A stretch of 64,000 nt of DNA from the NCBI GenBank assembly GCA_000403275.2, contig KE159601.1, forward strand, positions 186,001 through 250,000, given 5' to 3'. The notes beneath the pieces were generated by a model that saw only the letters and a list, made by a program, of their open reading frames with translations, was not told the DNA's origin and made no database searches. Positions 1 through 64,000 of this stretch are shown here, one piece after another (the stretch's first letter is position 1; every line of letters starts with the position of its first letter). The DNA is from Lachnospiraceae bacterium 28-4 (GTDB taxonomy: Bacteria; Bacillota; Clostridia; Lachnospirales; Lachnospiraceae). A program made the position numbers and the translations under genes.

Positions 1-2527
1 CCCTCGGATTGGCCTCCAGCACAAAAACCTTGCCGTTTTCAATCGCATACTGCATATTCATCAGCCCTTTTACATGCATCTGTTCCGCGATTTTTCTCGT
101 ATACTCTTTGATGGTCTCCACATTTTCTTCGGAAATATGAACCGAAGGTATGATACATGCGGAATCCCCCGAATGAATACCTGCCAGCTCGATATGCTCC
201 ATGACTGCTGGCACAAAAGCGTGGGTGCCGTCGCTGATCGCATCCGCCTCGCATTCCAGCGCATGGTTGAGAAAACGGTCAATCAATATCGGGCGGTCCG
301 GCGTCACGCCCACGGCCGCATTCATATATCCGGCCATACTTTCGTCATCGTATACCACTTCCATGCCCCGGCCTCCCAGCACATAGGAAGGACGTACCAT
401 TACCGGATAACCGATCCTTCCGGCAATAGAAACCGCTTCTTCCACCGTAGTCGCCATTCCTGACTCCGGCATGGGAATATCCAGTTTTTCCATGATTGCG
501 CGGAACTGATCCCTGTCTTCCGCCAAATCAATCACGGAAGGAGACGTTCCCAATATTTTAACACCGTTCTTTTCCAGTTCTGCCGCCAGATTCAGCGGCG
601 TCTGCCCGCCAAACTGAGCAATCACTCCCAAAGGTTTCTCTTTATGATAAATACTCAATACATCTTCCAGCGTCAAGGGTTCAAAATACAATTTATCGGA
701 AGTATCGTAATCGGTGGATACCGTCTCGGGATTGCAGTTTACAATAATCGTCTCAAATCCCAGATTTTTCAGCGCCATCGCCGCATGTACGCAGCAATAA
801 TCGAACTCGATTCCCTGACCGATACGGTTCGGCCCTCCTCCCAGAATCATGATCTTTTTATTCTGCCCGTTATTCCCATCGGCGCAAACCGGCTTCTTCT
901 CTCCGTTATAAGTAGAATAATAATAAGCGCTGTCCTCTGTTCCGCTGACATGGACTCCCTCCCATGTCTCCTCCGCACCGAGTTCCAGACGGCGGCGGCG
1001 GATATCCTCCTCCGGAATCTGCAAAATCCGGCTTAGATATTTATCGGAAAAACCATCTTTTTTTGCCGCAATCAGCACATCGTCTTCCGGCATTCTGCCC
1101 TGGTATTTTAAAATCTTTTCCTCTTCCTCTACCAGTTCCTTCATCTGTTCGATAAAATAAGCTTTGATTTTTGTAATCTCATAGATTTGTTCTACCGACG
1201 CGCCTTTTCGAAGCGCCTCATACATAAGAAAATGCCGTTCGCTGGACGGAGTAATCAGTCTGCGCAGCAGCTCTTCCTTTGTCAGCGAATCAAAATCTTT
1301 TGCATGGCCCAGCCCATAGCGCCCCGTTTCCAATGAGCGGATCGCTTTCTGAAAAGCCTCTTTATAATTTTTCCCGATGCTCATAACTTCGCCTACCGCG
1401 CGCATCTGGGTTCCCAGCTTATCCTCCACGCCTTTAAATTTCTCAAAAGCCCAGCGGGCAAATTTGATAACCACATAATCGCCGTCCGGCACATAGCGAT
1501 CCAAAGTCCCATATTTGCCGCAGGGAATATCTTTTAATGTCAGCCCGGCCGCCAGCATAGCGGAAACGAGGGCAATAGGAAAACCGGTAGCCTTAGAGGC
1601 CAATGCGGAAGAACGTGAAGTACGGGGATTGATTTCGATAACGATAATACGGTCAGAAATGGGATCATGGGCAAACTGTACATTGGTTCCCCCAATCACC
1701 TGAACGGATTCTACGATCTTATATGCCTGTTCCTGAAGCCTTTTCTGGCATTCCTCAGAAATTGTCAGCATAGGAGCCGCACAGAAGGAATCTCCGGTAT
1801 GTACGCCCAGCGGATCGATGTTTTCGATAAAGCATACAGTAATGATATTATTTTCTGCGTCGCGAACCACCTCCAGCTCCAGCTCTTCCCAGCCAAGAAT
1901 GGATTCTTCTACAAGAACCTGCCCCACCAGGCTTGCCTGCAAGCCTCTGGCGCAGACGGTCTTTAACTCTTCCTTATTATAAACAAGGCCTCCTCCAGCT
2001 CCGCCCATCGTATATGCCGGACGCAAAACAACCGGATAACCGAGCTTCTCCGCAATCGAAAGGGCTTCCTCCACGGAATACGCCACTTCGCTGCGGGCCA
2101 TTTCTATTCCAAGGCTGTCCATCGTCTTTTTAAATTCAATACGGTCTTCCCCCCGCTCGATGGCATCCGCCTGAACTCCGATAATTTTTACGTTATATTT
2201 GTCCAAAACTCCTGCTTTATTTAATTCCGCGCACAAATTAAGCCCGGACTGTCCTCCCAAATTGGGAAGCAGGGCGTCTGGGCGTTCTTTTTCAATAATC
2301 TGTGTCAACCGCTCCACATTCAGCGGTTCAATATATGTTACGTCAGCCGTTTCCGGATCGGTCATGATCGTTGCCGGATTGGAATTAACCAGTACAATCT
2401 CATAGCCCAGTCTGCGAAGCGCCTTACACGCCTGTGTTCCCGAATAATCAAATTCGCAGGCCTGTCCAATAATAATAGGGCCTGAACCGATGATTAGCAC
2501 TTTATGAATGTCTGTCCTCTTTGGCAT
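1..2527 (-). CDS. carB: Carbamoyl-phosphate synthase large subunit, 3' end outside window
   Basis: This is the large subunit of cytosolic carbamoyl-phosphate synthase, which makes carbamoyl phosphate from glutamine-derived ammonia, bicarbonate and two ATP for pyrimidine and arginine synthesis. About 842 of the usual ~1070 residues are present. Both homologous halves are visible: the first begins near residue 10 with GSGPIIIGQACEFDYSG and the second near residue 560 with GGGPNRIGQGIEFDY, each followed by ATP-grasp sequence (RPAYTMGGAGGG and RPSYVLGGRGME). The C-terminal allosteric MGS-like domain lies beyond position 1. The start is an ATG preceded by AGGAGGA. The gene has its own sigma-A-type promoter and diverges from cls, so carA is not directly upstream here. 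Identification is secure. Confidence 0.97.
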   Translation of the reverse strand, partial: MPKRTDIHKVLIIGSGPIIIGQACEFDYSGTQACKALRRLGYEIVLVNSNPATIMTDPETADVTYIEPLNVERLTQIIEKERPDALLPNLGGQSGLNLCAELNKAGVLDKYNVKIIGVQADAIERGEDRIEFKKTMDSLGIEMARSEVAYSVEEALSIAEKLGYPVVLRPAYTMGGAGGGLVYNKEELKTVCARGLQASLVGQVLVEESILGWEELELEVVRDAENNIITVCFIENIDPLGVHTGDSFCAAPMLTISEECQKRLQEQAYKIVESVQVIGGTNVQFAHDPISDRIIVIEINPRTSRSSALASKATGFPIALVSAMLAAGLTLKDIPCGKYGTLDRYVPDGDYVVIKFARWAFEKFKGVEDKLGTQMRAVGEVMSIGKNYKEAFQKAIRSLETGRYGLGHAKDFDSLTKEELLRRLITPSSERHFLMYEALRKGASVEQIYEITKIKAYFIEQMKELVEEEEKILKYQGRMPEDDVLIAAKKDGFSDKYLSRILQIPEEDIRRRRLELGAEETWEGVHVSGTEDSAYYYSTYNGEKKPVCADGNNGQNKKIMILGGGPNRIGQGIEFDYCCVHAAMALKNLGFETIIVNCNPETVSTDYDTSDKLYFEPLTLEDVLSIYHKEKPLGVIAQFGGQTPLNLAAELEKNGVKILGTSPSVIDLAEDRDQFRAIMEKLDIPMPESGMATTVEEAVSIAGRIGYPVMVRPSYVLGGRGMEVVYDDESMAGYMNAAVGVTPDRPILIDRFLNHALECEADAISDGTHAFVPAVMEHIELAGIHSGDSACIIPSVHISEENVETIKEYTRKIAEQMHVKGLMNMQYAIENGKVFVLEANPR

Positions 2528-2569
2528 AAAGAATCCTCCTGCGTTCTGCGTGAATTTGTTCCAGATATG

Positions 2570-2599
2570 ATTTTAACATTGCATGGTTTGGAGTGTCAA
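2570..2599 (-). promoter_or_regulatory. carB promoter
   Basis: On the minus strand TTGACA (2594-2599) is followed after 18 bases by TAAAAT (2570-2575), about 43 bases upstream of the carB start. It is back to back with the cls promoter. No T-box or PyrR-type leader is evident in the short 5' region. Confidence 0.65.
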
Positions 2600-2632
2600 T
2601 TCTAAGTATGGTATTCTTTTGAAGATTTGGGC

Positions 2633-2663
2633 TTGACCATACTGTTACTGTACGGTATATAAT
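2633..2663 (+). promoter_or_regulatory. Putative cls promoter
   Basis: TTGACC (2633-2638) and TATAAT (2658-2663) face the cls gene with a somewhat long 19-base spacer. The -10 box is consensus, so this is the likely start region for cls, about 75 bases before its ATG. Confidence 0.5.
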
Positions 2664-2737
2664 ATAAAAAATTCATTTGATAGTAAACCTGCCATATCAT
2701 CATTTTCATTTTATCAATCAACAAAGGAGAAACGTTT

Positions 2738-4315
2738 ATGCAGACTAACTATAAAAACAAAGGGCTCCTTCTGCTGAAAAAGGGTCAAAAAGGAATTGTC
2801 CACGCCCTATTCAGCCGTTTTGGCCTGATTTTACTTTTGCTGGCGGTACAAGTATTGATTCTATTCGGAATCTTCCAGTGGTTTGAGGAATTTCTGCCTC
2901 ATGTTTTAGGCGGAACCGCATTATTCAGCCTGTTCATGGTGATTTATTTATTGAACAGCAGCATTAACCCTACGGCAAAAATCACCTGGCTGATCGTCAT
3001 TATGCTCCTTCCCGTCTTCGGAGTTCTCTTATTTTTATATACCCAAAGCGATATCGGGCACAGGGCTTTAAAAAAACGGAGCCTTGAAATCATTGATGCA
3101 ACCAGGAAAAGCATCCCCCAATCAGCGGAAGTTATGGAACGTTTTTCCGTTGAAAATCCGGGAGCTGCTGCGTTGGCTCATTATATTGCCAGAAGCGGAT
3201 GTTATCCCGTCTTCGAACATACGGCCGTTACTTACTTTCCTCTTGGGGAAGATAAGTTTGAAGAAATGCTGAAGCAGTTGGAATCGGCGCAACATTTCAT
3301 TTTTATGGAATATTTTATTATCGATGAAGGACTGATGTGGGGCCGCATATTGGAAATACTCGCGAAAAAGGCCTCGCAGGGCGTAGACGTCCGCATCATG
3401 TACGACGGGGCCTGCGAATTCGCCTTGCTTCCCCACGATTATCCGAAACGGTTGAAAGCCCTTGGAATAAAATGCAAAATGTTTGCCCCGGTCTCTCCCT
3501 TTGTCTCCACCCACTATAATTACCGGGATCACCGGAAGATTCTGGTGATCGACGGGCATACGGCATTTAACGGCGGAGTTAATCTGGCGGATGAATACAT
3601 TAATGAAAAAAAGAAATTCGGACATTGGAAAGATACCGCCATTATGCTGAAAGGTGATGCGGTGAGAAGTTTTACTCTGATGTTTCTGCAAATGTGGGGC
3701 ATTGATGAAAGAAAAGATGAAACTGCGCAGTTCCTTTCTTATCCGTCCTTCCCGGCAGACCATGCCGGAGGCTATGTCATTCCTTACGGGGACTGTCCGC
3801 TGGACAACGATAAGGTGGGCGAAAGAGTTTACATGGATATTCTGAACCGCTCCCTGAAATATGTGCATATTATGTCCCCTTACCTGATTTTGGACGGGGA
3901 AACGGAAACAGCATTGAAATTCGCCGCGGAACGAGGCGTAGAAGTGGTGTTACTATTGCCGGGAATTCCCGATAAGTCCATTCCTTATGCTCTGGCAAAA
4001 ACGCATTATGCATCTTTGTTAGAATCCGGCGTACGAATCTTCGAATATACGCCAGGCTTTGTACATGCCAAAGTATTCGTCAGCGATTCCAGAGAAGCCG
4101 TCGTAGGAACGATCAACCTGGACTACCGCAGCCTCTACCATCATTTTGAATGCGCCACTTATTTATATGGCGTCGATTGTGTCACTCAGATTGAAGCCGA
4201 CTTCCAGGCGACCCTCGCAAAATGCAGACAGGTCTCCATGGAAACGGTGCGAAAAGAAAAATGGCACGTTAAACTGACCGGATATTTTATGAAAGCAGTC
4301 GCCCCTTTGATGTAG
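2738..4315 (+). CDS. cls: Cardiolipin synthase (phospholipase D superfamily)
   Basis: A membrane enzyme that condenses two phosphatidylglycerols into cardiolipin plus glycerol. The 525-residue protein has hydrophobic segments near residues 30-50, 54-72 and 80-100, then two phospholipase D catalytic motifs: HRKILVID near residue 265 and HAKVFVSD near residue 445, each followed by the GG(V)N / GTINLD-type sequence expected in Cls. Length and layout match bacterial Cls. The ATG at 2738 follows AAAGGAG. The gene stands alone, transcribed away from carB, with a strong terminator overlapping its stop codon. Confidence 0.95.
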   Translation: MQTNYKNKGLLLLKKGQKGIVHALFSRFGLILLLLAVQVLILFGIFQWFEEFLPHVLGGTALFSLFMVIYLLNSSINPTAKITWLIVIMLLPVFGVLLFLYTQSDIGHRALKKRSLEIIDATRKSIPQSAEVMERFSVENPGAAALAHYIARSGCYPVFEHTAVTYFPLGEDKFEEMLKQLESAQHFIFMEYFIIDEGLMWGRILEILAKKASQGVDVRIMYDGACEFALLPHDYPKRLKALGIKCKMFAPVSPFVSTHYNYRDHRKILVIDGHTAFNGGVNLADEYINEKKKFGHWKDTAIMLKGDAVRSFTLMFLQMWGIDERKDETAQFLSYPSFPADHAGGYVIPYGDCPLDNDKVGERVYMDILNRSLKYVHIMSPYLILDGETETALKFAAERGVEVVLLLPGIPDKSIPYALAKTHYASLLESGVRIFEYTPGFVHAKVFVSDSREAVVGTINLDYRSLYHHFECATYLYGVDCVTQIEADFQATLAKCRQVSMETVRKEKWHVKLTGYFMKAVAPLM

Positions 4316-4331
4316 GGGTGACTGCCTTTTT
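4295..4331 (+). terminator. cls rho-independent terminator
   Basis: A 12-bp inverted repeat (GCAGTCGCCCCT at 4295-4306 with AGGGGTGACTGC at 4314-4325, one mismatch) is followed by CTTTTTAT. The cls stop codon lies in the loop and start of the second arm. Confidence 0.85.
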
Positions 4332-4423
4332 ATGCACAGAGGTGCGATGCGCAGGGGTGCGTAAGGAAATTAGCAGCTTTGCTGCACGCACCCCGCGCGG
4401 CGAGTAGGGAAGATGAATCTTCT

Positions 4424-6778
4424 CTACTCGATTTTCCTGCCTGTTTTTCCGAACCAATATCCCATGCACTTCATCAGTTGGTCCATATTCAGCGGTTTCG
4501 CAATATGTTCGTTCATTCCTGCCTTTTTGCTCGCGATCATGTCTTCCGTAAAAGCATTCGCTGTCATGGCAATGATCGGTATCTGCGCAGCATCCTCCCG
4601 TTCTATTTCCCGGATCGTTTTGGTTGCCTCATATCCGTTCATTACCGGCATCTGTACATCCATAAAAATCAAATCATAATACCAGGAGCCTTTTTCCTTA
4701 AATCGCTCTACCGCCTGCAGACCGTTCTCCACGCATTCCATCGTGACCCCGGTACTTCCGATAATTTCTTCCGCAATTTCCCGGTTCAACTCGTTGTCCT
4801 CTGCCAGCAATACTCTCTTTCCATGGAAATCCTGACAGATGGATTCCCCTTCGGATGGCGCTTCACTTTTGCCATCTGCTCCCGCTATTTTTTTCAGCAC
4901 ATATACCAGTCTTGATTTAAACAGGGGTTTTGAAATAAATCCGGCTATCCCGATCTCGCGGGCCTCCATCTCCACGTTGCTCCAGTCATAAGCAGTCAGG
5001 ATCACGATCGGTACGCCTTCGCCCGCTTCCCGGCGGATTTCCTGCGCCGTCGCCAACCCATCCATGTCCGGCATCTGCCAATCCAGCAATACGGCAAAAA
5101 ATTCCTTTCCTGCCCGTCGCGCTTCCATGATCCGATCTGCTGCTTCCTTACCCGACGATACCCATTCGCCTTTCATCCCGATGTCATTCAGAATCGCACA
5201 GGCCGCCTCACATGCCATCATATCATCATCCACAACCAATACGGGCATCCCGGCAATCTGTTCCATATCCGGCGCTTCCGTATTCTGCTGCTTCAGATAT
5301 ACGGTAACGGTAAATTGCGATCCTTTATTGACCTCGCTCTCCACTTTGATATCGCCGTTCATCATACGGATAATATTCAAGGCAATCGCCATCCCCAAAC
5401 CTGTTCCTTCGATCTTATTGATGCGGGTGTCCTCCGCCCGGCTGAAAGGTTCAAAAATTTTCTTTACATACTCTTCGGACATGCCAATGCCGTTATCGCG
5501 GAACACAAACTCATAGCATCCATATCCGGTTCTTTCCGATTCTTTTTCTTTGATCTCCAGTTCCAGAGTGCCGCCTTGCGGCGTATATTTCACCGCATTT
5601 CCTAGGATATTCATAAATACCTGCTGAAGCCTCATGACGTCTCCAATAACATCCTCATGCTCTACCTTTGCCGTATTCAACTCCAGTTTATGGTTCTTCG
5701 CCTGTGTATTCGGACGTATCATCGTCAATAGATTCTGTATCAGATCGGATATATTGAACTCCTCTTCCGCCAGATCAATCTTCCCGGATTCTATTTTACT
5801 CATATCCAGCACTTCATTAATCAATGAAAGCAGATGCTTGCTGGAAACCGTAATCTTATTCAGGCAGTCTTCCACCCGCTCCTCATCATCCAGATGCCCT
5901 TCTGCGATCGTTGTCATTCCGATAATCGCATTCATGGGCGTACGGATGTCATGGCTCATCCTGGAAAGAAACTCGCTCTTGGAAGCATTCGCCCGGTTGG
6001 CCGCCTCGCAGGCTTCTTTCAGCATCAGATGTTCCATTTCTTCCTTTTTCTTAACCTCGGTTATATCCTGCGCCACATAAAGCAGCTTCCAAGGCTTTCC
6101 ATCCTGAAATTCCGTCGCAATCACCGTCGCGCGCACCCAGCCGTCCCCCTCCGGTATCTTCCCGGAGTTTTTTTTAACCCTGCGATATTCTATCGCCGCG
6201 AAGGGGCAATTTTCGTTTAGCTTCTCCATCAAATTCGACCGGCTCATTTTCCGCACATATTCTTCCCTGAAATCAGAATGGACAAAATTCTTGGAATAAA
6301 TATCTATCGCTTCCGTAAAACTCATCTCCATCTTGAGAATGTCTTTTACTTCTTCGCGCTGACTCACCATATGAAGGATATCCTCTTGTAAATTGATGTC
6401 ATAAATGGCAAAAAACAGGTTCCCCAAATTCTTGCTGATATACTCCTGTTCCTTCTGGTTGATTGTGCTTTCATTATGAGGGGTCACCGTAACTACGGAC
6501 ACCGGTATTTTTTTCTCCCATAAAACCCTGGCCGCTTCTATTCTGGCCGTTCCTTTCAACGGATGGGCATCGTCAATATTCTCATTCTCAATTTCCCTCC
6601 GGCCTCCTGAAACCGGATTTACCCATAATTCATGGCGAACCGTCCCCAGTCTTATATCGGGAACCGCCTTTTTCATCCATTTATTGAAATATAATAATTG
6701 GTGGTTATCTTTTCTTATCACATAAACCCCTGCCATTTGCAAAGAGTCCAACAGCAATTCGTAATCGCTTATTTCCAC
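4424..6778 (-). CDS. Hybrid sensor histidine kinase with two receiver domains
   Basis: A cytosolic or peripheral phosphorelay kinase of 784 residues; no membrane segment is seen. The N-terminal ~250 residues are PAS-like sensory sequence. The HisKA box SHDIRTPMNAI has its phosphoacceptor His near residue 275. The HATPase domain follows with FRDNGIGM and GTGLGMAI. Receiver domain 1 (VLVVDDD, phosphoacceptor in LLDWQMPDMDG near residue 568) and receiver domain 2 (VLLAEDNE, phosphoacceptor in FMDVQMPVMNG near residue 706) complete it. No output domain or separate response regulator is adjacent, so the signal and target are unknown. The start is GTG preceded by AGGAGTG. Confidence 0.93.
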   Translation of the reverse strand: MEISDYELLLDSLQMAGVYVIRKDNHQLLYFNKWMKKAVPDIRLGTVRHELWVNPVSGGRREIENENIDDAHPLKGTARIEAARVLWEKKIPVSVVTVTPHNESTINQKEQEYISKNLGNLFFAIYDINLQEDILHMVSQREEVKDILKMEMSFTEAIDIYSKNFVHSDFREEYVRKMSRSNLMEKLNENCPFAAIEYRRVKKNSGKIPEGDGWVRATVIATEFQDGKPWKLLYVAQDITEVKKKEEMEHLMLKEACEAANRANASKSEFLSRMSHDIRTPMNAIIGMTTIAEGHLDDEERVEDCLNKITVSSKHLLSLINEVLDMSKIESGKIDLAEEEFNISDLIQNLLTMIRPNTQAKNHKLELNTAKVEHEDVIGDVMRLQQVFMNILGNAVKYTPQGGTLELEIKEKESERTGYGCYEFVFRDNGIGMSEEYVKKIFEPFSRAEDTRINKIEGTGLGMAIALNIIRMMNGDIKVESEVNKGSQFTVTVYLKQQNTEAPDMEQIAGMPVLVVDDDMMACEAACAILNDIGMKGEWVSSGKEAADRIMEARRAGKEFFAVLLDWQMPDMDGLATAQEIRREAGEGVPIVILTAYDWSNVEMEAREIGIAGFISKPLFKSRLVYVLKKIAGADGKSEAPSEGESICQDFHGKRVLLAEDNELNREIAEEIIGSTGVTMECVENGLQAVERFKEKGSWYYDLIFMDVQMPVMNGYEATKTIREIEREDAAQIPIIAMTANAFTEDMIASKKAGMNEHIAKPLNMDQLMKCMGYWFGKTGRKIE

Positions 6779-6816
6779 AATATTTCACTCCTATGTATTT
6801 ATAGTCCTTCTTTCCT

Positions 6817-6846
6817 ATTCTATCATATTCTAACTGGAAAATTCAA
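6817..6846 (-). promoter_or_regulatory. Putative histidine kinase promoter
   Basis: On the minus strand TTGAAT (6841-6846) and TAGAAT (6817-6822) are 18 bases apart, with an extended -10 TG. They lie about 40 bases upstream of the kinase start codon. Confidence 0.5.
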
Positions 6847-6883
6847 CATCCTCTCCGCTCAATTTTATGTATTTTATGTGATT

Positions 6884-8110
6884 TTATAGCATAACCATAC
6901 TATTTGGCATACCGTTCCTTTTTTTCTGTATCTTCATCCTTTTTATAAATTCTATGGAAACCGGCAGATATGGTTCCAAAGCTTTTAGATATCCTTCGGG
7001 GAAAAAAACTTTACGGCTGCCTCCGCCGGCACTCCCAGCGGCAGATGCAGATAATATCGATATCCCTATGCAATTTTTCAGTACAAATTCCTTTAAACGC
7101 GGATTTTTCGGAACAAAAGCATTAATTTCACTCCATATAAACCAAAGCAGACGATTCACCTGCTCTTCCAGCCGTTTCTCTTTTGCAGCATTTGTCATCA
7201 GGGTATGGCTCCCCGCCTTCTCATCTTCTTCTATATCCTGCAGATCATCCACCAGCTGCAGGATAAAGCCAAACTTTAAATAAAACTTCTCTTCCTGTTC
7301 CCTCCAATCCGCAGTGGCAAAAAGATAATCCGCCAATACGGAGGAACCTCCTTTTCGGATCGAAATCTCCAGAATCCGTTCCTCCTCTATATCCTGTTTC
7401 ATCTGCCCGATGCTGCAGCTCTGGGCCTCCAAGAGTTGAAGCAGGACAGACACCACCTTATTTTTTGCTTCTCCTTCATAAGCGCTTAAAATCATATCCA
7501 GCAGCCGGCATGTCTTTTCTTCCAGCCGGTTCCCCGGCTCCACCGCTTCCCCTTTCAATTTCCGCCCGATCATCCGGTTATATTGCGCTTTCTTTTCTCC
7601 TGAAATTTTTTTATCGTCAATATAGTTATCGGTATACGGATAGAGCAGACTGTACGCCAGGATGGGATCGTCCGCATTCTGCTCTCCGCCCTGCATCTCC
7701 ACAATCATCCCATAAATAAAATAATTGCGCATGGCCTGCCATATCTGCTCCGGTTTCAGCGCCTCGTCAAATCCTCTGACCTTGCCGATAAAATTCTTTG
7801 TCTCTCTTTCAAAAGCGTCCAATAGTTCCCCGCCCATCCATTCGGAAAGGCAAAGTATTTTTTCCTTTTCAAGAACCCCTTTTAATTCCTGTTCCAATTC
7901 GTATTCCCACTGTGTACGTTCTTCTTCACCCTCTGGCCTTTGCTGTGCTTTTTTACGCATCTTTTGGGATATTTCCTCAATCAGTTTCTCGTTTTCCTTC
8001 TTTTGCGCAGCATCCACCTTCTTAAAAATCCCCGGGTTTTCTTCCAGAAAAACCGGAAAAGTTCCCGGCTGCCCGGCCCATAGCTTCCTGATTTCTTTTA
8101 TGTACTCCAT
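6884..8110 (-). CDS. Class 1 isoprenoid biosynthesis (trans-prenyltransferase fold) protein
   Basis: A 408-residue protein with an aspartate-rich VDDLQDIEED motif near residue 290, the second metal and diphosphate site of polyprenyl synthetase-fold enzymes. Another acidic cluster (TDNYIDDKK) near residue 158 sits where the first motif would be. The rest is mostly alpha-helical and charged. It differs strongly from housekeeping farnesyl or heptaprenyl synthases, and no terpene or menaquinone genes are near, so its substrate is unknown. The ATG start lacks a strong ribosome site. The fold assignment is fairly good and the reaction is inference. Confidence 0.7.
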   Translation of the reverse strand: MEYIKEIRKLWAGQPGTFPVFLEENPGIFKKVDAAQKKENEKLIEEISQKMRKKAQQRPEGEEERTQWEYELEQELKGVLEKEKILCLSEWMGGELLDAFERETKNFIGKVRGFDEALKPEQIWQAMRNYFIYGMIVEMQGGEQNADDPILAYSLLYPYTDNYIDDKKISGEKKAQYNRMIGRKLKGEAVEPGNRLEEKTCRLLDMILSAYEGEAKNKVVSVLLQLLEAQSCSIGQMKQDIEEERILEISIRKGGSSVLADYLFATADWREQEEKFYLKFGFILQLVDDLQDIEEDEKAGSHTLMTNAAKEKRLEEQVNRLLWFIWSEINAFVPKNPRLKEFVLKNCIGISILSASAAGSAGGGSRKVFFPEGYLKALEPYLPVSIEFIKRMKIQKKRNGMPNSMVML

Positions 8111-8210
8111 CCGTTATCCCGTGCCTTTCCGCATAGAAGCATTTTCTGTGTTATCTCTTCTATGCTATTTTACTCTTTAACGGATTTTATGTCTCTTTTT
8201 TTTCAAATTT

Positions 8211-9275
8211 TTAAGAAATCATCTGTTTCCCGATCCATCGTTGGAGGAGTTCCTCCATTTCCTTCTTTTCGCACAGCTTTGCCAAATTTTCATCAGCCAT
8301 AATGCATCTCAGCATCGTTTCCTTTTGCTCCTTTTCCGATACCGGATCTCTGTTAATCCTGGTCAATATGCGGGAAAACAGCAGCGGATTCGGATCCGTC
8401 CATGGGCTGGCCGGGCTTTCCAAATACGCTTTCAGACAATCTTCCGCCTCCTGCTCCTTACCACCTCTCCCGTATACTGCTGCCAATATAAGATCGCTGG
8501 TTCCGGTTCCGTCGTGAATAACTCCGTCCAGCTTTCTGTAGCAATCGCATATTTCCAAAGTCTCGCTCCACTCAAACGGTATTTTCTCGATCATCATCGT
8601 CAGGTAGGCTCTTGCCTGGCACAGCAACGTCCAAAGCCGTTTTTGCAGCAGTTCCAATGCATCTTCCGTTTTTCCTCTTTTTAAATACAGCTGTACCCAT
8701 AATGCTGTCGTATCTTCCGGGATATCCGGCAGTTCCCGCAGCAGTCTTTCCGCCTCGTCCAGTCGGCCGTCCTGCAATTCCATCGCTGCCATGGCCGCTG
8801 TTGCTGGTCGAAGATAATTCGTATCTTTGCTCTCACAAATCTTCGTTAATAATTCCTTCTTCCGCTGCTCCCATCTGCGCCTGTCTTCCTCCGTTCCCTG
8901 CTCGTTCGACAGCCCGAAGGTAGTAAACAACGCGACCGCATGAAATTGTAACTCTGTGCAGTTTGGGTAACGGCATAATATCTGCTCAAGCTCCTGTTCC
9001 GCAGCTTTTGGCCCAAGTTCCTGCTTCATTTTTACAATTCGCCCCACATATTCGGCCACTTTTTCCCTCGATAAATTCTCCTCATATTCCAGTAAAGTGT
9101 CCGTACTTGTTCCAAGCGCCCTTGCTAATGGACACAATAACATAATATCAGGGTAAGAAGCCGCTGTTTCCCATTTGCTGACCGCCGCTGCCGATACTCC
9201 CAGCTGCCGGCCAAGCTGCTCCTGTGTCATCCCCTTCGCTTTTCGCAATTCTGCAATTTTATTACCAATATTCAA
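8211..9275 (-). CDS. XRE-family helix-turn-helix regulator with long C-terminal region
   Basis: The first ~65 residues are a classic Cro/CI-type domain (IAELRKAKGMTQEQLGRQLG, then SAAAVSKWETAASYPD). The remaining ~290 residues are helical, repeat-like sequence resembling TPR-type ligand-sensing regions of Firmicute XRE proteins. I chose the TTG at 9275, which is spaced correctly from AGGGTG; an in-frame GTG lies at 9284. It is likely a DNA-binding regulator of unknown target. No operon partner is evident. Confidence 0.85.
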   Translation of the reverse strand: MNIGNKIAELRKAKGMTQEQLGRQLGVSAAAVSKWETAASYPDIMLLCPLARALGTSTDTLLEYEENLSREKVAEYVGRIVKMKQELGPKAAEQELEQILCRYPNCTELQFHAVALFTTFGLSNEQGTEEDRRRWEQRKKELLTKICESKDTNYLRPATAAMAAMELQDGRLDEAERLLRELPDIPEDTTALWVQLYLKRGKTEDALELLQKRLWTLLCQARAYLTMMIEKIPFEWSETLEICDCYRKLDGVIHDGTGTSDLILAAVYGRGGKEQEAEDCLKAYLESPASPWTDPNPLLFSRILTRINRDPVSEKEQKETMLRCIMADENLAKLCEKKEMEELLQRWIGKQMIS

Positions 9276-9370
9276 TCTTATCACCCTATTATTATTTTAA
9301 CTACTAATAACAGTATAATGTAAGCTCCCTGTTTCTTACAATGGATGTTTTGTCCATTTTCCCTCTTTTT

Positions 9371-9748
9371 TTATAACTGCCGGTTAATCCTCGTACCCAG
9401 TTTTTTCTCCAGCCTCCACTGCGGCGCGTCTCCGTCATCCCCCCAGTATTCATCCAGCGCGCTGATCCGGCCATCCCTTATTTTCATAAAAGATACGACA
9501 TGAAAGGAAAGGCTTTTATCGCGCGTATATACATTTACCACTGTAATCGTCAAGCCGCCGGCCGATTCCACTCGTTCCACCGTTCCATCCCATTCCCCGG
9601 GATACTCGCAGTTTGCCCTTATATATTCTTCCACCGAAAAGTGTTCATTGGTACAGTGCCAGTTTACATAGGCATCCTCGTGAAAATATTCCTTTATTTT
9701 TCCGGCGTCCTGATCCAGCACAGCTTTCCAGAAATTTTGTATGTTCAT
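9371..9748 (-). CDS. SnoaL / NTF2-like domain protein
   Basis: A 125-residue single-domain protein. FWKAVLDQDAGKIKEYFHED at the N-terminus, the central W..CTNEHFSVEEYIRANCEYPGEW segment and the C-terminal strand pattern ending in ISALDEYWGDDG are typical of the SnoaL-like/NTF2 cone fold. These bind small molecules or act as isomerases or hydrolases; the specific role cannot be told. The start follows AGGAGG at good spacing. It appears to be a single gene, with a GC-rich hairpin upstream that isolates it from the next gene. Confidence 0.8.
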   Translation of the reverse strand: MNIQNFWKAVLDQDAGKIKEYFHEDAYVNWHCTNEHFSVEEYIRANCEYPGEWDGTVERVESAGGLTITVVNVYTRDKSLSFHVVSFMKIRDGRISALDEYWGDDGDAPQWRLEKKLGTRINRQL

Positions 9749-9794
9749 TGGTGTTTCCTCCTGTCATTGCTTCATTCCCTGGCTCATAATGCAA

Positions 9795-9823
9795 TACGCC
9801 GCCATATATGCTACGGCGGCGCA
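9795..9823. terminator. GC-rich hairpin, possible terminator
   Basis: CGCCGCC (9797-9803) pairs with GGCGGCG (9815-9821). The hairpin lies just after the decayed RelA/SpoT operon in the minus direction. The T-run is poor, so termination is only possible. Confidence 0.4.
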
Positions 9824-9840
9824 TGATTTATGTAACCAGA

Positions 9841-10165
9841 TTATCCGATTGTGTATAGCAGCTTGCCATTCCCTATCCCTACTAATAGCAACTCCAGAGT
9901 CTGCGGATTTGTATTTCTATATTTTAAATGATAGAAAATCTGTTCTATTAATTTTTTAACTTTTTCTTTGTCCTCTTTTGCACATTTTACATTGGAATCA
10001 AAGCATCCTGATGCCTGTAATAACAGAGATAATACAAAGCGTTCATTCACATAAATGTAATCCGTACCAGCCCCTTCTATCATCTGAAATATCTATCAAA
10101 CAATATTCAAAAGAAAATGTGCTGTTTAACTCTTCCTTTAACGTTTTGTAATCCTTATCCTCCAT
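9841..10165 (-). pseudogene. Small hypothetical protein, probable single-base frameshift
   Basis: I do not recognise the family. An ATG at 10165 with a GAGGAAAA ribosome site opens a frame encoding MEDKDYKTLKEELNSTFSFE, but this soon stops. A second frame (9841-10083) carries the convincing remainder: GAGTDYIYVNERF, then LSLLLQASGC and a Lys/Glu-rich helix, ending LLVGIGNG. Removing one base in the AAGGGG run near 10069-10075 would fuse the two into one ~107-residue protein reading ISDDRGAGTDYIYVNERF. It starts 16 bases after the preceding RelA/SpoT-like frame ends, so it was probably its operon partner. Confidence 0.6.
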
Positions 10166-10181
10166 CGGATTTTCCTCTTTC

Positions 10182-11072
10182 CTACATGTTCTTTAAAATA
10201 TCCTCAAACATTTCCGGCCCACTCATCAATTCTTTGTACTTTTGCGCCCTTTTTATTTATTATATTAATTTTTATTCCATTATCATCACATTTTTCTATT
10301 TGTTCCAAAATATAACTATATACTTCATTTTCATTAATTACCCCTGCTCTTACCGCATTCTCAAATTCTTTTAAATATGCATGCACAAATGTTCCCATCT
10401 CATCTGCCATACCAGCAGCACGATTCATGATTTCCAAATATGACCTAATCATTTCATTTGATAGCTTATATGGATATCTTAATTTATGGTCAATCTCGCT
10501 CCATGCTTCTTCAAACAGGGTTCTGACCTGTACTTCTATGCATAATCCGTTTTTTTATCTCTAATCAAATAGTGAACCGACCTGTACGGTTTTTCATCAA
10601 TAATTTGGACTTTTCCTTCGTATAAGCTTCTGCTATCGCCTTTATGTATGTATGCAAACAGTTCTTCTGCTAAATCATCCCTAAATTTCCCCATTAGAAA
10701 TTCATGAACCCCCAGCCAATCTTCCTTGAACAAAAGCAACGCCCTGATTCCCATCAAGTCGTTAATATACACCGAATAATTACTACTGGTGATTGCCTTT
10801 CCCTGTTGTAAATATTTAGGATTTTTCCTAATAATTTTTTCTATCAGATGAGCAGTATCCTTTACCCTGCAACTTAAAGAATGAACATATTCGCACTGTT
10901 CTATTTTTTCCAAATAATTTTTTACAGTTGCTGTATGTCCATCCTTCCTTTTCTGGTAATCCGCAGCTATCGATTCCAGTTCAATCCAAGGTAATGCGGC
11001 CTCCCGAAATCGTTCTTCTGATATATTAAATTGTCTGCAAAACGCCTTTTGCTCGTCTATTGTCTGAAACAT
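10182..11072 (-). pseudogene. RelA/SpoT-domain (small alarmone synthetase-like) gene with two probable frameshifts
   Basis: The first 178 residues carry the RelA/SpoT nucleotidyltransferase pattern (INDLMGIRALLLFKEDW, then EEKPYRSVHYLI-type sequence). This frame stops after a run of seven A's (T's at 10550-10556 on the plus strand). One extra A would restore RDKKNGLCIEVQVRTLFEEA and join the frame encoding EIDHKLRYPYKLSNEM. A second shift near 10245-10255 would convert the weak end ...KGAKVQRIDEW into ...AQKYKELMSGPEMFEDILKNM. Intact, it would be a (p)ppGpp synthetase-like protein. Both lesions sit in homopolymers, so either true decay or sequencing error is possible. Confidence 0.8.
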
Positions 11073-11263
11073 TTTCTAACCAATTTCTTGCCTGTTACTT
11101 TTTCAATAATCCCGGAATTTAGCAAATCAGCATACGAAGATAACTGCTCAGCAATGAACTCTGCATTAATTTCCGGTCCTTTATTTGGCTGATTATCCTT
11201 TTCATAATCATCCGCCCGCAGCTTATTCATAAAATCATCCATAAAGACCTTAGCTTTCTTCAT
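11057..11263 (-). CDS. Small hypothetical protein upstream of the RelA/SpoT-like gene
   Basis: A 68-residue acidic/basic protein (starts MKKAKVFMDDFMNKLRADDY, ends GKKLVRKCFRQ) without a family I recognise. The ATG at 11263 has a well-placed GAGGTG ribosome site, better than the upstream in-frame starts. Its end overlaps the RelA/SpoT-like start by 16 bases, implying translational coupling. A regulator or antitoxin role for the alarmone synthetase-like neighbour is possible but not shown. Confidence 0.6.
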   Translation of the reverse strand: MKKAKVFMDDFMNKLRADDYEKDNQPNKGPEINAEFIAEQLSSYADLLNSGIIEKVTGKKLVRKCFRQ

Positions 11264-11441
11264 ACGTATCACCTCGTATACTTTCCTATATATAATATGT
11301 GCAGGGGCTGTATAATACCACAAAAAAATACTGGCGTCAACTCAATTTACACGTTATATATAGTAACATATTTTAAGCCCTTCTCTCAAGGTATTTTTAT
11401 CAATTTGCACGATATTATTCCTGTCACTCCTATATCATCGA

Positions 11442-11978
11442 CTAGTTTAATATTTTTTCATAAAGATTATACCAGGGGCGTCCATATTCTTCATATCCCA
11501 GGCTCACAGTTCCTATCAACTGATATCCGCATTTTTGATAAAGCTGATCTGCGGGAATATTGCCTTTTACAACATCAAGCCTAATACTTATACACTGTTC
11601 TTCCCTCGCTACCTGTTCAGCAAACACCAATAACTCTGTTGCTATGCCGTATTTTAGAAAATCCGGATGAACGGCAAGGGTATGAACTACATGAATATGT
11701 CTATAATCATCCTCGGTCAGCCACTTACCATTTCTATACCCTTCTTCCGGCTCATGGTTTAAAATAACCGTTCCTACCGTTTTCTCCCCAATCCGGGCAA
11801 CGTACAGTGCATTTGTCTCCAGTCCCTTTTCCGCATCGCAGCGGGCCGGATAAATACCTTTTTCCCATCTCGGATAATTTTTATGCATTTCCAGGTAATC
11901 GCATATATCTTCATACAATTTCTCGATGCAATCAATATCCGCCTCCATAGCTTTTCTAACCTGAATATCTTGTTTCAT
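11442..11978 (-). CDS. GNAT-family N-acetyltransferase
   Basis: A 178-residue single-domain acetyltransferase. The GNAT core is visible: VARIGEKTVGTVIL (beta 2-3), HVVHTLAVHPDFLKYGIATEL (motif A with an R/Q-x-x-G-x-A-like loop, here KYGIA), and RLDVVKGNIPADQLYQKCGYQ (motif B). It transfers an acetyl group from acetyl-CoA to an unknown amine. The start at 11978 follows AAAGGG; the longer frame beginning at 12071 lacks a site and runs into the upstream gene's end. Confidence 0.88.
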   Translation of the reverse strand: MKQDIQVRKAMEADIDCIEKLYEDICDYLEMHKNYPRWEKGIYPARCDAEKGLETNALYVARIGEKTVGTVILNHEPEEGYRNGKWLTEDDYRHIHVVHTLAVHPDFLKYGIATELLVFAEQVAREEQCISIRLDVVKGNIPADQLYQKCGYQLIGTVSLGYEEYGRPWYNLYEKILN

Positions 11979-12013
11979 AATAAAATCCCTTTCTTGACCA
12001 TCTTCTTTCCGTA

Positions 12014-12805
12014 CTACATACGATCCTGCTCCATGGCAAGCTGCTGATTGATCTTTCTGACGCTCAAACATACAGGCAATACCAACACTTCCAGTATAAC
12101 TAAAATAATATATGGAAATAAGCTTCCATTATTATCCACAGGACTTATTGCTGTTACATGTATCAATAAATTCCACGCAAAATGATATATCATTGCTGAC
12201 ACGATATTATGATTGGTAACACTCATTAAAAAACTATAAATATAGCTCTCCACAATACAACTAATAAAAAATAACGGCATTGGCACTTGTATGCCATTCC
12301 GTAAAAAGAAATGATAATGCCATAAGCACCATACCGCACCTACTATACAGGGAACGATCCGCCTATGAAGACCGTACGCCTCAAGCCATGGTTCTAAATA
12401 TCCCCGCCAGCCTATCTCTTCCGCCAAAAGCGCCCATAATATGATAACAAATTGGACGCTCGAAATATTCCCAAGCATAAAAGCCTTTCCTGACAAGGCA
12501 CAAAAAATTATTTTTGCCAAAATCATTGTCGTACCTGCTATAATAAATGGAAGAATAATAGCCATTTTTAAATGTTCTTTCCGAAACATTTGAGCAAAAT
12601 ATGATTTTACTTTCTTGTCCAGGCAAAGTACAATAATCGCAGAAATTGTTGGAGCAGCGGCTTGTATTCCATAAAGTATAAAGCAAATGAAATGATTTGA
12701 TATCATTGTTTGCGTCGCAACAGATGCCAAAGGAAGCAAAAAAGAGATGAGTAAAAATAAGATTAAATTTTTGCATTCTTTCCTTATTGTGTATCTACTG
12801 TTCAT
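12014..12805 (-). CDS. CPBP-family intramembrane metalloprotease
   Basis: A 263-residue polytopic membrane protein with about seven or eight hydrophobic segments. The CPBP (CAAX protease/bacteriocin-processing) motifs are all present: EEIGWRGYLEP, WCLWHYHFFL and YHFAWNLL, supplying the Glu/Arg, His and His/Asn of the metal site. Relatives act in bacteriocin self-immunity or peptide processing. The closing part overlaps the extended frame of the acetyltransferase, but separate ribosome sites suggest two genes in one unit. Confidence 0.88.
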   Translation of the reverse strand: MNSRYTIRKECKNLILFLLISFLLPLASVATQTMISNHFICFILYGIQAAAPTISAIIVLCLDKKVKSYFAQMFRKEHLKMAIILPFIIAGTTMILAKIIFCALSGKAFMLGNISSVQFVIILWALLAEEIGWRGYLEPWLEAYGLHRRIVPCIVGAVWCLWHYHFFLRNGIQVPMPLFFISCIVESYIYSFLMSVTNHNIVSAMIYHFAWNLLIHVTAISPVDNNGSLFPYIILVILEVLVLPVCLSVRKINQQLAMEQDRM

Positions 12806-13000
12806 GGATGCATCCTTGTCTCAGCTTTCTTCAGGCTTCTTAACACTCTAATTGGCAGATTTTATTATACCACTTTCATTCTTTCCTTTCCATACTCTTC
12901 CCTTCCTTACATGGGTTGCGCATAAACGAACCGGTCAACTGGTTTTGTATATTTCATTACAAAAAATACAGGGCATAGCAACCTCCGCGCCCTGCATTTC

Positions 13001-13200
13001 TTATCGTTCCAACGACTTCTCAATCTTCTGTTTCTGTCCCATTAAGCCATTCTGCTTCTCATACAGATTATTTCGCTCTTTGCAGAGTTTTTTCATACAC
13101 TCCAACTGCGCTGGCACTCCCTCCTGCAATCGGCCTATGGTGTCGCTCTGCTCCATGATCTTATCCGTCAAGCGGCTAATCTGTTTCCGTTGTCCGTCTT
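13001..13200 (-). pseudogene. Coiled-coil C-terminal fragment of a mobile-element protein
   Basis: An open frame without a start reads RKQISRLTDKIMEQSDTIGR and continues as charged coiled coil to ...KQKIEKSLER and a stop at 13001. Such tails occur on mobilisation or recombinase proteins of clostridial elements, but the parent family cannot be fixed from this piece. It lies beside another gene fragment (13266-13446), indicating an eroded element. Confidence 0.45.
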
Positions 13201-13265
13201 ACTTTGGCGGTCAGCCTCTTGCCCTGTTCCGTAAGCTATACAGTACACATTTGATAGCCAAATTT

Positions 13266-13446
13266 TTAACGACCTCTTTCCGTATATGTTGTCTTTCCAT
13301 CGCCCAGATCGCCTTGGACAATAGTCAGCTTGCCATAAGGAATAAACGGAAACCAAAGCCAAGAAGCTTCCTGCGACTGTATCTCCGACCATTTAATCAA
13401 CTGTAATGGCGCACTTGACGGAAACCGAGTAAAAGTATATTTGAAA
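13266..13446 (-). pseudogene. Fragment of RepA-like AAA ATPase of a mobile element
   Basis: A frame open from about 13446 reads LQLIKWSEIQSQ, then WLWFPFIPYGKLTIVQGDLG and DGKTTYTERGR before a stop. The segment 'WLWxPFIPxGKLTxxxGDxGxGKT' is the Walker A region of RepA-like AAA ATPases on integrative elements and phages. Only about 60 of ~350+ residues remain, so this is debris. Confidence 0.65.
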
Positions 13447-13631
13447 AATTCGTTATATCCACTTATCTATCTGTTTGGCAAAAATAGTATGCCTGATGTA
13501 GATAATTCGTAAACGGTAGATAGTGAGTACCTCGACTGTGAGGGAAAAATATGTGACAATAGACTATATTTCTATCACAGGTATTAAAAGTTGATCCTTA
13601 ACTTTTGATACCGCTATACGGAGGTAAGTCT

Positions 13632-14006
13632 ATGAGTTCAGCAACAACAGCAGTGGCTGTACAGTACCGTTTACAAGAATGGGCCGCACAGATCAGGGAA
13701 TGCCAGAACCGTCCCGCAGGCATGAGTGTCATCGATTGGTGTGCCGGCCACGGCATTACGAAAGCAAACTATTATTACAGACTGCGCCGCGTAAGGGATG
13801 CGTGTCTGGAATCCCTTGCGCCAGAGGCCCCGATGCAACAGATTGTGCCGGTAAACACCTGTCTGCTACAGCAGGAAACACAAGACGGCAGCGGTATACA
13901 GCAGGGGCTGTCCGTTTCTGTAAATGGTTTTTCCATCCACGTAACGGAATCCACACCAATGCCGCTGCTTGCGGCAGTCCTTAAGGTGGTGCGGGATGCT
14001 CAATGA
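13632..14006 (+). CDS. tnpA: IS66 family accessory protein TnpA
   Basis: A 124-residue protein of the IS66 accessory TnpA type: QYRLQEWAAQIRECQNRPAG, then W.AGHGITKANYYYRLRRVR, a helix-turn-helix for the IS ends. The start at 13632 follows GGAGG. It overlaps tnpB by 11 bases, as usual in IS66. The element is truncated, so it is not self-mobile. Confidence 0.88.
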   Translation: MSSATTAVAVQYRLQEWAAQIRECQNRPAGMSVIDWCAGHGITKANYYYRLRRVRDACLESLAPEAPMQQIVPVNTCLLQQETQDGSGIQQGLSVSVNGFSIHVTESTPMPLLAAVLKVVRDAQ

Positions 14007-14178
14007 CGCCACCTGCTTTAAAGCCGTCTACATTGTCTGCGGCTACACCGACCTGCGCGCCGGCATGGACCGGCTGGCGGCACTCGTGGAAACACAGACC
14101 GGGAACAGGCCATATATCCCGGATACACTCTATCTTTTCTGCGGGAGGCGCACAGACCGCATCAAGGGACTTGTATAA
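13996..14178 (+). pseudogene. tnpB: IS66 family TnpB, truncated by RIT element
   Basis: The first 61 residues of the ~115-residue TnpB are present (AVYIVCGYTDLRAGMDRLAA ... LYLFCGRRTDRIKGLV). The frame ends at a stop inside the RIT end palindrome. In intact relatives the next residues are typically WEGDGF. The break point is identical to that in the facing tnpB at 17689. Confidence 0.9.
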
Positions 14179-14228
14179 TTCCGATATCGGAATTATACAA
14201 GTTATCCCGATGTTTTAGTTATTCCGAT
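14170..14228. repeat. RIT left terminal inverted repeat
   Basis: A 59-bp arm. The first 32 bases (14170-14201) are a perfect palindrome; the rest (14202-14228) contains TTATCCCGATGTTTTAG and ATTCCGAT. It matches 17639-17697 in inverse orientation except for one base. Confidence 0.95.
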
Positions 14229-14344
14229 AGAGAAATCACCTAAACGTATACCCAGATATCAGTAGTCAAAAATGTCGGAATAAGTAAAAGGTTATCTTAT
14301 ACTGTATTTGTAAATAAAAAATTCAAATACGAGGAGGTAACCAA

Positions 14345-15586
14345 ATGAACCAACATGTGAGCATCCCCGGATGGGATGACTTTTCTGTACAACTGAAAGA
14401 GGATTTGAACTATTCTGAAACAATGCTGGAACGGACTTTTTATACTTACCGCTCCTTTGTCCAAAAGTTTTGTCCCGCAGATGAAGATGATGCAGCATTA
14501 AAAGTCAAAAAAGGAATCGATAACGTCTCCACTGCATACCAGAAAAATGATATATCAAAAGATCAGCTTCTGAGGATGCGGAGACTCGCCTACCGTCTGT
14601 TAATGTACATGGATACGGGAAAAATTTCCTGGAAAAGAGCGCCGTTGTATGGTAAGAAATTCGGAAATGACCACAATGAGGCGCTCCTGGGACGGTTTTT
14701 AGAGGATGCCCAGGGCAGGCACGCGGAATCGATCCTCCGCAGGGATGAAAGCACCATACGACAGTTCATTTTATACTGTGAATCTGTAAAGTCAAAAGAC
14801 GTGGAACAGATGGGCGTAATGGATCTGATTGATTTCCTTGGCTGGCTAAAAAAGCGCAGGCCTGCAGGGCTAAAGGCTGCGGCTTCTGCCATGAGGCATT
14901 TTTATCTTTTCCTCACGAAACAGGACCTTGTCCCCAATCATCTCCTAGCTGCTTTGAAACCATGGGATACCCCACATAAAAAGGCATATGGGACATTCAG
15001 CACACAGGAAAAAGAAAAAATCCTTGGCGCGATAGACAGGAACACCCCTGCGGGTAAAAGGGATTATGCGATATTTTCCCTTGCGATTGACTGTGGGATC
15101 AGGAGTTCGGATATCTGTTCCCTGAAACTGGAAGATATCAACTGGAAAGAACAGTGCATATCAATCGTCCAGAAAAAGACCTGCATCCCTGTTACCCTGC
15201 CTTTCAGCCGGCGTTCAGGTGATGCCATTGCGGATTATATCCTGAATGCGAGGGGAAGTTCCCCGCTTCCTTATGTTTTCCTCAAGTTTTCGTTTTCTGA
15301 CAGCGGCATGACATCATCCCTGTTGTGTGTAAGGCTGAAAAAATGTATGAAAAATGCGGGGATAAACAGGGAACCGCATGAAAGAATCAACATGCATACA
15401 TTCAGAAGGAGCTTAGGGACAGACATGGCCGACAGCGGCAGCACACTGGAGATGATCGGGCAGGTATTGGGACATTCCTGTCCGTCATCAGCCAAAGTAT
15501 ATCTTTCGTTTTCGGAAAGATCCCTTAAGGAATGCGCCCTGGATACAGAGCTGTTTTCGGAAAGCCGGGAGGCGTGCCATGATTAG
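14345..15586 (+). CDS. RIT tyrosine recombinase 1
   Basis: A 413-residue tyrosine recombinase, first of the trio. N-terminal core-binding sequence is followed by the catalytic domain: Arg in DCGIRSSDICSL, the HTFRR box, then GHSCPSSAKVYLSF with the His and the nucleophilic Tyr. It starts at an ATG after GAGGAGG and ends overlapping the second gene by 8 bases, so the three are translationally coupled. Family members act together in moving RIT elements; the role of each is not settled from sequence. Confidence 0.93.
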   Translation: MNQHVSIPGWDDFSVQLKEDLNYSETMLERTFYTYRSFVQKFCPADEDDAALKVKKGIDNVSTAYQKNDISKDQLLRMRRLAYRLLMYMDTGKISWKRAPLYGKKFGNDHNEALLGRFLEDAQGRHAESILRRDESTIRQFILYCESVKSKDVEQMGVMDLIDFLGWLKKRRPAGLKAAASAMRHFYLFLTKQDLVPNHLLAALKPWDTPHKKAYGTFSTQEKEKILGAIDRNTPAGKRDYAIFSLAIDCGIRSSDICSLKLEDINWKEQCISIVQKKTCIPVTLPFSRRSGDAIADYILNARGSSPLPYVFLKFSFSDSGMTSSLLCVRLKKCMKNAGINREPHERINMHTFRRSLGTDMADSGSTLEMIGQVLGHSCPSSAKVYLSFSERSLKECALDTELFSESREACHD

Positions 15587-16550
15587 GATGACATTCCAGA
15601 GCGGGCTGAAGGAAAAGGAGAAACAGTTTGTAGCTTTTAAACAGCAGTTTGGGTACACATATGAAGCAAGGATATATAACCTGCTGGATTTTGACCGTTT
15701 TTGCGCTGCGAATTACCCTGGACGTGACACGCTTGACCGGGACATTGTACTGAAATGGGCAGTTATCCGTCCTACAGAAACAGCAAATGGATTTGCCACC
15801 AGGATATCTGCGGTACGCCAGTTTGGCAAATACCTTGTGATGCTCGGCGAGGACGCATACATTATCCCGGACGGTTTCCGGGGCGGGGACATGCCGTTGA
15901 TGCCTTATATTTTTTCAGAGGCAACGCTGCGGCAGTTCCTGGGCTATACTGATTCGATGGAAAGATACTACCAGTCAACAGTAAGGCACCTGGTGGCCCC
16001 GGTAATGTTCCGTTTTATGTACTGCTGTGGACTGCGGCCATGCGAGGCAAGGAACCTCGACAGGGCTGATATAAACTTTGAGAATGGCCGGGTGTTCATC
16101 CGGGAGTCCAAACACTACAAGGAACGCGTTGTCTACGCCCCTGACAGCCTGATGCCCATTATCCTGGAATACATGAAAGATATAGACTGCATCTTCCCGG
16201 ACAGACAGCCTTTATTTATTGACAGGAACGGGATACGCTACTCTTACGGGGCACAGCAGTACCTCTTCGAGCACTGCCGGGATCATTCCGGAATAAAGTG
16301 GAGCGGAACCAAAGCACCGAACCTGTACAGCTTCCGGCACACTTTTGCGACACATAGGATATACCGTTGGTTTAAGGAGGGGAAGGATCTGGGGGCATAT
16401 CTCCCGAAACTGAGTGCATATATGGGGCACAGCCACTATGAGCACACGCTCTATTACCTGCACTTTGTCCCAGATGTCTTTTCAGATATGACGGGATTCG
16501 ATTTTGAGAGGTTTTCATACCTGATTCCGGAGGCAGCCTATCATGAATGA
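15579..16550 (+). CDS. RIT tyrosine recombinase 2
   Basis: A 323-residue tyrosine recombinase. Catalytic Arg lies in CCGLRPCEARNL, the box-II motif is YSFRHTFATHR and the C-terminal motif MGHSHYEHTLYYL holds His and Tyr. It overlaps gene 1 (ATGA-type junction at 15579) and gene 3 (16543-16550) by 8 bases each, with ribosome sites inside the preceding gene. All catalytic residues appear intact. Confidence 0.92.
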   Translation: MIRMTFQSGLKEKEKQFVAFKQQFGYTYEARIYNLLDFDRFCAANYPGRDTLDRDIVLKWAVIRPTETANGFATRISAVRQFGKYLVMLGEDAYIIPDGFRGGDMPLMPYIFSEATLRQFLGYTDSMERYYQSTVRHLVAPVMFRFMYCCGLRPCEARNLDRADINFENGRVFIRESKHYKERVVYAPDSLMPIILEYMKDIDCIFPDRQPLFIDRNGIRYSYGAQQYLFEHCRDHSGIKWSGTKAPNLYSFRHTFATHRIYRWFKEGKDLGAYLPKLSAYMGHSHYEHTLYYLHFVPDVFSDMTGFDFERFSYLIPEAAYHE

Positions 16551-17580
16551 CGAAAGCAGGAAATTTTTCGAGACCGTCCGTGATTATCTGCAGATATATA
16601 TGGCAAAACAGCGTGTGATGAGCCAGAACACGATCGCCTCTTATAAACAGGCCATCAACCAGTACCTTTCTTTCCTTGTGGAAAACAAATCCATAAAATA
16701 TGAAGCGGTCTGTTTCAGGGACTGGTCAGGCGCAAATATAAATGAATACCTGCTGTACCTGGAGAATGAACGTAACATCGCAGCATCCACAAGGAACCAA
16801 AGGCTGTTTGCAATCAGGGCATTCATGAAATATGCCAGGATGGCGAATCCGGAATTAGGGCATGTATCACTAGAGGTACAGTCGATTGCAAAAGCCAGAG
16901 AGGACACAGAACCGGTGGCATTTCTAAGCGAGAAAGCTGTCCAGTGCCTGCTTTCCCAGCCAGGAACCGCTACAAAAATCGGACTGCGGGATTCCTGTTT
17001 TATGGTATTAATGTATGATACGGCTGCCCGGGACTGCGAAATGCTGTCCTTAAGGATCAATTCCCTGGATCTGAATCGGAAATGTCCGACCGCAAGGCTG
17101 GAGGGGAAAGGAAACAAGGTAAGGTATGTTCCCCTTATGAAGAAAACTGCTGAATATGTCCGTAAATATCTTGAGATATTTCACCCTGCTCCGACAAGGC
17201 ATGCAGATGACTGGCTTTTCTACACGGTTTCCCATGGCAGACGCCACAAAATGTCGGACGACAATGCAGCCAGGTTCCTGGCCAAATATTCAAAAATGGC
17301 ACATGCGAAATGTGGAGAGGTTTTTGAGAAAGTGACGCCGCATCAATTCCGCCATACCAGGGCGATGCATCTTTACCGGAATGGTATGCCGCTGCAGCTG
17401 CTCTCTGAATTTATGGGGCATGCGTCACTGGCTTCCACTCAGGTATATGCCTATGCGGATACGGAGATGAAAAGGCTGGCCATTGAAAAATCCAGTCAGA
17501 CTATGGAGGAAAACATAAGCACCAAACCTGCATGGCAGACTGATGAAGAAATGATCAGGAAACTATATGGTTTAGAGTAA
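16543..17580 (+). CDS. RIT tyrosine recombinase 3
   Basis: A 345-residue tyrosine recombinase of more XerC/D-like style, third in the trio. It has an N-terminal SAM-like core-binding domain (MSQNTIASYKQAINQYLSFL), Arg in DTAARDCEMLSL, PHQFRHTRAMHL, and FMGHASLASTQVYAYAD with the catalytic Tyr. It ends a few bases before the inner copy of the end subsite at 17583. Confidence 0.93.
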   Translation: MNDESRKFFETVRDYLQIYMAKQRVMSQNTIASYKQAINQYLSFLVENKSIKYEAVCFRDWSGANINEYLLYLENERNIAASTRNQRLFAIRAFMKYARMANPELGHVSLEVQSIAKAREDTEPVAFLSEKAVQCLLSQPGTATKIGLRDSCFMVLMYDTAARDCEMLSLRINSLDLNRKCPTARLEGKGNKVRYVPLMKKTAEYVRKYLEIFHPAPTRHADDWLFYTVSHGRRHKMSDDNAARFLAKYSKMAHAKCGEVFEKVTPHQFRHTRAMHLYRNGMPLQLLSEFMGHASLASTQVYAYADTEMKRLAIEKSSQTMEENISTKPAWQTDEEMIRKLYGLE

Positions 17581-17638
17581 AAACTTATTCCGATGCTATT
17601 TGCATAAACAATAGTAGGAACCATGAAGTTTCGATAGC

Positions 17639-17697
17639 ATCGGAATAACTAAAACATCGGGATAACTTGTATAATTCCGATATCGGAATTATAAAAG
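17639..17697. repeat. RIT right terminal inverted repeat
   Basis: Inverted counterpart of 14170-14228. The palindromic outer part (17666-17697) has one base changed relative to the left copy, at the tnpB junction (ACAAG versus AAAAG). This difference lies in the flank and reflects the two different tnpB targets. Confidence 0.95.
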
Positions 17698-17871
17698 TCC
17701 TTTTATGCGGTCGGAACGCTGACCACAGAATAGAAACAGGGTACCTTTTTCAAAGGGATTCTGCTTATACTTGTCACCAATGATCATTGCAAGCCCGTCA
17801 ATTCCTTTTCGGAGATCGACAGCGCCACACGCCAGTACCACCTTGCGAATCCCAGCAACATCTTCAAGCAT
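17689..17871 (-). pseudogene. tnpB: IS66 family TnpB of element B, truncated by RIT element
   Basis: The first 60 residues of a TnpB clearly different from the left one (GIRKVVLACGAVDLRKGIDG ... LFLFCGQRSDRIKGLL). The reading frame ends in the RIT palindrome at exactly the codon where the left tnpB ends. It faces the left copy, so both flanks of the RIT element are 5' halves. No tnpC remains. Confidence 0.9.
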
Positions 17872-18262
17872 GAGCCGCCTCCAGAAGAATACGGGAAAGC
17901 AGACCTTCTGAAATCTCGTTTGTTAATGCAATCGAAATGTTTGCGTTTTTGATAACCGCTACCGGTCTGATGGCTTCGACAGAGTTTTCCAGTGTGAAAG
18001 CTGCGATGTTTGCAGACTGCCTTGGTGATATAGATACTTCTGCAAAAGATATTTCATTTCCAACTGATATTGCTGTAGATGTTTCTGTCATTTGAGAACA
18101 AGCCTGCTTCCTGAATTTTCGAAGCCAATAGTAATACGATTTCTCACTGATACCATTGTCAGCCATCCATTGCTTGGCGGTTGTTCCTTCCGGACGATTT
18201 TGGCACTGGGTTATGATCTCCAGCCATTGCGAACTACGTACATCATGAGTGATTTGATCCAT
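17864..18262 (-). CDS. tnpA: IS66 family accessory protein TnpA (element B)
   Basis: A 132-residue IS66 TnpA (SSQWLEIITQCQNRPEGTTA, then W.ADNGISEKSYYYWLRKFR), distinct from the left copy. It overlaps tnpB by 8 bases. The element is incomplete, so the gene is a leftover. Confidence 0.87.
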   Translation of the reverse strand: MDQITHDVRSSQWLEIITQCQNRPEGTTAKQWMADNGISEKSYYYWLRKFRKQACSQMTETSTAISVGNEISFAEVSISPRQSANIAAFTLENSVEAIRPVAVIKNANISIALTNEISEGLLSRILLEAAHA

Positions 18263-18411
18263 GTAATGCCTCCTCTAAAAAACTACTAGTATTTTCGTGT
18301 CTTTTAGATTATGGCATAAAGTCAAATCTTAGTTAAGGCGAGCGTTTTGACGCTTACGAAATTTTTGCTGATGACTTTTCTTTTTATTCGCTATTATTTT
18401 CAGACATTAAG

Positions 18412-18449
18412 AAACCGCAACCCCTTGATTTTTCAAAGGATTGCGGTGC
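18412..18449 (-). terminator. Original tuf terminator, now separated from tuf
   Basis: Inverted repeat 18414-18428 with 18433-18447 (ACCGCAA...TTGCGGT) followed in the minus direction by TTTCTT. It lies just after the duplicated tuf tail, so it was the terminator of tuf before the 29-kb element integrated. Confidence 0.75.
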
Positions 18450-18480
18450 TTATTTTTATAATTTGGCTCTAATCACAAGA

Positions 18481-18535
18481 TTACTCGATAATCGTAGCAA
18501 CCCTACCAGAACCTACTGTACGTCCACCCTCACGG
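18481..18535 (-). other. attL: duplicated 3' end of tuf
   Basis: This stretch encodes [17 protein letters not shown] and a stop, the last codons of EF-Tu, on the minus strand. Bases 18505-18535 are identical to 47762-47792 in the intact tuf gene. The last six codons and stop differ at silent positions. No tuf sequence lies upstream of it, so it is an attachment-site duplicate rather than a second gene. Confidence 0.92.
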
Positions 18536-18629
18536 TTTTCTGTGGTGGAAATCAGGGTGATTGCGTGTGATTTTCAGGGCTTTTTCGGTACCTTTTTCTT
18601 TTATATGCATCCTGTATCTGAGGTTTTGG

Positions 18630-18656
18630 GAATTTTTGTTATCATGGTGTTATCAC
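18630..18656. repeat. Element-end direct repeat, left copy
   Basis: GAATTTTTGTTATCAT, two variable bases, then TGTTATCAC. The same unit occurs at 47630-47656 in the same orientation, each about 100 bases inside the element end. Likely integrase arm-type binding sites. Confidence 0.6.
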
Positions 18657-18675
18657 AAAACTCTTTCTAATTCAT

Positions 18676-18696
18676 TTGTGCAGACAGTCTGCACAA
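18676..18696. repeat. 21-bp palindrome after the DUF1016 gene
   Basis: TTGTGCAGAC, one base, then GTCTGCACAA. It ends two bases from the DUF1016 stop codon. A second copy with the same arms lies just upstream of that gene at 19727-19751. Confidence 0.9.
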
Positions 18697-18697
18697 T

Positions 18698-19711
18698 TTA
18701 TTTTTTCATATCAATCCTACTTCTAATCTCCTCCGGGTCTGGTAAAGCATTTTTCAAATCCAGCGGAAGATCTGTACACAAATGATATTCGCTTACACCA
18801 ATAGGTTTCGACATATCTCTTAACGCATATTCTGCAATGGTTCTATTCTCATCTCTACATAATATTAGTCCAACAGATGGATTATCGTCTGGGGATTTAA
18901 CCAAATCGTCCAGAGCTGACAAATAGAAATTCATTTTCCCTGCTTGCTCCGGTTTAAAATCACCTATCTTTAAATCAATCGCTACATAACATCTAAGCTT
19001 TGTATTATAAAAAAGAAGATCAATATAAAAATCCTTTCCGCCAATTTCAAGATGATATTGCTGTCCCATAAAGGCAAAACCGGTTCCTAATTCCATCAAT
19101 AGCGAAGTAACATTCCTTACCAACTCATTTTCTATATCTGTTTCCAACATATCCTCTGTATAATTGATAAAATCAAACATATATGGATCTTTCATAGTGC
19201 TTATAATAATATCCTTTTGTTCAATAGACAATCTGTTTTCAAAATTTGAAATCTTATTTGCTACAACTTGCCTCTCATACAGCTGACTCTTCACTTGGGA
19301 TGCCAATTCATCTACCGACCATCCATGCTCTAAAGTTTTTTCCAAATACCATACATATTCTTCCTGGCTTGACACCTTACTCATCAACACTTGATGATGG
19401 CTCCAAGTAATCCTTGCCAATCCATACTTATCCACATCATCCTCAGCGAAAATCTGTGCAAACTTCTTCATATACTTTAAATTTCGAACAGAATACCCTT
19501 TTGCACCAGGATATTTCAGCCTCATATCCTTAGATAAATTATCAACGAATTTATTACCCCATTTGGAGTTACGAATAATCACACTTCCTATGAACAAGTT
19601 TGTTTTCAGCACTTCACTATTCACACTAACGGATGCTCTATATTTAGCCTGATTCACATAATCATTTATTTCTTGTACTGCTTGCAAATACTCATTCGAT
19701 GTTATAAGCAT
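18698..19711 (-). CDS. DUF1016 (YhcG-type) PD-(D/E)XK nuclease-domain protein
   Basis: A 337-residue protein. The N-terminal half (ARASVSVNSEVLKTNLFIGS-like, WGNKFVDNLSKDMRLKYPGA, then YSVRNLKYMKKF) is the DUF1016 helical domain. The C-terminal half holds the nuclease-like core FYIDLLFYNTKLRCYVAIDLK, with D, D and a K in PD-(D/E)XK spacing. YhcG relatives are often near restriction systems and on mobile DNA; their exact activity is not established. The ATG at 19711 follows AAGGAAGG. The gene is bracketed by two copies of one palindrome. It is probably a defence accessory. Confidence 0.88.
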   Translation of the reverse strand: MLITSNEYLQAVQEINDYVNQAKYRASVSVNSEVLKTNLFIGSVIIRNSKWGNKFVDNLSKDMRLKYPGAKGYSVRNLKYMKKFAQIFAEDDVDKYGLARITWSHHQVLMSKVSSQEEYVWYLEKTLEHGWSVDELASQVKSQLYERQVVANKISNFENRLSIEQKDIIISTMKDPYMFDFINYTEDMLETDIENELVRNVTSLLMELGTGFAFMGQQYHLEIGGKDFYIDLLFYNTKLRCYVAIDLKIGDFKPEQAGKMNFYLSALDDLVKSPDDNPSVGLILCRDENRTIAEYALRDMSKPIGVSEYHLCTDLPLDLKNALPDPEEIRSRIDMKK

Positions 19712-19726
19712 ACTACCTTCCTTCCA

Positions 19727-19751
19727 AATTGTGCAGACCGTCTGCACAATT
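19727..19751. repeat. 25-bp palindrome before the DUF1016 gene
   Basis: AATTGTGCAGAC, one base, GTCTGCACAATT: a perfect palindrome between the PD-(D/E)XK gene and the DUF1016 ribosome site, with the same 10-base arms as 18676-18696. It could be an operator or terminator, or mark the edge of a gene cassette. Confidence 0.9.
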
Positions 19752-19763
19752 GTAAATAATATA

Positions 19764-20216
19764 TTATCTCTTACTCGCTGATGTTTGTTCTTCAGAATCT
19801 ATGATAAAAAGTTCCCTCGGATTTTCCCCATTATTCAGTCTTGATGCATGAAGTTCCTCTATCCTTTTATCTCGTCCAGGATTTCCAACTTTCACATACA
19901 CAAATACCCTTTGTGTTGTTCCTTCTGCTTTGACATATTGCTCAATCTGTTCTTCATATCCATGAATATAGTCAGCATTTGAAGAGAGTTTTATCTCAAC
20001 AACAGTCTTGTCGTTTCCTCTGCTCATCTTCAAATCAACCGGACCCGGACCTTCATTTGTCTCAAAAGTCATGTCTATGTTATTTTGGCTGCAATAATAT
20101 TTCCCCGAAAGATGTAAAAATCTTTGTAACGACTTTTCCCTTTTACTTGTGGAAGCGGATAATACTTCATCCCATCCTCTATTATTTTCAACCCAGTCTT
20201 TAAATATCCAAAGCAA
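19764..20216 (-). CDS. PD-(D/E)XK-like nuclease-fold protein, probably 5'-truncated
   Basis: A 150-residue protein with a nuclease-like core: GPGPVDLKMSRG followed by KTVVEIKLSSNADYIHGYEE, i.e. D...ExK, then FVYVKVGNPGRDKRIEELH. The open frame actually extends upstream without a start (KLSSWDATLELLWIFKDWV) until a stop just before 20247. The present protein therefore looks like the C-terminal part of a longer protein, and any start near 20216 lacks a ribosome site. It lies downstream of brxL. It could be a decayed restriction-type nuclease. Confidence 0.6.
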   Translation of the reverse strand: MLWIFKDWVENNRGWDEVLSASTSKREKSLQRFLHLSGKYYCSQNNIDMTFETNEGPGPVDLKMSRGNDKTVVEIKLSSNADYIHGYEEQIEQYVKAEGTTQRVFVYVKVGNPGRDKRIEELHASRLNNGENPRELFIIDSEEQTSASKR

Positions 20217-20361
20217 TTCAAGTGTTGCATCCCAGCTACTTAACTTTTAATACTTATCTTCCGTCATACTACATCAGATTCTTTTATGACACTAACAGTC
20301 ATAATATCTTTTACACCGCAGATGTTCCCCAACGTTCACAAACACTAAGTTCTTGAAGTAC

Positions 20362-22416
20362 TTATTCCACACCCAATGCTTTAAACACTGCATCCTCAAC
20401 ACTGTTGTAAAAAATAAGATTAAAGCATCCAATCAGCTCTGCCGGTACACTTCCCAAATCAACAGCAGATGTTATTGGTAAAAGTACTTTCTTTGCCCCA
20501 CTATCCAAGCATACTTGAAGCGTATTCGCAAGTTCTTCTACCTTCATAACAGTACCGCCAATACTGAAATCCCCAAGAACAACCGCACTGCTTACTACTG
20601 GCTTTCCTAATGCAACAGAACAAATCGCAACTACAGAGGCAAGAGACAGATTTTTTGTCATTCCAATACCATTCATATCCTGCACATCCATAATATAATC
20701 CTTAGTAGTAAGACTAATTGAACCACTAATTGATTTTGCATTTGCTTTCAGATAGCGATATGCCGTATCCACGGCTTCCTTCGCTTCTCTATCTGTACCC
20801 AATCCGGTCTTTTCAAACTTACCATTTCCAGCGGTCATCTGCATTTCCATCTTATAGACACCAAGCATACCAGATTTATTGTGACCAACTGTATATACAT
20901 GTCCCGGTTTACTCATGCCTTCAGGAATAAGTTTACTGCCCCCTTGCTCTGGTACTGGTACATATTCCTCTGAAAATGTCTCATTATCTATGTAAGCGAA
21001 ATTGACATCATAAAACTCCATACCGCCAATTTTCTTTTGCTGCTCTTTCACTCTTCGTCTCATTTCAAGCGCAAAACGTAGGATTTCCTCAACGCTTTCC
21101 TTATCAAACTTTCCATCCGGATGAATGAGCTTAATCATACCGGATACCGTTTTCTTTACTGCAATTACATCACGCTGGTTTAAATTGTTCCCCAACCTGT
21201 AATGATGCGCATAGGCATCTGCATATGAGATTTTTCTAAGTTCACGCATGATCTCTGAAAAATAGTCTGTGATAAAACCGTAGTCATTCGTAAAGAACTC
21301 CGGTCTATACTTAGGTATTTCCCATCCCGGAATATAACAATGGATGCGGTCTAAAAATGCCGTATCGTTTCCCATACTCTCCGGAAAAGGCTCAAATAAA
21401 TGTGAAGTCTTTAATATTGCATCTACACTCTGATTGATATTGCCGACAAATACCATTGAAGCGTAAGCATTCTTTTCCTCTTTACCTCTGGCAAAAGAAC
21501 CAGATGCCATATAGTCTTTCATAATCTGGACCCCATCCTGATCCTTGAACTTAATGCCCGCAACTTCATCAAAAGCAACGCAGTCCCACATTCCCACAAG
21601 ACCGACCTGCTTTGTTCCCATGTTATAAAATAAATTTGCCACGGTTGTCTGACCGCCGGACACCAAAATACTGTTAGGACTGATTTCTTTGTAAATATGT
21701 GATTTACCAGTCCCTCTTGGTCCTAACTCCACAAGATTGTAATTATTTTCTACAAGCGGAATAAGGCGTGCAAGATGCAGCCATTTCACACGCTTGTCAA
21801 ATTGTAACGGCTCCATACCCACACTTCTAAGTACCACATCTATCCATTCATCATCCGTGAAATTTTCCCTTGCTTCTTTCACTTCATCAAAGTCAAGGCT
21901 TGGCATCTGAATCGGTGTGAGCTTATGAATCAAAAACGGAGAACGGTTTTTATCAGCCTCATCATAGTAATATTCCATCTGGACTATACACCAGATACCG
22001 CCACATAATAGTCTTTCATAATCCCGAATATAGCTTTCTGCAGTTGGAACTTGCTTTATCCCTAAATTTGAAAACTCAGCTTCGTAAATATCTTCCCTGA
22101 TATTCAGATGTACAGATACACGGTCAATTACAGTATACGTTCCCTTTTCACGCAGCTTTGCAATAATTTTCTGTGCTTCATCTGGTCTGACATAATTCTC
22201 TGCCAGTATCCTTTTTACCGTTTCCACACCAGCCTCTATTTCATCCTCATCCAATGATGAACAATACATACCAAGCAAATATTCCAATACATATACCGGA
22301 ACATTTGCTCCTTCTTTTATTCTTTTTGTAAGGTCTTTGCGTACTATCTTTCCGGCAAAGTTTCTCTGCAATTTTTCCAAAAGCTCCGTATCGCCTTCAT
22401 ATTGAAAATCGCTCAT
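20362..22416 (-). CDS. brxL: BREX system Lon protease-like protein BrxL
   Basis: A 684-residue BrxL, the AAA+ / Lon-like component of type 1 BREX that binds DNA and is needed for phage restriction in many systems. The N-terminal ~180 residues are the BrxL DNA-binding region. Walker A GPRGTGKSH is near residue 233 and Walker B VAFDEVAG follows. The C-terminal ~130 residues are Lon-like (SLASVVAICSVALGKPV, VVLGDFSIGGTV, GAKKVLLP). Usual length. It starts 17 bases after pglZ, preceded by AAAGGCGG. Confidence 0.95.
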   Translation of the reverse strand: MSDFQYEGDTELLEKLQRNFAGKIVRKDLTKRIKEGANVPVYVLEYLLGMYCSSLDEDEIEAGVETVKRILAENYVRPDEAQKIIAKLREKGTYTVIDRVSVHLNIREDIYEAEFSNLGIKQVPTAESYIRDYERLLCGGIWCIVQMEYYYDEADKNRSPFLIHKLTPIQMPSLDFDEVKEARENFTDDEWIDVVLRSVGMEPLQFDKRVKWLHLARLIPLVENNYNLVELGPRGTGKSHIYKEISPNSILVSGGQTTVANLFYNMGTKQVGLVGMWDCVAFDEVAGIKFKDQDGVQIMKDYMASGSFARGKEEKNAYASMVFVGNINQSVDAILKTSHLFEPFPESMGNDTAFLDRIHCYIPGWEIPKYRPEFFTNDYGFITDYFSEIMRELRKISYADAYAHHYRLGNNLNQRDVIAVKKTVSGMIKLIHPDGKFDKESVEEILRFALEMRRRVKEQQKKIGGMEFYDVNFAYIDNETFSEEYVPVPEQGGSKLIPEGMSKPGHVYTVGHNKSGMLGVYKMEMQMTAGNGKFEKTGLGTDREAKEAVDTAYRYLKANAKSISGSISLTTKDYIMDVQDMNGIGMTKNLSLASVVAICSVALGKPVVSSAVVLGDFSIGGTVMKVEELANTLQVCLDSGAKKVLLPITSAVDLGSVPAELIGCFNLIFYNSVEDAVFKALGVE

Positions 22417-22433
22417 TCTGCCACCGCCTTTAC

Positions 22434-24968
22434 TTAAAATCCAAAATCATTTGCAAACGCCACATCCATGATAACTTCGTGTCGGAACACTTCCACATCA
22501 TTACTTTCATCATAAGCTACCAGATAGTACTTTTTGCTCTTGTCATATTTCTTGTTCTTAAATGTAAAACGCATACGGAACAATCTTTTCTGTACATCTC
22601 CATCTCTCTTATCTGCCACATAAATATTTTCATTGGAAATCTTTTCGACAAAATTATTTTTGTTATCCTCTGACAGAAAATAGAGCTTATATGTCGTTCC
22701 TTTTACCACATCACTGACTGGCTCTGACTGAATAAAATCAAGCGTAGTAATCAGGTTTGTTATTTTCTGTATCAGGCTCACAAGCATAATTTGAACGGCA
22801 CGTGTTTCCACCGCACCCTTATCCATCTTAATGTCAATTACCGGGACTAACATTTCCTGTGGAGATGAACCGCCATGTACATAATTAAGTCCGGCATTGC
22901 CTTTTGCAGAAAATACGCTTGTACTGCAAGAGTAAGATATAATCTTATCGTCTTCATTGCCAAGCATATATCCCAATCCTATATTTAATACGCCATCATC
23001 TACTACCGGATCCTTTGCAACAATATATCTGCGCTTTTTCAATTTGCCCGGCTCTTCTGCTGTACTTATCTTATCGCTCTGCTGTACCGGATTTCTCTTA
23101 TAAATAAATCCGTGATCAGATGTCACAATAAATCGGTAGGTATTTGCACTGTTTGAAATTCTCTGGATAAGTTCTGAAATCTCATCTACTGCTTTTGTAC
23201 AAGCCCGAAATACCTCATCCTCTGCATTCTCTCCTGCATTATCAATCCGGTCGTGATAAATATAGACCACCTGCTGTGATGTGAAAATTTCTCTAAGCTC
23301 CATGCCTTTCAGGGTTTTAATGTCACTGTACTTTACACAACGACTTTCAGCTACATAAGACTGCAATACTGCCTGTCTTGTTGATGTATCAACTGCATAC
23401 TTCCCATCCACAAGCTCTTTAAAATCGTCAGTCAGTTCTAATGTCTTGTGTGGCAGTAATGCCTCCATACCAAGTCTTGTATAGGATGGAAGTACACTAA
23501 GCATTGGCTTAATAGATAAGGAATCCTTACATTTAGGGTTGTCCTGCATCCGCTTATATAACTCGCATCCAACCTCAAAGCGCATACCGTCTGAAATAAT
23601 TACTACTGTACGCTCCTTATTAGAGCGCACATATTTACGAAAGAAATCTCTCTGTAACGGTATCACTGTAAGTGCATCCTGTTCCTTCAATCCATCATTC
23701 CATTTAGGTAACAGTTTTCCAAGATATTCATTTGTATAAATATTTTCCACAAGTTCACGAAGTTCCTCTAAACCGGATGTATCCTCCAATTCATCATAGT
23801 CCGTATAGAACGCCCTATAGCTGCAATCTATTACGCAGTCACTTGCCACATAATTATCTATAATCTTCTTGAATCCATCTACCGGCGCATAGCTTGCCTG
23901 ACTGATGATAAAGTACGCATTACTAAGCATCTGGTAGACCTTTGCGTACTTTCTTCCAAAGTGCATCTTAGATCGTATCTCGCATATTTCACACAAGTTT
24001 TTATCATCCAGTCTGGCAATCAAATCTTCTGCAAGCAGTCTCTCTTTTATCCAGCGTATCAGAATAATATCAATTTCTGCAAAGGAATCGCATTCAACCA
24101 GAGCTTCCGGCTCATACGTTGAAAGTATCTTTCCTGCATCCAACACCCCTACTACATAAGCTGACAGTTCATCATATCTATCCCTATATAGCACGTTATT
24201 CATCAGGTTATCCATGAATGCAATGATATTACCAGATTTATAAGAAACAAATCCTTTCCATCCCTTCGGAAGTTCCGTGCTGATATATCGATCTGCATAT
24301 GTCACAAACATAGAAATCACAAACTTTTCCAAAGTCGGTGCAGGAGATGAATAACCAAACTGCCGCTCTACATATTTCCAAAATGATTCCAGCAAATCAA
24401 ATTTACCAAAATCTGCAATAAACTTGTTATCCTCTAAAGTGTCATCCGTAAGCAATACCCGAATCACTTCATCAAAAGAGCAGGTACGTGTCTTACAAAC
24501 AGCACTCATAAGTCCCATAAGGATATTTTCCTCATTGAAATTCTCTATCTCTAAATCATAGAAACGCTGTGTTCTTTCTTTATTTACAAAGAATTTAATA
24601 TGCTTTTCTATGATTGGTTTATATTTTTCCTCAATTCCCAAATCAACCGACAAAAGAGATGCCCGGTCAGCATAAAATCTTTTAGAATAGAGCATTGTGT
24701 CCTCCAGATGGTTTTCAGATACCGGAGGTTTCGGAAAAGGCGCATATACCAGATAATTTGTGATGGTATCCACCTTTTCCAAGAAATATTTTGTATAAAA
24801 CTGATTACCCTGCTCCAATTTATATACTTTTGCATTGGCAAGCTCAATTCCATCAATATCCTCTGCAAACTCACCTTTTTCATCATACCAAAAGACAAGT
24901 TTTCTGGTATCTCCGGAAAATTCTGTATTCAGCTTATCTACAATTTGCTTTAAATTTAATTCTGCCAC
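22434..24968 (-). CDS. pglZ: BREX alkaline-phosphatase-superfamily protein PglZ
   Basis: An 844-residue type A PglZ. The N-terminus (LKQIVDKLN...RKLVFWYDEKGEF) is characteristic. The phosphatase-superfamily core follows with VVIISDGMRFE near residue 455 and IVTSDHGFIYKRN near residue 616, supplying metal-binding Asp/His. It is essential in type 1 BREX, where it probably acts in the modification complex with PglX. I chose the GTG at 24968, correctly spaced from GTGAGG; the GTG at 24980 overlaps the preceding gene more. Confidence 0.95.
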   Translation of the reverse strand: MAELNLKQIVDKLNTEFSGDTRKLVFWYDEKGEFAEDIDGIELANAKVYKLEQGNQFYTKYFLEKVDTITNYLVYAPFPKPPVSENHLEDTMLYSKRFYADRASLLSVDLGIEEKYKPIIEKHIKFFVNKERTQRFYDLEIENFNEENILMGLMSAVCKTRTCSFDEVIRVLLTDDTLEDNKFIADFGKFDLLESFWKYVERQFGYSSPAPTLEKFVISMFVTYADRYISTELPKGWKGFVSYKSGNIIAFMDNLMNNVLYRDRYDELSAYVVGVLDAGKILSTYEPEALVECDSFAEIDIILIRWIKERLLAEDLIARLDDKNLCEICEIRSKMHFGRKYAKVYQMLSNAYFIISQASYAPVDGFKKIIDNYVASDCVIDCSYRAFYTDYDELEDTSGLEELRELVENIYTNEYLGKLLPKWNDGLKEQDALTVIPLQRDFFRKYVRSNKERTVVIISDGMRFEVGCELYKRMQDNPKCKDSLSIKPMLSVLPSYTRLGMEALLPHKTLELTDDFKELVDGKYAVDTSTRQAVLQSYVAESRCVKYSDIKTLKGMELREIFTSQQVVYIYHDRIDNAGENAEDEVFRACTKAVDEISELIQRISNSANTYRFIVTSDHGFIYKRNPVQQSDKISTAEEPGKLKKRRYIVAKDPVVDDGVLNIGLGYMLGNEDDKIISYSCSTSVFSAKGNAGLNYVHGGSSPQEMLVPVIDIKMDKGAVETRAVQIMLVSLIQKITNLITTLDFIQSEPVSDVVKGTTYKLYFLSEDNKNNFVEKISNENIYVADKRDGDVQKRLFRMRFTFKNKKYDKSKKYYLVAYDESNDVEVFRHEVIMDVAFANDFGF

Positions 24969-24976
24969 AACAAGCC

Positions 24977-25669
24977 TCACTTTCTGCCTATACAGTTCCG
25001 CAACATTATTAGGAACTCATCCCATCCTAACGCAATCGTAACAATCGAACTAATCAGACCTATTACCACGATAATGTTGCTTATTATCTTGAATATGGTA
25101 CTAACTTTTATTTTTTGGCTTCTGGCTGCACTATATAGACCTGCCCAGCATAAAATATCTACCGGAAGTCCTACAAGCCGCCTAATTCCCTCTCCAAGAC
25201 ACGTAATCGGATTGAACAATCCTTTCTTTTCATTCTCGATAGCTCTCTCCAAATTCCCTATATGCCTTTTCAACGCATCTTCACATACCCCCATGAGCTG
25301 ATTGATTCTTTCCATTATTATAATATTATCTCTTTTAGAGACAGCATAGCGTATTTCAGGCATAATATTCATAAACAGCTGATAGTTTCTACCTTGCACA
25401 CCATGTAAGGGATCATAAAAACTGCTAAGTACGCCATCCATTCCAAGCTCTTGCTGTATTTTATCAACTTCCATAATAACCGCACTATATTTATTATTGT
25501 CTATACGATATGATGAAAAAGTCTCATTAACAAAATCAAAAAATTTATTATTAAACTCTGTCGTGAAGTCGCAACGTTTATTATAAGAATTTATCCTTCT
25601 ACATTTAATTGTAAATCCTATTACAATCATTGCAACTACAATCATTGCTGGAATTACATGATATATCAT
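24977..25669 (-). CDS. Small membrane protein within the BREX operon, unknown family
   Basis: A 230-residue protein I do not recognise. A membrane helix at residues 4-22 (VIPAMIVVAMIVIGF) and one near the C-terminus (IFKIISNIIVVIGLISSIVT) flank a soluble helical middle with FTTEFNNKFFDFVNETFSSY. It starts with ATG after GGAGGA and its stop lies next to the pglZ ribosome site, so it is translated with pglZ. Its position suggests a BREX-linked accessory, for example a membrane sensor or effector, but this is only context. Confidence 0.75.
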   Translation of the reverse strand: MIYHVIPAMIVVAMIVIGFTIKCRRINSYNKRCDFTTEFNNKFFDFVNETFSSYRIDNNKYSAVIMEVDKIQQELGMDGVLSSFYDPLHGVQGRNYQLFMNIMPEIRYAVSKRDNIIIMERINQLMGVCEDALKRHIGNLERAIENEKKGLFNPITCLGEGIRRLVGLPVDILCWAGLYSAARSQKIKVSTIFKIISNIIVVIGLISSIVTIALGWDEFLIMLRNCIGRK

Positions 25670-26505
25670 TTGTCCTCCAATTCATAAAATATATTTCAAT
25701 TATTTATAACCACTAAATGCTTTTCAACAAGTTCTTCAATAATAATCTTCAATTATGTAAACTTTAAATGAACATATAATATTTGTCAGTCTAATTGGTA
25801 CTCTATTTTTATTGCATTTATGCACTCTGCTTTTGTCATTTCTGCCAAATCGGCTTCATTTCGATCTATCACTGATGAAAAAATATCCCATATCTTTGAA
25901 AAATATTCGTCCTCTTTTTCTTCATCCCAAAAATCTGTTAAACGCCGCCAATCTATAGCCCACCGATGCCCCATTACTTCAAACAATTTTAAGTTAAAGG
26001 TCATAACACATGCTGTACAAATACTTGCACATTCCTGTAATTGTGCATATCCAACTCTGATAGATAATTTGTCAATACTAGGCGGTATATTCAACTGAAT
26101 AGCATTTTTCCCAGCCAAAACGCGGCTTGAATGAACAATAGCATGGCGCATTTGACATAACTTATCAAATTCATCTAATAGCTCACTTAATAATTCATTT
26201 TTATTTATATCAACCTTTAAACTATTTTTTAGTTCTTTTTTTATCGCAGAACTATCTGAAAAGGATATATTTTCAAAAATACCCTTTTCAAATTCTCCAC
26301 TTCTCTGCCACATCATTGAGCCAAAAGAAACACTTCGATTAGCCGTTTCTCTTTTACAGATTGGACAAATTTTAATACACTCTGTCAAAATTTCTCTAAT
26401 GTAATTCTCTGTTTTACTATGAAACACAACCTTCCGGGTAGCCCAAAAAGCGCAGACTGCCCCTGTCAAACTCAAAAAAGCTGATTTTAAACTTAACTGA
26501 CAGGT

Positions 26506-27741
26506 TTATGCGGCAACTACTGGAGCTTCCCAACCAAGCGCTTTTAACTTTTTAAGGTATGCATTGATCTTGCGTTCCTTGTTGAACTGGTTGTAATAAT
26601 CAGCTCCCAGATCCTTGAAAACAACACCATCCTTGAGGATGTGGTATATCGCAATGAGCATGGAATGGGCAACGGCCACATAGGCACGCCTTGTCCCTCG
26701 GTGGGCACTTATCCGCATAAACTGAGCATGGAAGTAAGACTTCTTGTTTTTTACAGCTGCATGCGCACAGGTGATCAATGTTGTCCGTAGTAGAGAGTTC
26801 CCTTTTCTGGTCTTTCCAGATTTTCTCTTTTTGGCGCTTTCATTGTCTCCAGGACACAACCCTGCCCAGGATGAAATGTGTTTATCCGTTGGAAAACGCT
26901 CCATATCCGTACCAATGACAGAAATGATGGCCTGGGCACTGGTATTGCCTATGCCAGTCACGTCCTGGATTGCCTGGGAAGCTTGCTTTTCCTCCGGTTT
27001 CATGAAGTTGTCAATCTCATCATCCAGATTTCTGATGTGAATATTCAGTTCGTCCAAATGGATGAGAAGTTCCTTCATCATCCGGCGCTGGAGAGATGAC
27101 ATGACACCATTGAGATCATCAATGATCTGCTCCCTGGTGGCTTTGAGATTATGGGCAATGACCTTCTGATTATACATCTCATCGTATTTTGCCTCATCGA
27201 TGGGCTCCCCGGTAAGGAGATACTCCAGGATGCTGCGGGCGCTTTTGCCATTGATGTCAGATACGGTCCCGGACAACTTGATGTTGGCTCCTTCCAGCAT
27301 CTTCTGGAGCCTGTTCAATTCTCTGGTACGTTCACCTACAAGGCTTTTGCGATAACGGACTAATTCCCTCAGTTCCCGCTGGTCTTTGTCGGGAATGTAA
27401 CTGGGCTGAAGCAGACCGTGCTGTAAAAGGTCAGCGATCCATTCCGCATCTTTTACGTCTGTTTTTCGACCTGGAACAGCTTTCATATGGCGGGCATTGA
27501 CCACCATGGCATTCAAGTCAGAAGATTCAAGGATGTTGTACAGAGGCTTCCAATAAGAGGCTGTACTCTCCATAGCGACCATTTCACAGCCGCCTTCTTT
27601 GAGCCAGTCAGCCAATGAGAGGAGTTCTCTGGTTGTTGCGCCAAACTCACGCACGTCCTGCTTTTTGCCGCATCGGAAGCAGGCAACGATAAGTTTTTTG
27701 TGAACATCAATACCACAACAATTGTCGTAAATTCTATCCAT
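26506..27741 (-). CDS. IS110 family DEDD transposase
   Basis: A 411-residue transposase. The N-terminal DEDD RuvC-like domain shows GIDVHKK (Asp12), AMESTASYW and GRKTDVKDAEWIADLL. The C-terminal Tnp20 domain shows DVTGIGNTSAQAIISVIG and FPTDKHISSWAGLCPGDNES, with the serine used in IS110 chemistry expected there. These enzymes cut and paste a circular intermediate guided by a bridge RNA. It appears complete. The start is preceded by GGAGG(TGCCAGT). Confidence 0.95.
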   Translation of the reverse strand: MDRIYDNCCGIDVHKKLIVACFRCGKKQDVREFGATTRELLSLADWLKEGGCEMVAMESTASYWKPLYNILESSDLNAMVVNARHMKAVPGRKTDVKDAEWIADLLQHGLLQPSYIPDKDQRELRELVRYRKSLVGERTRELNRLQKMLEGANIKLSGTVSDINGKSARSILEYLLTGEPIDEAKYDEMYNQKVIAHNLKATREQIIDDLNGVMSSLQRRMMKELLIHLDELNIHIRNLDDEIDNFMKPEEKQASQAIQDVTGIGNTSAQAIISVIGTDMERFPTDKHISSWAGLCPGDNESAKKRKSGKTRKGNSLLRTTLITCAHAAVKNKKSYFHAQFMRISAHRGTRRAYVAVAHSMLIAIYHILKDGVVFKDLGADYYNQFNKERKINAYLKKLKALGWEAPVVAA

Positions 27742-28013
27742 ACTGGCACCTCCTGGTGGAATTTACGGCACGGTACTCTGTCTCTTATCATTTTACTATA
27801 CGTCCTTTTGCCGTGAACCGGGGTTCTTAAATGGCTGGACAGGTGGTGGTGCAAATGAGAGTACCTGAAATCAGTTTAGAAAACGGGCTTCCAGCCCAAA
27901 ATAAACACGATTTTTGCCGTTGCCATAAGTATAAATAACGGCACAAACAAAATCAAGAACCTATCGTCTGCACAGTTTCATTTATGGTGGTGCCAAGTGT
28001 GCGGGCATGGAGG
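27742..28013 (-). ncRNA. Candidate IS110 bridge RNA region
   Basis: In IS110-group elements the non-coding end upstream of the recombinase gene encodes a structured bridge RNA with target- and donor-binding loops. This 272-base region is the corresponding non-coding end. I cannot fold it here, so exact ends and loops are unassigned. Confidence 0.45.
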
Positions 28014-28225
28014 TTTAGAAATAATTCCCACATATAGCAATGGACCTAAAAATTCATTTTCCTCTAACATTTGAATATTCGATGAGTACATTACAATCTT
28101 TTTTACTTCTACATAAAATTCATCAATTGGAGCCTTATAAACAGGCATATCTATTGTCAAATAGGATTGAATGTCCTCTACTCTTTCATTTCCAGCTGAT
28201 TTATTAACACATTCTTTCCAATTTA

Positions 28226-29917
28226 TCATCCAATGTACTCCTCTGCATATGAAAAAATTCTATTTGTCCAATATGCTCCCACCTGCGGAACACCACGTAA
28301 TTCTTTATGGTCTTTATCCATTAATATATCTCTGATTGTTCTTATAGTAGAATTCTGTTTTATTGTTTCGACTCTATGTGAAGTCAGCGGCAACTTGCTT
28401 ATATCATTTTTCACTAACTCCTCAAAAAGAGAGGGAGTGACCAATTTTTCACCACATTCTGAGCAGAATTTAGTATCAGCAGAAATTCTCGGAGTGTGGC
28501 ATTTGGGACACGGCGGCAGGGAAAATGGAAACATATCTCTAATATCCCCCTCTCCCAATAAACTTTCAATGGTAAATCTTTTATATTCATGCATATTTCT
28601 TGTTTTTAAAGCTGTAGCTAATTCCACATTTTTTATGTTTGTCCTCCCTCCAAACACATTCTTCTCTATCAAAAAGCCATAATTAATGATATAAATAGCA
28701 TATCGCCCATTTTCTCCCCTGCTTAATTCTCTAGCATACATTAACAAACCTGCATATTGTAGAAAATTAAATACTTTGTCTAACTCGACAGGGATAGGTT
28801 TCTTAATTCCCACTTCGACCGCCTGATTGAAAAAATCTTTTTCTTTATTATACTGTTTTAGTGACTCTAACAATGTTTCATAAATCCCATCACCTTTTTT
28901 TACAAACTCTTTATATATAGGCAATTGTTCTTCTAACGACTTATATATATTCATAAACAATCCGTTCACTTGTCTTATTGACTTCAAAATACCATTTCTA
29001 CTGCAATCCATTTCTACAGATTTTTTTCCTTTCCAAAGATTATGAACAATATTTAATAAAGCTCTAGGTATTCCAAAGCTTGAATAACATATCAAATTCA
29101 ATAAATCTTTATCTTTAGTTAGTTGTAAGAATATCTCCGCAGGAAATCGTTTCTGTAACAATTTTGTCATAAACTCAATATAATCATCATCTGTAACCTT
29201 TATCCAAACATTAATTTCCTCAGCATCATGCCCTACATGAAAAGAAGCCGAGAAATTAGTAACTCCCGGATAAATCGCAGCCTTAGGCGATATTTCCCTA
29301 CTTTTAATATTTCTAAAAAACTCAAAAAAATCATATTGTTGTTCTTTTGAAAATGCATGTGCTGCATCATCTAACAATAAAACACATGATGACATTCCTC
29401 TAACGCTTAGTATTTTTTTTATTTCATCCTCTAAAATAGAAATTGAAAGCAACTCATTAACCGTACTTATTTCGTCAACAATTCCTAATTCAATTTTATT
29501 AATATAACTATCTATATCTTTTTCATTAAAAACTAAATCTATTGAATCAGCAATTTCATAATCTCGTAAACTCTTAAAGATTCCCTTATATATTTTTAGA
29601 AAAAGCCATTGATTAAACCAGTAGGAACCATTCGTATTTTTTCTGTATAAAGGTTCTATTTTTAACGAAGTTTTGAAATTAACGTATACAGAAAAAACAT
29701 CTTTTCTATGTCTCATTTCATTATAAGCTTTTAGCAGCAACGTTGTTTTTCCGCACCCTCTAGGACCAGTCAAAAGCTTAGCTCCTCCTTGACACAGTTT
29801 TTTCATTATTAACTTTTCATTAGGATGCTCAATGTGCCAATTTTCTAAATTAGCGCTATCTATATATTCTGCCTGTTCTGTAAATACTTTTTCATCATAA
29901 TTACAATCTGCCAACAT
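28226..29917 (-). CDS. P-loop ATPase with C-terminal zinc ribbon, inserted between pglX and pglZ
   Basis: A 563-residue AAA/ORC-like ATPase. Walker A LLTGPRGCGKTTLL is near residue 49, Walker B CVLLLDDAAHAF near residue 182, followed by an arm resembling STAND or Cdc6-type ATPases. Near residue 470 a zinc ribbon CPKC...CSECG is visible, then a short C-terminal helical tail with a helix-hairpin-like RGVPQVGAY. Not a core BREX gene. It begins 31 bases after pglX ends and overlaps the HEPN-like gene by four bases. Likely a second defence module or BREX accessory; function unproven. Confidence 0.75.
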   Translation of the reverse strand: MLADCNYDEKVFTEQAEYIDSANLENWHIEHPNEKLIMKKLCQGGAKLLTGPRGCGKTTLLLKAYNEMRHRKDVFSVYVNFKTSLKIEPLYRKNTNGSYWFNQWLFLKIYKGIFKSLRDYEIADSIDLVFNEKDIDSYINKIELGIVDEISTVNELLSISILEDEIKKILSVRGMSSCVLLLDDAAHAFSKEQQYDFFEFFRNIKSREISPKAAIYPGVTNFSASFHVGHDAEEINVWIKVTDDDYIEFMTKLLQKRFPAEIFLQLTKDKDLLNLICYSSFGIPRALLNIVHNLWKGKKSVEMDCSRNGILKSIRQVNGLFMNIYKSLEEQLPIYKEFVKKGDGIYETLLESLKQYNKEKDFFNQAVEVGIKKPIPVELDKVFNFLQYAGLLMYARELSRGENGRYAIYIINYGFLIEKNVFGGRTNIKNVELATALKTRNMHEYKRFTIESLLGEGDIRDMFPFSLPPCPKCHTPRISADTKFCSECGEKLVTPSLFEELVKNDISKLPLTSHRVETIKQNSTIRTIRDILMDKDHKELRGVPQVGAYWTNRIFSYAEEYIG

Positions 29918-29947
29918 AAATTAACCCTATTCCTTTCAAAAATTGTC

Positions 29948-32900
29948 TTATATCTTTGCCAACACCTGATACCTCTTTCCATCCTTCGCAGTCTGCACTT
30001 TTTCATAGTTTACCTTAACGCCGTCATCCAAATCAATTTCTATTCGGGATAATGCCAAGTGTCCAATCTTTTCATCATACTCTCGGCATTCTTTGAGCTG
30101 TTTTTGCAATTTTTCTTTACGCTTGGATACCTTTGTTACTTCCCTTGCATTACTACTATTGTCAATTGTATCCTGCATACGGTTGATTTCACTTTCATAA
30201 ATGCGTTCCATTCGATGTAAATAATCTACACGCAAATTTCCAATTGTATCAGCATTATAACGGTGCATATAGATGAGCGCTTTGAAACCGTTCAGCTTAC
30301 CACTATCAAAGAGCCAGTAAATCGGGCGTTTTTGATATACTTTTAGGTGGTCAGCATAAAAATCTTTGAGAAAATAGTTACGAATAGCTTCCCTTGAAGA
30401 ATCCCCGTTATTCCCTAATGCCTGCGCGATAAAATCCAAATTCTCTTCTAACGTTTCCACTCCATAGACAGTTTTCACAAACTCTACAAATCTGTTCACA
30501 ATATCGGCTGTAAAGTATTCTTCATCTGTAATTGGAATTATGTTATCTGCATCTACTTTCCAACACTCCAATGGTTCTTTTCCATCTACTGGCGAATAAT
30601 AAAATGGTGTTCCCCATTCTCCAAATGTATATTTCCCATCTAATCGAATATTAGCAGTGTCGGCAAATGTTCCACCATAATATGCATATGCATCTTTCAT
30701 ATCTCCGCCTGCAAACATTAAACCCTCTTGATCGAGAGAATATCGTCCGAACGTACAGCCTACCGCATAAGAAATGAAACTGCGGATATCTCTGCTTAAA
30801 TCAGCTTTGCGGACTGTTACATCTTTATCCTTTACCTCTGGTGTTAATTCATCCTGTAAGCCATAGATATCAATAAAAATACGGTTGAGTTCTTCCTCAT
30901 TCGCTTTCAGATTATGAAATCGTGTGTTACATTCATTTTCCCACCAAAAGAAAGCATCCACAATCCGATAAGAAGATTTTTCATTATTCTTATATATTAT
31001 TTTCTTTGCTAATTTAACCAATGGATGCTTTTTATAATTCCATGACAATTCAAAGGAGTCCCAATCACTTTTTGAGATAATTACATTGTTTTCTACAATC
31101 TTATTAATACATTCTCTCTTTCCATCATTACAAAAACACACTGGAATTCTAATAATATCACCATTTGTAAAACTCATAGTAGGATTTAATGCTTCTAAAT
31201 AATGTGATGAAACGCACGAACACAAAACACCTACCAAATAAAATAATTCAATTCCTTCCTGCGGAAAAGCAGATCTACTTGTATCATCGAAAATATAACC
31301 TTCTTTTTTATATTTAACGGCAAAATGTACAGTACTAAGTTTATTCCAAGTCAATCCTCTTTTAAAATAACGTTGTGTATTCTGGGGTCTTGACGCAATC
31401 TTACCTGATTTATTGCGAAAGTTTCTTATTTCTTCTCCATCATTCTTCCAATTCACAATCATAATATCATCTGTTGACCATTTTCTATATTCTCCTCCAC
31501 TATTACAAGGATACCATTTTTCTTTGCGATTTAAAGTTTCACTGCAGTCTTTCACTCCAAATCCAATATTGTCATATGAAACTTCATACCAAATTCTCTG
31601 AAAAATATTATTATCCCCAGTTGCCAATCCTGCACATGGTGCTGCAATTTCTCCCATAAGTTTTCCAATCTTGTAATTTTGTAAAGCTTTTTCACTTACC
31701 CAATACGCCACTGGACTCCCTGGAATTTTTGTAAAATTATCCTGCACCACTGTATAACAATTTTCTCCTGCAAGATACATCTCTTCCTTGCCCTTCTGTG
31801 TCGTTGGCTCAACCAGTCTGCAATATGTTCCTTTATATTCCGCAATATGGCTTTTCCGCATCACAAAACTGGTGGTCTGCACCACTTCCCCGCCAATTTC
31901 TTCAAACGCTCTTGCCCCTAAATGTGCCATATTTACAGTATCTATCATCTGCAATTTCGCACGCAGCTTTTCAAAACTGGATAAAAACATCCAAGCATGC
32001 TGTGTAATCATCGCCTGATATCTGTTTTCTTTTATCATCTGTCCGCAACGTTCGATAAAAATCGCAAACAAATCACTCTTACTATCCGGATAATTCTTTT
32101 TTACGAACTCATTTAATTTTATATTTCCATTTGAAATTCCCATATATGGTGGGTTTGTTACTACTACATCATATTTCTGCGATAGAATTTTAGCCTGTTT
32201 TACTAATATCGGCACTATCTGATTCCACTCATTATACCAAAGCAGCATAACAACATTGCTTACAGTCTGCTCCGCTGTCAACTCCCATGCTTTCAAGAAT
32301 CCATCATAATCACGCTTCTCTACATTGAGTATTGAACCATACTCCTTAGCATCCACGAAAGTATGCAACAAATACTGTAACGTTTCTCTATGCTCTTCAC
32401 TAAGCAGAAAATCCCCCATATCCTTATCATACTGTATACCGTGACTCTCCTGTATTGCACACAAATTAGGTTCTATTCCAAGAGTCAAAAATCTTCTATT
32501 ATAGGAACGGGCTTTCATCATAATTGCAAAATAGGCAAGTTGGAAAGCTCTATCATCTATATCCAGTCCATAAATATTATTTTCTACAATGCTCTTTGCA
32601 GCGTCTCTTTGGCTATATCCATAGCTTTCATAGATCTGCATCAGAACATCAAAGGCATACACAAGAATGTGACCGCTGCCCATGCACGGATCAATTACCT
32701 TGATTTCTTCCGGTTTGATATTTTTATATTCTTCCCGAATAGATTTCAGTTGTTCCTCAACATCCGCTTCCTGCTTTGCCTCATCAAGGTAGTATTTCCA
32801 TCCCCCTTTCAGTTCTTCATTCTCATGTCCTTCTAACCACAGTCTTCCGACACTGTTCTCTACCATATAGCGCACAATCCAGTCCGGTGTAAAAAGTTGT

Positions 32901-33727
32901 GTAGCTGCCGGAATACGCTCCTTAGTAATTTTCACCTTCTTTTTCAGCAGCGCAAATGTCTCATCTTTCGGCTCTGTATTATAATACTGGTACATCCACC
33001 CAATGATTTCAACCTGTCCGGTTGGCTTTCCATCCTCTCCAACATTACTGATATTAAAATCATCTTCCTTGATGTCATGTGTCAAATGATATACGATTCC
33101 ATCCTGATCAGTGACAGATATATTCAATAGCAATTCTGTATAATCAGATGTCTTTTCAAATAATTTCGGCAAATAAGCATTGAGCGCATTGCACTGTTTG
33201 ATAAACAGGAGACGGAAAAGTGCATCCACCTGATTATCATTTTTCATCTGCATAATGTGTTCTGTTTCTTGCTGCGTAAACTCGATTTCTGCATCAAATG
33301 GAGTTGTAACCAAATCCGGCTCCAGTTTCGTCCATCCGTCTTTAGATGGTATGCTTTCAGATGAAAGTACACGGATATGTGCTGGCATATAGTCGTTGAC
33401 TTCCATAAAGCGTATTGCGATAAGTCGATTGAACCATGTATATGCCACTTCTTCTATTACGTTCCGGTATGCATCTTTGTATTCCAACTGGGACGCTTTT
33501 TTCCGAATTACGCTTACCAATTCTTTACGCTGTTTCATTTCTTCGCCATGAATGGCATACGGCTCTTTCGTTCCAATATCATAAAATTCTGCATCCTGTG
33601 TAGACTGAGGCAGTGCATCCTTTATACTCTCCTCTGTTATACCCAACAGTCCTGCTTTATATGTAATGTCTGCAATCAGTTTATTTCTCGCCCAAATAGA
33701 GAAATTCTTTATAGCTGTCTTATCCAT
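29948..33727 (-). CDS. pglX: BREX type 1 adenine-specific DNA methyltransferase PglX
   Basis: A 1,259-residue PglX, the N6-adenine methyltransferase that marks host DNA at a non-palindromic site and defines self in BREX. SAM-binding motif I DPCMGSGHIL is near residue 347 and the catalytic NPPYMG motif IV near residue 526. The N-terminus (MDKTAIKNFSIWARNKLIAD) and C-terminal specificity region (WLFDSGKLNGFKALIYMHRY) are typical. It starts 53 bases after brxC. The gene is intact; the target motif cannot be read from sequence. Confidence 0.96.
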   Translation of the reverse strand: MDKTAIKNFSIWARNKLIADITYKAGLLGITEESIKDALPQSTQDAEFYDIGTKEPYAIHGEEMKQRKELVSVIRKKASQLEYKDAYRNVIEEVAYTWFNRLIAIRFMEVNDYMPAHIRVLSSESIPSKDGWTKLEPDLVTTPFDAEIEFTQQETEHIMQMKNDNQVDALFRLLFIKQCNALNAYLPKLFEKTSDYTELLLNISVTDQDGIVYHLTHDIKEDDFNISNVGEDGKPTGQVEIIGWMYQYYNTEPKDETFALLKKKVKITKERIPAATQLFTPDWIVRYMVENSVGRLWLEGHENEELKGGWKYYLDEAKQEADVEEQLKSIREEYKNIKPEEIKVIDPCMGSGHILVYAFDVLMQIYESYGYSQRDAAKSIVENNIYGLDIDDRAFQLAYFAIMMKARSYNRRFLTLGIEPNLCAIQESHGIQYDKDMGDFLLSEEHRETLQYLLHTFVDAKEYGSILNVEKRDYDGFLKAWELTAEQTVSNVVMLLWYNEWNQIVPILVKQAKILSQKYDVVVTNPPYMGISNGNIKLNEFVKKNYPDSKSDLFAIFIERCGQMIKENRYQAMITQHAWMFLSSFEKLRAKLQMIDTVNMAHLGARAFEEIGGEVVQTTSFVMRKSHIAEYKGTYCRLVEPTTQKGKEEMYLAGENCYTVVQDNFTKIPGSPVAYWVSEKALQNYKIGKLMGEIAAPCAGLATGDNNIFQRIWYEVSYDNIGFGVKDCSETLNRKEKWYPCNSGGEYRKWSTDDIMIVNWKNDGEEIRNFRNKSGKIASRPQNTQRYFKRGLTWNKLSTVHFAVKYKKEGYIFDDTSRSAFPQEGIELFYLVGVLCSCVSSHYLEALNPTMSFTNGDIIRIPVCFCNDGKRECINKIVENNVIISKSDWDSFELSWNYKKHPLVKLAKKIIYKNNEKSSYRIVDAFFWWENECNTRFHNLKANEEELNRIFIDIYGLQDELTPEVKDKDVTVRKADLSRDIRSFISYAVGCTFGRYSLDQEGLMFAGGDMKDAYAYYGGTFADTANIRLDGKYTFGEWGTPFYYSPVDGKEPLECWKVDADNIIPITDEEYFTADIVNRFVEFVKTVYGVETLEENLDFIAQALGNNGDSSREAIRNYFLKDFYADHLKVYQKRPIYWLFDSGKLNGFKALIYMHRYNADTIGNLRVDYLHRMERIYESEINRMQDTIDNSSNAREVTKVSKRKEKLQKQLKECREYDEKIGHLALSRIEIDLDDGVKVNYEKVQTAKDGKRYQVLAKI

Positions 33728-33780
33728 TGTTTACGCCTTTCTACTTTTTATCCATATTAATCATTTAAATGGATGGGTTA

Positions 33781-36700
33781 TCAAAACTCAACATTCACAA
33801 TTGTATTATCAGCCAATTCCAACAGCAAATTACTCCGCAATTCATTTAAATGCTTGTCCAAATCTTCCACTGATTCGATCCTCCATGATGAGGATTTACT
33901 AATTTTTTTGAATGTCACATTTTTAATATGTTGTGAATGATATCCATTTTCTTCTGCAACCTTGCTTACCTGCTGCTCTATCAAATCTGTATCATACCGT
34001 CCGTTTTCTTTTGCTTCTGCTTCAAGTTTCTTTCTGACTTCCTCAGCTTTTTTCAATGCAATATCCTGATCCATCTTATCCATTTCATTCAGAAGACGGA
34101 TTTTTAATGCTTCTGCTCGATCTGCATAACCTCTTAGTGTAGATACATTGGTACAACTTTCTGCGCCGTTCTGTATTTCAAAGAACATATCATTATATGG
34201 ATTGATTTTGCTTTCCTTATATTCTTTTGTATTCAATACCTCAAACACTCGTTTCTGGGACTCTGCCACAGACGCAAGTACAGGTGCAAGCTGTTCGTCC
34301 AATACCTTGGAATAAGAATCTGTAAACTGTTTTAAAAGTTCCGGCAGTTTTGGAATATCTGCAAATGGCTTATTTTTCTTTACAATCGTCCGGATTGCGT
34401 CTACAACACTCTCCAGTTTTGCATCTACAATGTACGTTTTGCTGTCATCATATTTTTCCAAATACAACAGCGCTTTATCAAAAATACCTTTCTGCTCTCC
34501 TGCGAAAAATGCCTTAATTGGTTCATAGTCTTCTGCAAAATCAAGCAAATCATCCTGCTTCTTTGATACTGTTTGGAAAAACTCTACCGGAGACTGAATC
34601 TGCACAATATCAGACATTATCCTGATACCTTCTTCAATCACTTTTAATCCCGGATACTTAGCTCTGTCATAATCCTTTTTCATAACCCTAAGTTCTGTAA
34701 TAAGTTTATTTGCAAAGGATATGAAATAATTCATAACTGCATCCTCATCATCAGATGGGCTGCTTGTATGGAACAGCTCTTTAAGGACGTCCCTGACTAC
34801 TTTTTTATCTTTATCTTGCACACGGACACGTTCCTCCATCATCAGCTTTTCAACAAATGCTTTCTTAGTTATATAGTTGATGATTTCCTCTACAGCTTTA
34901 TTCATCATGGTAACGCTTGCACCATTAACAGAGAAAGACAGTTCTCCCCTCTTAAAGAGCTTTGCCACAAGCCACTGAACATCATCTTCCACAAATCCAT
35001 AAGGTGCTCTCATAAATCTGTCCTTGATGGATTTCATAGATGTCTTCACGTGCATCCGACTATTACCTGCAACATACTGTAATACATCATCAAGTGCATG
35101 GATATTAGGCTCTGTACCACCTTCCAGATTAAGGGTAATCTGATTGCTGGTCTTTAAAAGCTTTCTAATTTCATCCTCTCCCATAGCTGCATCAATATAA
35201 TCTAACTTATGATATACAGTCTTTACTAATCTGCCAAGAGCTTCATTCATTCTTGCAGAGACTTCTTTTGCGCTTATCTGCGCCCGATCCCCATTCACAT
35301 AGATAACAGCATCCTTTAACGATTCTGTCAGGAACAGTTTGGCATTCGCGTTACGCTCTCGCATTTCAAGTCTCTTTGCTTCCTTGATACTCTCATACTT
35401 GGATAATGCAGAAGATGTATTTAAACGTAAGAATTTTTCAATCTTTAAATATCTCTGTATCTCATCCATGAAAGTACGGTCATCCGGTAAAACAGCCAAA
35501 ACTTCCCTGCCCTGTCCGGATACCATTCTAAGTGTTGTTTCGTCCGTACCATAATCAGATGCGGGGGTAAGAATACGCACTCCAACATCAAAATTCTGTG
35601 TAGGCTTATAAGGTCTGTCATCTACGATCTGATTAAAATTAAATGAGTATCTGCCATTGAATGCAGGGTATTTATATTTCTTATCTGTAAAAATATTCTC
35701 AAAAATCATTTCAGATACTTTATTGATAATCTCTGCCATCTCTACACTCTGGCTTTCAATCTCTCTATTGATTTCCTGTTCTTCGTCAGTAAGGAATATG
35801 TAAATATCCCCGTTCTTCTGTACAAGGTTTTGGCGCATCAATACTTTCAATGCATCTTCCACTTTTCCCTTCAGGGCAATTCTATCATCATCAATACTGG
35901 ATGCCATAAGACTTGTGATATTGTCAATATTCGCCACGACTACTTTATCAACATATTTAATCATGAAAAGTACTTTTAAGACATCCACGGCAAATACGTT
36001 TTCTTTATGTTCCGGATTGATCATGTCATTTTCATATGCCCGGATAATAACTCCACGGTGGCTGTGGTCTAAAAAATTTTCAAGTGCATCATAAAATGCA
36101 TAAAATGGAATAATTGTTCCAACTTCACATTCCTTATATTCCATAGCTGACTCTTTGAACATTGCCAACATGGAACGCTCTCCTTCAGACAAGTGCTTTC
36201 CGGATGCACCGTGGGTACGAATGGATGTTAGTACACTTGCAAGCAAATTGAACTGATAAGGTACAAACGGATAAACGCACGCAAAATCATTTTCATCTAC
36301 ATACAGCTTCTTTTCCACTCCATCATTGAATGTAATCAGGTTCTTGATAATGGTAGTCTTCTGACCGTATAACAGGCGTAAGGTCTGTGCAGGAGTCTCT
36401 TTCTTTTCCAAAATTCTTTTCTTGATTACTTCGTCCACATTAGCAGACGATAAAGACAACCTTGTATCAAAACGTCCCTGAATTTTTGAAAAGTCATTGC
36501 CCTTAACCATTGTTACCGAATCAATATCCTGCTGGCTGGTCACGATAACCCATGCCTTACCCATACATTCCTTGCCAAGTTCTTCGGTCACGGTCTGTAA
36601 ATTTAACATGAGTTTTGAGTCTTCTCCAATATACTGACCAATTTCATCTACCAAAAATACTACATGATGATTATTGCCCTTACGGTCAATGTATGCTTTC

Positions 36701-37455
36701 ACTCGTTTTGCAAAATCTTCAATACTAATCTGATATGGTTCAGCTGCTTTTTCACACCAGTTACGCGCAGCTGCTTCACTCATGAAATCCATCCCAGTAA
36801 GGACTTCCACTACATCATCCTGAATGAAATCAAAGTCCTGTCTGGAATCTTCCCATGCCTCTCCATACACTTCTTCAAACTTCCGTTTGAACTCGTTGTA
36901 TTGTCCTTCCTCTGTCAGCTTTCTTTCCAAATCTGCCAAGAAAGGCATTGCTCCACAAAAGCCCTGCATTTCATTAAATACTTTTAAGAATACATTAACG
37001 ATTGCATCCTTATTCTGCTTACTATTTGAGTCACTTTTAGCGTCGATATTAAAAAGTACAACATCCGTATCTGTATCAGCAGCCAGCTTCATATCTGCTA
37101 GCACTATTCTGTCTACAATCTTTGGCTTACCTTCGGTAAGGCTGTCATCTGCAAAATAATCTATGGTTTTTTTATCACCCACAGATTTATTTGCCAGCAA
37201 ATAAGAAAGAATTTTTAAGAAGTGAGATTTACCACTTCCAAAGAAACCGGAAATCCATACACCCATTTTAGGAGTAGTTCCGACAATACCCTTTTTATAT
37301 GCGGAAAAGAAATCTGCAAAGTACTTCTGCAATTCCTTTGTTACTACATATTCATCCAATTCCTGCGCTACATTTTCTGCTTCGCTTTGACCAACAATGA
37401 TTACACCCTGTATATCACGGTCAATCTCTTTTTCAAACATTTCTTTCATTAACAT
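33781..37455 (-). CDS. brxC: BREX ATPase BrxC
   Basis: A 1,224-residue BrxC (PglY-like) P-loop ATPase, a core BREX component. Walker A GFFGSGKSHFLKIL lies near residues 68-81 and Walker B VVFLVDEIGQYIGED follows about 170 residues later. The protein is long and helical, with a C-terminal coiled-coil stretch (DKMDQDIALKKAEEVRKKLE). ATG at 37455 after AGGAGG. It is separated from brxB by a 117-base gap containing two hairpins. Confidence 0.95.
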   Translation of the reverse strand: MLMKEMFEKEIDRDIQGVIIVGQSEAENVAQELDEYVVTKELQKYFADFFSAYKKGIVGTTPKMGVWISGFFGSGKSHFLKILSYLLANKSVGDKKTIDYFADDSLTEGKPKIVDRIVLADMKLAADTDTDVVLFNIDAKSDSNSKQNKDAIVNVFLKVFNEMQGFCGAMPFLADLERKLTEEGQYNEFKRKFEEVYGEAWEDSRQDFDFIQDDVVEVLTGMDFMSEAAARNWCEKAAEPYQISIEDFAKRVKAYIDRKGNNHHVVFLVDEIGQYIGEDSKLMLNLQTVTEELGKECMGKAWVIVTSQQDIDSVTMVKGNDFSKIQGRFDTRLSLSSANVDEVIKKRILEKKETPAQTLRLLYGQKTTIIKNLITFNDGVEKKLYVDENDFACVYPFVPYQFNLLASVLTSIRTHGASGKHLSEGERSMLAMFKESAMEYKECEVGTIIPFYAFYDALENFLDHSHRGVIIRAYENDMINPEHKENVFAVDVLKVLFMIKYVDKVVVANIDNITSLMASSIDDDRIALKGKVEDALKVLMRQNLVQKNGDIYIFLTDEEQEINREIESQSVEMAEIINKVSEMIFENIFTDKKYKYPAFNGRYSFNFNQIVDDRPYKPTQNFDVGVRILTPASDYGTDETTLRMVSGQGREVLAVLPDDRTFMDEIQRYLKIEKFLRLNTSSALSKYESIKEAKRLEMRERNANAKLFLTESLKDAVIYVNGDRAQISAKEVSARMNEALGRLVKTVYHKLDYIDAAMGEDEIRKLLKTSNQITLNLEGGTEPNIHALDDVLQYVAGNSRMHVKTSMKSIKDRFMRAPYGFVEDDVQWLVAKLFKRGELSFSVNGASVTMMNKAVEEIINYITKKAFVEKLMMEERVRVQDKDKKVVRDVLKELFHTSSPSDDEDAVMNYFISFANKLITELRVMKKDYDRAKYPGLKVIEEGIRIMSDIVQIQSPVEFFQTVSKKQDDLLDFAEDYEPIKAFFAGEQKGIFDKALLYLEKYDDSKTYIVDAKLESVVDAIRTIVKKNKPFADIPKLPELLKQFTDSYSKVLDEQLAPVLASVAESQKRVFEVLNTKEYKESKINPYNDMFFEIQNGAESCTNVSTLRGYADRAEALKIRLLNEMDKMDQDIALKKAEEVRKKLEAEAKENGRYDTDLIEQQVSKVAEENGYHSQHIKNVTFKKISKSSSWRIESVEDLDKHLNELRSNLLLELADNTIVNVEF

Positions 37456-37483
37456 TTGCCGTTATCCTCCTAATTATCATAAG

Positions 37484-37556
37484 TTGAAAAACGCCGCCCT
37501 TTGCGTTTTTCCAAACATTTAGAACCTCTAAGGATGCGTCTTTTGCAGCCTTAGAG
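37484..37556 (-). promoter_or_regulatory. Two hairpins between brxB and brxC
   Basis: Hairpin 1: CTCTAAGG (37526-37533) with CCTTAGAG (37549-37556). Hairpin 2: GAAAAACGC (37486-37494) with GCGTTTTTC (37503-37511), nearer brxC. The second, with its U-rich arm, could attenuate or process the transcript, setting BrxC/PglX levels relative to BrxA/B. Confidence 0.5.
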
Positions 37557-37571
37557 ATTCTTAATGTTTTG

Positions 37572-38165
37572 TTATCGCACCAATCGGAATGCCCGGTAAT
37601 AATTATCTTCCGGATATTCATTAAATATGATTAGCTCCTGTTCAGTGTAAGTACCCGGATAGAATAATACCATTGGTACACTGGCAAAAGTCTGGGGCAT
37701 ATTGTAGAGAATTTTGTTAAACACTTCCGGAGCTTGCAACAATGGGAAGCACTTTCCCACACCAGTCAGAAACACGACAGCATTCTCTGATGTATTCTCT
37801 GCAATATATTTTACTAGCAGGTTTTCCTTGTCAGTAATTTTTAGCGTATGCTGGATTGCGTCCTGCAATTTCTTAATGCCACGCTTTTCTTCCTGTGCGT
37901 AACACTTTTCCATAAAGTTCTTGCTCTGTAGATGTTCTATGATTAAATCGTACAGATCATATACCACCAACTCAAAACCATCTGTTCCTTTGATGTTCTT
38001 ATTTTTCAAATAGAAAATTCGATTTCTTACTGTCAGTTCATCCTCCGGTGCATAATCAAATACCCAATAATTGACCTCATTTGCTTTTCCCTTTGTCTGT
38101 CTGAAAGATGGTTTCTTTATCAGCACTTCCATCTGATCTAATCGTTCTTCTATATTTGTCATCAT
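37572..38165 (-). CDS. brxB: BREX protein BrxB (DUF1788)
   Basis: A 197-residue BrxB of the DUF1788 family, required for type 1 BREX; biochemical role not known. Typical features are the NYWVFDYAPEDELTVRNRI segment, VVYDLYDLIIEHL, and the end VPMVLFYPGTYTEQEL...NYYRAFRLV. Its ATGATG start overlaps the brxA stop by four bases, showing translational coupling. Confidence 0.94.
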   Translation of the reverse strand: MMTNIEERLDQMEVLIKKPSFRQTKGKANEVNYWVFDYAPEDELTVRNRIFYLKNKNIKGTDGFELVVYDLYDLIIEHLQSKNFMEKCYAQEEKRGIKKLQDAIQHTLKITDKENLLVKYIAENTSENAVVFLTGVGKCFPLLQAPEVFNKILYNMPQTFASVPMVLFYPGTYTEQELIIFNEYPEDNYYRAFRLVR

Positions 38166-38764
38166 CTTACCCCCGAAAGAGCTTTTATTATCTGCTCCAT
38201 ATCATTGTCAATAAGCCATCTTTCCATATCCGGTTCCATTATCGGTTTAAAGATTTTTCTGACATCCTTACCCTTGTCTGTCACACCTGCCTCAAATAAA
38301 AATGTCTTGTAATTCTTTCCCAATCTCGCAAATGTAGCATCTGTCCATCCAGCTACTTTCTCACTCTGTAACTTCTTGTCCTTAAAGAAAATATTTAAAT
38401 CACTTGGCTTATACTCATTGCTTCCAATGATCATTTTCTCTCGTATTACCTCATACACAAAATCAAAAAATAAAGTGTCATTCACCATAATAGCTGCAAG
38501 ATTAAAAATCTTTTGTGTCGATACATCTCCGTCTAAAAACACTGGATAGAAACTATCCCCTATCGCTTTTATTCTTGACGATACCGTATTAAAAATCTGT
38601 GTAGCTCTCTCTGGGGTAGATGCCGCAAATATATTTTCATTTCTGCATAACTCTTTAATTTCTTCAAATCTCTTTCCTTCAGATAGCAGCTTTACCTCAT
38701 TACGAAATTCCATAAACCAAAAAGAATGCTTTACTGCTCCAGCACTATATTCTTTTCTTTCCAT
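38162..38764 (-). CDS. brxA: BREX protein BrxA (DUF1819)
   Basis: A 200-residue BrxA of the DUF1819 (NusB-like, DNA-binding) family, first core gene of the BREX operon. Recognisable features are the YSAGAVKHSFWFMEFRNEV start and the FKDKKLQSEKVAGWTDATFA and GKNYKTFLFEAG segments. I chose the ATG at 38764, spaced 11 bases from AAAGG; an in-frame GTG at 38776 has no site. It follows the XRE regulator by 19 bases. Confidence 0.94.
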   Translation of the reverse strand: MERKEYSAGAVKHSFWFMEFRNEVKLLSEGKRFEEIKELCRNENIFAASTPERATQIFNTVSSRIKAIGDSFYPVFLDGDVSTQKIFNLAAIMVNDTLFFDFVYEVIREKMIIGSNEYKPSDLNIFFKDKKLQSEKVAGWTDATFARLGKNYKTFLFEAGVTDKGKDVRKIFKPIMEPDMERWLIDNDMEQIIKALSGVR

Positions 38765-38783
38765 GTGTATTTGCACCTTTCCA

Positions 38784-39020
38784 TTATGATTCTATACTCT
38801 TATCTATTCCATAATCCGGACTCGGTACAATATCTAAAATATCATCTACTGTACAATTCATTTTCCGGCATATTTTTACAATTACATCCATTGATACATT
38901 TTCATTACGTGACAGCTTTGCAAGCGTACCCTCACTGATACCTACCTGCTTACGAAACTCTGTCTTTTTCATCCCTTTATCAATCAGCATCTTAAATAAC
39001 TTGTTATAACAAATATCCAA
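38784..39020 (-). CDS. XRE-type regulator at the head of the BREX operon
   Basis: A 78-residue helix-turn-helix protein (FKMLIDKGMKKTEFRKQVGI, then SEGTLAKLSRNENVSMDVIV) of the small Cro/CI type. It starts with TTG after AGAGGAG. Sitting directly upstream of brxA in the same direction, it is probably the operon's autoregulator. It replaces the WYL-type BrxR found in some other BREX loci. Confidence 0.85.
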   Translation of the reverse strand: MDICYNKLFKMLIDKGMKKTEFRKQVGISEGTLAKLSRNENVSMDVIVKICRKMNCTVDDILDIVPSPDYGIDKSIES

Positions 39021-39105
39021 TTTTCTTCTCCTCTAAACCTATAAACTCCCCAAGCAAAATTCCATAGCTTTCTTTTCGCAAAAAGCAAACACTCCAATAT
39101 TATAA

Positions 39106-39116
39106 ATTATATCACA
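39106..39116 (-). promoter_or_regulatory. Putative BREX operon promoter (extended -10)
   Basis: TGTGATATAAT on the minus strand forms an extended -10 box about 85 bases before the XRE start; the -35 region is weak. The region 39117-39377 is otherwise AT-rich with no gene that I can support. Confidence 0.5.
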
Positions 39117-39377
39117 TACTCCCTAATAATGACATAAAAATATGCAAGTTCTCATAGTTTTCTTCATATTCTTATATTGCAACATTGCTTGTCTATTTTA
39201 ACTTCTCAATTAAACAATTTAAAAATACCGGGATTTCCAAGTGAAACAGCAAATAACTCCCTATTCCTGTTTATTCTATAAAGTCATATGTACTTTTCTG
39301 CATCGGACGCCCTCACTTAAATCATAATTAATACATAATATTCTTTTTCTAATGACAAACCTGCATATATAATAAAA

Positions 39378-39413
39378 AGTAGCAAGAACCTTTTATTTTG
39401 TTCTTGCCACTCT
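39378..39413 (-). terminator. tnpV terminator
   Basis: GGCAAGAAC and GTTCTTGC arms (minus strand) separated by about 10 bases and followed by TACTTTTTATT, located just after the tnpV stop. It separates the mobilisation genes from the BREX operon. Confidence 0.8.
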
Positions 39414-39555
39414 TTGTTCATAAGCAATAAATGATTTCTTCTCTTACAATCTCCTCTGCCCTCGCCCTAATGCTATTCATTCTCTGTACCCAAAGCATCT
39501 GATTCTGTGCCTTTAACTGCTCCGTCACTCCCTCCCGCTTTGCCATCTGCTCCAC

Positions 39556-40840
39556 TAGTATAATATCTTTTTAATAGCTCGACTATATTTAAGACCTGTG
39601 CTATAATGTCTTTATAAAAATTTTGGAGGACATTTTCATGGGCAAAAAAGCATCATCAATCGAACTTAGCAATGAAGAAAGAGAATATCTGGAACTTCAA
39701 ACTCGTGCCAGAACAATTCAAGCTCAAACCGTTACAAGAGCGCGAATTTTATTATTACGTGCGGATGCCATGTCAATAGATGCGATTGCTGATAAAGTAG
39801 GTCTCAACCGCTGCAGCGTCATGCTCTGCCTTAAAAAGTTTAAAGAAGGAGGCATTGAAAACGCACTCTTTGATGCTCCCGGCCGTGGAAGAAATGCTGA
39901 GATTACAGACGAAGAAAAAGCCTGGATCATTAACACCGCGTGCCAGAAGCCAGTTGATTTTGGATATGCTGCCGAAACCTGGACTTATGCAGGGCTGACC
40001 TCACATATTAATAAAACTGCTGAAGCAGCTGGATACACAAGACTTTCCACCATTCATAAAAGTACAGTAAATACGATTCTTGACGAGGCAGACATAAAAC
40101 CACATAAAATAACTTATTATTGTGAGAACAGAGATCCTGATTTTGATTCCAAAATGCATAATGTACTGCTTGTGTATAAGCAGCTTGAAATGCAGTTTAA
40201 CGAATCCGGAGAACTTATTGTATCTGATGATTCACCCGTACATGTGCTGTCTTATGATGAAAAGCCTGGAATACAGGCTGTTGCAACAACATCGGATGAT
40301 TTAATGCCGGACGAAAGGCATCAGGCCATCAGTAGGGATTACGAATACAAACGTTTAGGTACTCTTTCATTATTAGCTGCAATCGATCTCCAAACAGGAG
40401 AAGCGATTCCGCTTGTAAGAGACAGGCACAGCAGCAGGGAATACATAGAATTTTTAAAGCTGTTAGACGACAAGTACCAAAAGGGAGACAAAATCCGCAT
40501 AGTACTCGATAATCTTAAAGTTCATACATCGGAGGCAACCAGAAAATACCTGGCAACCGTACCAGGAAGATTCGAATTTGTATTCACTCCCAAACATGGA
40601 TCATGGCTTAATATGGTTGAAGGTTTCTTCAGCAAGATGACTCGTCAGATGCTTAAAGGCATCCGTGTCAAATCTAAGGAGGAACTTACTAATCGCATCT
40701 ACAACTATTTTGCAGAAATAAACGAAGAACCGATTGTGTTCCACTGGAAATATAAACTTGATGACATTGATGTATCGGAAGAAATCATTGTTGATACTCT
40801 GCCTGTCAAAAAGTCGATTTAATTAAAAGATGAAATACTA
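39556..40840 (+). mobile_element. IS630-family insertion sequence
   Basis: About 1.28 kb, inserted at CTAG with TA duplicated on each side (CTAG at 39555-39558 and 40838-40841), the known IS630 preference. The ends are imperfect inverted repeats: GTATAATATCTTTTTAATAG on the left, GTATTTCATCTTTTAATTAA on the right (complement). It carries one intact transposase gene and disrupts tnpV. Confidence 0.92.
39638..40822 (+). CDS. IS630 family DDE transposase
   Basis: A 394-residue transposase. N-terminal helix-turn-helix DNA-binding sequence (ADKVGLNRCSVMLCLKKFKE) is followed by the DDE domain: Asp in VLSYDEKPGIQA, Asp in RIVLDNLKVHTS and Glu in HGSWLNMVEGFFSKM. The ATG at 39638 follows GGAGG; the upstream in-frame start at 39623 overlaps that site and is not preferred. 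It appears intact and so the element may still be active. Confidence 0.94.
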   Translation: MGKKASSIELSNEEREYLELQTRARTIQAQTVTRARILLLRADAMSIDAIADKVGLNRCSVMLCLKKFKEGGIENALFDAPGRGRNAEITDEEKAWIINTACQKPVDFGYAAETWTYAGLTSHINKTAEAAGYTRLSTIHKSTVNTILDEADIKPHKITYYCENRDPDFDSKMHNVLLVYKQLEMQFNESGELIVSDDSPVHVLSYDEKPGIQAVATTSDDLMPDERHQAISRDYEYKRLGTLSLLAAIDLQTGEAIPLVRDRHSSREYIEFLKLLDDKYQKGDKIRIVLDNLKVHTSEATRKYLATVPGRFEFVFTPKHGSWLNMVEGFFSKMTRQMLKGIRVKSKEELTNRIYNYFAEINEEPIVFHWKYKLDDIDVSEEIIVDTLPVKKSI

Positions 40841-41070
40841 GCAAATCAAATCTTTCCTCTGCCTGTTCCTGTATCATCAACAAATGTTTCTTCAATTCGC
40901 CCAATAACAGTAATCCCGAATAAATACCTCTCCTATGATTCTCCAAATGGGATTTCCTCATCAGTCCAAATTTCCTCAACTCTCCCTCCGGCTCCGGATC
41001 AGGAATTAAGTTCGGAATCAAATAATCTCCACATTTTTCATATGTTAAATTCATAATACTGTCCTCTTTC

Positions 41071-42465
41071 TTATAAGCTAATATCATGCTTTTTAATAGT
41101 TTTTTCTTTTTCCTGCGTATCTCTCTCAAACCCTAAATACTGCCTTATGTTCTTCAACTGCTTATCCGTTTCCATTGCCTCCTTTTCTGCTGTCTGGTAT
41201 GTTTTCTTCAACTTTGCTTTTTGCACTGTCATTGCATCATATTCCACCTGCATCTTTTCCACATCTAGTGAAGCAGTCTTTATCCCATATCGCTTCAACA
41301 TATTTTCAGCGCCGCCAAAGAGAATAATCTGTGTTTCATGACTCCGGAAATAGGCATCCTGATCCTTCGCTTTCTCATATCCCCTCTGGTATTTTCTGTT
41401 TGCCATATACTGTTTTGCGTATTTTAGGATTTCTGCTTTGGCTTTCATCTCATGCTCCAAATCCACAATCGCACTTCGTGCTGCTTTTGCTGTAGCATTT
41501 CTCTCTGATATTTTCTGTTTCAGTTCCTCTACCGAACCGCCCTCTGCATAACTCGCCGCAGCAATCTTTAAATTCTGTATATCCGCCCAATGCTTTAGCG
41601 CACCATTTTCTTGAAACTTCCCCTTGTCCGTATCAATCAAAGTCCGCTTTGCATCCGGTCGCTCTGGAAAGGGAAATTTCCTTTTTACAGGGAATCTTTC
41701 CTGTGCCTTTACACGTTTTTCGATTCTCTCTCTGATTAATTCTTTCGTATATCCCACACCGAAATTCTTTTCACTGACACGTGTAAAACGTGTCTGCCCT
41801 GAAGCAGAAAAAAATAAATATTTCAGCGCATTGTCTCCAAAAGTTTCCCCTTTTACCTCATATTCTTTTGTCTGCATCCGGCTGATAAAATCTTCATAGC
41901 TGTGTGCTTCACGAATAGCATTGTCCATATCAGATTTCATCCGCGCTTTCCAAGAAGTTCCCGCCTCTGCCATCTGCCACTCATAATGTGTCTTTCCTTT
42001 TTGTCCCGATGGAATAATGACCGACAATCCATGTTCCCTGCACAGTTCGTCTGACAAATTCCGTATCTGCCTGTATGTACGCTTACAGTCATTGTATTTT
42101 TTATGTTCCACATTATCAACCGCACAGAAAATGATATGATTATGACAGTGTTCCTTGTCTACATGCGTTGCAATGACATAACTGTATTTATTTTCTAACA
42201 GCTTGTCCGCAAGCTCTATCCCTACCTGATGAGCCGTATCAAAATCCACTTCTCCCGGCGCAAATGACTGAATCAGGTGGAATGCCTGTTTATTCCCAAC
42301 ACCGGAAGATTTTGATAACGCATCCATGAAATCATAATGCGCTGTCTCTATCCCACAGGCAAACGAATCTATCAAAATCTGTCCGTCAGTTTTCTCCGGA
42401 TTGCAGATATATTTTAATGCTTTCTGTACGGTTGCTTTGACAGCATGGATTCGTGTGTACGCCAT
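41071..42465 (-). CDS. MOBP-type relaxase / mobilisation nuclease
   Basis: A 464-residue relaxase that would nick the element's oriT and pilot the strand in conjugative mobilisation. The N-terminal domain has the metal-binding HVDKEHCHNH motif at residues 101-110, and the catalytic Tyr is expected near the N-terminus (for example the Tyr in KYICNPEK). The C-terminal half is charged coiled coil. The start lies inside the mobC gene by about 50 bases, and tnpV follows. No coupling protein is present, so a helper is needed. Confidence 0.9.
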   Translation of the reverse strand: MAYTRIHAVKATVQKALKYICNPEKTDGQILIDSFACGIETAHYDFMDALSKSSGVGNKQAFHLIQSFAPGEVDFDTAHQVGIELADKLLENKYSYVIATHVDKEHCHNHIIFCAVDNVEHKKYNDCKRTYRQIRNLSDELCREHGLSVIIPSGQKGKTHYEWQMAEAGTSWKARMKSDMDNAIREAHSYEDFISRMQTKEYEVKGETFGDNALKYLFFSASGQTRFTRVSEKNFGVGYTKELIRERIEKRVKAQERFPVKRKFPFPERPDAKRTLIDTDKGKFQENGALKHWADIQNLKIAAASYAEGGSVEELKQKISERNATAKAARSAIVDLEHEMKAKAEILKYAKQYMANRKYQRGYEKAKDQDAYFRSHETQIILFGGAENMLKRYGIKTASLDVEKMQVEYDAMTVQKAKLKKTYQTAEKEAMETDKQLKNIRQYLGFERDTQEKEKTIKKHDISL

Positions 42466-42755
42466 ACCTGTTTTATCAGCTCCTTTACTTCTTCCATATC
42501 TTCTCGATAAATATTACCTGTAGAACTTACCCTTGCCGCTATCTGGTTCAAGCTTTTGCTGATTCTGCTTAGATTGACATTGTAGACATGCAGTTCCGAG
42601 TAATCTACAAAATAAGTATATCCGTATAAAATTAAATGTCGAAGATAATCGTTTTTGTTCCTATATTCTGCATTTTTACACTTGGTATCTAAAATATACT
42701 TTTCATCATCACTCAACCGTAAAATAAGCTGATTGCTTCGTTTTCGTTTTTCCAT
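42414..42755 (-). CDS. MobC-like relaxosome protein
   Basis: A 113-residue protein of the bacterial mobilisation MobC family: RKRSNQLILRLSDDEKYILD at the start (ribbon-helix-helix style), then LSRISKSLNQIAARVSSTGN, the signature of MobC. It assists the relaxase at oriT. The ATG at 42755 follows GGAGG. It overlaps the relaxase start, implying coupled translation. Confidence 0.88.
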   Translation of the reverse strand: MEKRKRSNQLILRLSDDEKYILDTKCKNAEYRNKNDYLRHLILYGYTYFVDYSELHVYNVNLSRISKSLNQIAARVSSTGNIYREDMEEVKELIKQVWRTHESMLSKQPYRKH

Positions 42756-42842
42756 TCTCAACCTCCATTATTTTATTGACTAAAAATTGATACTATTGTT
42801 TTCTTGCTCTGCATTCCGTTCTATATGCATTTCATAAGGGGT

Positions 42843-42923
42843 TAGGGGATTTTTCCCCTACAAGCGGATTGGATATCCATTTTGCAAACGTGTAAATGGT
42901 GCAAAATCGTCATTTGGATATCC
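42843..42923. other. Candidate oriT region upstream of mobC
   Basis: The 378-base gap (42756-43133) next to the relaxosome genes holds a hairpin TAGGGGA/TCCCCTA (42843-42860). It also holds a larger imperfect inverted repeat between GGATATCCA (42871) and TTTGGATATCC (42913-42923), with internal TTTTGCA/TGCAAAA. Inverted repeats beside mobC-relaxase genes are typical of oriT. The nick site is not identifiable by eye. Confidence 0.5.
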
Positions 42924-43133
42924 GAATCCAGTGCTTGATATTCTACTTTTTAGCAAATTTTCCAAGAGTCATTACTGCATATTTTCTATCACTGCGCCTG
43001 CGCTTCATTTTTTGTACACAGAAAAGCTTCTGCCATCCTGCTCCTAATACGGTTCCCAATTGGCACCCAAAATCACTTTACCCCATTAATCGGGTGCCAA
43101 CTCGGTACCATTTACGCTCTATTCTTTTGCAAT

Positions 43134-43535
43134 CTACTCTCCCATTGAAAAAGCAAAATCCAACATATCTTCTGCAATCTCCTCTTCCTGCTCCGGTTTG
43201 GATACTTGCGTTTCATCAAGTCTTTGTTCTGCACCTTGAAAAACAGCTTTGTCGGCAAAATAATTGGTTATGCCCTCCAACACAACTCCCGCAACCTTAT
43301 TTGCAAAGGCGCTAAATTCATTAGTTGAATCTTTATGCAATTCTCCTAAAAATCGTTTTCTCTCCGCATTTTGAGCATTATTTTGCCTATCTATCACTGC
43401 AATAAGCGCATCCGCAAGTACTTTTCCATAAGAACCATCCCTGCGGTTCAACCCATGCAGATATTCCCATGCCCTGCGCTGGTTCTCATCTTCCATGCAA
43501 AATTTTACATTGGTACAGCGATATGTTCCTCTCAT
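43134..43535 (-). CDS. ParR-like partner of the ParM protein
   Basis: A 133-residue protein following parM by 60 bases. MRGTYRCTNVKFCMEDENQR and RRAWEYLHGLNRRDGSYGKV resemble the ribbon-helix-helix N-terminus of ParR-type adaptors; the C-terminus is acidic. I chose the ATG at 43535 after AGGAAAGG. In type II partition systems ParR binds parC DNA and seeds ParM filaments. Family recognition is by pattern and position only. Confidence 0.6.
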   Translation of the reverse strand: MRGTYRCTNVKFCMEDENQRRAWEYLHGLNRRDGSYGKVLADALIAVIDRQNNAQNAERKRFLGELHKDSTNEFSAFANKVAGVVLEGITNYFADKAVFQGAEQRLDETQVSKPEQEEEIAEDMLDFAFSMGE

Positions 43536-43595
43536 AAAACTTATTCCTTTCCTAAAACTCAATCTATGTCTTATCGGATATGGAAACAGTGCTGT

Positions 43596-44513
43596 CTATC
43601 TGCGTAATTTCTTCTCCGCCAAAGTCTCATATCCCTTTGCATTGGCGCAAATATCCGTAATAAAAGTCACTCCTGCCTTCTCCGCTAAATCCGAATAATT
43701 TCGGAGCAGACAGCCGCCTCCGCCAATCACATACAGATGTACCAACCCTTCCTTATATCCATAATCCACCAAACGCCTTCTGATATTTTCTGTATACCTC
43801 GTTGCAATATGTTCTACTTTCTTAGCGGTACTATCTGTTCTTTCCTGTAAACCGTTCCGAAGAAGCGGTTCTATCAGCATTTCAGGAATATCCTCTCCGT
43901 TTTCTTTTGATAATTCTTTCTGTATCTCTTTCATACAGATGCCCACACCAAATTTGTCCGTCACAAGGCTCTTTTCCAACGGTTTATTGTCAACAATCTG
44001 CATAACATTCATAGTCCCGTTTCCAATGTCCGCCAGCATATTCATTCTCTGCATTGCTCCTAAATTAACAACAGCCGCAAATCCCTGTGGAAATATTTCT
44101 ACGCCGCACAAATGCACATGATATCTCTCTTTTCGGAACTCAAAATGCAGTTCCTGTTCTTTCATCAAATAGCGCTTAAAGTCTGCTCCCTGACTTTTCA
44201 TCCATGCAAGTGGAAGTCCAACTGCCAATATCACATTTGCCTCATGAAGTCCTCTGAACTTCAATTCCTCCGCAAATGCCGCCAGTGTCAGAATATAAAA
44301 GGCTTCGGAATCTGTTTTATTCCCCTGATATACCAAGTGCGACTCTCCAATTACATAAAACTTACTCTTATATTTCACAAAATTCTTACTGACAATCGGC
44401 TCTTCCTCCATACATTCCACGCCTGTCCGGAATACCCTGTGTGCGGTCTTCATATTTCCATATCCATGATCCACACCGACAATTATTCTTGTATTGCTGT
44501 TAAATTTCTGCAT
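43596..44513 (-). CDS. ParM/StbA-like actin-family segregation protein
   Basis: A 305-residue actin-fold ATPase. Phosphate 1 loop VGVDHGYGNMKTA is near residue 13, phosphate 2 MLADIGNGTMNVMQI near residue 160, and the adenosine-loop-like LYVIGGGGCLLRNY near residue 265. It would form filaments that segregate DNA. It sits between the integrase and relaxase genes of an integrated element, suggesting a replicating circular stage or plasmid ancestry. The start follows GGAGGAC. Confidence 0.88.
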   Translation of the reverse strand: MQKFNSNTRIIVGVDHGYGNMKTAHRVFRTGVECMEEEPIVSKNFVKYKSKFYVIGESHLVYQGNKTDSEAFYILTLAAFAEELKFRGLHEANVILAVGLPLAWMKSQGADFKRYLMKEQELHFEFRKERYHVHLCGVEIFPQGFAAVVNLGAMQRMNMLADIGNGTMNVMQIVDNKPLEKSLVTDKFGVGICMKEIQKELSKENGEDIPEMLIEPLLRNGLQERTDSTAKKVEHIATRYTENIRRRLVDYGYKEGLVHLYVIGGGGCLLRNYSDLAEKAGVTFITDICANAKGYETLAEKKLRR

Positions 44514-44680
44514 ATAGCTTGTCCTCCTGATTTTTTATATCTTTTCTATAAATATTTTTCATCTATCTTTCCATTGCAAAATAAATCTCCATAATACATA
44601 AAAATCTCTTTTGCTCAAGACAAGCCTCTGCTATAATAAATTTGCAAGATTTACATAGAAAGGCTTATCCTTTTTATGTC

Positions 44681-44712
44681 GCAGATTAAATTGTTCCACC
44701 AATTTAATCTGC
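44681..44712. terminator. 13-bp perfect inverted repeat at the integrase stop
   Basis: GCAGATTAAATTG (44681-44693) and CAATTTAATCTGC (44700-44712) flank a six-base loop. The integrase stop codon TAA lies in one arm. No T-run follows immediately, so it may protect the 3' end of the transcript or weakly terminate it. Confidence 0.55.
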
Positions 44713-45813
44713 ATCCAAAATGTCCCTGTTTCCGGCAGGGGCATTTTCATTTGATGCCTCATTCCTCTTCCGGTTCAGCATATCCGCAACTTTCTTCTGC
44801 TCGTTGGGATATAAATGCCCATATGTATTCAGGGTAATCTTGATATCCTTGTGTCCCATGCGTTCCTTGATGACCATAGGCGCTACTCCCTGATGCGCTA
44901 GATACGCACATGCGGAATGTCTTAGATCATGCACCCTGATTCTTTTTACTCCCGATTTCTGAATGTGTCTTATCATCTTATGCTGCACAGCTTCACATAC
45001 AATGGGGAAAAGCCTTTCGCTGTCGGGAAATTCACACAGTTTATCACAATACGCCTTGATTTCCTGCGTCAAAAATTCGGGAATATCTATTGTTCGGACT
45101 GACTGTTCCGTCTTAGGCGTTGTGATGACATCTTTTCCCCCTGTACGGTAATAAGTTTTTGAAATGGATATTTTGTTCTCCTGAAAATTTACGTCACTTT
45201 TTAATAACGCAAGTAATTCTCCAATGCGCATACCCGTCCAGAATAAAATTTCAAACAGCACATAATATCTGCTTCCCACTTCAATCGTATTAATGAACTG
45301 CTGGTACTCCTCATAAGTCCAGAAATCCATTTTATCCGCATCTGACTTCCCCATTTTCTTTACTTTCTTGCAGGGATTGTTTGTCAGGTTGTAGATATTG
45401 GAAGCATGGATAAATAACGCTGTCATCTGATTCTGAAGCATCCGCAGATATGTCTGCGAATATCCAGCCTCCCGCATTTTGTTCTGCCACTGGATAATGT
45501 CTGCCGGTGTAATTTCATTCATGGACTTATTTTCAAAGTACGGAAGGATATGCCGTTCAATCATATATCTCTTATTTTTGATTGACCGTTCCTTTAACTC
45601 TCCCTGCTTATCCCTGAAATAAGTCTCAACAAAAGCTCCCACTTTCATATTCATGTCTGCTTCTGTTGTCTGCATAAACTGTTCCTCATACTCTTTCGCC
45701 TCCCTCTTTGTTTTGAAACCTCTTTTGCACTCTTGTTTCTGTCTGCCCGTCCAATCATTGTAACGGAACATACAATACCATGTTCCCCTCTGCTCATCTT
45801 TATAGACTGACAT
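44704..45813 (-). CDS. int: Tyrosine integrase of the tuf-inserted element
   Basis: A 369-residue tyrosine recombinase of ICE/phage type. The N-terminal AP2-like arm-binding domain (GTWYCMFRYNDWTGRQKQEC) and SAM-like core-binding domain precede a catalytic domain with Arg196 in FWTGMRIGELL, HDLRHS and GHKDIKITLNTYGHL (His and nucleophilic Tyr). It is the best candidate for integration at the 31-bp tuf site; its gene lies about 2 kb inside the right end. Confidence 0.94.
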   Translation of the reverse strand: MSVYKDEQRGTWYCMFRYNDWTGRQKQECKRGFKTKREAKEYEEQFMQTTEADMNMKVGAFVETYFRDKQGELKERSIKNKRYMIERHILPYFENKSMNEITPADIIQWQNKMREAGYSQTYLRMLQNQMTALFIHASNIYNLTNNPCKKVKKMGKSDADKMDFWTYEEYQQFINTIEVGSRYYVLFEILFWTGMRIGELLALLKSDVNFQENKISISKTYYRTGGKDVITTPKTEQSVRTIDIPEFLTQEIKAYCDKLCEFPDSERLFPIVCEAVQHKMIRHIQKSGVKRIRVHDLRHSACAYLAHQGVAPMVIKERMGHKDIKITLNTYGHLYPNEQKKVADMLNRKRNEASNENAPAGNRDILDAD

Positions 45814-45939
45814 AAAATCTCCTTTCCTCTCAGGACAGTCTGCGGCTTATCATAAAATCAAGCCTACAGTACCGCCCCTAAATTTGCTTTTTGTTTCAGC
45901 CGCATATCCTGTATATCTGAATATTGTGCCGACCGTCTG

Positions 45940-46137
45940 TTACGCTGTTGTCACTCCGCTTTGATACCCGTAAAACTTCTTGTCCCAATATGCTCTGGGA
46001 ATCTTGCCTGACACGACAATATAGCCGTTATCTTCTAGTTCCTTGTTCAACTGCCTGATAATCTTATATGCGTGTCCTTTAGAAACGCCAAGCATATCAA
46101 CGACATCCTGTGCCGTTACCATATAATTGTTATTCAT
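45940..46137 (-). CDS. Excisionase-like helix-turn-helix protein
   Basis: A 65-residue protein (MVTAQDVVDMLGVSKGHAYK, then IIRQLNKELEDNGYIVVSGK) of the small MerR-like/excisionase fold often found next to the integrase in clostridial integrative elements. It starts after AGGAGGGAGG. It precedes int by 127 bases in the same direction and is probably a recombination directionality factor or regulator of it. Confidence 0.8.
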   Translation of the reverse strand: MNNNYMVTAQDVVDMLGVSKGHAYKIIRQLNKELEDNGYIVVSGKIPRAYWDKKFYGYQSGVTTA

Positions 46138-46169
46138 CTACCTCCCTCCTCCTGCACTGACGCTGTATA

Positions 46170-46251
46170 TTGTCAAGTTTTTATTCTTAGCATGCATTTT
46201 ATCTTGACTTATTCTCCATGATAAAACATCACCGGATATTTGTCAAGATAA
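46170..46251. promoter_or_regulatory. Divergent regulatory region with inverted TTATCTTGAC repeats
   Basis: TTATCTTGAC (46199-46208) and its complement GTCAAGATAA (46242-46251) form a spaced inverted repeat. Related TTGTCAAG (46171-46178) and TATCTTGTGATAG (near 46270) lie beside it. They sit between the excisionase-like gene and the divergent DUF6076 gene and look like operators for a shared regulator. Confidence 0.55.
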
Positions 46252-46360
46252 TTTTATTGATTTCTTTTTTATCTTGTGATAGTATTGTATCTATAAGAAA
46301 AGAAATGAGTTTCAGAGAGACTATTTTACGCCGTTCAGCTGATAGAAAGGAATTTTAAGT

Positions 46361-47593
46361 ATGAATTTATATTCGCCGGACATCATCAAAAATGATTTTC
46401 ACTTTAGTGTTGCAACCTACAGCATTAACCATCATACCCACGAAGAAACGTTTTCTTCCATTTATGATGATGAGAATACGCACAAAAGCAGTGCCGCCTA
46501 TTTTATAAAAAAAGCGCCTATCCATACCAATATTATGGAAATTCTTGATTATGATATGCCTGAAAAGGAATCCGCTGTTGTAGCATTTCAGAAATTGAAG
46601 TCTGTTTTGCCATTACTCGGCATTGACTGCCCCTTTCACAAAGAAACCTTCAATTTATATTGCAGCAAACACACACCAAAAGATGTCGAGACTTCTGCTG
46701 GACAAATCATGCCGATATTGCAGTCCTGCTTTGAAGGACATCCGGCACTGTCTTATCTGTATCCTTTATTTCATATGATAATGTGCTCCTGCTATCAGCA
46801 AGCCGGAAAATCAGCCGATGCGCAACTGCTTCAAAGCGCCAAACTATTATCCGAAGAAGTCAGCAGTCTTGAGACCTTATATACACAGGCAAGAGATTAT
46901 TTAGATGAAGTTATCGTAGAGCCGACAAAACAAGATGTACAACTGCCTAGCAGTACAATAGCTGAAATATACCATTCTTATTGCCTGTATGCTAGTAAGC
47001 AGGATTTTCAATCGGATGCATTATCCGCCATGGCAATAAAAGAAACTTTTCTGCCTAACATTCATACCCATACAGATGCTCATTCCAATACACAAGATTG
47101 GATAGAATATTTAAACCATGCCTCTAACCTTATTACAGATAATGTAATCGGGAAATACCCTGTTACATCATTCAAACAGTTCTTATATATAGGCATCCGA
47201 CTACTGCTTGAAGACGAACTCGTTATCAAAAGATGCAGACTATGCAATGGATATTTCCGCGTGAAGTATACTTCCAACCAAGAATACTGCACAAGAATAT
47301 ACAGAGACACTTCCACTACCTGTAATGAATACGCCAGCCGGAAATCCTATAAGGAAAAGTTATTCAGCCATCCGATTCATACGGAATTTACGAAATCATA
47401 TAACAGGCTGTATGCCCGCATCCGCAGAGGGAAACTCCCTGCTGACACGCCGCTCATGGATCAGCTTAAGACACTCCATGACGAATATACCGAAAAATAT
47501 GAGAACACACACCAGAAAGACCGAGAAGCTATTTGGAAAGAATATATAGAAAAAAATAAAGAATTGCTCAAGTTAGATTCTTCAAAATCTTAA
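46361..47593 (+). CDS. DUF6076 domain protein with zinc-finger-like motif
   Basis: A 410-residue protein of the DUF6076 type, commonly near integrases of clostridial integrative elements. The N-terminal ~280 residues are helical and unrecognised. Near residue 295 a cysteine cluster KRCRLCNGYFRVKYTSNQEY...CTRIYRDTSTTC looks like a zinc finger. A charged C-terminal helix follows. It is the only element gene on the plus strand and is divergent from xis/int. Function unknown; DNA binding is a reasonable guess. Confidence 0.75.
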   Translation: MNLYSPDIIKNDFHFSVATYSINHHTHEETFSSIYDDENTHKSSAAYFIKKAPIHTNIMEILDYDMPEKESAVVAFQKLKSVLPLLGIDCPFHKETFNLYCSKHTPKDVETSAGQIMPILQSCFEGHPALSYLYPLFHMIMCSCYQQAGKSADAQLLQSAKLLSEEVSSLETLYTQARDYLDEVIVEPTKQDVQLPSSTIAEIYHSYCLYASKQDFQSDALSAMAIKETFLPNIHTHTDAHSNTQDWIEYLNHASNLITDNVIGKYPVTSFKQFLYIGIRLLLEDELVIKRCRLCNGYFRVKYTSNQEYCTRIYRDTSTTCNEYASRKSYKEKLFSHPIHTEFTKSYNRLYARIRRGKLPADTPLMDQLKTLHDEYTEKYENTHQKDREAIWKEYIEKNKELLKLDSSKS

Positions 47594-47629
47594 TGAAATA
47601 ACACAGCAAACATTTTTCTTAGAATTAGC

Positions 47630-47656
47630 GAATTTTTGTTATCATTCTGTTATCAC
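47630..47656. repeat. Element-end direct repeat, right copy
   Basis: GAATTTTTGTTATCAT, two variable bases, TGTTATCAC; matches 18630-18656 in the same orientation. It lies about 105 bases inside the right core site. Confidence 0.6.
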
Positions 47657-47681
47657 GGCTTACCAATCCCGCCAAGCATCG

Positions 47682-47715
47682 AAAAAAGGACTCTCCGAGA
47701 AACCTCGGAAAGTCC
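47682..47715 (-). terminator. New tuf terminator supplied by the element
   Basis: GGACTTTCCGAG and CTCGGAGAGTCC arms (minus strand) followed by TTTTTTC, 22 bases after the tuf stop. It lies inside the integrated element and replaces the original terminator now at 18412-18449. Confidence 0.88.
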
Positions 47716-47737
47716 CATAAATTCAACGAATTTTCAA

Positions 47738-48931
47738 TTACTCAATAATCGTAGCCACACGACCAGAACCTACTGTACGTCCACCCTCACGGATAGCAAA
47801 AGTAAGACCCTGCTCCATAGCGATAGGATGGATCAGTTCGATCGTCATCTCTACGTTATCACCAGGCATGCACATTTCTGTGCCTTCCGGTAAATTACAT
47901 ACGCCTGTTACGTCAGTTGTTCTGAAGTAGAACTGCGGTCTGTAGTTATTGAAGAAAGGAGTATGGCGTCCGCCTTCATCTTTTGTCAGAACGTAAACCT
48001 GAGCTGTAAATTTCTTATGGCATGTTACAGAACCGGGTTTGGAAAGAACCTGTCCTCTTTCGATTTCAGTTCTCTGAACACCACGAAGCAATGCACCAAT
48101 GTTATCACCAGCCTGAGCTTCGTCAAGCATCTTACGGAACATTTCAATACCTGTAACAACCGTTTTCTTTGTTTCTTCTTTGATACCAACGATTTCAACT
48201 TCTTCGTTCAAGTGAAGCGTACCACGCTCAACACGACCCGTAGCAACTGTACCACGGCCTGTAATTGTGAATACGTCCTCAACAGGCATAAGGAAAGGCT
48301 TATCTGTATCACGCTGCGGATCCGGAACGTACTCATCAACTGCGCTCATCAGTTCAAGAACTTTGTCACCCCATTCGCTGCTGGGATCTTCCAGAGCCTT
48401 CAAAGCGGAACCCTGGATAACCGGGATATCATCGCCCGGGAATTCGTACTCGGACAGCAATTCTCTGATTTCCATCTCAACCAGTTCAAGCAATTCAGCA
48501 TCGTCTACCATATCGCATTTGTTCATGAATACTACGATATAAGGAACGCCTACCTGACGGGACAGAAGGATATGCTCTTTTGTCTGAGCCATAACACCGT
48601 CCGTAGCTGCAACAACGAGGATAGCGCCGTCCATCTGAGCAGCACCTGTGATCATGTTCTTTACATAGTCAGCATGCCCAGGGCAGTCAACGTGTGCATA
48701 GTGTCTCTTCTCTGTTTCATACTCAACGTGAGCTGTGGAAATTGTAATACCACGTTCTCTCTCTTCCGGAGCCTTATCGATCATATCGAACGCAACAGCT
48801 TCACCTGTACCAAGCCTTACGTTCAATGTCTTTGTAATTGCAGCGGTCAAAGTTGTTTTACCATGATCAACGTGACCAATGGTTCCAATATTACAATGGG
48901 GTTTGTTTCTTTCAAATTTAGCTTTAGCCAT
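47738..48931 (-). CDS. tuf: Elongation factor Tu
   Basis: A complete 397-residue EF-Tu, which brings aminoacyl-tRNA to the ribosome. The G-domain motifs [18 protein letters not shown] and NKCDMVDD are intact, as is the C-terminal [14 protein letters not shown] after AAAGGAGGA. It follows fusA with its own promoter. The last six codons and stop are contributed by the integrated element but encode the normal sequence, so the gene remains functional. Confidence 0.99.
47762..47792. other. attR core in the tuf 3' end
   Basis: Thirty-one bases identical to 18505-18535, in the coding sequence for the last residues of EF-Tu. To the left the tuf codons come from the element; to the right they are chromosomal. 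Confidence 0.9.
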
Positions 48932-48999
48932 TTTTAAAGTCCTCCTTTAAATTGTTCTAAAAAAGTTTCCAATTAATTTTCGATTTTCTCGCTTCTTTG

Positions 49000-49028
49000 A
49001 TTATATTAAATAATGCCAAGTTTTTCAA
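49000..49028 (-). promoter_or_regulatory. tuf promoter
   Basis: TTGAAA (49023-49028) and TATAAT (49000-49005) with a 17-base spacer, between the fusA stop and tuf. It gives tuf expression beyond read-through from the str operon. Confidence 0.75.
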
Positions 49029-49031
49029 GCA

Positions 49032-51149
49032 TTATTTCGTCTTAGCTGCCAGTACCTTCTCTTGTACGCTCTTCGGCACCTGTTCATATTTTTCAAAGAA
49101 CATAGAGTAGTTGCCACGTCCCTGCGTCCTGGAACGAAGGTCTGTGGAATAGCCGAACATTTCAGCCAGCGGAACAAAACCTTTTACCAGTTTGCCGCCG
49201 CCGATATCTTCCATGCCTTCAATGCGTCCGCGGCGTGAATTGATATCGCCGATTACGTCACCCATATACTCTTCCGGCATCGTAACTTCTACCTTCATGA
49301 TCGGCTCCAAAAGTACCGGATTGCCCTTCTTCATCGCTTCCTTGAATGCCATGGAACCGGCAATATGGAATGCCATTTCAGAAGAATCGACTTCGTGGTA
49401 AGAACCGTCGTATACGTTTGCGTATACGCCAAGTACCGGGAATCCTCCCAAAATACCTGCTTTGGTAGCTTCTTCAATACCTTCTCCTACTGCGGGGATA
49501 TATTCCTTCGGAATAGCACCGCCCACAACGGTAGATTCATATTTGAATATCTCTTCGCCGTTAGGATCCATGGGCTCGAACTTAACCTTACAATGTCCAT
49601 ACTGTCCACGTCCACCGGACTGTTTTGCATATTTGTATTCCTGATCCACCGGTTTTGTAAAGGTTTCTTTGTAAGCAACCTGAGGTGCGCCTACGTTAGC
49701 CTCCACCTTATATTCACGCAGAAGTCTGTCTACGATGATTTCCAAGTGAAGTTCTCCCATACCGGCAATGATGGTCTGGCCTGTTTCCGAATCCGTATGC
49801 GCGCGGAAAGTAGGATCTTCCTCTGCAAGTTTTGCCAAAGCTTCTCCCATCTTGCCCTGTCCTGCTTTTGTTTTCGGTTCGATCGCAAGTTCGATAACGG
49901 GTTCCGGGAACTCCATGGATTCCAGAATAACCGGGTGCTGTTCGTCACAGATAGTATCGCCTGTGGTCGTGATTTTAAACCCTACCGCAGCAGCAATATC
50001 ACCGGAATAAACCTTATCCAATTCGGCCCTTTTATTTGCGTGCATCTGAAGAATACGTCCGACACGCTCTTTTTTGTCTTTTGTTGCGTTTAATACATAG
50101 GAACCGGAATTCATAGTACCGGAGTAAACCCTGAAAAATGCCAGCTTGCCGACAAACGGGTCAGCCATGATCTTAAATGCCAAAGCTGAGAAAGGTTCAT
50201 CATCGGATGAATGTCTTTCTACTTCATTTCCGTCCAGATCCGTTCCCTTAATTGCAGGGATGTCGATCGGTGAAGGCATAAATTCCAAAATAGCATCCAG
50301 AAGCTTCTGAACTCCCTTATTCCTGTATGCGGTTCCGCAGCAAACCGGAATCGCCGTACATTCACAGGTAGCTTTTCTCAAACCTGCTTTCAACTGATCG
50401 TTGGAAGGCTCTTCCCCTTCCAGATACATCATCATCAGGTCGTCGTCCAGCTCACTGATTTTTTCTACCAGCTCTGAGCGGTAAAGTTCAGCCTCATCCT
50501 TCATATCGTCGGGAACTTCCACGATCGAAATATCCTCGCCTTTTTCATCGTTATAAATATAAGCTTTCATCTCAAACAAATCGATGATTCCTTTGAATTC
50601 ATCTTCTTTGCCGATAGGAAGCTGGATGCAGATAGCATTTTTTCCAAGTCTTGTCTTGATCTGCTCTACCGCACCGTAAAAATCCGCGCCCAAAATGTCC
50701 ATCTTATTGATGAATGCCATTCTCGGTACGTTGTAAGTGTCCGCCTGACGCCATACGTTTTCCGACTGAGGCTCTACTCCACCCTTTGCACAAAAGACGC
50801 CTACTGCGCCGTCAAGTACACGGAGTGAACGCTCAACTTCCACCGTAAAGTCAACGTGTCCCGGCGTATCAATAATATTGATACGGTGTTCCAATGCACC
50901 CTGCTTCGGTTTGCATTCTTCCTGTTCCGTCCAGTGACATGTCGTAGCGGCTGATGTGATTGTAATTCCTCGCTCCTGCTCCTGTTCCATCCAGTCCATG
51001 GTAGCAGTTCCTTCATGAGTATCACCAATTTTATAATTAACACCGGTATAATACAAAATACGTTCCGTAAGAGTCGTCTTACCCGCATCTATATGAGCCA
51101 TGATACCGATATTCCTGGTTCTCTCTAATGGATATTCTCTTCCAGCCAA
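49032..51149 (-). CDS. fusA: Elongation factor G
   Basis: A complete 705-residue EF-G, the translocation GTPase. GTPase motifs [21 protein letters not shown] and NKMDILGAD are present, followed by domains II-V (ending [15 protein letters not shown]). The start codon is TTG, well spaced after GGAGG. It is in the str operon after rpsG with a 14-base gap. Confidence 0.99.
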
Positions 51150-51163
51150 GGGTATTTCCTCCT

Positions 51164-51679
<516 letters not shown>

Positions 51680-51692
51680 TCAAAATTTGCCT

Positions 51693-51830
51693 CCGGCAAA
51701 TTTCCCATCGCATCTTTATAAACAATGTTCTATCCGGCAAATTTCCCATCGTATCTTTATAAACAATGTTCTATCCGGCAGATTTCCCACCGCATCCTTA
51801 TAATCGATGTTCCGTCCGGCAAACTCTCTT
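51693..51830. repeat. Three 41-bp tandem repeats between rpsL and rpsG
   Basis: Units start at 51693, 51734 and 51775 (each beginning CCGGCAAATTTCCCATCG or a variant), with a partial fourth at 51816. The first two differ at one base; the third is more diverged. No reading frame of interest covers them. Confidence 0.9.
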
Positions 51831-51834
51831 TGCT

Positions 51835-52150
51835 CCGAATCTCGTTACCTGAATAATTCAACGGTACTCACATGTTGAGATACACATGCCCTTAGGCGGG
51901 TGCAAGCGGCGTCTGCCGCTACTAATGTGTTCGTGCGGTTTCCTAACCGAACAGGGAAGATTTATTCCCTGCCGACTGCGCGGCCCGCATACTGCATGAG
52001 CAGCAAACTTCTTCCTGCGAGCCTGTGCATAAACAATGGATACCGCGTTTTGCGGGCTATCCTTATGTCATATGGGCCACCGCCGAAAGCGGCGGCCTTA
52101 TTTTACACATGGTGACGCATACTGCAGAATTCCAACACAAATTAGTTCTG
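51835..52150. other. Hairpin-rich stretch of the rpsL-rpsG spacer
   Basis: Several short inverted repeats follow each other: AGCGGC/GCCGCT near 51905, CGGTT/AACCG near 51937, CAGGGAA/TTCCCTG near 51951, CCGC/GCGG near 52043, and the strong GCCACCGCC/GGCGGCGGC near 52076. I see no gene here. It may be an RNA control region within the str operon. Confidence 0.5.
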
Positions 52151-52173
52151 TTTTTGTGGTACAAAAATCCTAA

Positions 52174-52593
52174 TTACTTACCAGCCTTAGGTCTCTTAGC
52201 GCCGTATTTGGAACGGGCCTGCCTTCTGTTAGCGACTCCTGCCGTATCGAGCGTACCTCTGATTACGTGGTATCTCGTACCGGGCAGATCCTTTACCCTT
52301 CCGCCCCTGATCAGGACAACGCTGTGTTCCTGCAGGTTATGTCCTTCACCCGGAATATAGCTTGTTACTTCGATTCCGTTAGAAAGGCGCACCCTGGCAA
52401 TTTTTCTAAGCGCTGAGTTAGGCTTCTTAGGAGTTGCTGTCTTAACAGCCGTACAAACGCCTCTTTTCTGAGGAGAAGAAGTTTCGATCGCTTTCTTATG
52501 AAGAGAATTATACCCTTTCTGAAGAGCCGGCGCTGTTGACTTCTTAACGGATGTCTGACGTCCTTTTCTTACTAACTGATTAAATGTTGGCAT
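52174..52593 (-). CDS. rpsL: Ribosomal protein S12
   Basis: The 139-residue decoding-centre protein S12. The streptomycin-related positions are wild type: [13 protein letters not shown] and [12 protein letters not shown]. It begins [19 protein letters not shown] with ATG after AGGAGG(TG). It is the first gene of the str operon. Confidence 0.99.
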
Positions 52594-52722
52594 TCTGTTT
52601 CACCTCCTGTGATATAAACTGTATAAAATGTGTTTGCTCCGTATGCCGTTCAATGCCGCTTTTTATGCCATGCTTGTTTTCATGCGCACAAAAAGATCAT
52701 GCATTTACATGCACACTTCGTT

Positions 52723-52751
52723 AGTATAAGTGCTTCGGAAAGCCTTGTCAA
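52723..52751 (-). promoter_or_regulatory. str operon promoter
   Basis: TTGACA (52746-52751) and TATACT (52723-52728) with 17-base spacing, about 130 bases upstream of rpsL. Near-consensus sigma-A promoter for rpsL-rpsG-fusA. Confidence 0.85.
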
Positions 52752-52798
52752 TAGGTTTTCGGGAAAATTCATGGAAATCGTTTTCAAAACCGGTATAA

Positions 52799-52844
52799 AT
52801 ACCGGCGTCAAGGATCAAAATCAGATCTTCCTCAACGCCGGTAT
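52799..52844 (-). terminator. Hairpin after rpoC
   Basis: ATACCGGCG...CGCCGGTAT arms (52799-52816 and 52824-52844) about 55 bases after the rpoC stop, without a clean T-run. Probably ends the rpoBC transcript before the str promoter. Confidence 0.6.
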
Positions 52845-52898
52845 GCTTTCAAGTAAAATGAATATGGGAGAAAACCGTTTTCATGTCATCCATATTTC

Positions 52899-55800
52899 CT
52901 ATTCGGTTTCTTCTTCCATTTCCTCTTCGCTGTCCACTTCCGAATCGTACTCTTCATCTATATCGTCCAAATCGTACGCTCCATCCTTATCCATATCTTC
53001 TTCAAATTCTATCTCGTCAGCTTCGTCTTCGAACGATCCACCTTCAAACTCTTCTTCGTCGAAGTCGTCTTCTGCAAAAGAAATAGTTCCCATCAGATTA
53101 TTATCCGTATCCAGTACCGTATTCCGGTATCTCTTCATTCCGGTACCGGCAGGTATCAACTTACCGATGATTACATTCTCTTTCAAACCGATCAGTGGAT
53201 CGATCTTGCCTTTGATCGCCGCTTCCGTAAGAACTTTTGTCGTTTCCTGGAAAGATGCCGCCGACAGGAAAGAGTTAGTAGCCAGAGCCGCTTTCGTAAT
53301 ACCAAGCATTACCTGCTTTCCGTCCGCCGGTTCTTTTCCTTCCGCAATCAGCCTTTCGTTCATATCTTCATATTCCAGAATATCCACCAGAGTGCCAGGC
53401 AGGAATTCCGCATCGCCGTTGCTCTCAATACGTACCTTCTTTAACATTTGGCGCACGATAACTTCAATATGCTTATCGCTGATATCAACGCCCTGTAAAC
53501 GGTATACCCTCTGTACTTCCCGGAGCATATAATCCTGAACCGCGCGTACCCCTTTGATCTTCAGCAGATCGTGAGGGTTGACACTACCCTCTGTCAGTTC
53601 GTCTCCGGCTTCCAAAACCGCCCCGTCCATAATTTTAATTCTGGAACCGTAAGGAATCAGATACGTCTTAGACTCTCCTGTTTCCTCATTGGTAATTACG
53701 ATCTCACGTTTCTTCTTTGTATCCTTAATCGTGGCAAGACCGCCGAACTCCGCAATAATCGCGAGACCTTTAGGTTTTCTTGCCTCAAAAAGCTCCTCAA
53801 CACGGGGAAGACCCTGTGTAATATCGTCACCCGCAACACCGCCCGTATGGAAAGTACGCATCGTCAGCTGTGTACCGGGTTCGCCGATAGACTGGGCTGC
53901 AATAATGCCGACCGCCTCGCCGACCTGAACGGCTTCTCCTGTCGCCATGTTCGCGCCATAGCATTTCGCACAGATACCGTTATGGGAACGGCATGCCAGG
54001 ATCGTACGAATCTTTACTTCCTCAATCGGCTCGCCTTTCTCATTCACGCCTATACTCAATATCTTCGCCGCGCGGCTTGGCGTAATCATATGGTTTTTCT
54101 TAACAATAACGTTTCCATCCCTGTCTTTAATTTCCTCGCAGGAATATCTTCCGTTGATTCTGTCTTTTAATCCTTCAATGGTTTCCTTTCCGTCCATAAA
54201 TGCTTTTACACTCATGCCCGGAATCTCATCCCTGCCTTCACTGCAATCCACTTCACGGATGATCAGTTCCTGGGAGACATCCACCATACGCCTTGTCAAA
54301 TAACCGGAGTCCGCCGTACGCAGAGCAGTATCCGACAAACCTTTACGTGCGCCGTGAGCGGACATAAAATATTCCAAAACATCCAGACCTTCACGGAAAT
54401 TGGACTTGATCGGCAATTCGATCGTTCTTCCCGTCGTATCCGCCATCAGTCCGCGCATGCCCGCCAGCTGTTTGATCTGCTGGTTGGAACCACGGGCACC
54501 GGAATCCGCCATCATAAAAATATTGTTATACTTATCAAGTCCTGACAAAAGCACTTCCGTCAGTTCCTTATCCGTTTCATTCCATGTTTCCACCACGGCA
54601 CGGTATCTTTCTTCCTCAGTAATCAGCCCTCGTCTGTAATTCTGGGAAATCCGGTCTACCGTCATCTGCGCCTGGTCGAGCATTTCCTGTTTCTGCGCCG
54701 GAACTGTCATATCCGAAATGGATACGGTCATGGCCGCTTTTGTAGAATATTTATAACCCGTCGCTTTGATCAGGTCGAGTACTTCGGCCGTCTTGGACGC
54801 GCCATGGGTATTGATTACTTTTTCCAGAATCTGCTTCAGCTGCTTTTTCCCTACGTGGAAGTCAACTTCCAGTTTCAACAGATTGTCCGGGTTTGCCCGA
54901 TCCACAAAGCCCAGATCCTGGGGAAGAATCTCATTGAAAAGGAAACGCCCTAACGTGGATTCCACGTTGCCGCTTACCGTTTTCCCTTCTTCATTACGTC
55001 TGCTCACTCTTACTTTGATTTTGGAATGCAGCGTGCAGCATCCATTCTCATAAGCCAGAATCGCTTCGTTTACATTTTTATAGAAATTGCCCTCTCCCTC
55101 TGCTCCGGGCCTTTCCTGGGTTAAATAATAAATACCGAGTACCATATCCTGAGAAGGCACAGCCACCGGCCCGCCATCGGACGGTTTCAGCAAATTGTTT
55201 GGAGAAAGCAGCAGGAAACGGCACTCCGCCTGCGCCTCCACGGAAAGAGGAAGATGCACCGCCATCTGATCCCCGTCAAAGTCGGCATTAAAAGCCGTAC
55301 ATACAAGCGGATGCAGCTTGATCGCCTTACCTTCTACCAGAATCGGCTCAAACGCCTGAATTCCCAGCCTGTGCAATGTAGGGGCACGGTTCAGCATAAC
55401 AGGGTGTTCCTTGATGACTTCTTCCAGAACATCCCATACTTGCGTATCCAGTCTTTCCACCAATTTTTTCGCATTCTTAATATTCTGCGATATCCCTCTT
55501 GCCACCAGTTCTTTCATAACAAAAGGTTTAAACAGTTCGATCGCCATCTCTTTTGGCAGACCGCACTGGTATATTTTTAATTCCGGCCCTACTACGATAA
55601 CGGAACGCCCGGAGTAGTCTACACGTTTGCCGAGCAGGTTCTGGCGGAAACGCCCGGACTTACCCTTCAGCATATCGGAAAGCGACTTCAGCGCCCTGTT
55701 GCCAGGGCCCGTTACCGGCCTTCCTCTTCTGCCATTATCGATCAGCGCATCTACTGCCTCCTGAAGCATCCTCTTCTCGTTGCGGACGATAATATCCGGC

Positions 55801-56648
55801 GCGCCCAGCTCAAGAAGCCTCTTCAAACGGTTATTTCTGTTAATAATTCTTCTATATAAGTCATTCAGATCCGACGTTGCAAAACGTCCGCCATCCAACT
55901 GCACCATAGGACGCAGATCCGGAGGAATTACCGGAATGGCATCCATGATCATCCATGCCGGCTGATTGCCGGATTCCCGGAAAGCTTCCACAACCTCCAG
56001 CCTTTTGATGATTCTCGCCCTTTTCTGCCCGGTAGACTCCTTCAATCCTGTTTTCAATTCCACCGCTTCTGTCTCCAGGTCGATCGCTTCCAACAGCTCC
56101 TTGATGGCCTCCGCTCCCATACCTACTCGGAAACGGCTTCCCCAGGTTTCTCTCGCATCCTGGTATTCCTTTTCGGACAATACCTGCTTGTAATCCATGT
56201 CCGTATCGCCCGCATCCAATACGATATAGGATGCGAAATACAATACTTTTTCCAATACTCTCGGTGACAAATCGAGAATCAACCCCATACGGCTGGGGAT
56301 GCCTTTAAAATACCAGATATGGGATACCGGAGCCGCCAGCTCAATATGCCCCATACGTTCCCTTCGTACGCTGGCCTTTGTGACTTCCACGCCGCAGCGG
56401 TCACAGACAACGCCTTTGTATCTGATTTTCTTATATTTACCACAATGACATTCCCAGTCTTTGCTGGGTCCGAATATTCTCTCACAGAACAACCCTTCCT
56501 TTTCCGGCTTTAACGTTCTGTAATTAATGGTTTCCGGCTTGGTTACTTCGCCTCTGGACCATTCCCTGATCTTTTCCGGAGATGCTAAACCAATTTTAAT
56601 CGCATCAAATGTCATTGGTTGATACGTTTCCTGTCTTATTTCTGGCAT
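52899..56648 (-). CDS. rpoC: RNA polymerase beta' subunit
   Basis: A 1,249-residue beta' subunit. Zinc site 1 CHCGKYKK...VCDRCG is at residues ~66-85, the catalytic [12 protein letters not shown] near residue 460, zinc site 2 [13 protein letters not shown] near residue 870, and a Glu/Asp-rich tail ends the protein. The ATG at 56648 is better spaced from AAAGGA than the GTG at 56654. Follows rpoB by about 38 bases. Confidence 0.99.
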
Positions 56649-56686
56649 CTGCACACATTCCTTTCTTTTCGGACTGCTATTATTTT

Positions 56687-59600
56687 TTACTCATCAAAAG
56701 ATTCCACATACTCGGCCTCGTCATCCAATGCCAACGCCAGATCGTCTTCCAGATCATCCGCATCCGCATTCACAAGTTCCCCGCTGTCCTCATCGAATTC
56801 CTGTTTCTGATAACCCATAGAACCCAAAGATTCCTGCTCGTAATCATAATTCCTGGAATCCCCTTCCATCTCATAACGATAATCGGTGTCGCCGTAATCG
56901 ATCGTTTCCATGATCTCCACTTCCGTATGATCCTCACGGAGAACACGTACGTCAAGCCCTAATGACTGCAGCTCCTTCAAAAGCACTTTGAAAGACTCCG
57001 GAATACCCGGCTCGGGAATATTATCTCCTTTAATGATCGCCTCGTAAGTCTTTACGCGCCCGATGACATCATCGGACTTCACAGTCAGGATTTCCTGTAA
57101 TGTATAAGATGCGCCGTATGCCTCCAACGCCCAAACTTCCATCTCTCCGAATCTCTGTCCGCCGAACTGTGCCTTACCGCCCAAAGGCTGCTGCGTTACT
57201 AAGGAGTAAGGGCCGGTGGAACGCGCGTGGATCTTATCGTCTACCAGATGGTGCAGTTTCAGGTAATGCATGTGTCCGATCGTTACTGGACTGTCAAAAT
57301 ACTCTCCTGTTCTGCCGTCGCGCAGCCTTACCTTTCCGTCCCGGGAAATGGGTACTCCCTTCCAGACCTCTCTGTGGTCCCTGTTTTCATACAGGTAATC
57401 CATCACTTCCGGAAGCAATTCTTCCTTGTACTTTTTCTCAAACTCTTCCCATTCCAGATTGACATAATCATTGGCAAGATCGAGCGTATCCATAATATCT
57501 ATTTCATTGGCACCGTCAAATACCGGCGTCGCCACGTTAAATCCAAGTGCTTTCGCAGCCAGGGACAAATGAATTTCCAATACCTGTCCAATGTTCATAC
57601 GGGAAGGCACGCCCAGAGGGTTCAGCACGATATCCAAAGGACGCCCGTTCGGAAGATAAGGCATATCTTCTACCGGCAGCACTCTGGAAACAACACCCTT
57701 ATTTCCATGGCGGCCCGCCATCTTATCGCCCACGGATATTTTTCTCTTCTGAGCGATATAAATGCGCACTGCCTGGTTGACGCCGGGAGAAAGTTCATCG
57801 CCGTTTTCTCTCGTAAATACCTTGGCATCCACAACGATACCATATTCCCCGTGGGGCACTTTCAGAGAAGTATCCCTTACTTCCCTCGCCTTTTCACCAA
57901 AAATAGCCCTCAGAAGCCTTTCTTCAGCCGTAAGCTCCGTTTCTCCCTTAGGCGTTACTTTGCCCACCAGTATATCTCCGGCACGCACTTCCGCCCCGAT
58001 GCGGATAATACCTCTCTCGTCCAGATCTTTCAAAGCGTCATCGCCGACTCCGGGAACGTCCCTCGTGATCTCTTCCGGCCCCAGCTTGGTATCCCTTGCT
58101 TCCGCCTCGTATTCTTCTATATGAACGGATGTATATACATCCTCCTGTACCAGCCTTTCGCTCAAAAGAACCGCATCTTCGTAATTGTAGCCTTCCCATG
58201 TCATAAAGCCGATGAGAGGATTTTTTCCCAATGCCAGCTCTCCGTCAGCCGTAGACGGACCGTCCGCGATTACCTGCCCTTTTTCCACATGATCGCCCTT
58301 AAACACGATAGGTTTCTGGTTATAGCAGTTGGACTGATTGCTTCTGGAAAACTTGGTAAGACGATATTCGTCCCTTTCGCCATCGTCATAATCAATCTTA
58401 ATAATTCTCGAGGAAGCGTAGCTGACTGTCCCCGCCTTTTTCGCAATTACGCAAACGCCGGAATCCACCGCCGCTTTCGGTTCCATACCTGTCCCTACTA
58501 CCGGTGCCTCCGTATCCAGAAGCGGAACCGCCTGACGCTGCATGTTGGAACCCATCAGGGCACGGTTCGCGTCGTCATTTTCCAGGAAAGGAATCAACGC
58601 CGTAGCCACCGAAAATACCATTTTGGGGGATACGTCCATGTAATCGAACATCGCCTTCGGATATTCGGAAGTTTCATCCTTATAGCGGCCGGACACGGTA
58701 TTCCTTACAAAATATCCTTCTTTGTCCAAAGCTTCATTCGCCTGGGCCACATGATAATTATCTTCTTCATCCGCCGTCATATATACGACTTCATCCGTCA
58801 CGCGCGGATTAAGCGGATCGGTTTTATCTATTTTCCGATACGGGGCTTCCACAAAACCGTATTCGTTAATTCTTGCGTAGCTTGCCAGTGAGTTGATCAA
58901 TCCGATGTTCGGACCTTCCGGTGTCTCAATCGGACACATCCTGCCGTAATGGGAGTAATGTACGTCCCGCACCTCAAATCCTGCCCGGTCTCTGGACAAA
59001 CCGCCCGGCCCGAGCGCGGAAAGACGCCTCTTATGGGTCAATTCACCCAACGGATTATTCTGATCCATAAACTGGGACAACTGGGAAGAACCGAAAAATT
59101 CTTTTACCGCAGCCTGTACCGGCTTAATATTGATTAATATCTGAGGAGATATCTCCTCCGCGTCGTGAGTAGTCATTCTTTCACGGACTACCCTTTCCAG
59201 TCTGGACAAACCGATACGATACTGGTTCTGCAGCAATTCGCCCACTGCCCTGATGCGGCGGTTTCCCAAATGGTCGATATCGTCATGGTTTCCGATACCG
59301 TACTCCAAATGGATATTATAATTAATGGAAGCAAGAATGTCTTCCTTGGTAATATGCTTCGGTATGAGTTCATGCACATTCTTTTGAATAGCCTCTGCCA
59401 GTTCTTCCGCATTATCGGCATACTCTTCCAGAATCTGCGCCAGAACAGGATAATATACCAGTTCCGTAATCCCCAATTCTTTAGGATTACAATCTACAAA
59501 ATTCGTAATATCCACCATCATATTAGAAAGAATTTTTACATTTCTCTCCTCTGTCTGGATATATACGTAAGGCACTGCCGCATTCTGTATCGCATCGGCG

Positions 59601-60559
59601 AGTTCGGCCGTCGCTTTCGTCCCGGCTGCCGCCAGCACTTCGCCTGTCGTCGTATCCACCACATCCTCTGCGATCACATGGCCTCTGATTCTGTTCCTGA
59701 ATGCTAACTTTTTATTGAATTTATATCTTCCGACTTTTGCCAAATCATATCTTCTGGGGTCAAAAAACATCGCGGTGATCAGGCTTTCCGCACTTTCCAC
59801 GCTCAAAGGCTCGCCCGGACGTATTTTTTTATACAGCTCCAAAAGACCTTCCTGATAATTCTCAGCAACGTCTTTTCCAAAGCTGGCCTCAATCTTCGGC
59901 TCATCGCCGAAAAGCTCCCTAATCTCATCGTTCGTACCTACGCCTAAAGCCCTGATCAGCACGGTAATAGGCACTTTTCTTGTTCTATCGACACGTACAT
60001 AAAAAACATCATTGGAATCCGTCTCATATTCCAGCCATGCGCCCCTGTTCGGAATGACCGTGGAAGAAAATAATCTCTTGCCGATCTTGTCATGGCCGAT
60101 TGCATAATAAATGCCCGGCGAACGAACCAACTGGCTGACAATGACACGCTCTGCCCCGTTAATGACAAACGTTCCCGTCTCGGTCATCAATGGAAGATCG
60201 CCCATAAAAATCTCGTGTTCGCTGATTTCTTCTTTTTCCTTATTGTAAAGCCGAACCCTGACCTTTAACGGCGCCGCATAAGTTGCATCTCTTTCTTTAC
60301 ACTTTTCAATAGAATATTTCACGTCTTCTTCACACAGCTCGAAGTCTACAAACTCAAGACTTAAATGGCCGCTGTAATCTGCTATCGGAGAAATATCGTC
60401 AAAGACTTCTTTCAAGCCTTCTTCGAGAAACCATTGATAGGAATGTTTCTGCACTTCTATCAGGTTTGGCATTTCCAGGACCTCTTTTTGCCGTGAATAA
60501 CTCATACGTATATTTTTGCCTGCGGCAATGGGACGTATTCGGTTTTTTTCCATTGACAT
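56687..60559 (-). CDS. rpoB: RNA polymerase beta subunit
   Basis: A 1,290-residue beta subunit. The rifampicin region [20 protein letters not shown] carries the susceptible-type Asp, His and Ser. The [31 protein letters not shown] and [10 protein letters not shown] motifs are intact, and an acidic tail rich in Asp/Glu closes it. The start is the ATG at 60559 or, with better spacing from GGGGTG, the ATG at 60553. It has its own promoter and is cotranscribed with rpoC. Confidence 0.99.
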
Positions 60560-60677
60560 TTCACCCCGTTCTTTATGATTTTGAGCCTATTTATCGGTGA
60601 TTGACATATCCCCATTCTAATTTTTGTTTGTACAAAAATGAAAGGTAAGCACACCTTACCACAATAGTGCATCATCC

Positions 60678-60706
60678 ATTTTACTACAAAAGAATTGGCG
60701 CGTCAA
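60678..60706 (-). promoter_or_regulatory. rpoBC promoter
   Basis: TTGACG (60701-60706) and TAAAAT (60678-60683) with a 17-base spacer, about 120 bases upstream of rpoB. Together with the terminator after rplL it makes rpoBC a separate unit. Confidence 0.8.
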
Positions 60707-60738
60707 GGTTTTTTTCGCATGCGGGATTTAGGCATGCT

Positions 60739-61094
60739 GCAAGGGGAGGGGACGTTTCGGAAGGGGCGGGGCTGCATTCGGCAGGGCATTCGGTATGGCA
60801 TCCGGCCTGGCATTGGGGCGGGGAAGATTTTCCTGAGGTTTGCAATCGGATTTCACTAATGAAATGGATAAAACAACGGAACCGATTGGGGCGGAAATAA
60901 CGGACATCCTGTCCTATATTTCCTAAAATTGCCATCCATGGCAATTTTCCCCTTGGGTATTGACCATTTCATAAGTGAAATTACCATTTGCATACAACAG
61001 GAAAATCTTCCCCGCCCCAATGCCAGGCCGGATGCCATACCGAATGCCCTGCCGAATGCAGCCCCGCCCCTTCCAAAACGTCCTCTCCCCTTGC
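60739..61094. repeat. Large GC-rich inverted repeat between rplL and rpoB
   Basis: Arms 60739-60835 and 60998-61094 are 97 bases each with only a few mismatches. Weaker pairing continues both inward (ATTTCACTAATGAAAT against ATTTCATAAGTGAAAT) and outward (GCGGGATTT against AAATCCCGT). The centre has AAAATTGCCATCCATGGCAATTTT-like palindrome sequence. Within each arm a degenerate 12-base unit (GCATTCGGYAKG) repeats about four times. It looks like a MITE or REP-like unit. Confidence 0.92.
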
Positions 61095-61122
61095 GGTATA
61101 TACAAATCCCGTATACGAAAAA

Positions 61123-61165
61123 GCACCGGCGCCGGAAAACCATGATATGATTTTCCGGCGCCGGC
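61123..61165 (-). terminator. rplJL terminator
   Basis: Perfect GC-rich stem CCGGCGCCGGAAAA / TTTTCCGGCGCCGG around a ~10-base loop, followed in the minus direction by TGCTTTTTCG, 40 bases after rplL. Confidence 0.92.
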
Positions 61166-61204
61166 ATTCTGTTTTTATTTTGTTTGCTCTCTGTTATGAT
61201 TTTA

Positions 61205-61579
61205 TTATTTAACCGTAACTTTAGCTCCTTCAGCTTCCAGTTTTGTCTTAACTTCTTCTGCTTCTTCTTTGGAAACGCCTTCTTTCACCATCTTCGGAGC
61301 GGAATCAACAAGGTCTTTTGCTTCTTTCAAGCCAAGGCCTGTAGCTTCACGTACGACTTTGATGACTTTAACTTTGTTAGGACCTACTTCTGTAAGCTCT
61401 ACATCGAATTCTGTCTTCTCCTCCACTGCTGCACCTGCATCAGCTGCTGCTGCAACTACAACGCCTGCTGCTGCGGATACGCCGAATTCTTCTTCACAAG
61501 CTTTTACTAAATCATTTAATTCCAGAACTGTTAACTCTTTGATAGCATCGATAAGTTCCTGAGCTGTTAATTTTGCCAT
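61205..61579 (-). CDS. rplL: Ribosomal protein L7/L12
   Basis: The 124-residue stalk protein that recruits translation factors. N-terminal dimerisation helix ([20 protein letters not shown]), Ala-rich hinge and C-terminal domain ([20 protein letters not shown]) are all typical. I chose the ATG at 61579, nine bases from GGAGG, over the ATG two codons upstream. Confidence 0.98.
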
Positions 61580-61647
61580 TATCATTTACCTCCATGATTC
61601 GATTTTATACAATTTGTTTTTTACCTGATTTTTAATTTCCGCTTCTA

Positions 61648-62205
61648 TTATTCTGCGGGAGTCTCTTCTGCCGGAGCTGCTTCTTCAGCCGCTTCTTCCG
61701 CAGATGCTTCGCATGCGGATGCTCCGCCTTTTTCTGCAAGCTGGTTCATAACACGAGCGAAGTTGGTGATCGGAGACTGTAAGCTTCCAAGCAGTTTGGA
61801 AATAAGTTCTTCCCTGGAAGGAATCTTGGCGATATCGGCAATTCCTGCCGCATCGTATGCAATGCCTTCAACCATTCCGCCTTTCACTTCAAGCTTGCTT
61901 GCTTCCTTCGCGAATTTGCACAATATCCTTGCCGGCGCTGTAGCGTCCGAATCGGAAATAGCAATCGCGCTGGGACCCGCCAGATACTGGGTAAGCGCCT
62001 CGAAGTCAGTTCCCTTAAACGCGAAATTCATCATCGTATTTTTGTAAACTTTGTAAGTGATCCCTGCTTCACGAAGTTCTTTGCGGAGCCTTGTGTCCTG
62101 CTCAACGGTAAGTCCGCGGTGATCCACAAGAACGACTGACTGCGCATCTTTCAGGTTTGCAGAAATCTCTTCTACGACGGGTTGTTTCAATTCAATTTTT
62201 GCCAC
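61648..62205 (-). CDS. rplJ: Ribosomal protein L10
   Basis: A 185-residue L10, the base of the ribosomal stalk and autoregulator of rplJL through its leader RNA. VVLVDHRGLTVEQDTRLRKE, YKVYKNTMMNFA and the C-terminal L12-binding helix (ELISKLLGSLQSPITNFARV) are present, then an Ala/Glu-rich tail. The start is GTG at 62205 after AAGGAGG. Confidence 0.97.
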   Translation of the reverse strand: MAKIELKQPVVEEISANLKDAQSVVLVDHRGLTVEQDTRLRKELREAGITYKVYKNTMMNFAFKGTDFEALTQYLAGPSAIAISDSDATAPARILCKFAKEASKLEVKGGMVEGIAYDAAGIADIAKIPSREELISKLLGSLQSPITNFARVMNQLAEKGGASACEASAEEAAEEAAPAEETPAE

Positions 62206-62292
62206 TTTCTTTACCTCCTTATAGATTTGTCGGAAACAGGTATTTCTGCCGGTCTCCCTACGCCGAAAGGAGTTTTCATACCAGTATAATAT

Positions 62293-62331
62293 AAAAACCT
62301 TCCTGTCCATAATGTTCCAAAGACAGAAAGG
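62293..62331 (-). terminator. Attenuator in the rplJ leader
   Basis: CCTTTCTGTC and GACAGGAAGG arms (minus strand, one G-U pair) followed by TTTTTAT, located between the L10 leader core and rplJ. It gives the leader a switch at the transcription level. Confidence 0.8.
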
Positions 62332-62339
62332 CATAAAGT

Positions 62340-62416
62340 CATACCAAATAAACTCTTTTCCTCGGCAGGCGTCTTGTCCTTACGCTGTTTCCACAGCACC
62401 TGCTGTCTTCGGCATT
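62340..62416 (-). ncRNA. L10 leader (ribosomal protein L10 binding RNA)
   Basis: The 5' leader of rplJL contains GACAGCAGGTGCTG near its start and the conserved CCTGCCGAGG about 40 bases later, the L10-binding kink-turn arrangement of the L10 leader family. Binding of L10-L7/L12 complex to it represses rplJL. The attenuator at 62293-62331 follows. Confidence 0.85.
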
Positions 62417-62420
62417 TACT

Positions 62421-62449
62421 ACTATATTCTATATCGGACGTTCTGTCAA
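62421..62449 (-). promoter_or_regulatory. rplJL promoter
   Basis: TTGACA (62444-62449) and TATAGT (62421-62426) with a 17-base spacer, right before the L10 leader. It overlaps the region after the capA-like stop. Confidence 0.85.
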
Positions 62450-62490
62450 GGAAAAAATGCGTTCCCCATGGAATCAATGGTGAAAGCCGA

Positions 62491-63834
62491 CTATCTTGCC
62501 GAAATAAATCCCGCTTCATCAATATCTATTTTCGGCGAAATCGACCGCATATAGTTAAGCACTCTCGCCTTTTCCTCCCCATGCAGCATAGAGGTCTTAC
62601 ACCCCTTCTGTAAAGCAGGTATAAATTGCAAAGACCTTAATCCGTCCTCCCCCACGACCGCTTTTACTATACATGTATCCAACTCTTTCGAATTAAACCA
62701 GAAATTGCCCAGGCTATATACCACCGGTACGCCGTTCACATATTCTATCGGCTGCAAACAATGGGGGTGATCCCCAATGATCAGATCAGCTCCCGCATCG
62801 GCAATTTTAGGCGCCTGGTCCAACTGTGCCCAGTCCACTTCCACCGTATTTTCCGTCCCCCAATGAATATATACCACGACAAAATCGCTGTTTTCCTTTG
62901 CTTCGCGAACCGCATCCAGCAATCGGTCAGGATTCAGGCAGCGGAATACGCCGGCAGAATCATCGGTGGCTCCCTTTGTGTCGGGATTATCCAGCCTCTC
63001 GATCTGTGTGGCGGAAACAATCGCTATTTTTATATCCCCGGCAATGAAATAAACCGGTTTGGACGCCTCTTCCAGATTCCGCCCGGCACCAACATACGGC
63101 ATTCCGATGCCGGCAAGGGTATCCAATGTATCCAGAAAGGCATCTTCTCCATAATCATAAGCATGATTATTGGCAAGGGATACGATATCCACTCCCATTT
63201 CCTCCAAAATAGAGGCAGATTCCGGCCTGGCCCGGAAAGTAAACTGCTTTCCTTCCGTCGGAATTCCCCTGGAAGAATACGGAAACTCATTATTGATCAT
63301 CATAATGTCCGCGTCTTTCATCTCATCCATTAAATCCTCAGAAATGCTATCATAAATGCCGTTCGACCTTTGCAGCAGACTTGCCATCACGCTATAGGCC
63401 GGATCGAATAGAATATCCCCTCCAAATGCCAGGGTAACTTCCCCTTCATTTGCCGTTTCCTTCGCATATATATTATTTTCTGCCATATAAGCCGGATCGG
63501 CGAGAATTTCGCCGTATTTCCCCACAGGTTCCTCTTCGCCCTCGCCCTCTTCAGGCGCAGACGCCAAAAGCCCGCCCTGTCCTTGCGCTTCTCCGGTTTC
63601 CGGCAAATCCTTTGGTTCTTCCTGAGGAATATTTTCCGTTAATATTGCGGAATTATCTCTTACAGGATCCTCTCCCGCCATTTTTCCCGTCTCTTTTTTC
63701 CCTGTGTTCTGCCATACAAGGAAAAGCAGTACCCCAAGGATAAGGACGCTGCTGAAAACCAACAAAAAAGTCAGCAAAGTATTTAAGAAGTAGTTTTTTT
63801 TCTTCCTTTTTTTCTTTTTTCCCTTTTTTGCCAT
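62491..63834 (-). CDS. CapA / PgsA-like metallophosphatase-fold protein, membrane-anchored
   Basis: A 447-residue protein of the CapA (poly-gamma-glutamate synthesis) family. It begins with a very Lys/Arg-rich segment (MAKKGKKKKRKKKNYF), one membrane helix (LLTFLLVFSSVLILGVLLFL), and an acidic low-complexity linker. The CapA domain follows with LAFGGDILFDP, MMINNEFPYS, VSLANNHAYDYGEDA, VVVYIHWGTE and LIIGDHPHCLQPIE, the metal-site motifs. No capBC genes are adjacent, so its substrate is unclear. I chose ATG 63834 after AGGAAAG. It sits between rplA and rplJ, an unusual place. Confidence 0.88.
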   Translation of the reverse strand: MAKKGKKKKRKKKNYFLNTLLTFLLVFSSVLILGVLLFLVWQNTGKKETGKMAGEDPVRDNSAILTENIPQEEPKDLPETGEAQGQGGLLASAPEEGEGEEEPVGKYGEILADPAYMAENNIYAKETANEGEVTLAFGGDILFDPAYSVMASLLQRSNGIYDSISEDLMDEMKDADIMMINNEFPYSSRGIPTEGKQFTFRARPESASILEEMGVDIVSLANNHAYDYGEDAFLDTLDTLAGIGMPYVGAGRNLEEASKPVYFIAGDIKIAIVSATQIERLDNPDTKGATDDSAGVFRCLNPDRLLDAVREAKENSDFVVVYIHWGTENTVEVDWAQLDQAPKIADAGADLIIGDHPHCLQPIEYVNGVPVVYSLGNFWFNSKELDTCIVKAVVGEDGLRSLQFIPALQKGCKTSMLHGEEKARVLNYMRSISPKIDIDEAGFISAR

Positions 63835-63860
63835 AATGCACTTTCCTGTAAATAGTCCAA

Positions 63861-63894
63861 AGACCATCTGTAAGGTCCCCCGTACAGATGGTCT
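63861..63894 (-). terminator. Hairpin after rplA
   Basis: AGACCATCTGTA (63861-63872) pairs with TACAGATGGTCT (63883-63894). In the minus direction it is followed by only TTTGG, so it is probably a weak terminator or processing site between rplA and the capA-like gene. Confidence 0.6.
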
Positions 63895-63917
63895 CCATGT
63901 TTGCTAACAATGCTTCA

Positions 63918-64000
63918 TTAATATTTTGCAACGTTCACCTTTACTCCAGGCCCCATGGTCGAAGATAAGGTAATGCTTCTTAAGAACTGTCCTTTTACTG
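63918..64000 (-). CDS. rplA: Ribosomal protein L1, 3' end only
   Basis: The last 27 codons before the stop at 63918 encode VKGQFLRSITLSSTMGPGVK and VNVAKY, the conserved C-terminus of L1. The rest lies beyond the window. In most Firmicutes rplJ follows rplA directly; here a capA-like gene intervenes. Confidence 0.93.
   Translation of the reverse strand, partial: VKGQFLRSITLSSTMGPGVKVNVAKY

Follow-up and report, generated by a model that had tools for sequence, protein, structure and literature searches.

A probable integrative and mobilisable element carrying a complete BREX type 1 operon at the 3' end of tuf in Lachnospiraceae bacterium 28-4

Integrative and mobilisable elements (IMEs) with tyrosine integrases that insert at the 3' end of a gene and restore this gene are known, for example SGI1 at trmE/thdF and the streptococcal IMEs covered in the accessible part of a review (PMC5704250). 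BREX as cargo of integrated mobile elements was also described before. SXT ICEs of Vibrio carry BREX, and a Salmonella BREX system has a linked integrase, as far as the available portions of these sources go (PMC9958689 for Salmonella). For gut Bacillota, the accessible text of PMC12904643 describes the spread of an IME family, IME_Rho_tet. Here, a window of 64,000 nucleotides from Lachnospiraceae bacterium 28-4 was analyzed. Common to its element and to SGI1 and the streptococcal IMEs, as presented in the accessible part of the review (PMC5704250), are an integrase at one end, core repeats of the 3' end of the target gene, a relaxase with an accessory Mob protein, transfer pore genes that were not found, and tandem accretion with decayed partners. 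Different are the tuf site, the ParM-like gene and the BREX cargo; a text search of the accessible review (PMC5704250) yielded 0 occurrences of tuf. IME_Rho_tet shares the spread among gut Bacillota, however, it inserts mostly in small MAFF2-type ORFs and carries tetracycline resistance, and neither tuf nor BREX is mentioned in the searchable part of that paper (PMC12904643). The Vibrio and Salmonella examples, in the portions available, concern Proteobacteria, whose ICEs or islands occupy other sites, while a small mobilisable element at tuf of a gut Lachnospiraceae was found here. Compared to BREX type 1 of Bacillus cereus, Escherichia coli, Salmonella and Acinetobacter, the same six genes are present in the same order. 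Extra are three ORFs between pglX and pglZ, namely an ORC/CDC6-like ATPase, a weak-HEPN gene and one ORF of 230 aa, as well as the YhcG-like nuclease that follows brxL.

We regard it as highly probable (roughly 0.9) that a tyrosine integrase placed a 29,257-bp IME in the 3' end of tuf. The ends of the element are marked by the following features:

18505..18535, minus strand: left (distal) 31-bp core copy, part of a 54-nt tuf tail (18481-18534) that has a stop codon of its own
47762..47792, minus strand: right (proximal) 31-bp core copy, 3' end of the intact tuf
47738..48931, minus strand: tuf (EF-Tu), last codons and stop beyond the core on the element side
47687..47716, minus strand: terminator-like hairpin downstream of tuf, element side of the core
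18637..18655, plus strand: distal arm-type repeat, TGTTATCA twice at 11-bp pitch
47637..47655, plus strand: proximal arm-type repeat, TGTTATCA twice at 11-bp pitch

The first-pass annotation had proposed 31-bp direct repeats of the tuf end around approximately 29.3 kb, and both copies were indeed found to be exact. A chance origin of the repeat was ruled out, as the core has exactly two matches in the 4.28-Mb genome and no other site at up to 3 mismatches. The core repeats are enclosed by 54-nt tuf tails (18481-18534 and 47738-47791), identical at 50 of 54 positions, both of which encode the same 17 residues followed by a stop. Since all 4 mismatches are synonymous, EF-Tu is the same with or without the element, and it remains whole because the element supplies its own last tuf codons, stop and terminator. 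Site-specific integrase and flanking core repeats, as required for an IME, are both present. The genes for integration and mobilisation are:

44704..45813, minus strand: tyrosine integrase with N-terminal arm-binding domain (Pfam)
41071..42465, minus strand: relaxase, MobA/VirD2-like (Pfam PF03432, E 3.4e-36; 39% to plasmid relaxases)
42414..42761, minus strand: mobC, NikA-like (E 1.3e-7)
42834..42866, minus strand: candidate oriT region, short inverted repeat upstream of mobC, conserved in 5/5 aligned elements
43596..44513, minus strand: ParM-like actin (ALP_N)
43134..43562, minus strand: small ORF after parM, parR-like by position only, conserved in relatives
46361..47593, plus strand: DUF6076 gene, backbone gene of the subfamily
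39623..40822, plus strand: IS630-like transposase, not present in the G061 and G069 sister elements

Integrase, relaxase and MobC had been placed inside the repeats before, and each was found open over its full length with a strong family match. The partition genes of the same annotation held in part: the ParM-like actin was recognized by its family, while a ParR is suggested by position only, with no family above cut-off for the ORF at 43134..43562. The relaxase is accompanied by a relaxosome accessory gene, the NikA-like mobC, and as a guess an oriT might lie upstream of the latter. Among the element ORFs of 90 aa or more no Pfam match to a T4SS or a coupling protein was obtained, in agreement with an IME that has no mating-pair apparatus of its own. 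Helper candidates exist in the host genome, where five matches to T4SS coupling proteins were obtained. Two insertion sequences lie inside the element, IS110 (26506-27741) and IS630 (39623-40822).

The arm-type repeats, which the first-pass annotation did not contain, are the same at both element ends, and 4 of the 5 plus-strand copies of TGTTATCA in the window form these two pairs. An arm pair was located 121-123 nt before the tail in 21/24 element-bounded tails (absent in G074, G075 and G080) versus 0/19 tails preceded by a tuf gene (23 fetched tuf records). Arm words were found at both ends of 15/20 tail-bounded elements, and the two ends agreed in all 15. Stacked neighbours shared an arm word at 0/13 junctions, which is only suggestive of a same-word exclusion within stacks, as P(0) is 0.095 with shuffled partners and some arrays (G063, G067) look related. 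Comparing arm words with integrases, the identity of the N-terminus minus that of the catalytic part was 16 points higher in same-word pairs, a value reached by 0/5000 shuffles of pairs that are not independent. The diverged same-word pairs amount to about three separate comparisons, and one of these, the TGGCTCT pairs with G077 (44% against 61-62%), contradicts the rule.

Relatives were informative with respect to mobility, and near-identical copies were found in further gut species. IMSAGC_005 (G061) carries the element with 99.3-99.6% DNA identity, while its tuf is only 85.0% identical. In isolate A77_70 (G069) the BREX operon is 98.6-99.4% identical outside pglX, with a tuf identity of 80.2%. 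Both possess the same BREX operon, accessory genes and end genes on a tuf element. Empty tuf sites, whose search in related genomes had been proposed, were found in four same-genus genomes (L053-L056), where the tuf end is uninterrupted and the backbone genes are absent. Matched arm repeats, near-identical elements in hosts with 80-85% identical tuf and uninterrupted same-genus tuf ends support mobility as judged from sequence. We considered the possibility that the element entered tuf by site-specific integration and is now a fixed relic, immobile alone and moving at most with its neighbours. The two insertion sequences, one of which splits an accessory gene, and scraps of a decayed tuf element to the left would fit, and decayed tandem partners are common for IMEs according to the accessible part of the review (PMC5704250). 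However, the genes for integrase, relaxase and MobC are intact, as are the arm pairs of both ends. Together with the near-identical copy in a host with 85% tuf identity this argues for recent movement, and we find a fixed relic unlikely. A circular form was not encountered: the IMG/VR scan of viral contigs gave no integrase match and no attP circle, and none of six faecal virome records showed a terminal overlap. One of the six (L102) contains a tuf tail. This scaffold was ruled out as evidence for a circular form, as its arm words differ (TGATAAC before and TGATACT after the tail) and the terminal overlap is absent. The left flank is occupied by two features:

18358..18504, minus strand: DNA beyond the left repeat, native terminator or relic, resembling (90-94% identity) the tuf-proximal end of another type of tuf element
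12949..13514, minus strand: scraps of another, decayed tuf element

The 90-94% matches of 18358-18504 come from L058, L068, L076 and L077, but the arm repeats of that other element type are absent here. The same flank state was seen at the far end of the G061 element (L099), and L055, a genome of the same genus that lacks the backbone genes, matched more weakly (75% over 129 nt); from these comparisons the stretch may be a native terminator or a relic. That the left repeat abuts plain ancestral chromosome was not accepted as proven, given the resemblance of the flank to another element's tuf-proximal end and the tuf-element scraps that follow. A second decayed tuf tail further left was not found in the window or the next 40 kb (best 28/54).

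The cargo of the element consists of the BREX operon with its accessory genes:

38162..38776, minus strand: brxA
37572..38165, minus strand: brxB
33781..37455, minus strand: brxC
29948..33727, minus strand: pglX (BREX-1 methyltransferase); in G069 another sequence takes the place of residues about 460-1145
28226..29917, minus strand: ORC/CDC6-like P-loop ATPase, 563 aa, BREX operon accessory gene (Pfam PF24389, E 3.6e-13; 100% in G069)
26506..27741, minus strand: IS110-family transposase, with breaks in the colinearity to G069 at 26416 and 28014
25786..26475, minus strand: 3' part of the IS110-split accessory gene, which is intact in L080 (280 aa); HEPN match weak and below threshold
24977..25669, minus strand: 230-aa accessory ORF overlapping the pglZ start, no family match, 97% in G069
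22434..24980, minus strand: pglZ (BREX-1 type A)
20362..22416, minus strand: brxL (Pfam, PADLOC, NCBIfam TIGR02653)
19764..20216, minus strand: 150-aa ORF without family match that stays beside yhcG in relatives
18698..19747, minus strand: YhcG-like PDDEXK nuclease (DUF1016_N and YhcG_C, Pfam), last gene of the element

All six core genes, brxA-brxB-brxC-pglX-pglZ-brxL, were confirmed in BREX type 1 order, each open and with a strong family match. BREX-1-specific models scored above cut-off for PglX (NF033452, 1423 bits over 500) and PglZ (TIGR02687, 526 over 270). The gap between pglX and pglZ is filled by the accessory module, one gene of which is split by IS110. No convincing hit was obtained when the ORC-like ATPase was searched against PDB sequences (best E 0.012), and a single-sequence structure prediction for the remaining part of the split protein was useless (mean pLDDT 35.9). 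The YhcG-like nuclease is 100% identical in L099 and 96% over the 216 residues present before the end of the G069 stretch. The specificity region of PglX differs between this element and that of G069, and sequence comparison indicates that this part is exchanged between sister elements.

The backbone, consisting of DUF6076 gene, integrase, ParM-like gene, small ORF, MobC and relaxase, was found again at the tuf of other Lachnospiraceae, where the cargo differs. Among 20 integrase loci an intact tuf gene was found beside the integrase in 12, and a tuf-tail copy within about 2.3 kb in 4 more. Sister tuf elements are often stacked in tandem, and their cargo includes restriction-modification genes of type I, IIG or II, based on 110 cargo ORFs of 16 sister elements scanned as two sets, leaving out ORFs crossing two fetched stretches, most short ORFs, the G075 elements and two small elements (the first of G063, the second of G067). 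One might regard BREX as a host defence island captured by the element here only, with an accidental tie to its vehicle: BREX is missing from sister tuf elements, no brxC match was obtained in 13/21 genomes, and in G070, G073 and G076 related BREX-1 operons (brxC 65-66%) are located on contigs that lack a tuf tail match. Against this stands the same BREX operon with accessory and end genes on the tuf element of both G061 and G069, and we judge an accidental capture improbable. The earlier claim of a complete BREX type 1 system on a tuf-integrated mobilisable element is upheld by the sequence and by the relatives. Relatives without BREX that still have duplicated tuf tails, named by the first-pass annotation as contradicting its claim, were found; nevertheless, they do not refute it, because BREX is exchangeable cargo and in these relatives the same backbone has a different load.

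A phage satellite or defective prophage instead of a conjugation-borne element is very improbable. Among phage records, 2434 do match the integrase (identity up to about 60%), some of these records being short faecal virome scaffolds; however, structural or packaging genes were absent among the ORFs tested, relaxase and NikA-like MobC are present, and the integrase was without a match in IMG/VR. Tuf genes are known for gene conversion, but repeats arising by duplication or conversion of the tuf end independent of the integrase are hardly credible, as each end has an identical arm pair at a matched distance from the repeat, a geometry that recurs in 21/24 element-bounded tails.

For the IME we propose that the N-terminal domain of the integrase binds the arm word and its catalytic part the tuf core. 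Excision would yield a circle, which ParM/ParR may help to maintain; the relaxase would nick the oriT upstream of mobC, with a resident conjugative element providing the pore. The BREX type 1 operon, if expressed, would methylate a motif set by PglX and block unmethylated phage DNA. We infer excision, transfer and phage resistance here. As a broader model, tentative and held at slightly under even odds, the tuf 3' end may be a defence landing strip in gut Lachnospiraceae. An integrase family with one common core, the tuf tail, and private arm words read by the N-terminal domain would allow unlike elements to stack in tandem without cross-excision. The stack would serve as a rack in which defence cassettes, BREX as well as restriction-modification of type I, IIG and II, can be exchanged. 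BREX would retarget by swapping the recognition part of PglX between near-identical elements.

With this element, BREX in gut Firmicutes gains a defined and delimited vehicle, for which core and arm sites are predicted. Through its private arm words, the tuf family lets one ask how same-core elements share one chromosomal site. Two approximately 99% identical operons with a different PglX specificity region offer a way to study natural change of the BREX recognition motif, and the duplicated tuf tail plus arm pair may serve as a marker for mobile defence islands in metagenomes.

The 31-bp repeats bounding the element were exact and occurred twice in the 4.28-Mb host genome. The similarity continues over a tuf tail of 54 nt, in which the two copies differ at 4 positions, all synonymous, and a joined in silico translation of the tuf body with either tail gave the same EF-Tu of 397 aa. 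As the 31-bp core lies upstream of the tuf stop codon, the present tuf takes its last codons and its stop from the right end of the element. The segment that ends at 18504 on the left flank (18358-18504) resembles the end lying nearest tuf in a different type of element, and may be either native DNA or a relic. Together with scraps of relaxase and integrase regions further left, this segment indicates that this tuf has been targeted repeatedly. The features of both flanks and the gene order from tuf outward are as follows.

12949-13514: scraps of relaxase and integrase regions, beyond the three-recombinase unit
13605-18262: three consecutive tyrosine recombinase genes inserted near the tuf array, a transposon-like unit flanked by small ORFs labelled IS66-like by resemblance, with no family match
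47687-47716: 13-bp terminator-like hairpin past the tuf stop, supplied by the right end of the element
Backbone: DUF6076, integrase (arm, SAM-like and catalytic domains), ParM-like actin, small ORF (no family match), NikA-like MobC, MobA/VirD2-type relaxase
After the relaxase: IS630-like transposase, brxA, brxB, brxC, pglX, ORC/CDC6-like ATPase
After the ATPase: IS110 transposase, remainder of the split gene, 230-aa ORF, pglZ, brxL
After brxL, to the element end: 150-aa ORF, YhcG-like nuclease

The word TGTTATCA, presumably an arm-type site of the integrase, was found 5 times on the plus strand of the 64 kb, once within tuf and otherwise as pairs of 11-bp pitch close to either element end (18637/18648 and 47637/47648). 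Among the fetched relatives, 23 records selected for carrying tails or integrases, so that the figures describe layout and not frequency, such a pair lay 121-123 nt ahead of 21 of the 24 element-ending tails (exceptions: G074, one tail of G075, G080) and ahead of none of the 19 tails following the tuf gene itself. An arm word was present at both ends of 15 of the 20 elements bounded by two tails, and agreed in all 15. Tandem arrays at tuf were frequent in the fetched set. No word was common to both sides at any of the 13 junctions with a word on each side; as shuffled partners gave a P of about 0.1, word exclusion is regarded as a lead and not as a result. Comparing elements with different words, the N-terminal 56 residues of the integrase averaged 46% identity versus 62% for the catalytic part (176 pairs), while diverged same-word pairs showed 62% for both (21 pairs); one set, TGGCTCT with G077, ran contrary to this pattern. 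A second array in the host genome (L085-L087), with four or more integrases that share 43-46% identity with that of the element, lies at the 3' end of a gene which we take from its translated reading frame to be guaA. It carries the same 11-bp-pitch arm pairs, with alternating words (TGGCAAC, TGATAAC, TGGCAAC, TGATACC). Separately, a tuf-type integrase was found on a faecal virome scaffold of 4.3 kb that is filed as phage (L102, MT839393.1), along with a tuf tail flanked on either side by arm pairs.

Scanning one genome per species, 20 loci with integrase relatives were identified, with record titles including Lachnospiraceae, Roseburia, Parablautia and Dorea. Intact tuf adjoins the integrase in 12 loci, and a tuf-tail copy lies upstream in four further ones (L023, L026, L033, L036). 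In four same-genus genomes (L053-L056) tuf had neither a backbone gene in the fetched 8 kb nor arm pairs. As assigned by single-protein scans, 11 of 19 elements matched a defence model, three BREX carriers counted in. Among the others, G067 encodes a type I methyltransferase and specificity subunit together with a KAP ATPase, G068 and G078 encode type IIG enzymes, and G064 a type I restriction subunit. Type II methyltransferases occur in G076 and G087, a type II restriction enzyme in G084, and a match to NsnA in G077. No clear system was found in the remaining 8 (first of G061, second of G063, second of G064, G074, first and third of G076, G080, G086). The matches of G063 to PrimPol and pAgo models may represent replication genes.

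BREX-1-specific models scored far over cutoff, and none of the six core genes was hit by an IS. No transfer-pore or coupling protein was matched among the element ORFs scanned (at least 90 aa); five coupling-protein matches, three of them long, were found elsewhere in the host genome. BREX on integrated mobile elements is already known. Among the open-licence papers listed on integration at tuf, or on BREX in connection with mobilisable elements, none dealt with a tuf-integrated BREX element. An accessory module between pglX and pglZ (28226-29917 and 24977-25669; L080:472-1314 in G069) comprises the ORC/CDC6-like ATPase, a weak-HEPN gene and the 230-aa ORF. G069 (A77_70) has an uninterrupted reading frame of 280 aa for the gene after the ATPase, beginning within the ATPase stop region; in the window IS110 parts the two pieces of this gene, with a possible effect on pglZ and brxL transcription. 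Its sole Pfam hints were below cutoff (HEPN_RiboL-PSP, E 0.012). The IS630 copy was not present in the sister elements of G061 and G069. The ATPase is scarce, found in 4 of 397 family genomes including the host (E up to 1e-20); the other three showed 25-28% identity and no matched BREX genes within 15-19 kb, and other fetched BREX-1 operons (L093-L095) do not contain it. One sister tuf element encodes a fusion of a protein kinase domain with an ORC/CDC6-like domain (L074:13754-16240).

A brxC match was obtained in 8 of 21 genomes searched, and besides the window only G061 (IMSAGC_005, 99%) and G069 (98%) carried it on a tuf element; the matches in G070, G073 and G076 (brxC 65-66%) belong to different BREX-1 operons. 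On one contig of G061, segments of 6955 and 5776 bp matched the window at 99.6% and 99.3%, respectively, and on a second contig a segment of 4445 bp, far end included, matched at 99.5%. G069 matched at 92.0% in the backbone, 98.6-99.4% in BREX segments outside brxC-pglX and 95.5% in the segment running into pglX. As tuf itself was only 85.0% (G061) and 80.2% (G069) identical, element and host histories differ. A side observation was a PglX recognition region swapped between two BREX operons near-identical elsewhere (window and L079/L080 of G069). PglX (29948-33727) was 96-100% identical in residues 1-450, 86% in 451-500, 16-66% in 50-residue blocks from 501 to 1150, and 100% in 1151-1250. The recognition domain of Salmonella PglX spans residues 662-849, with spacer helices following at 850-960 (PMC11341690). 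As the exchanged part covers the region matching this domain, the BREX systems of the window and of G069 should read different motifs.
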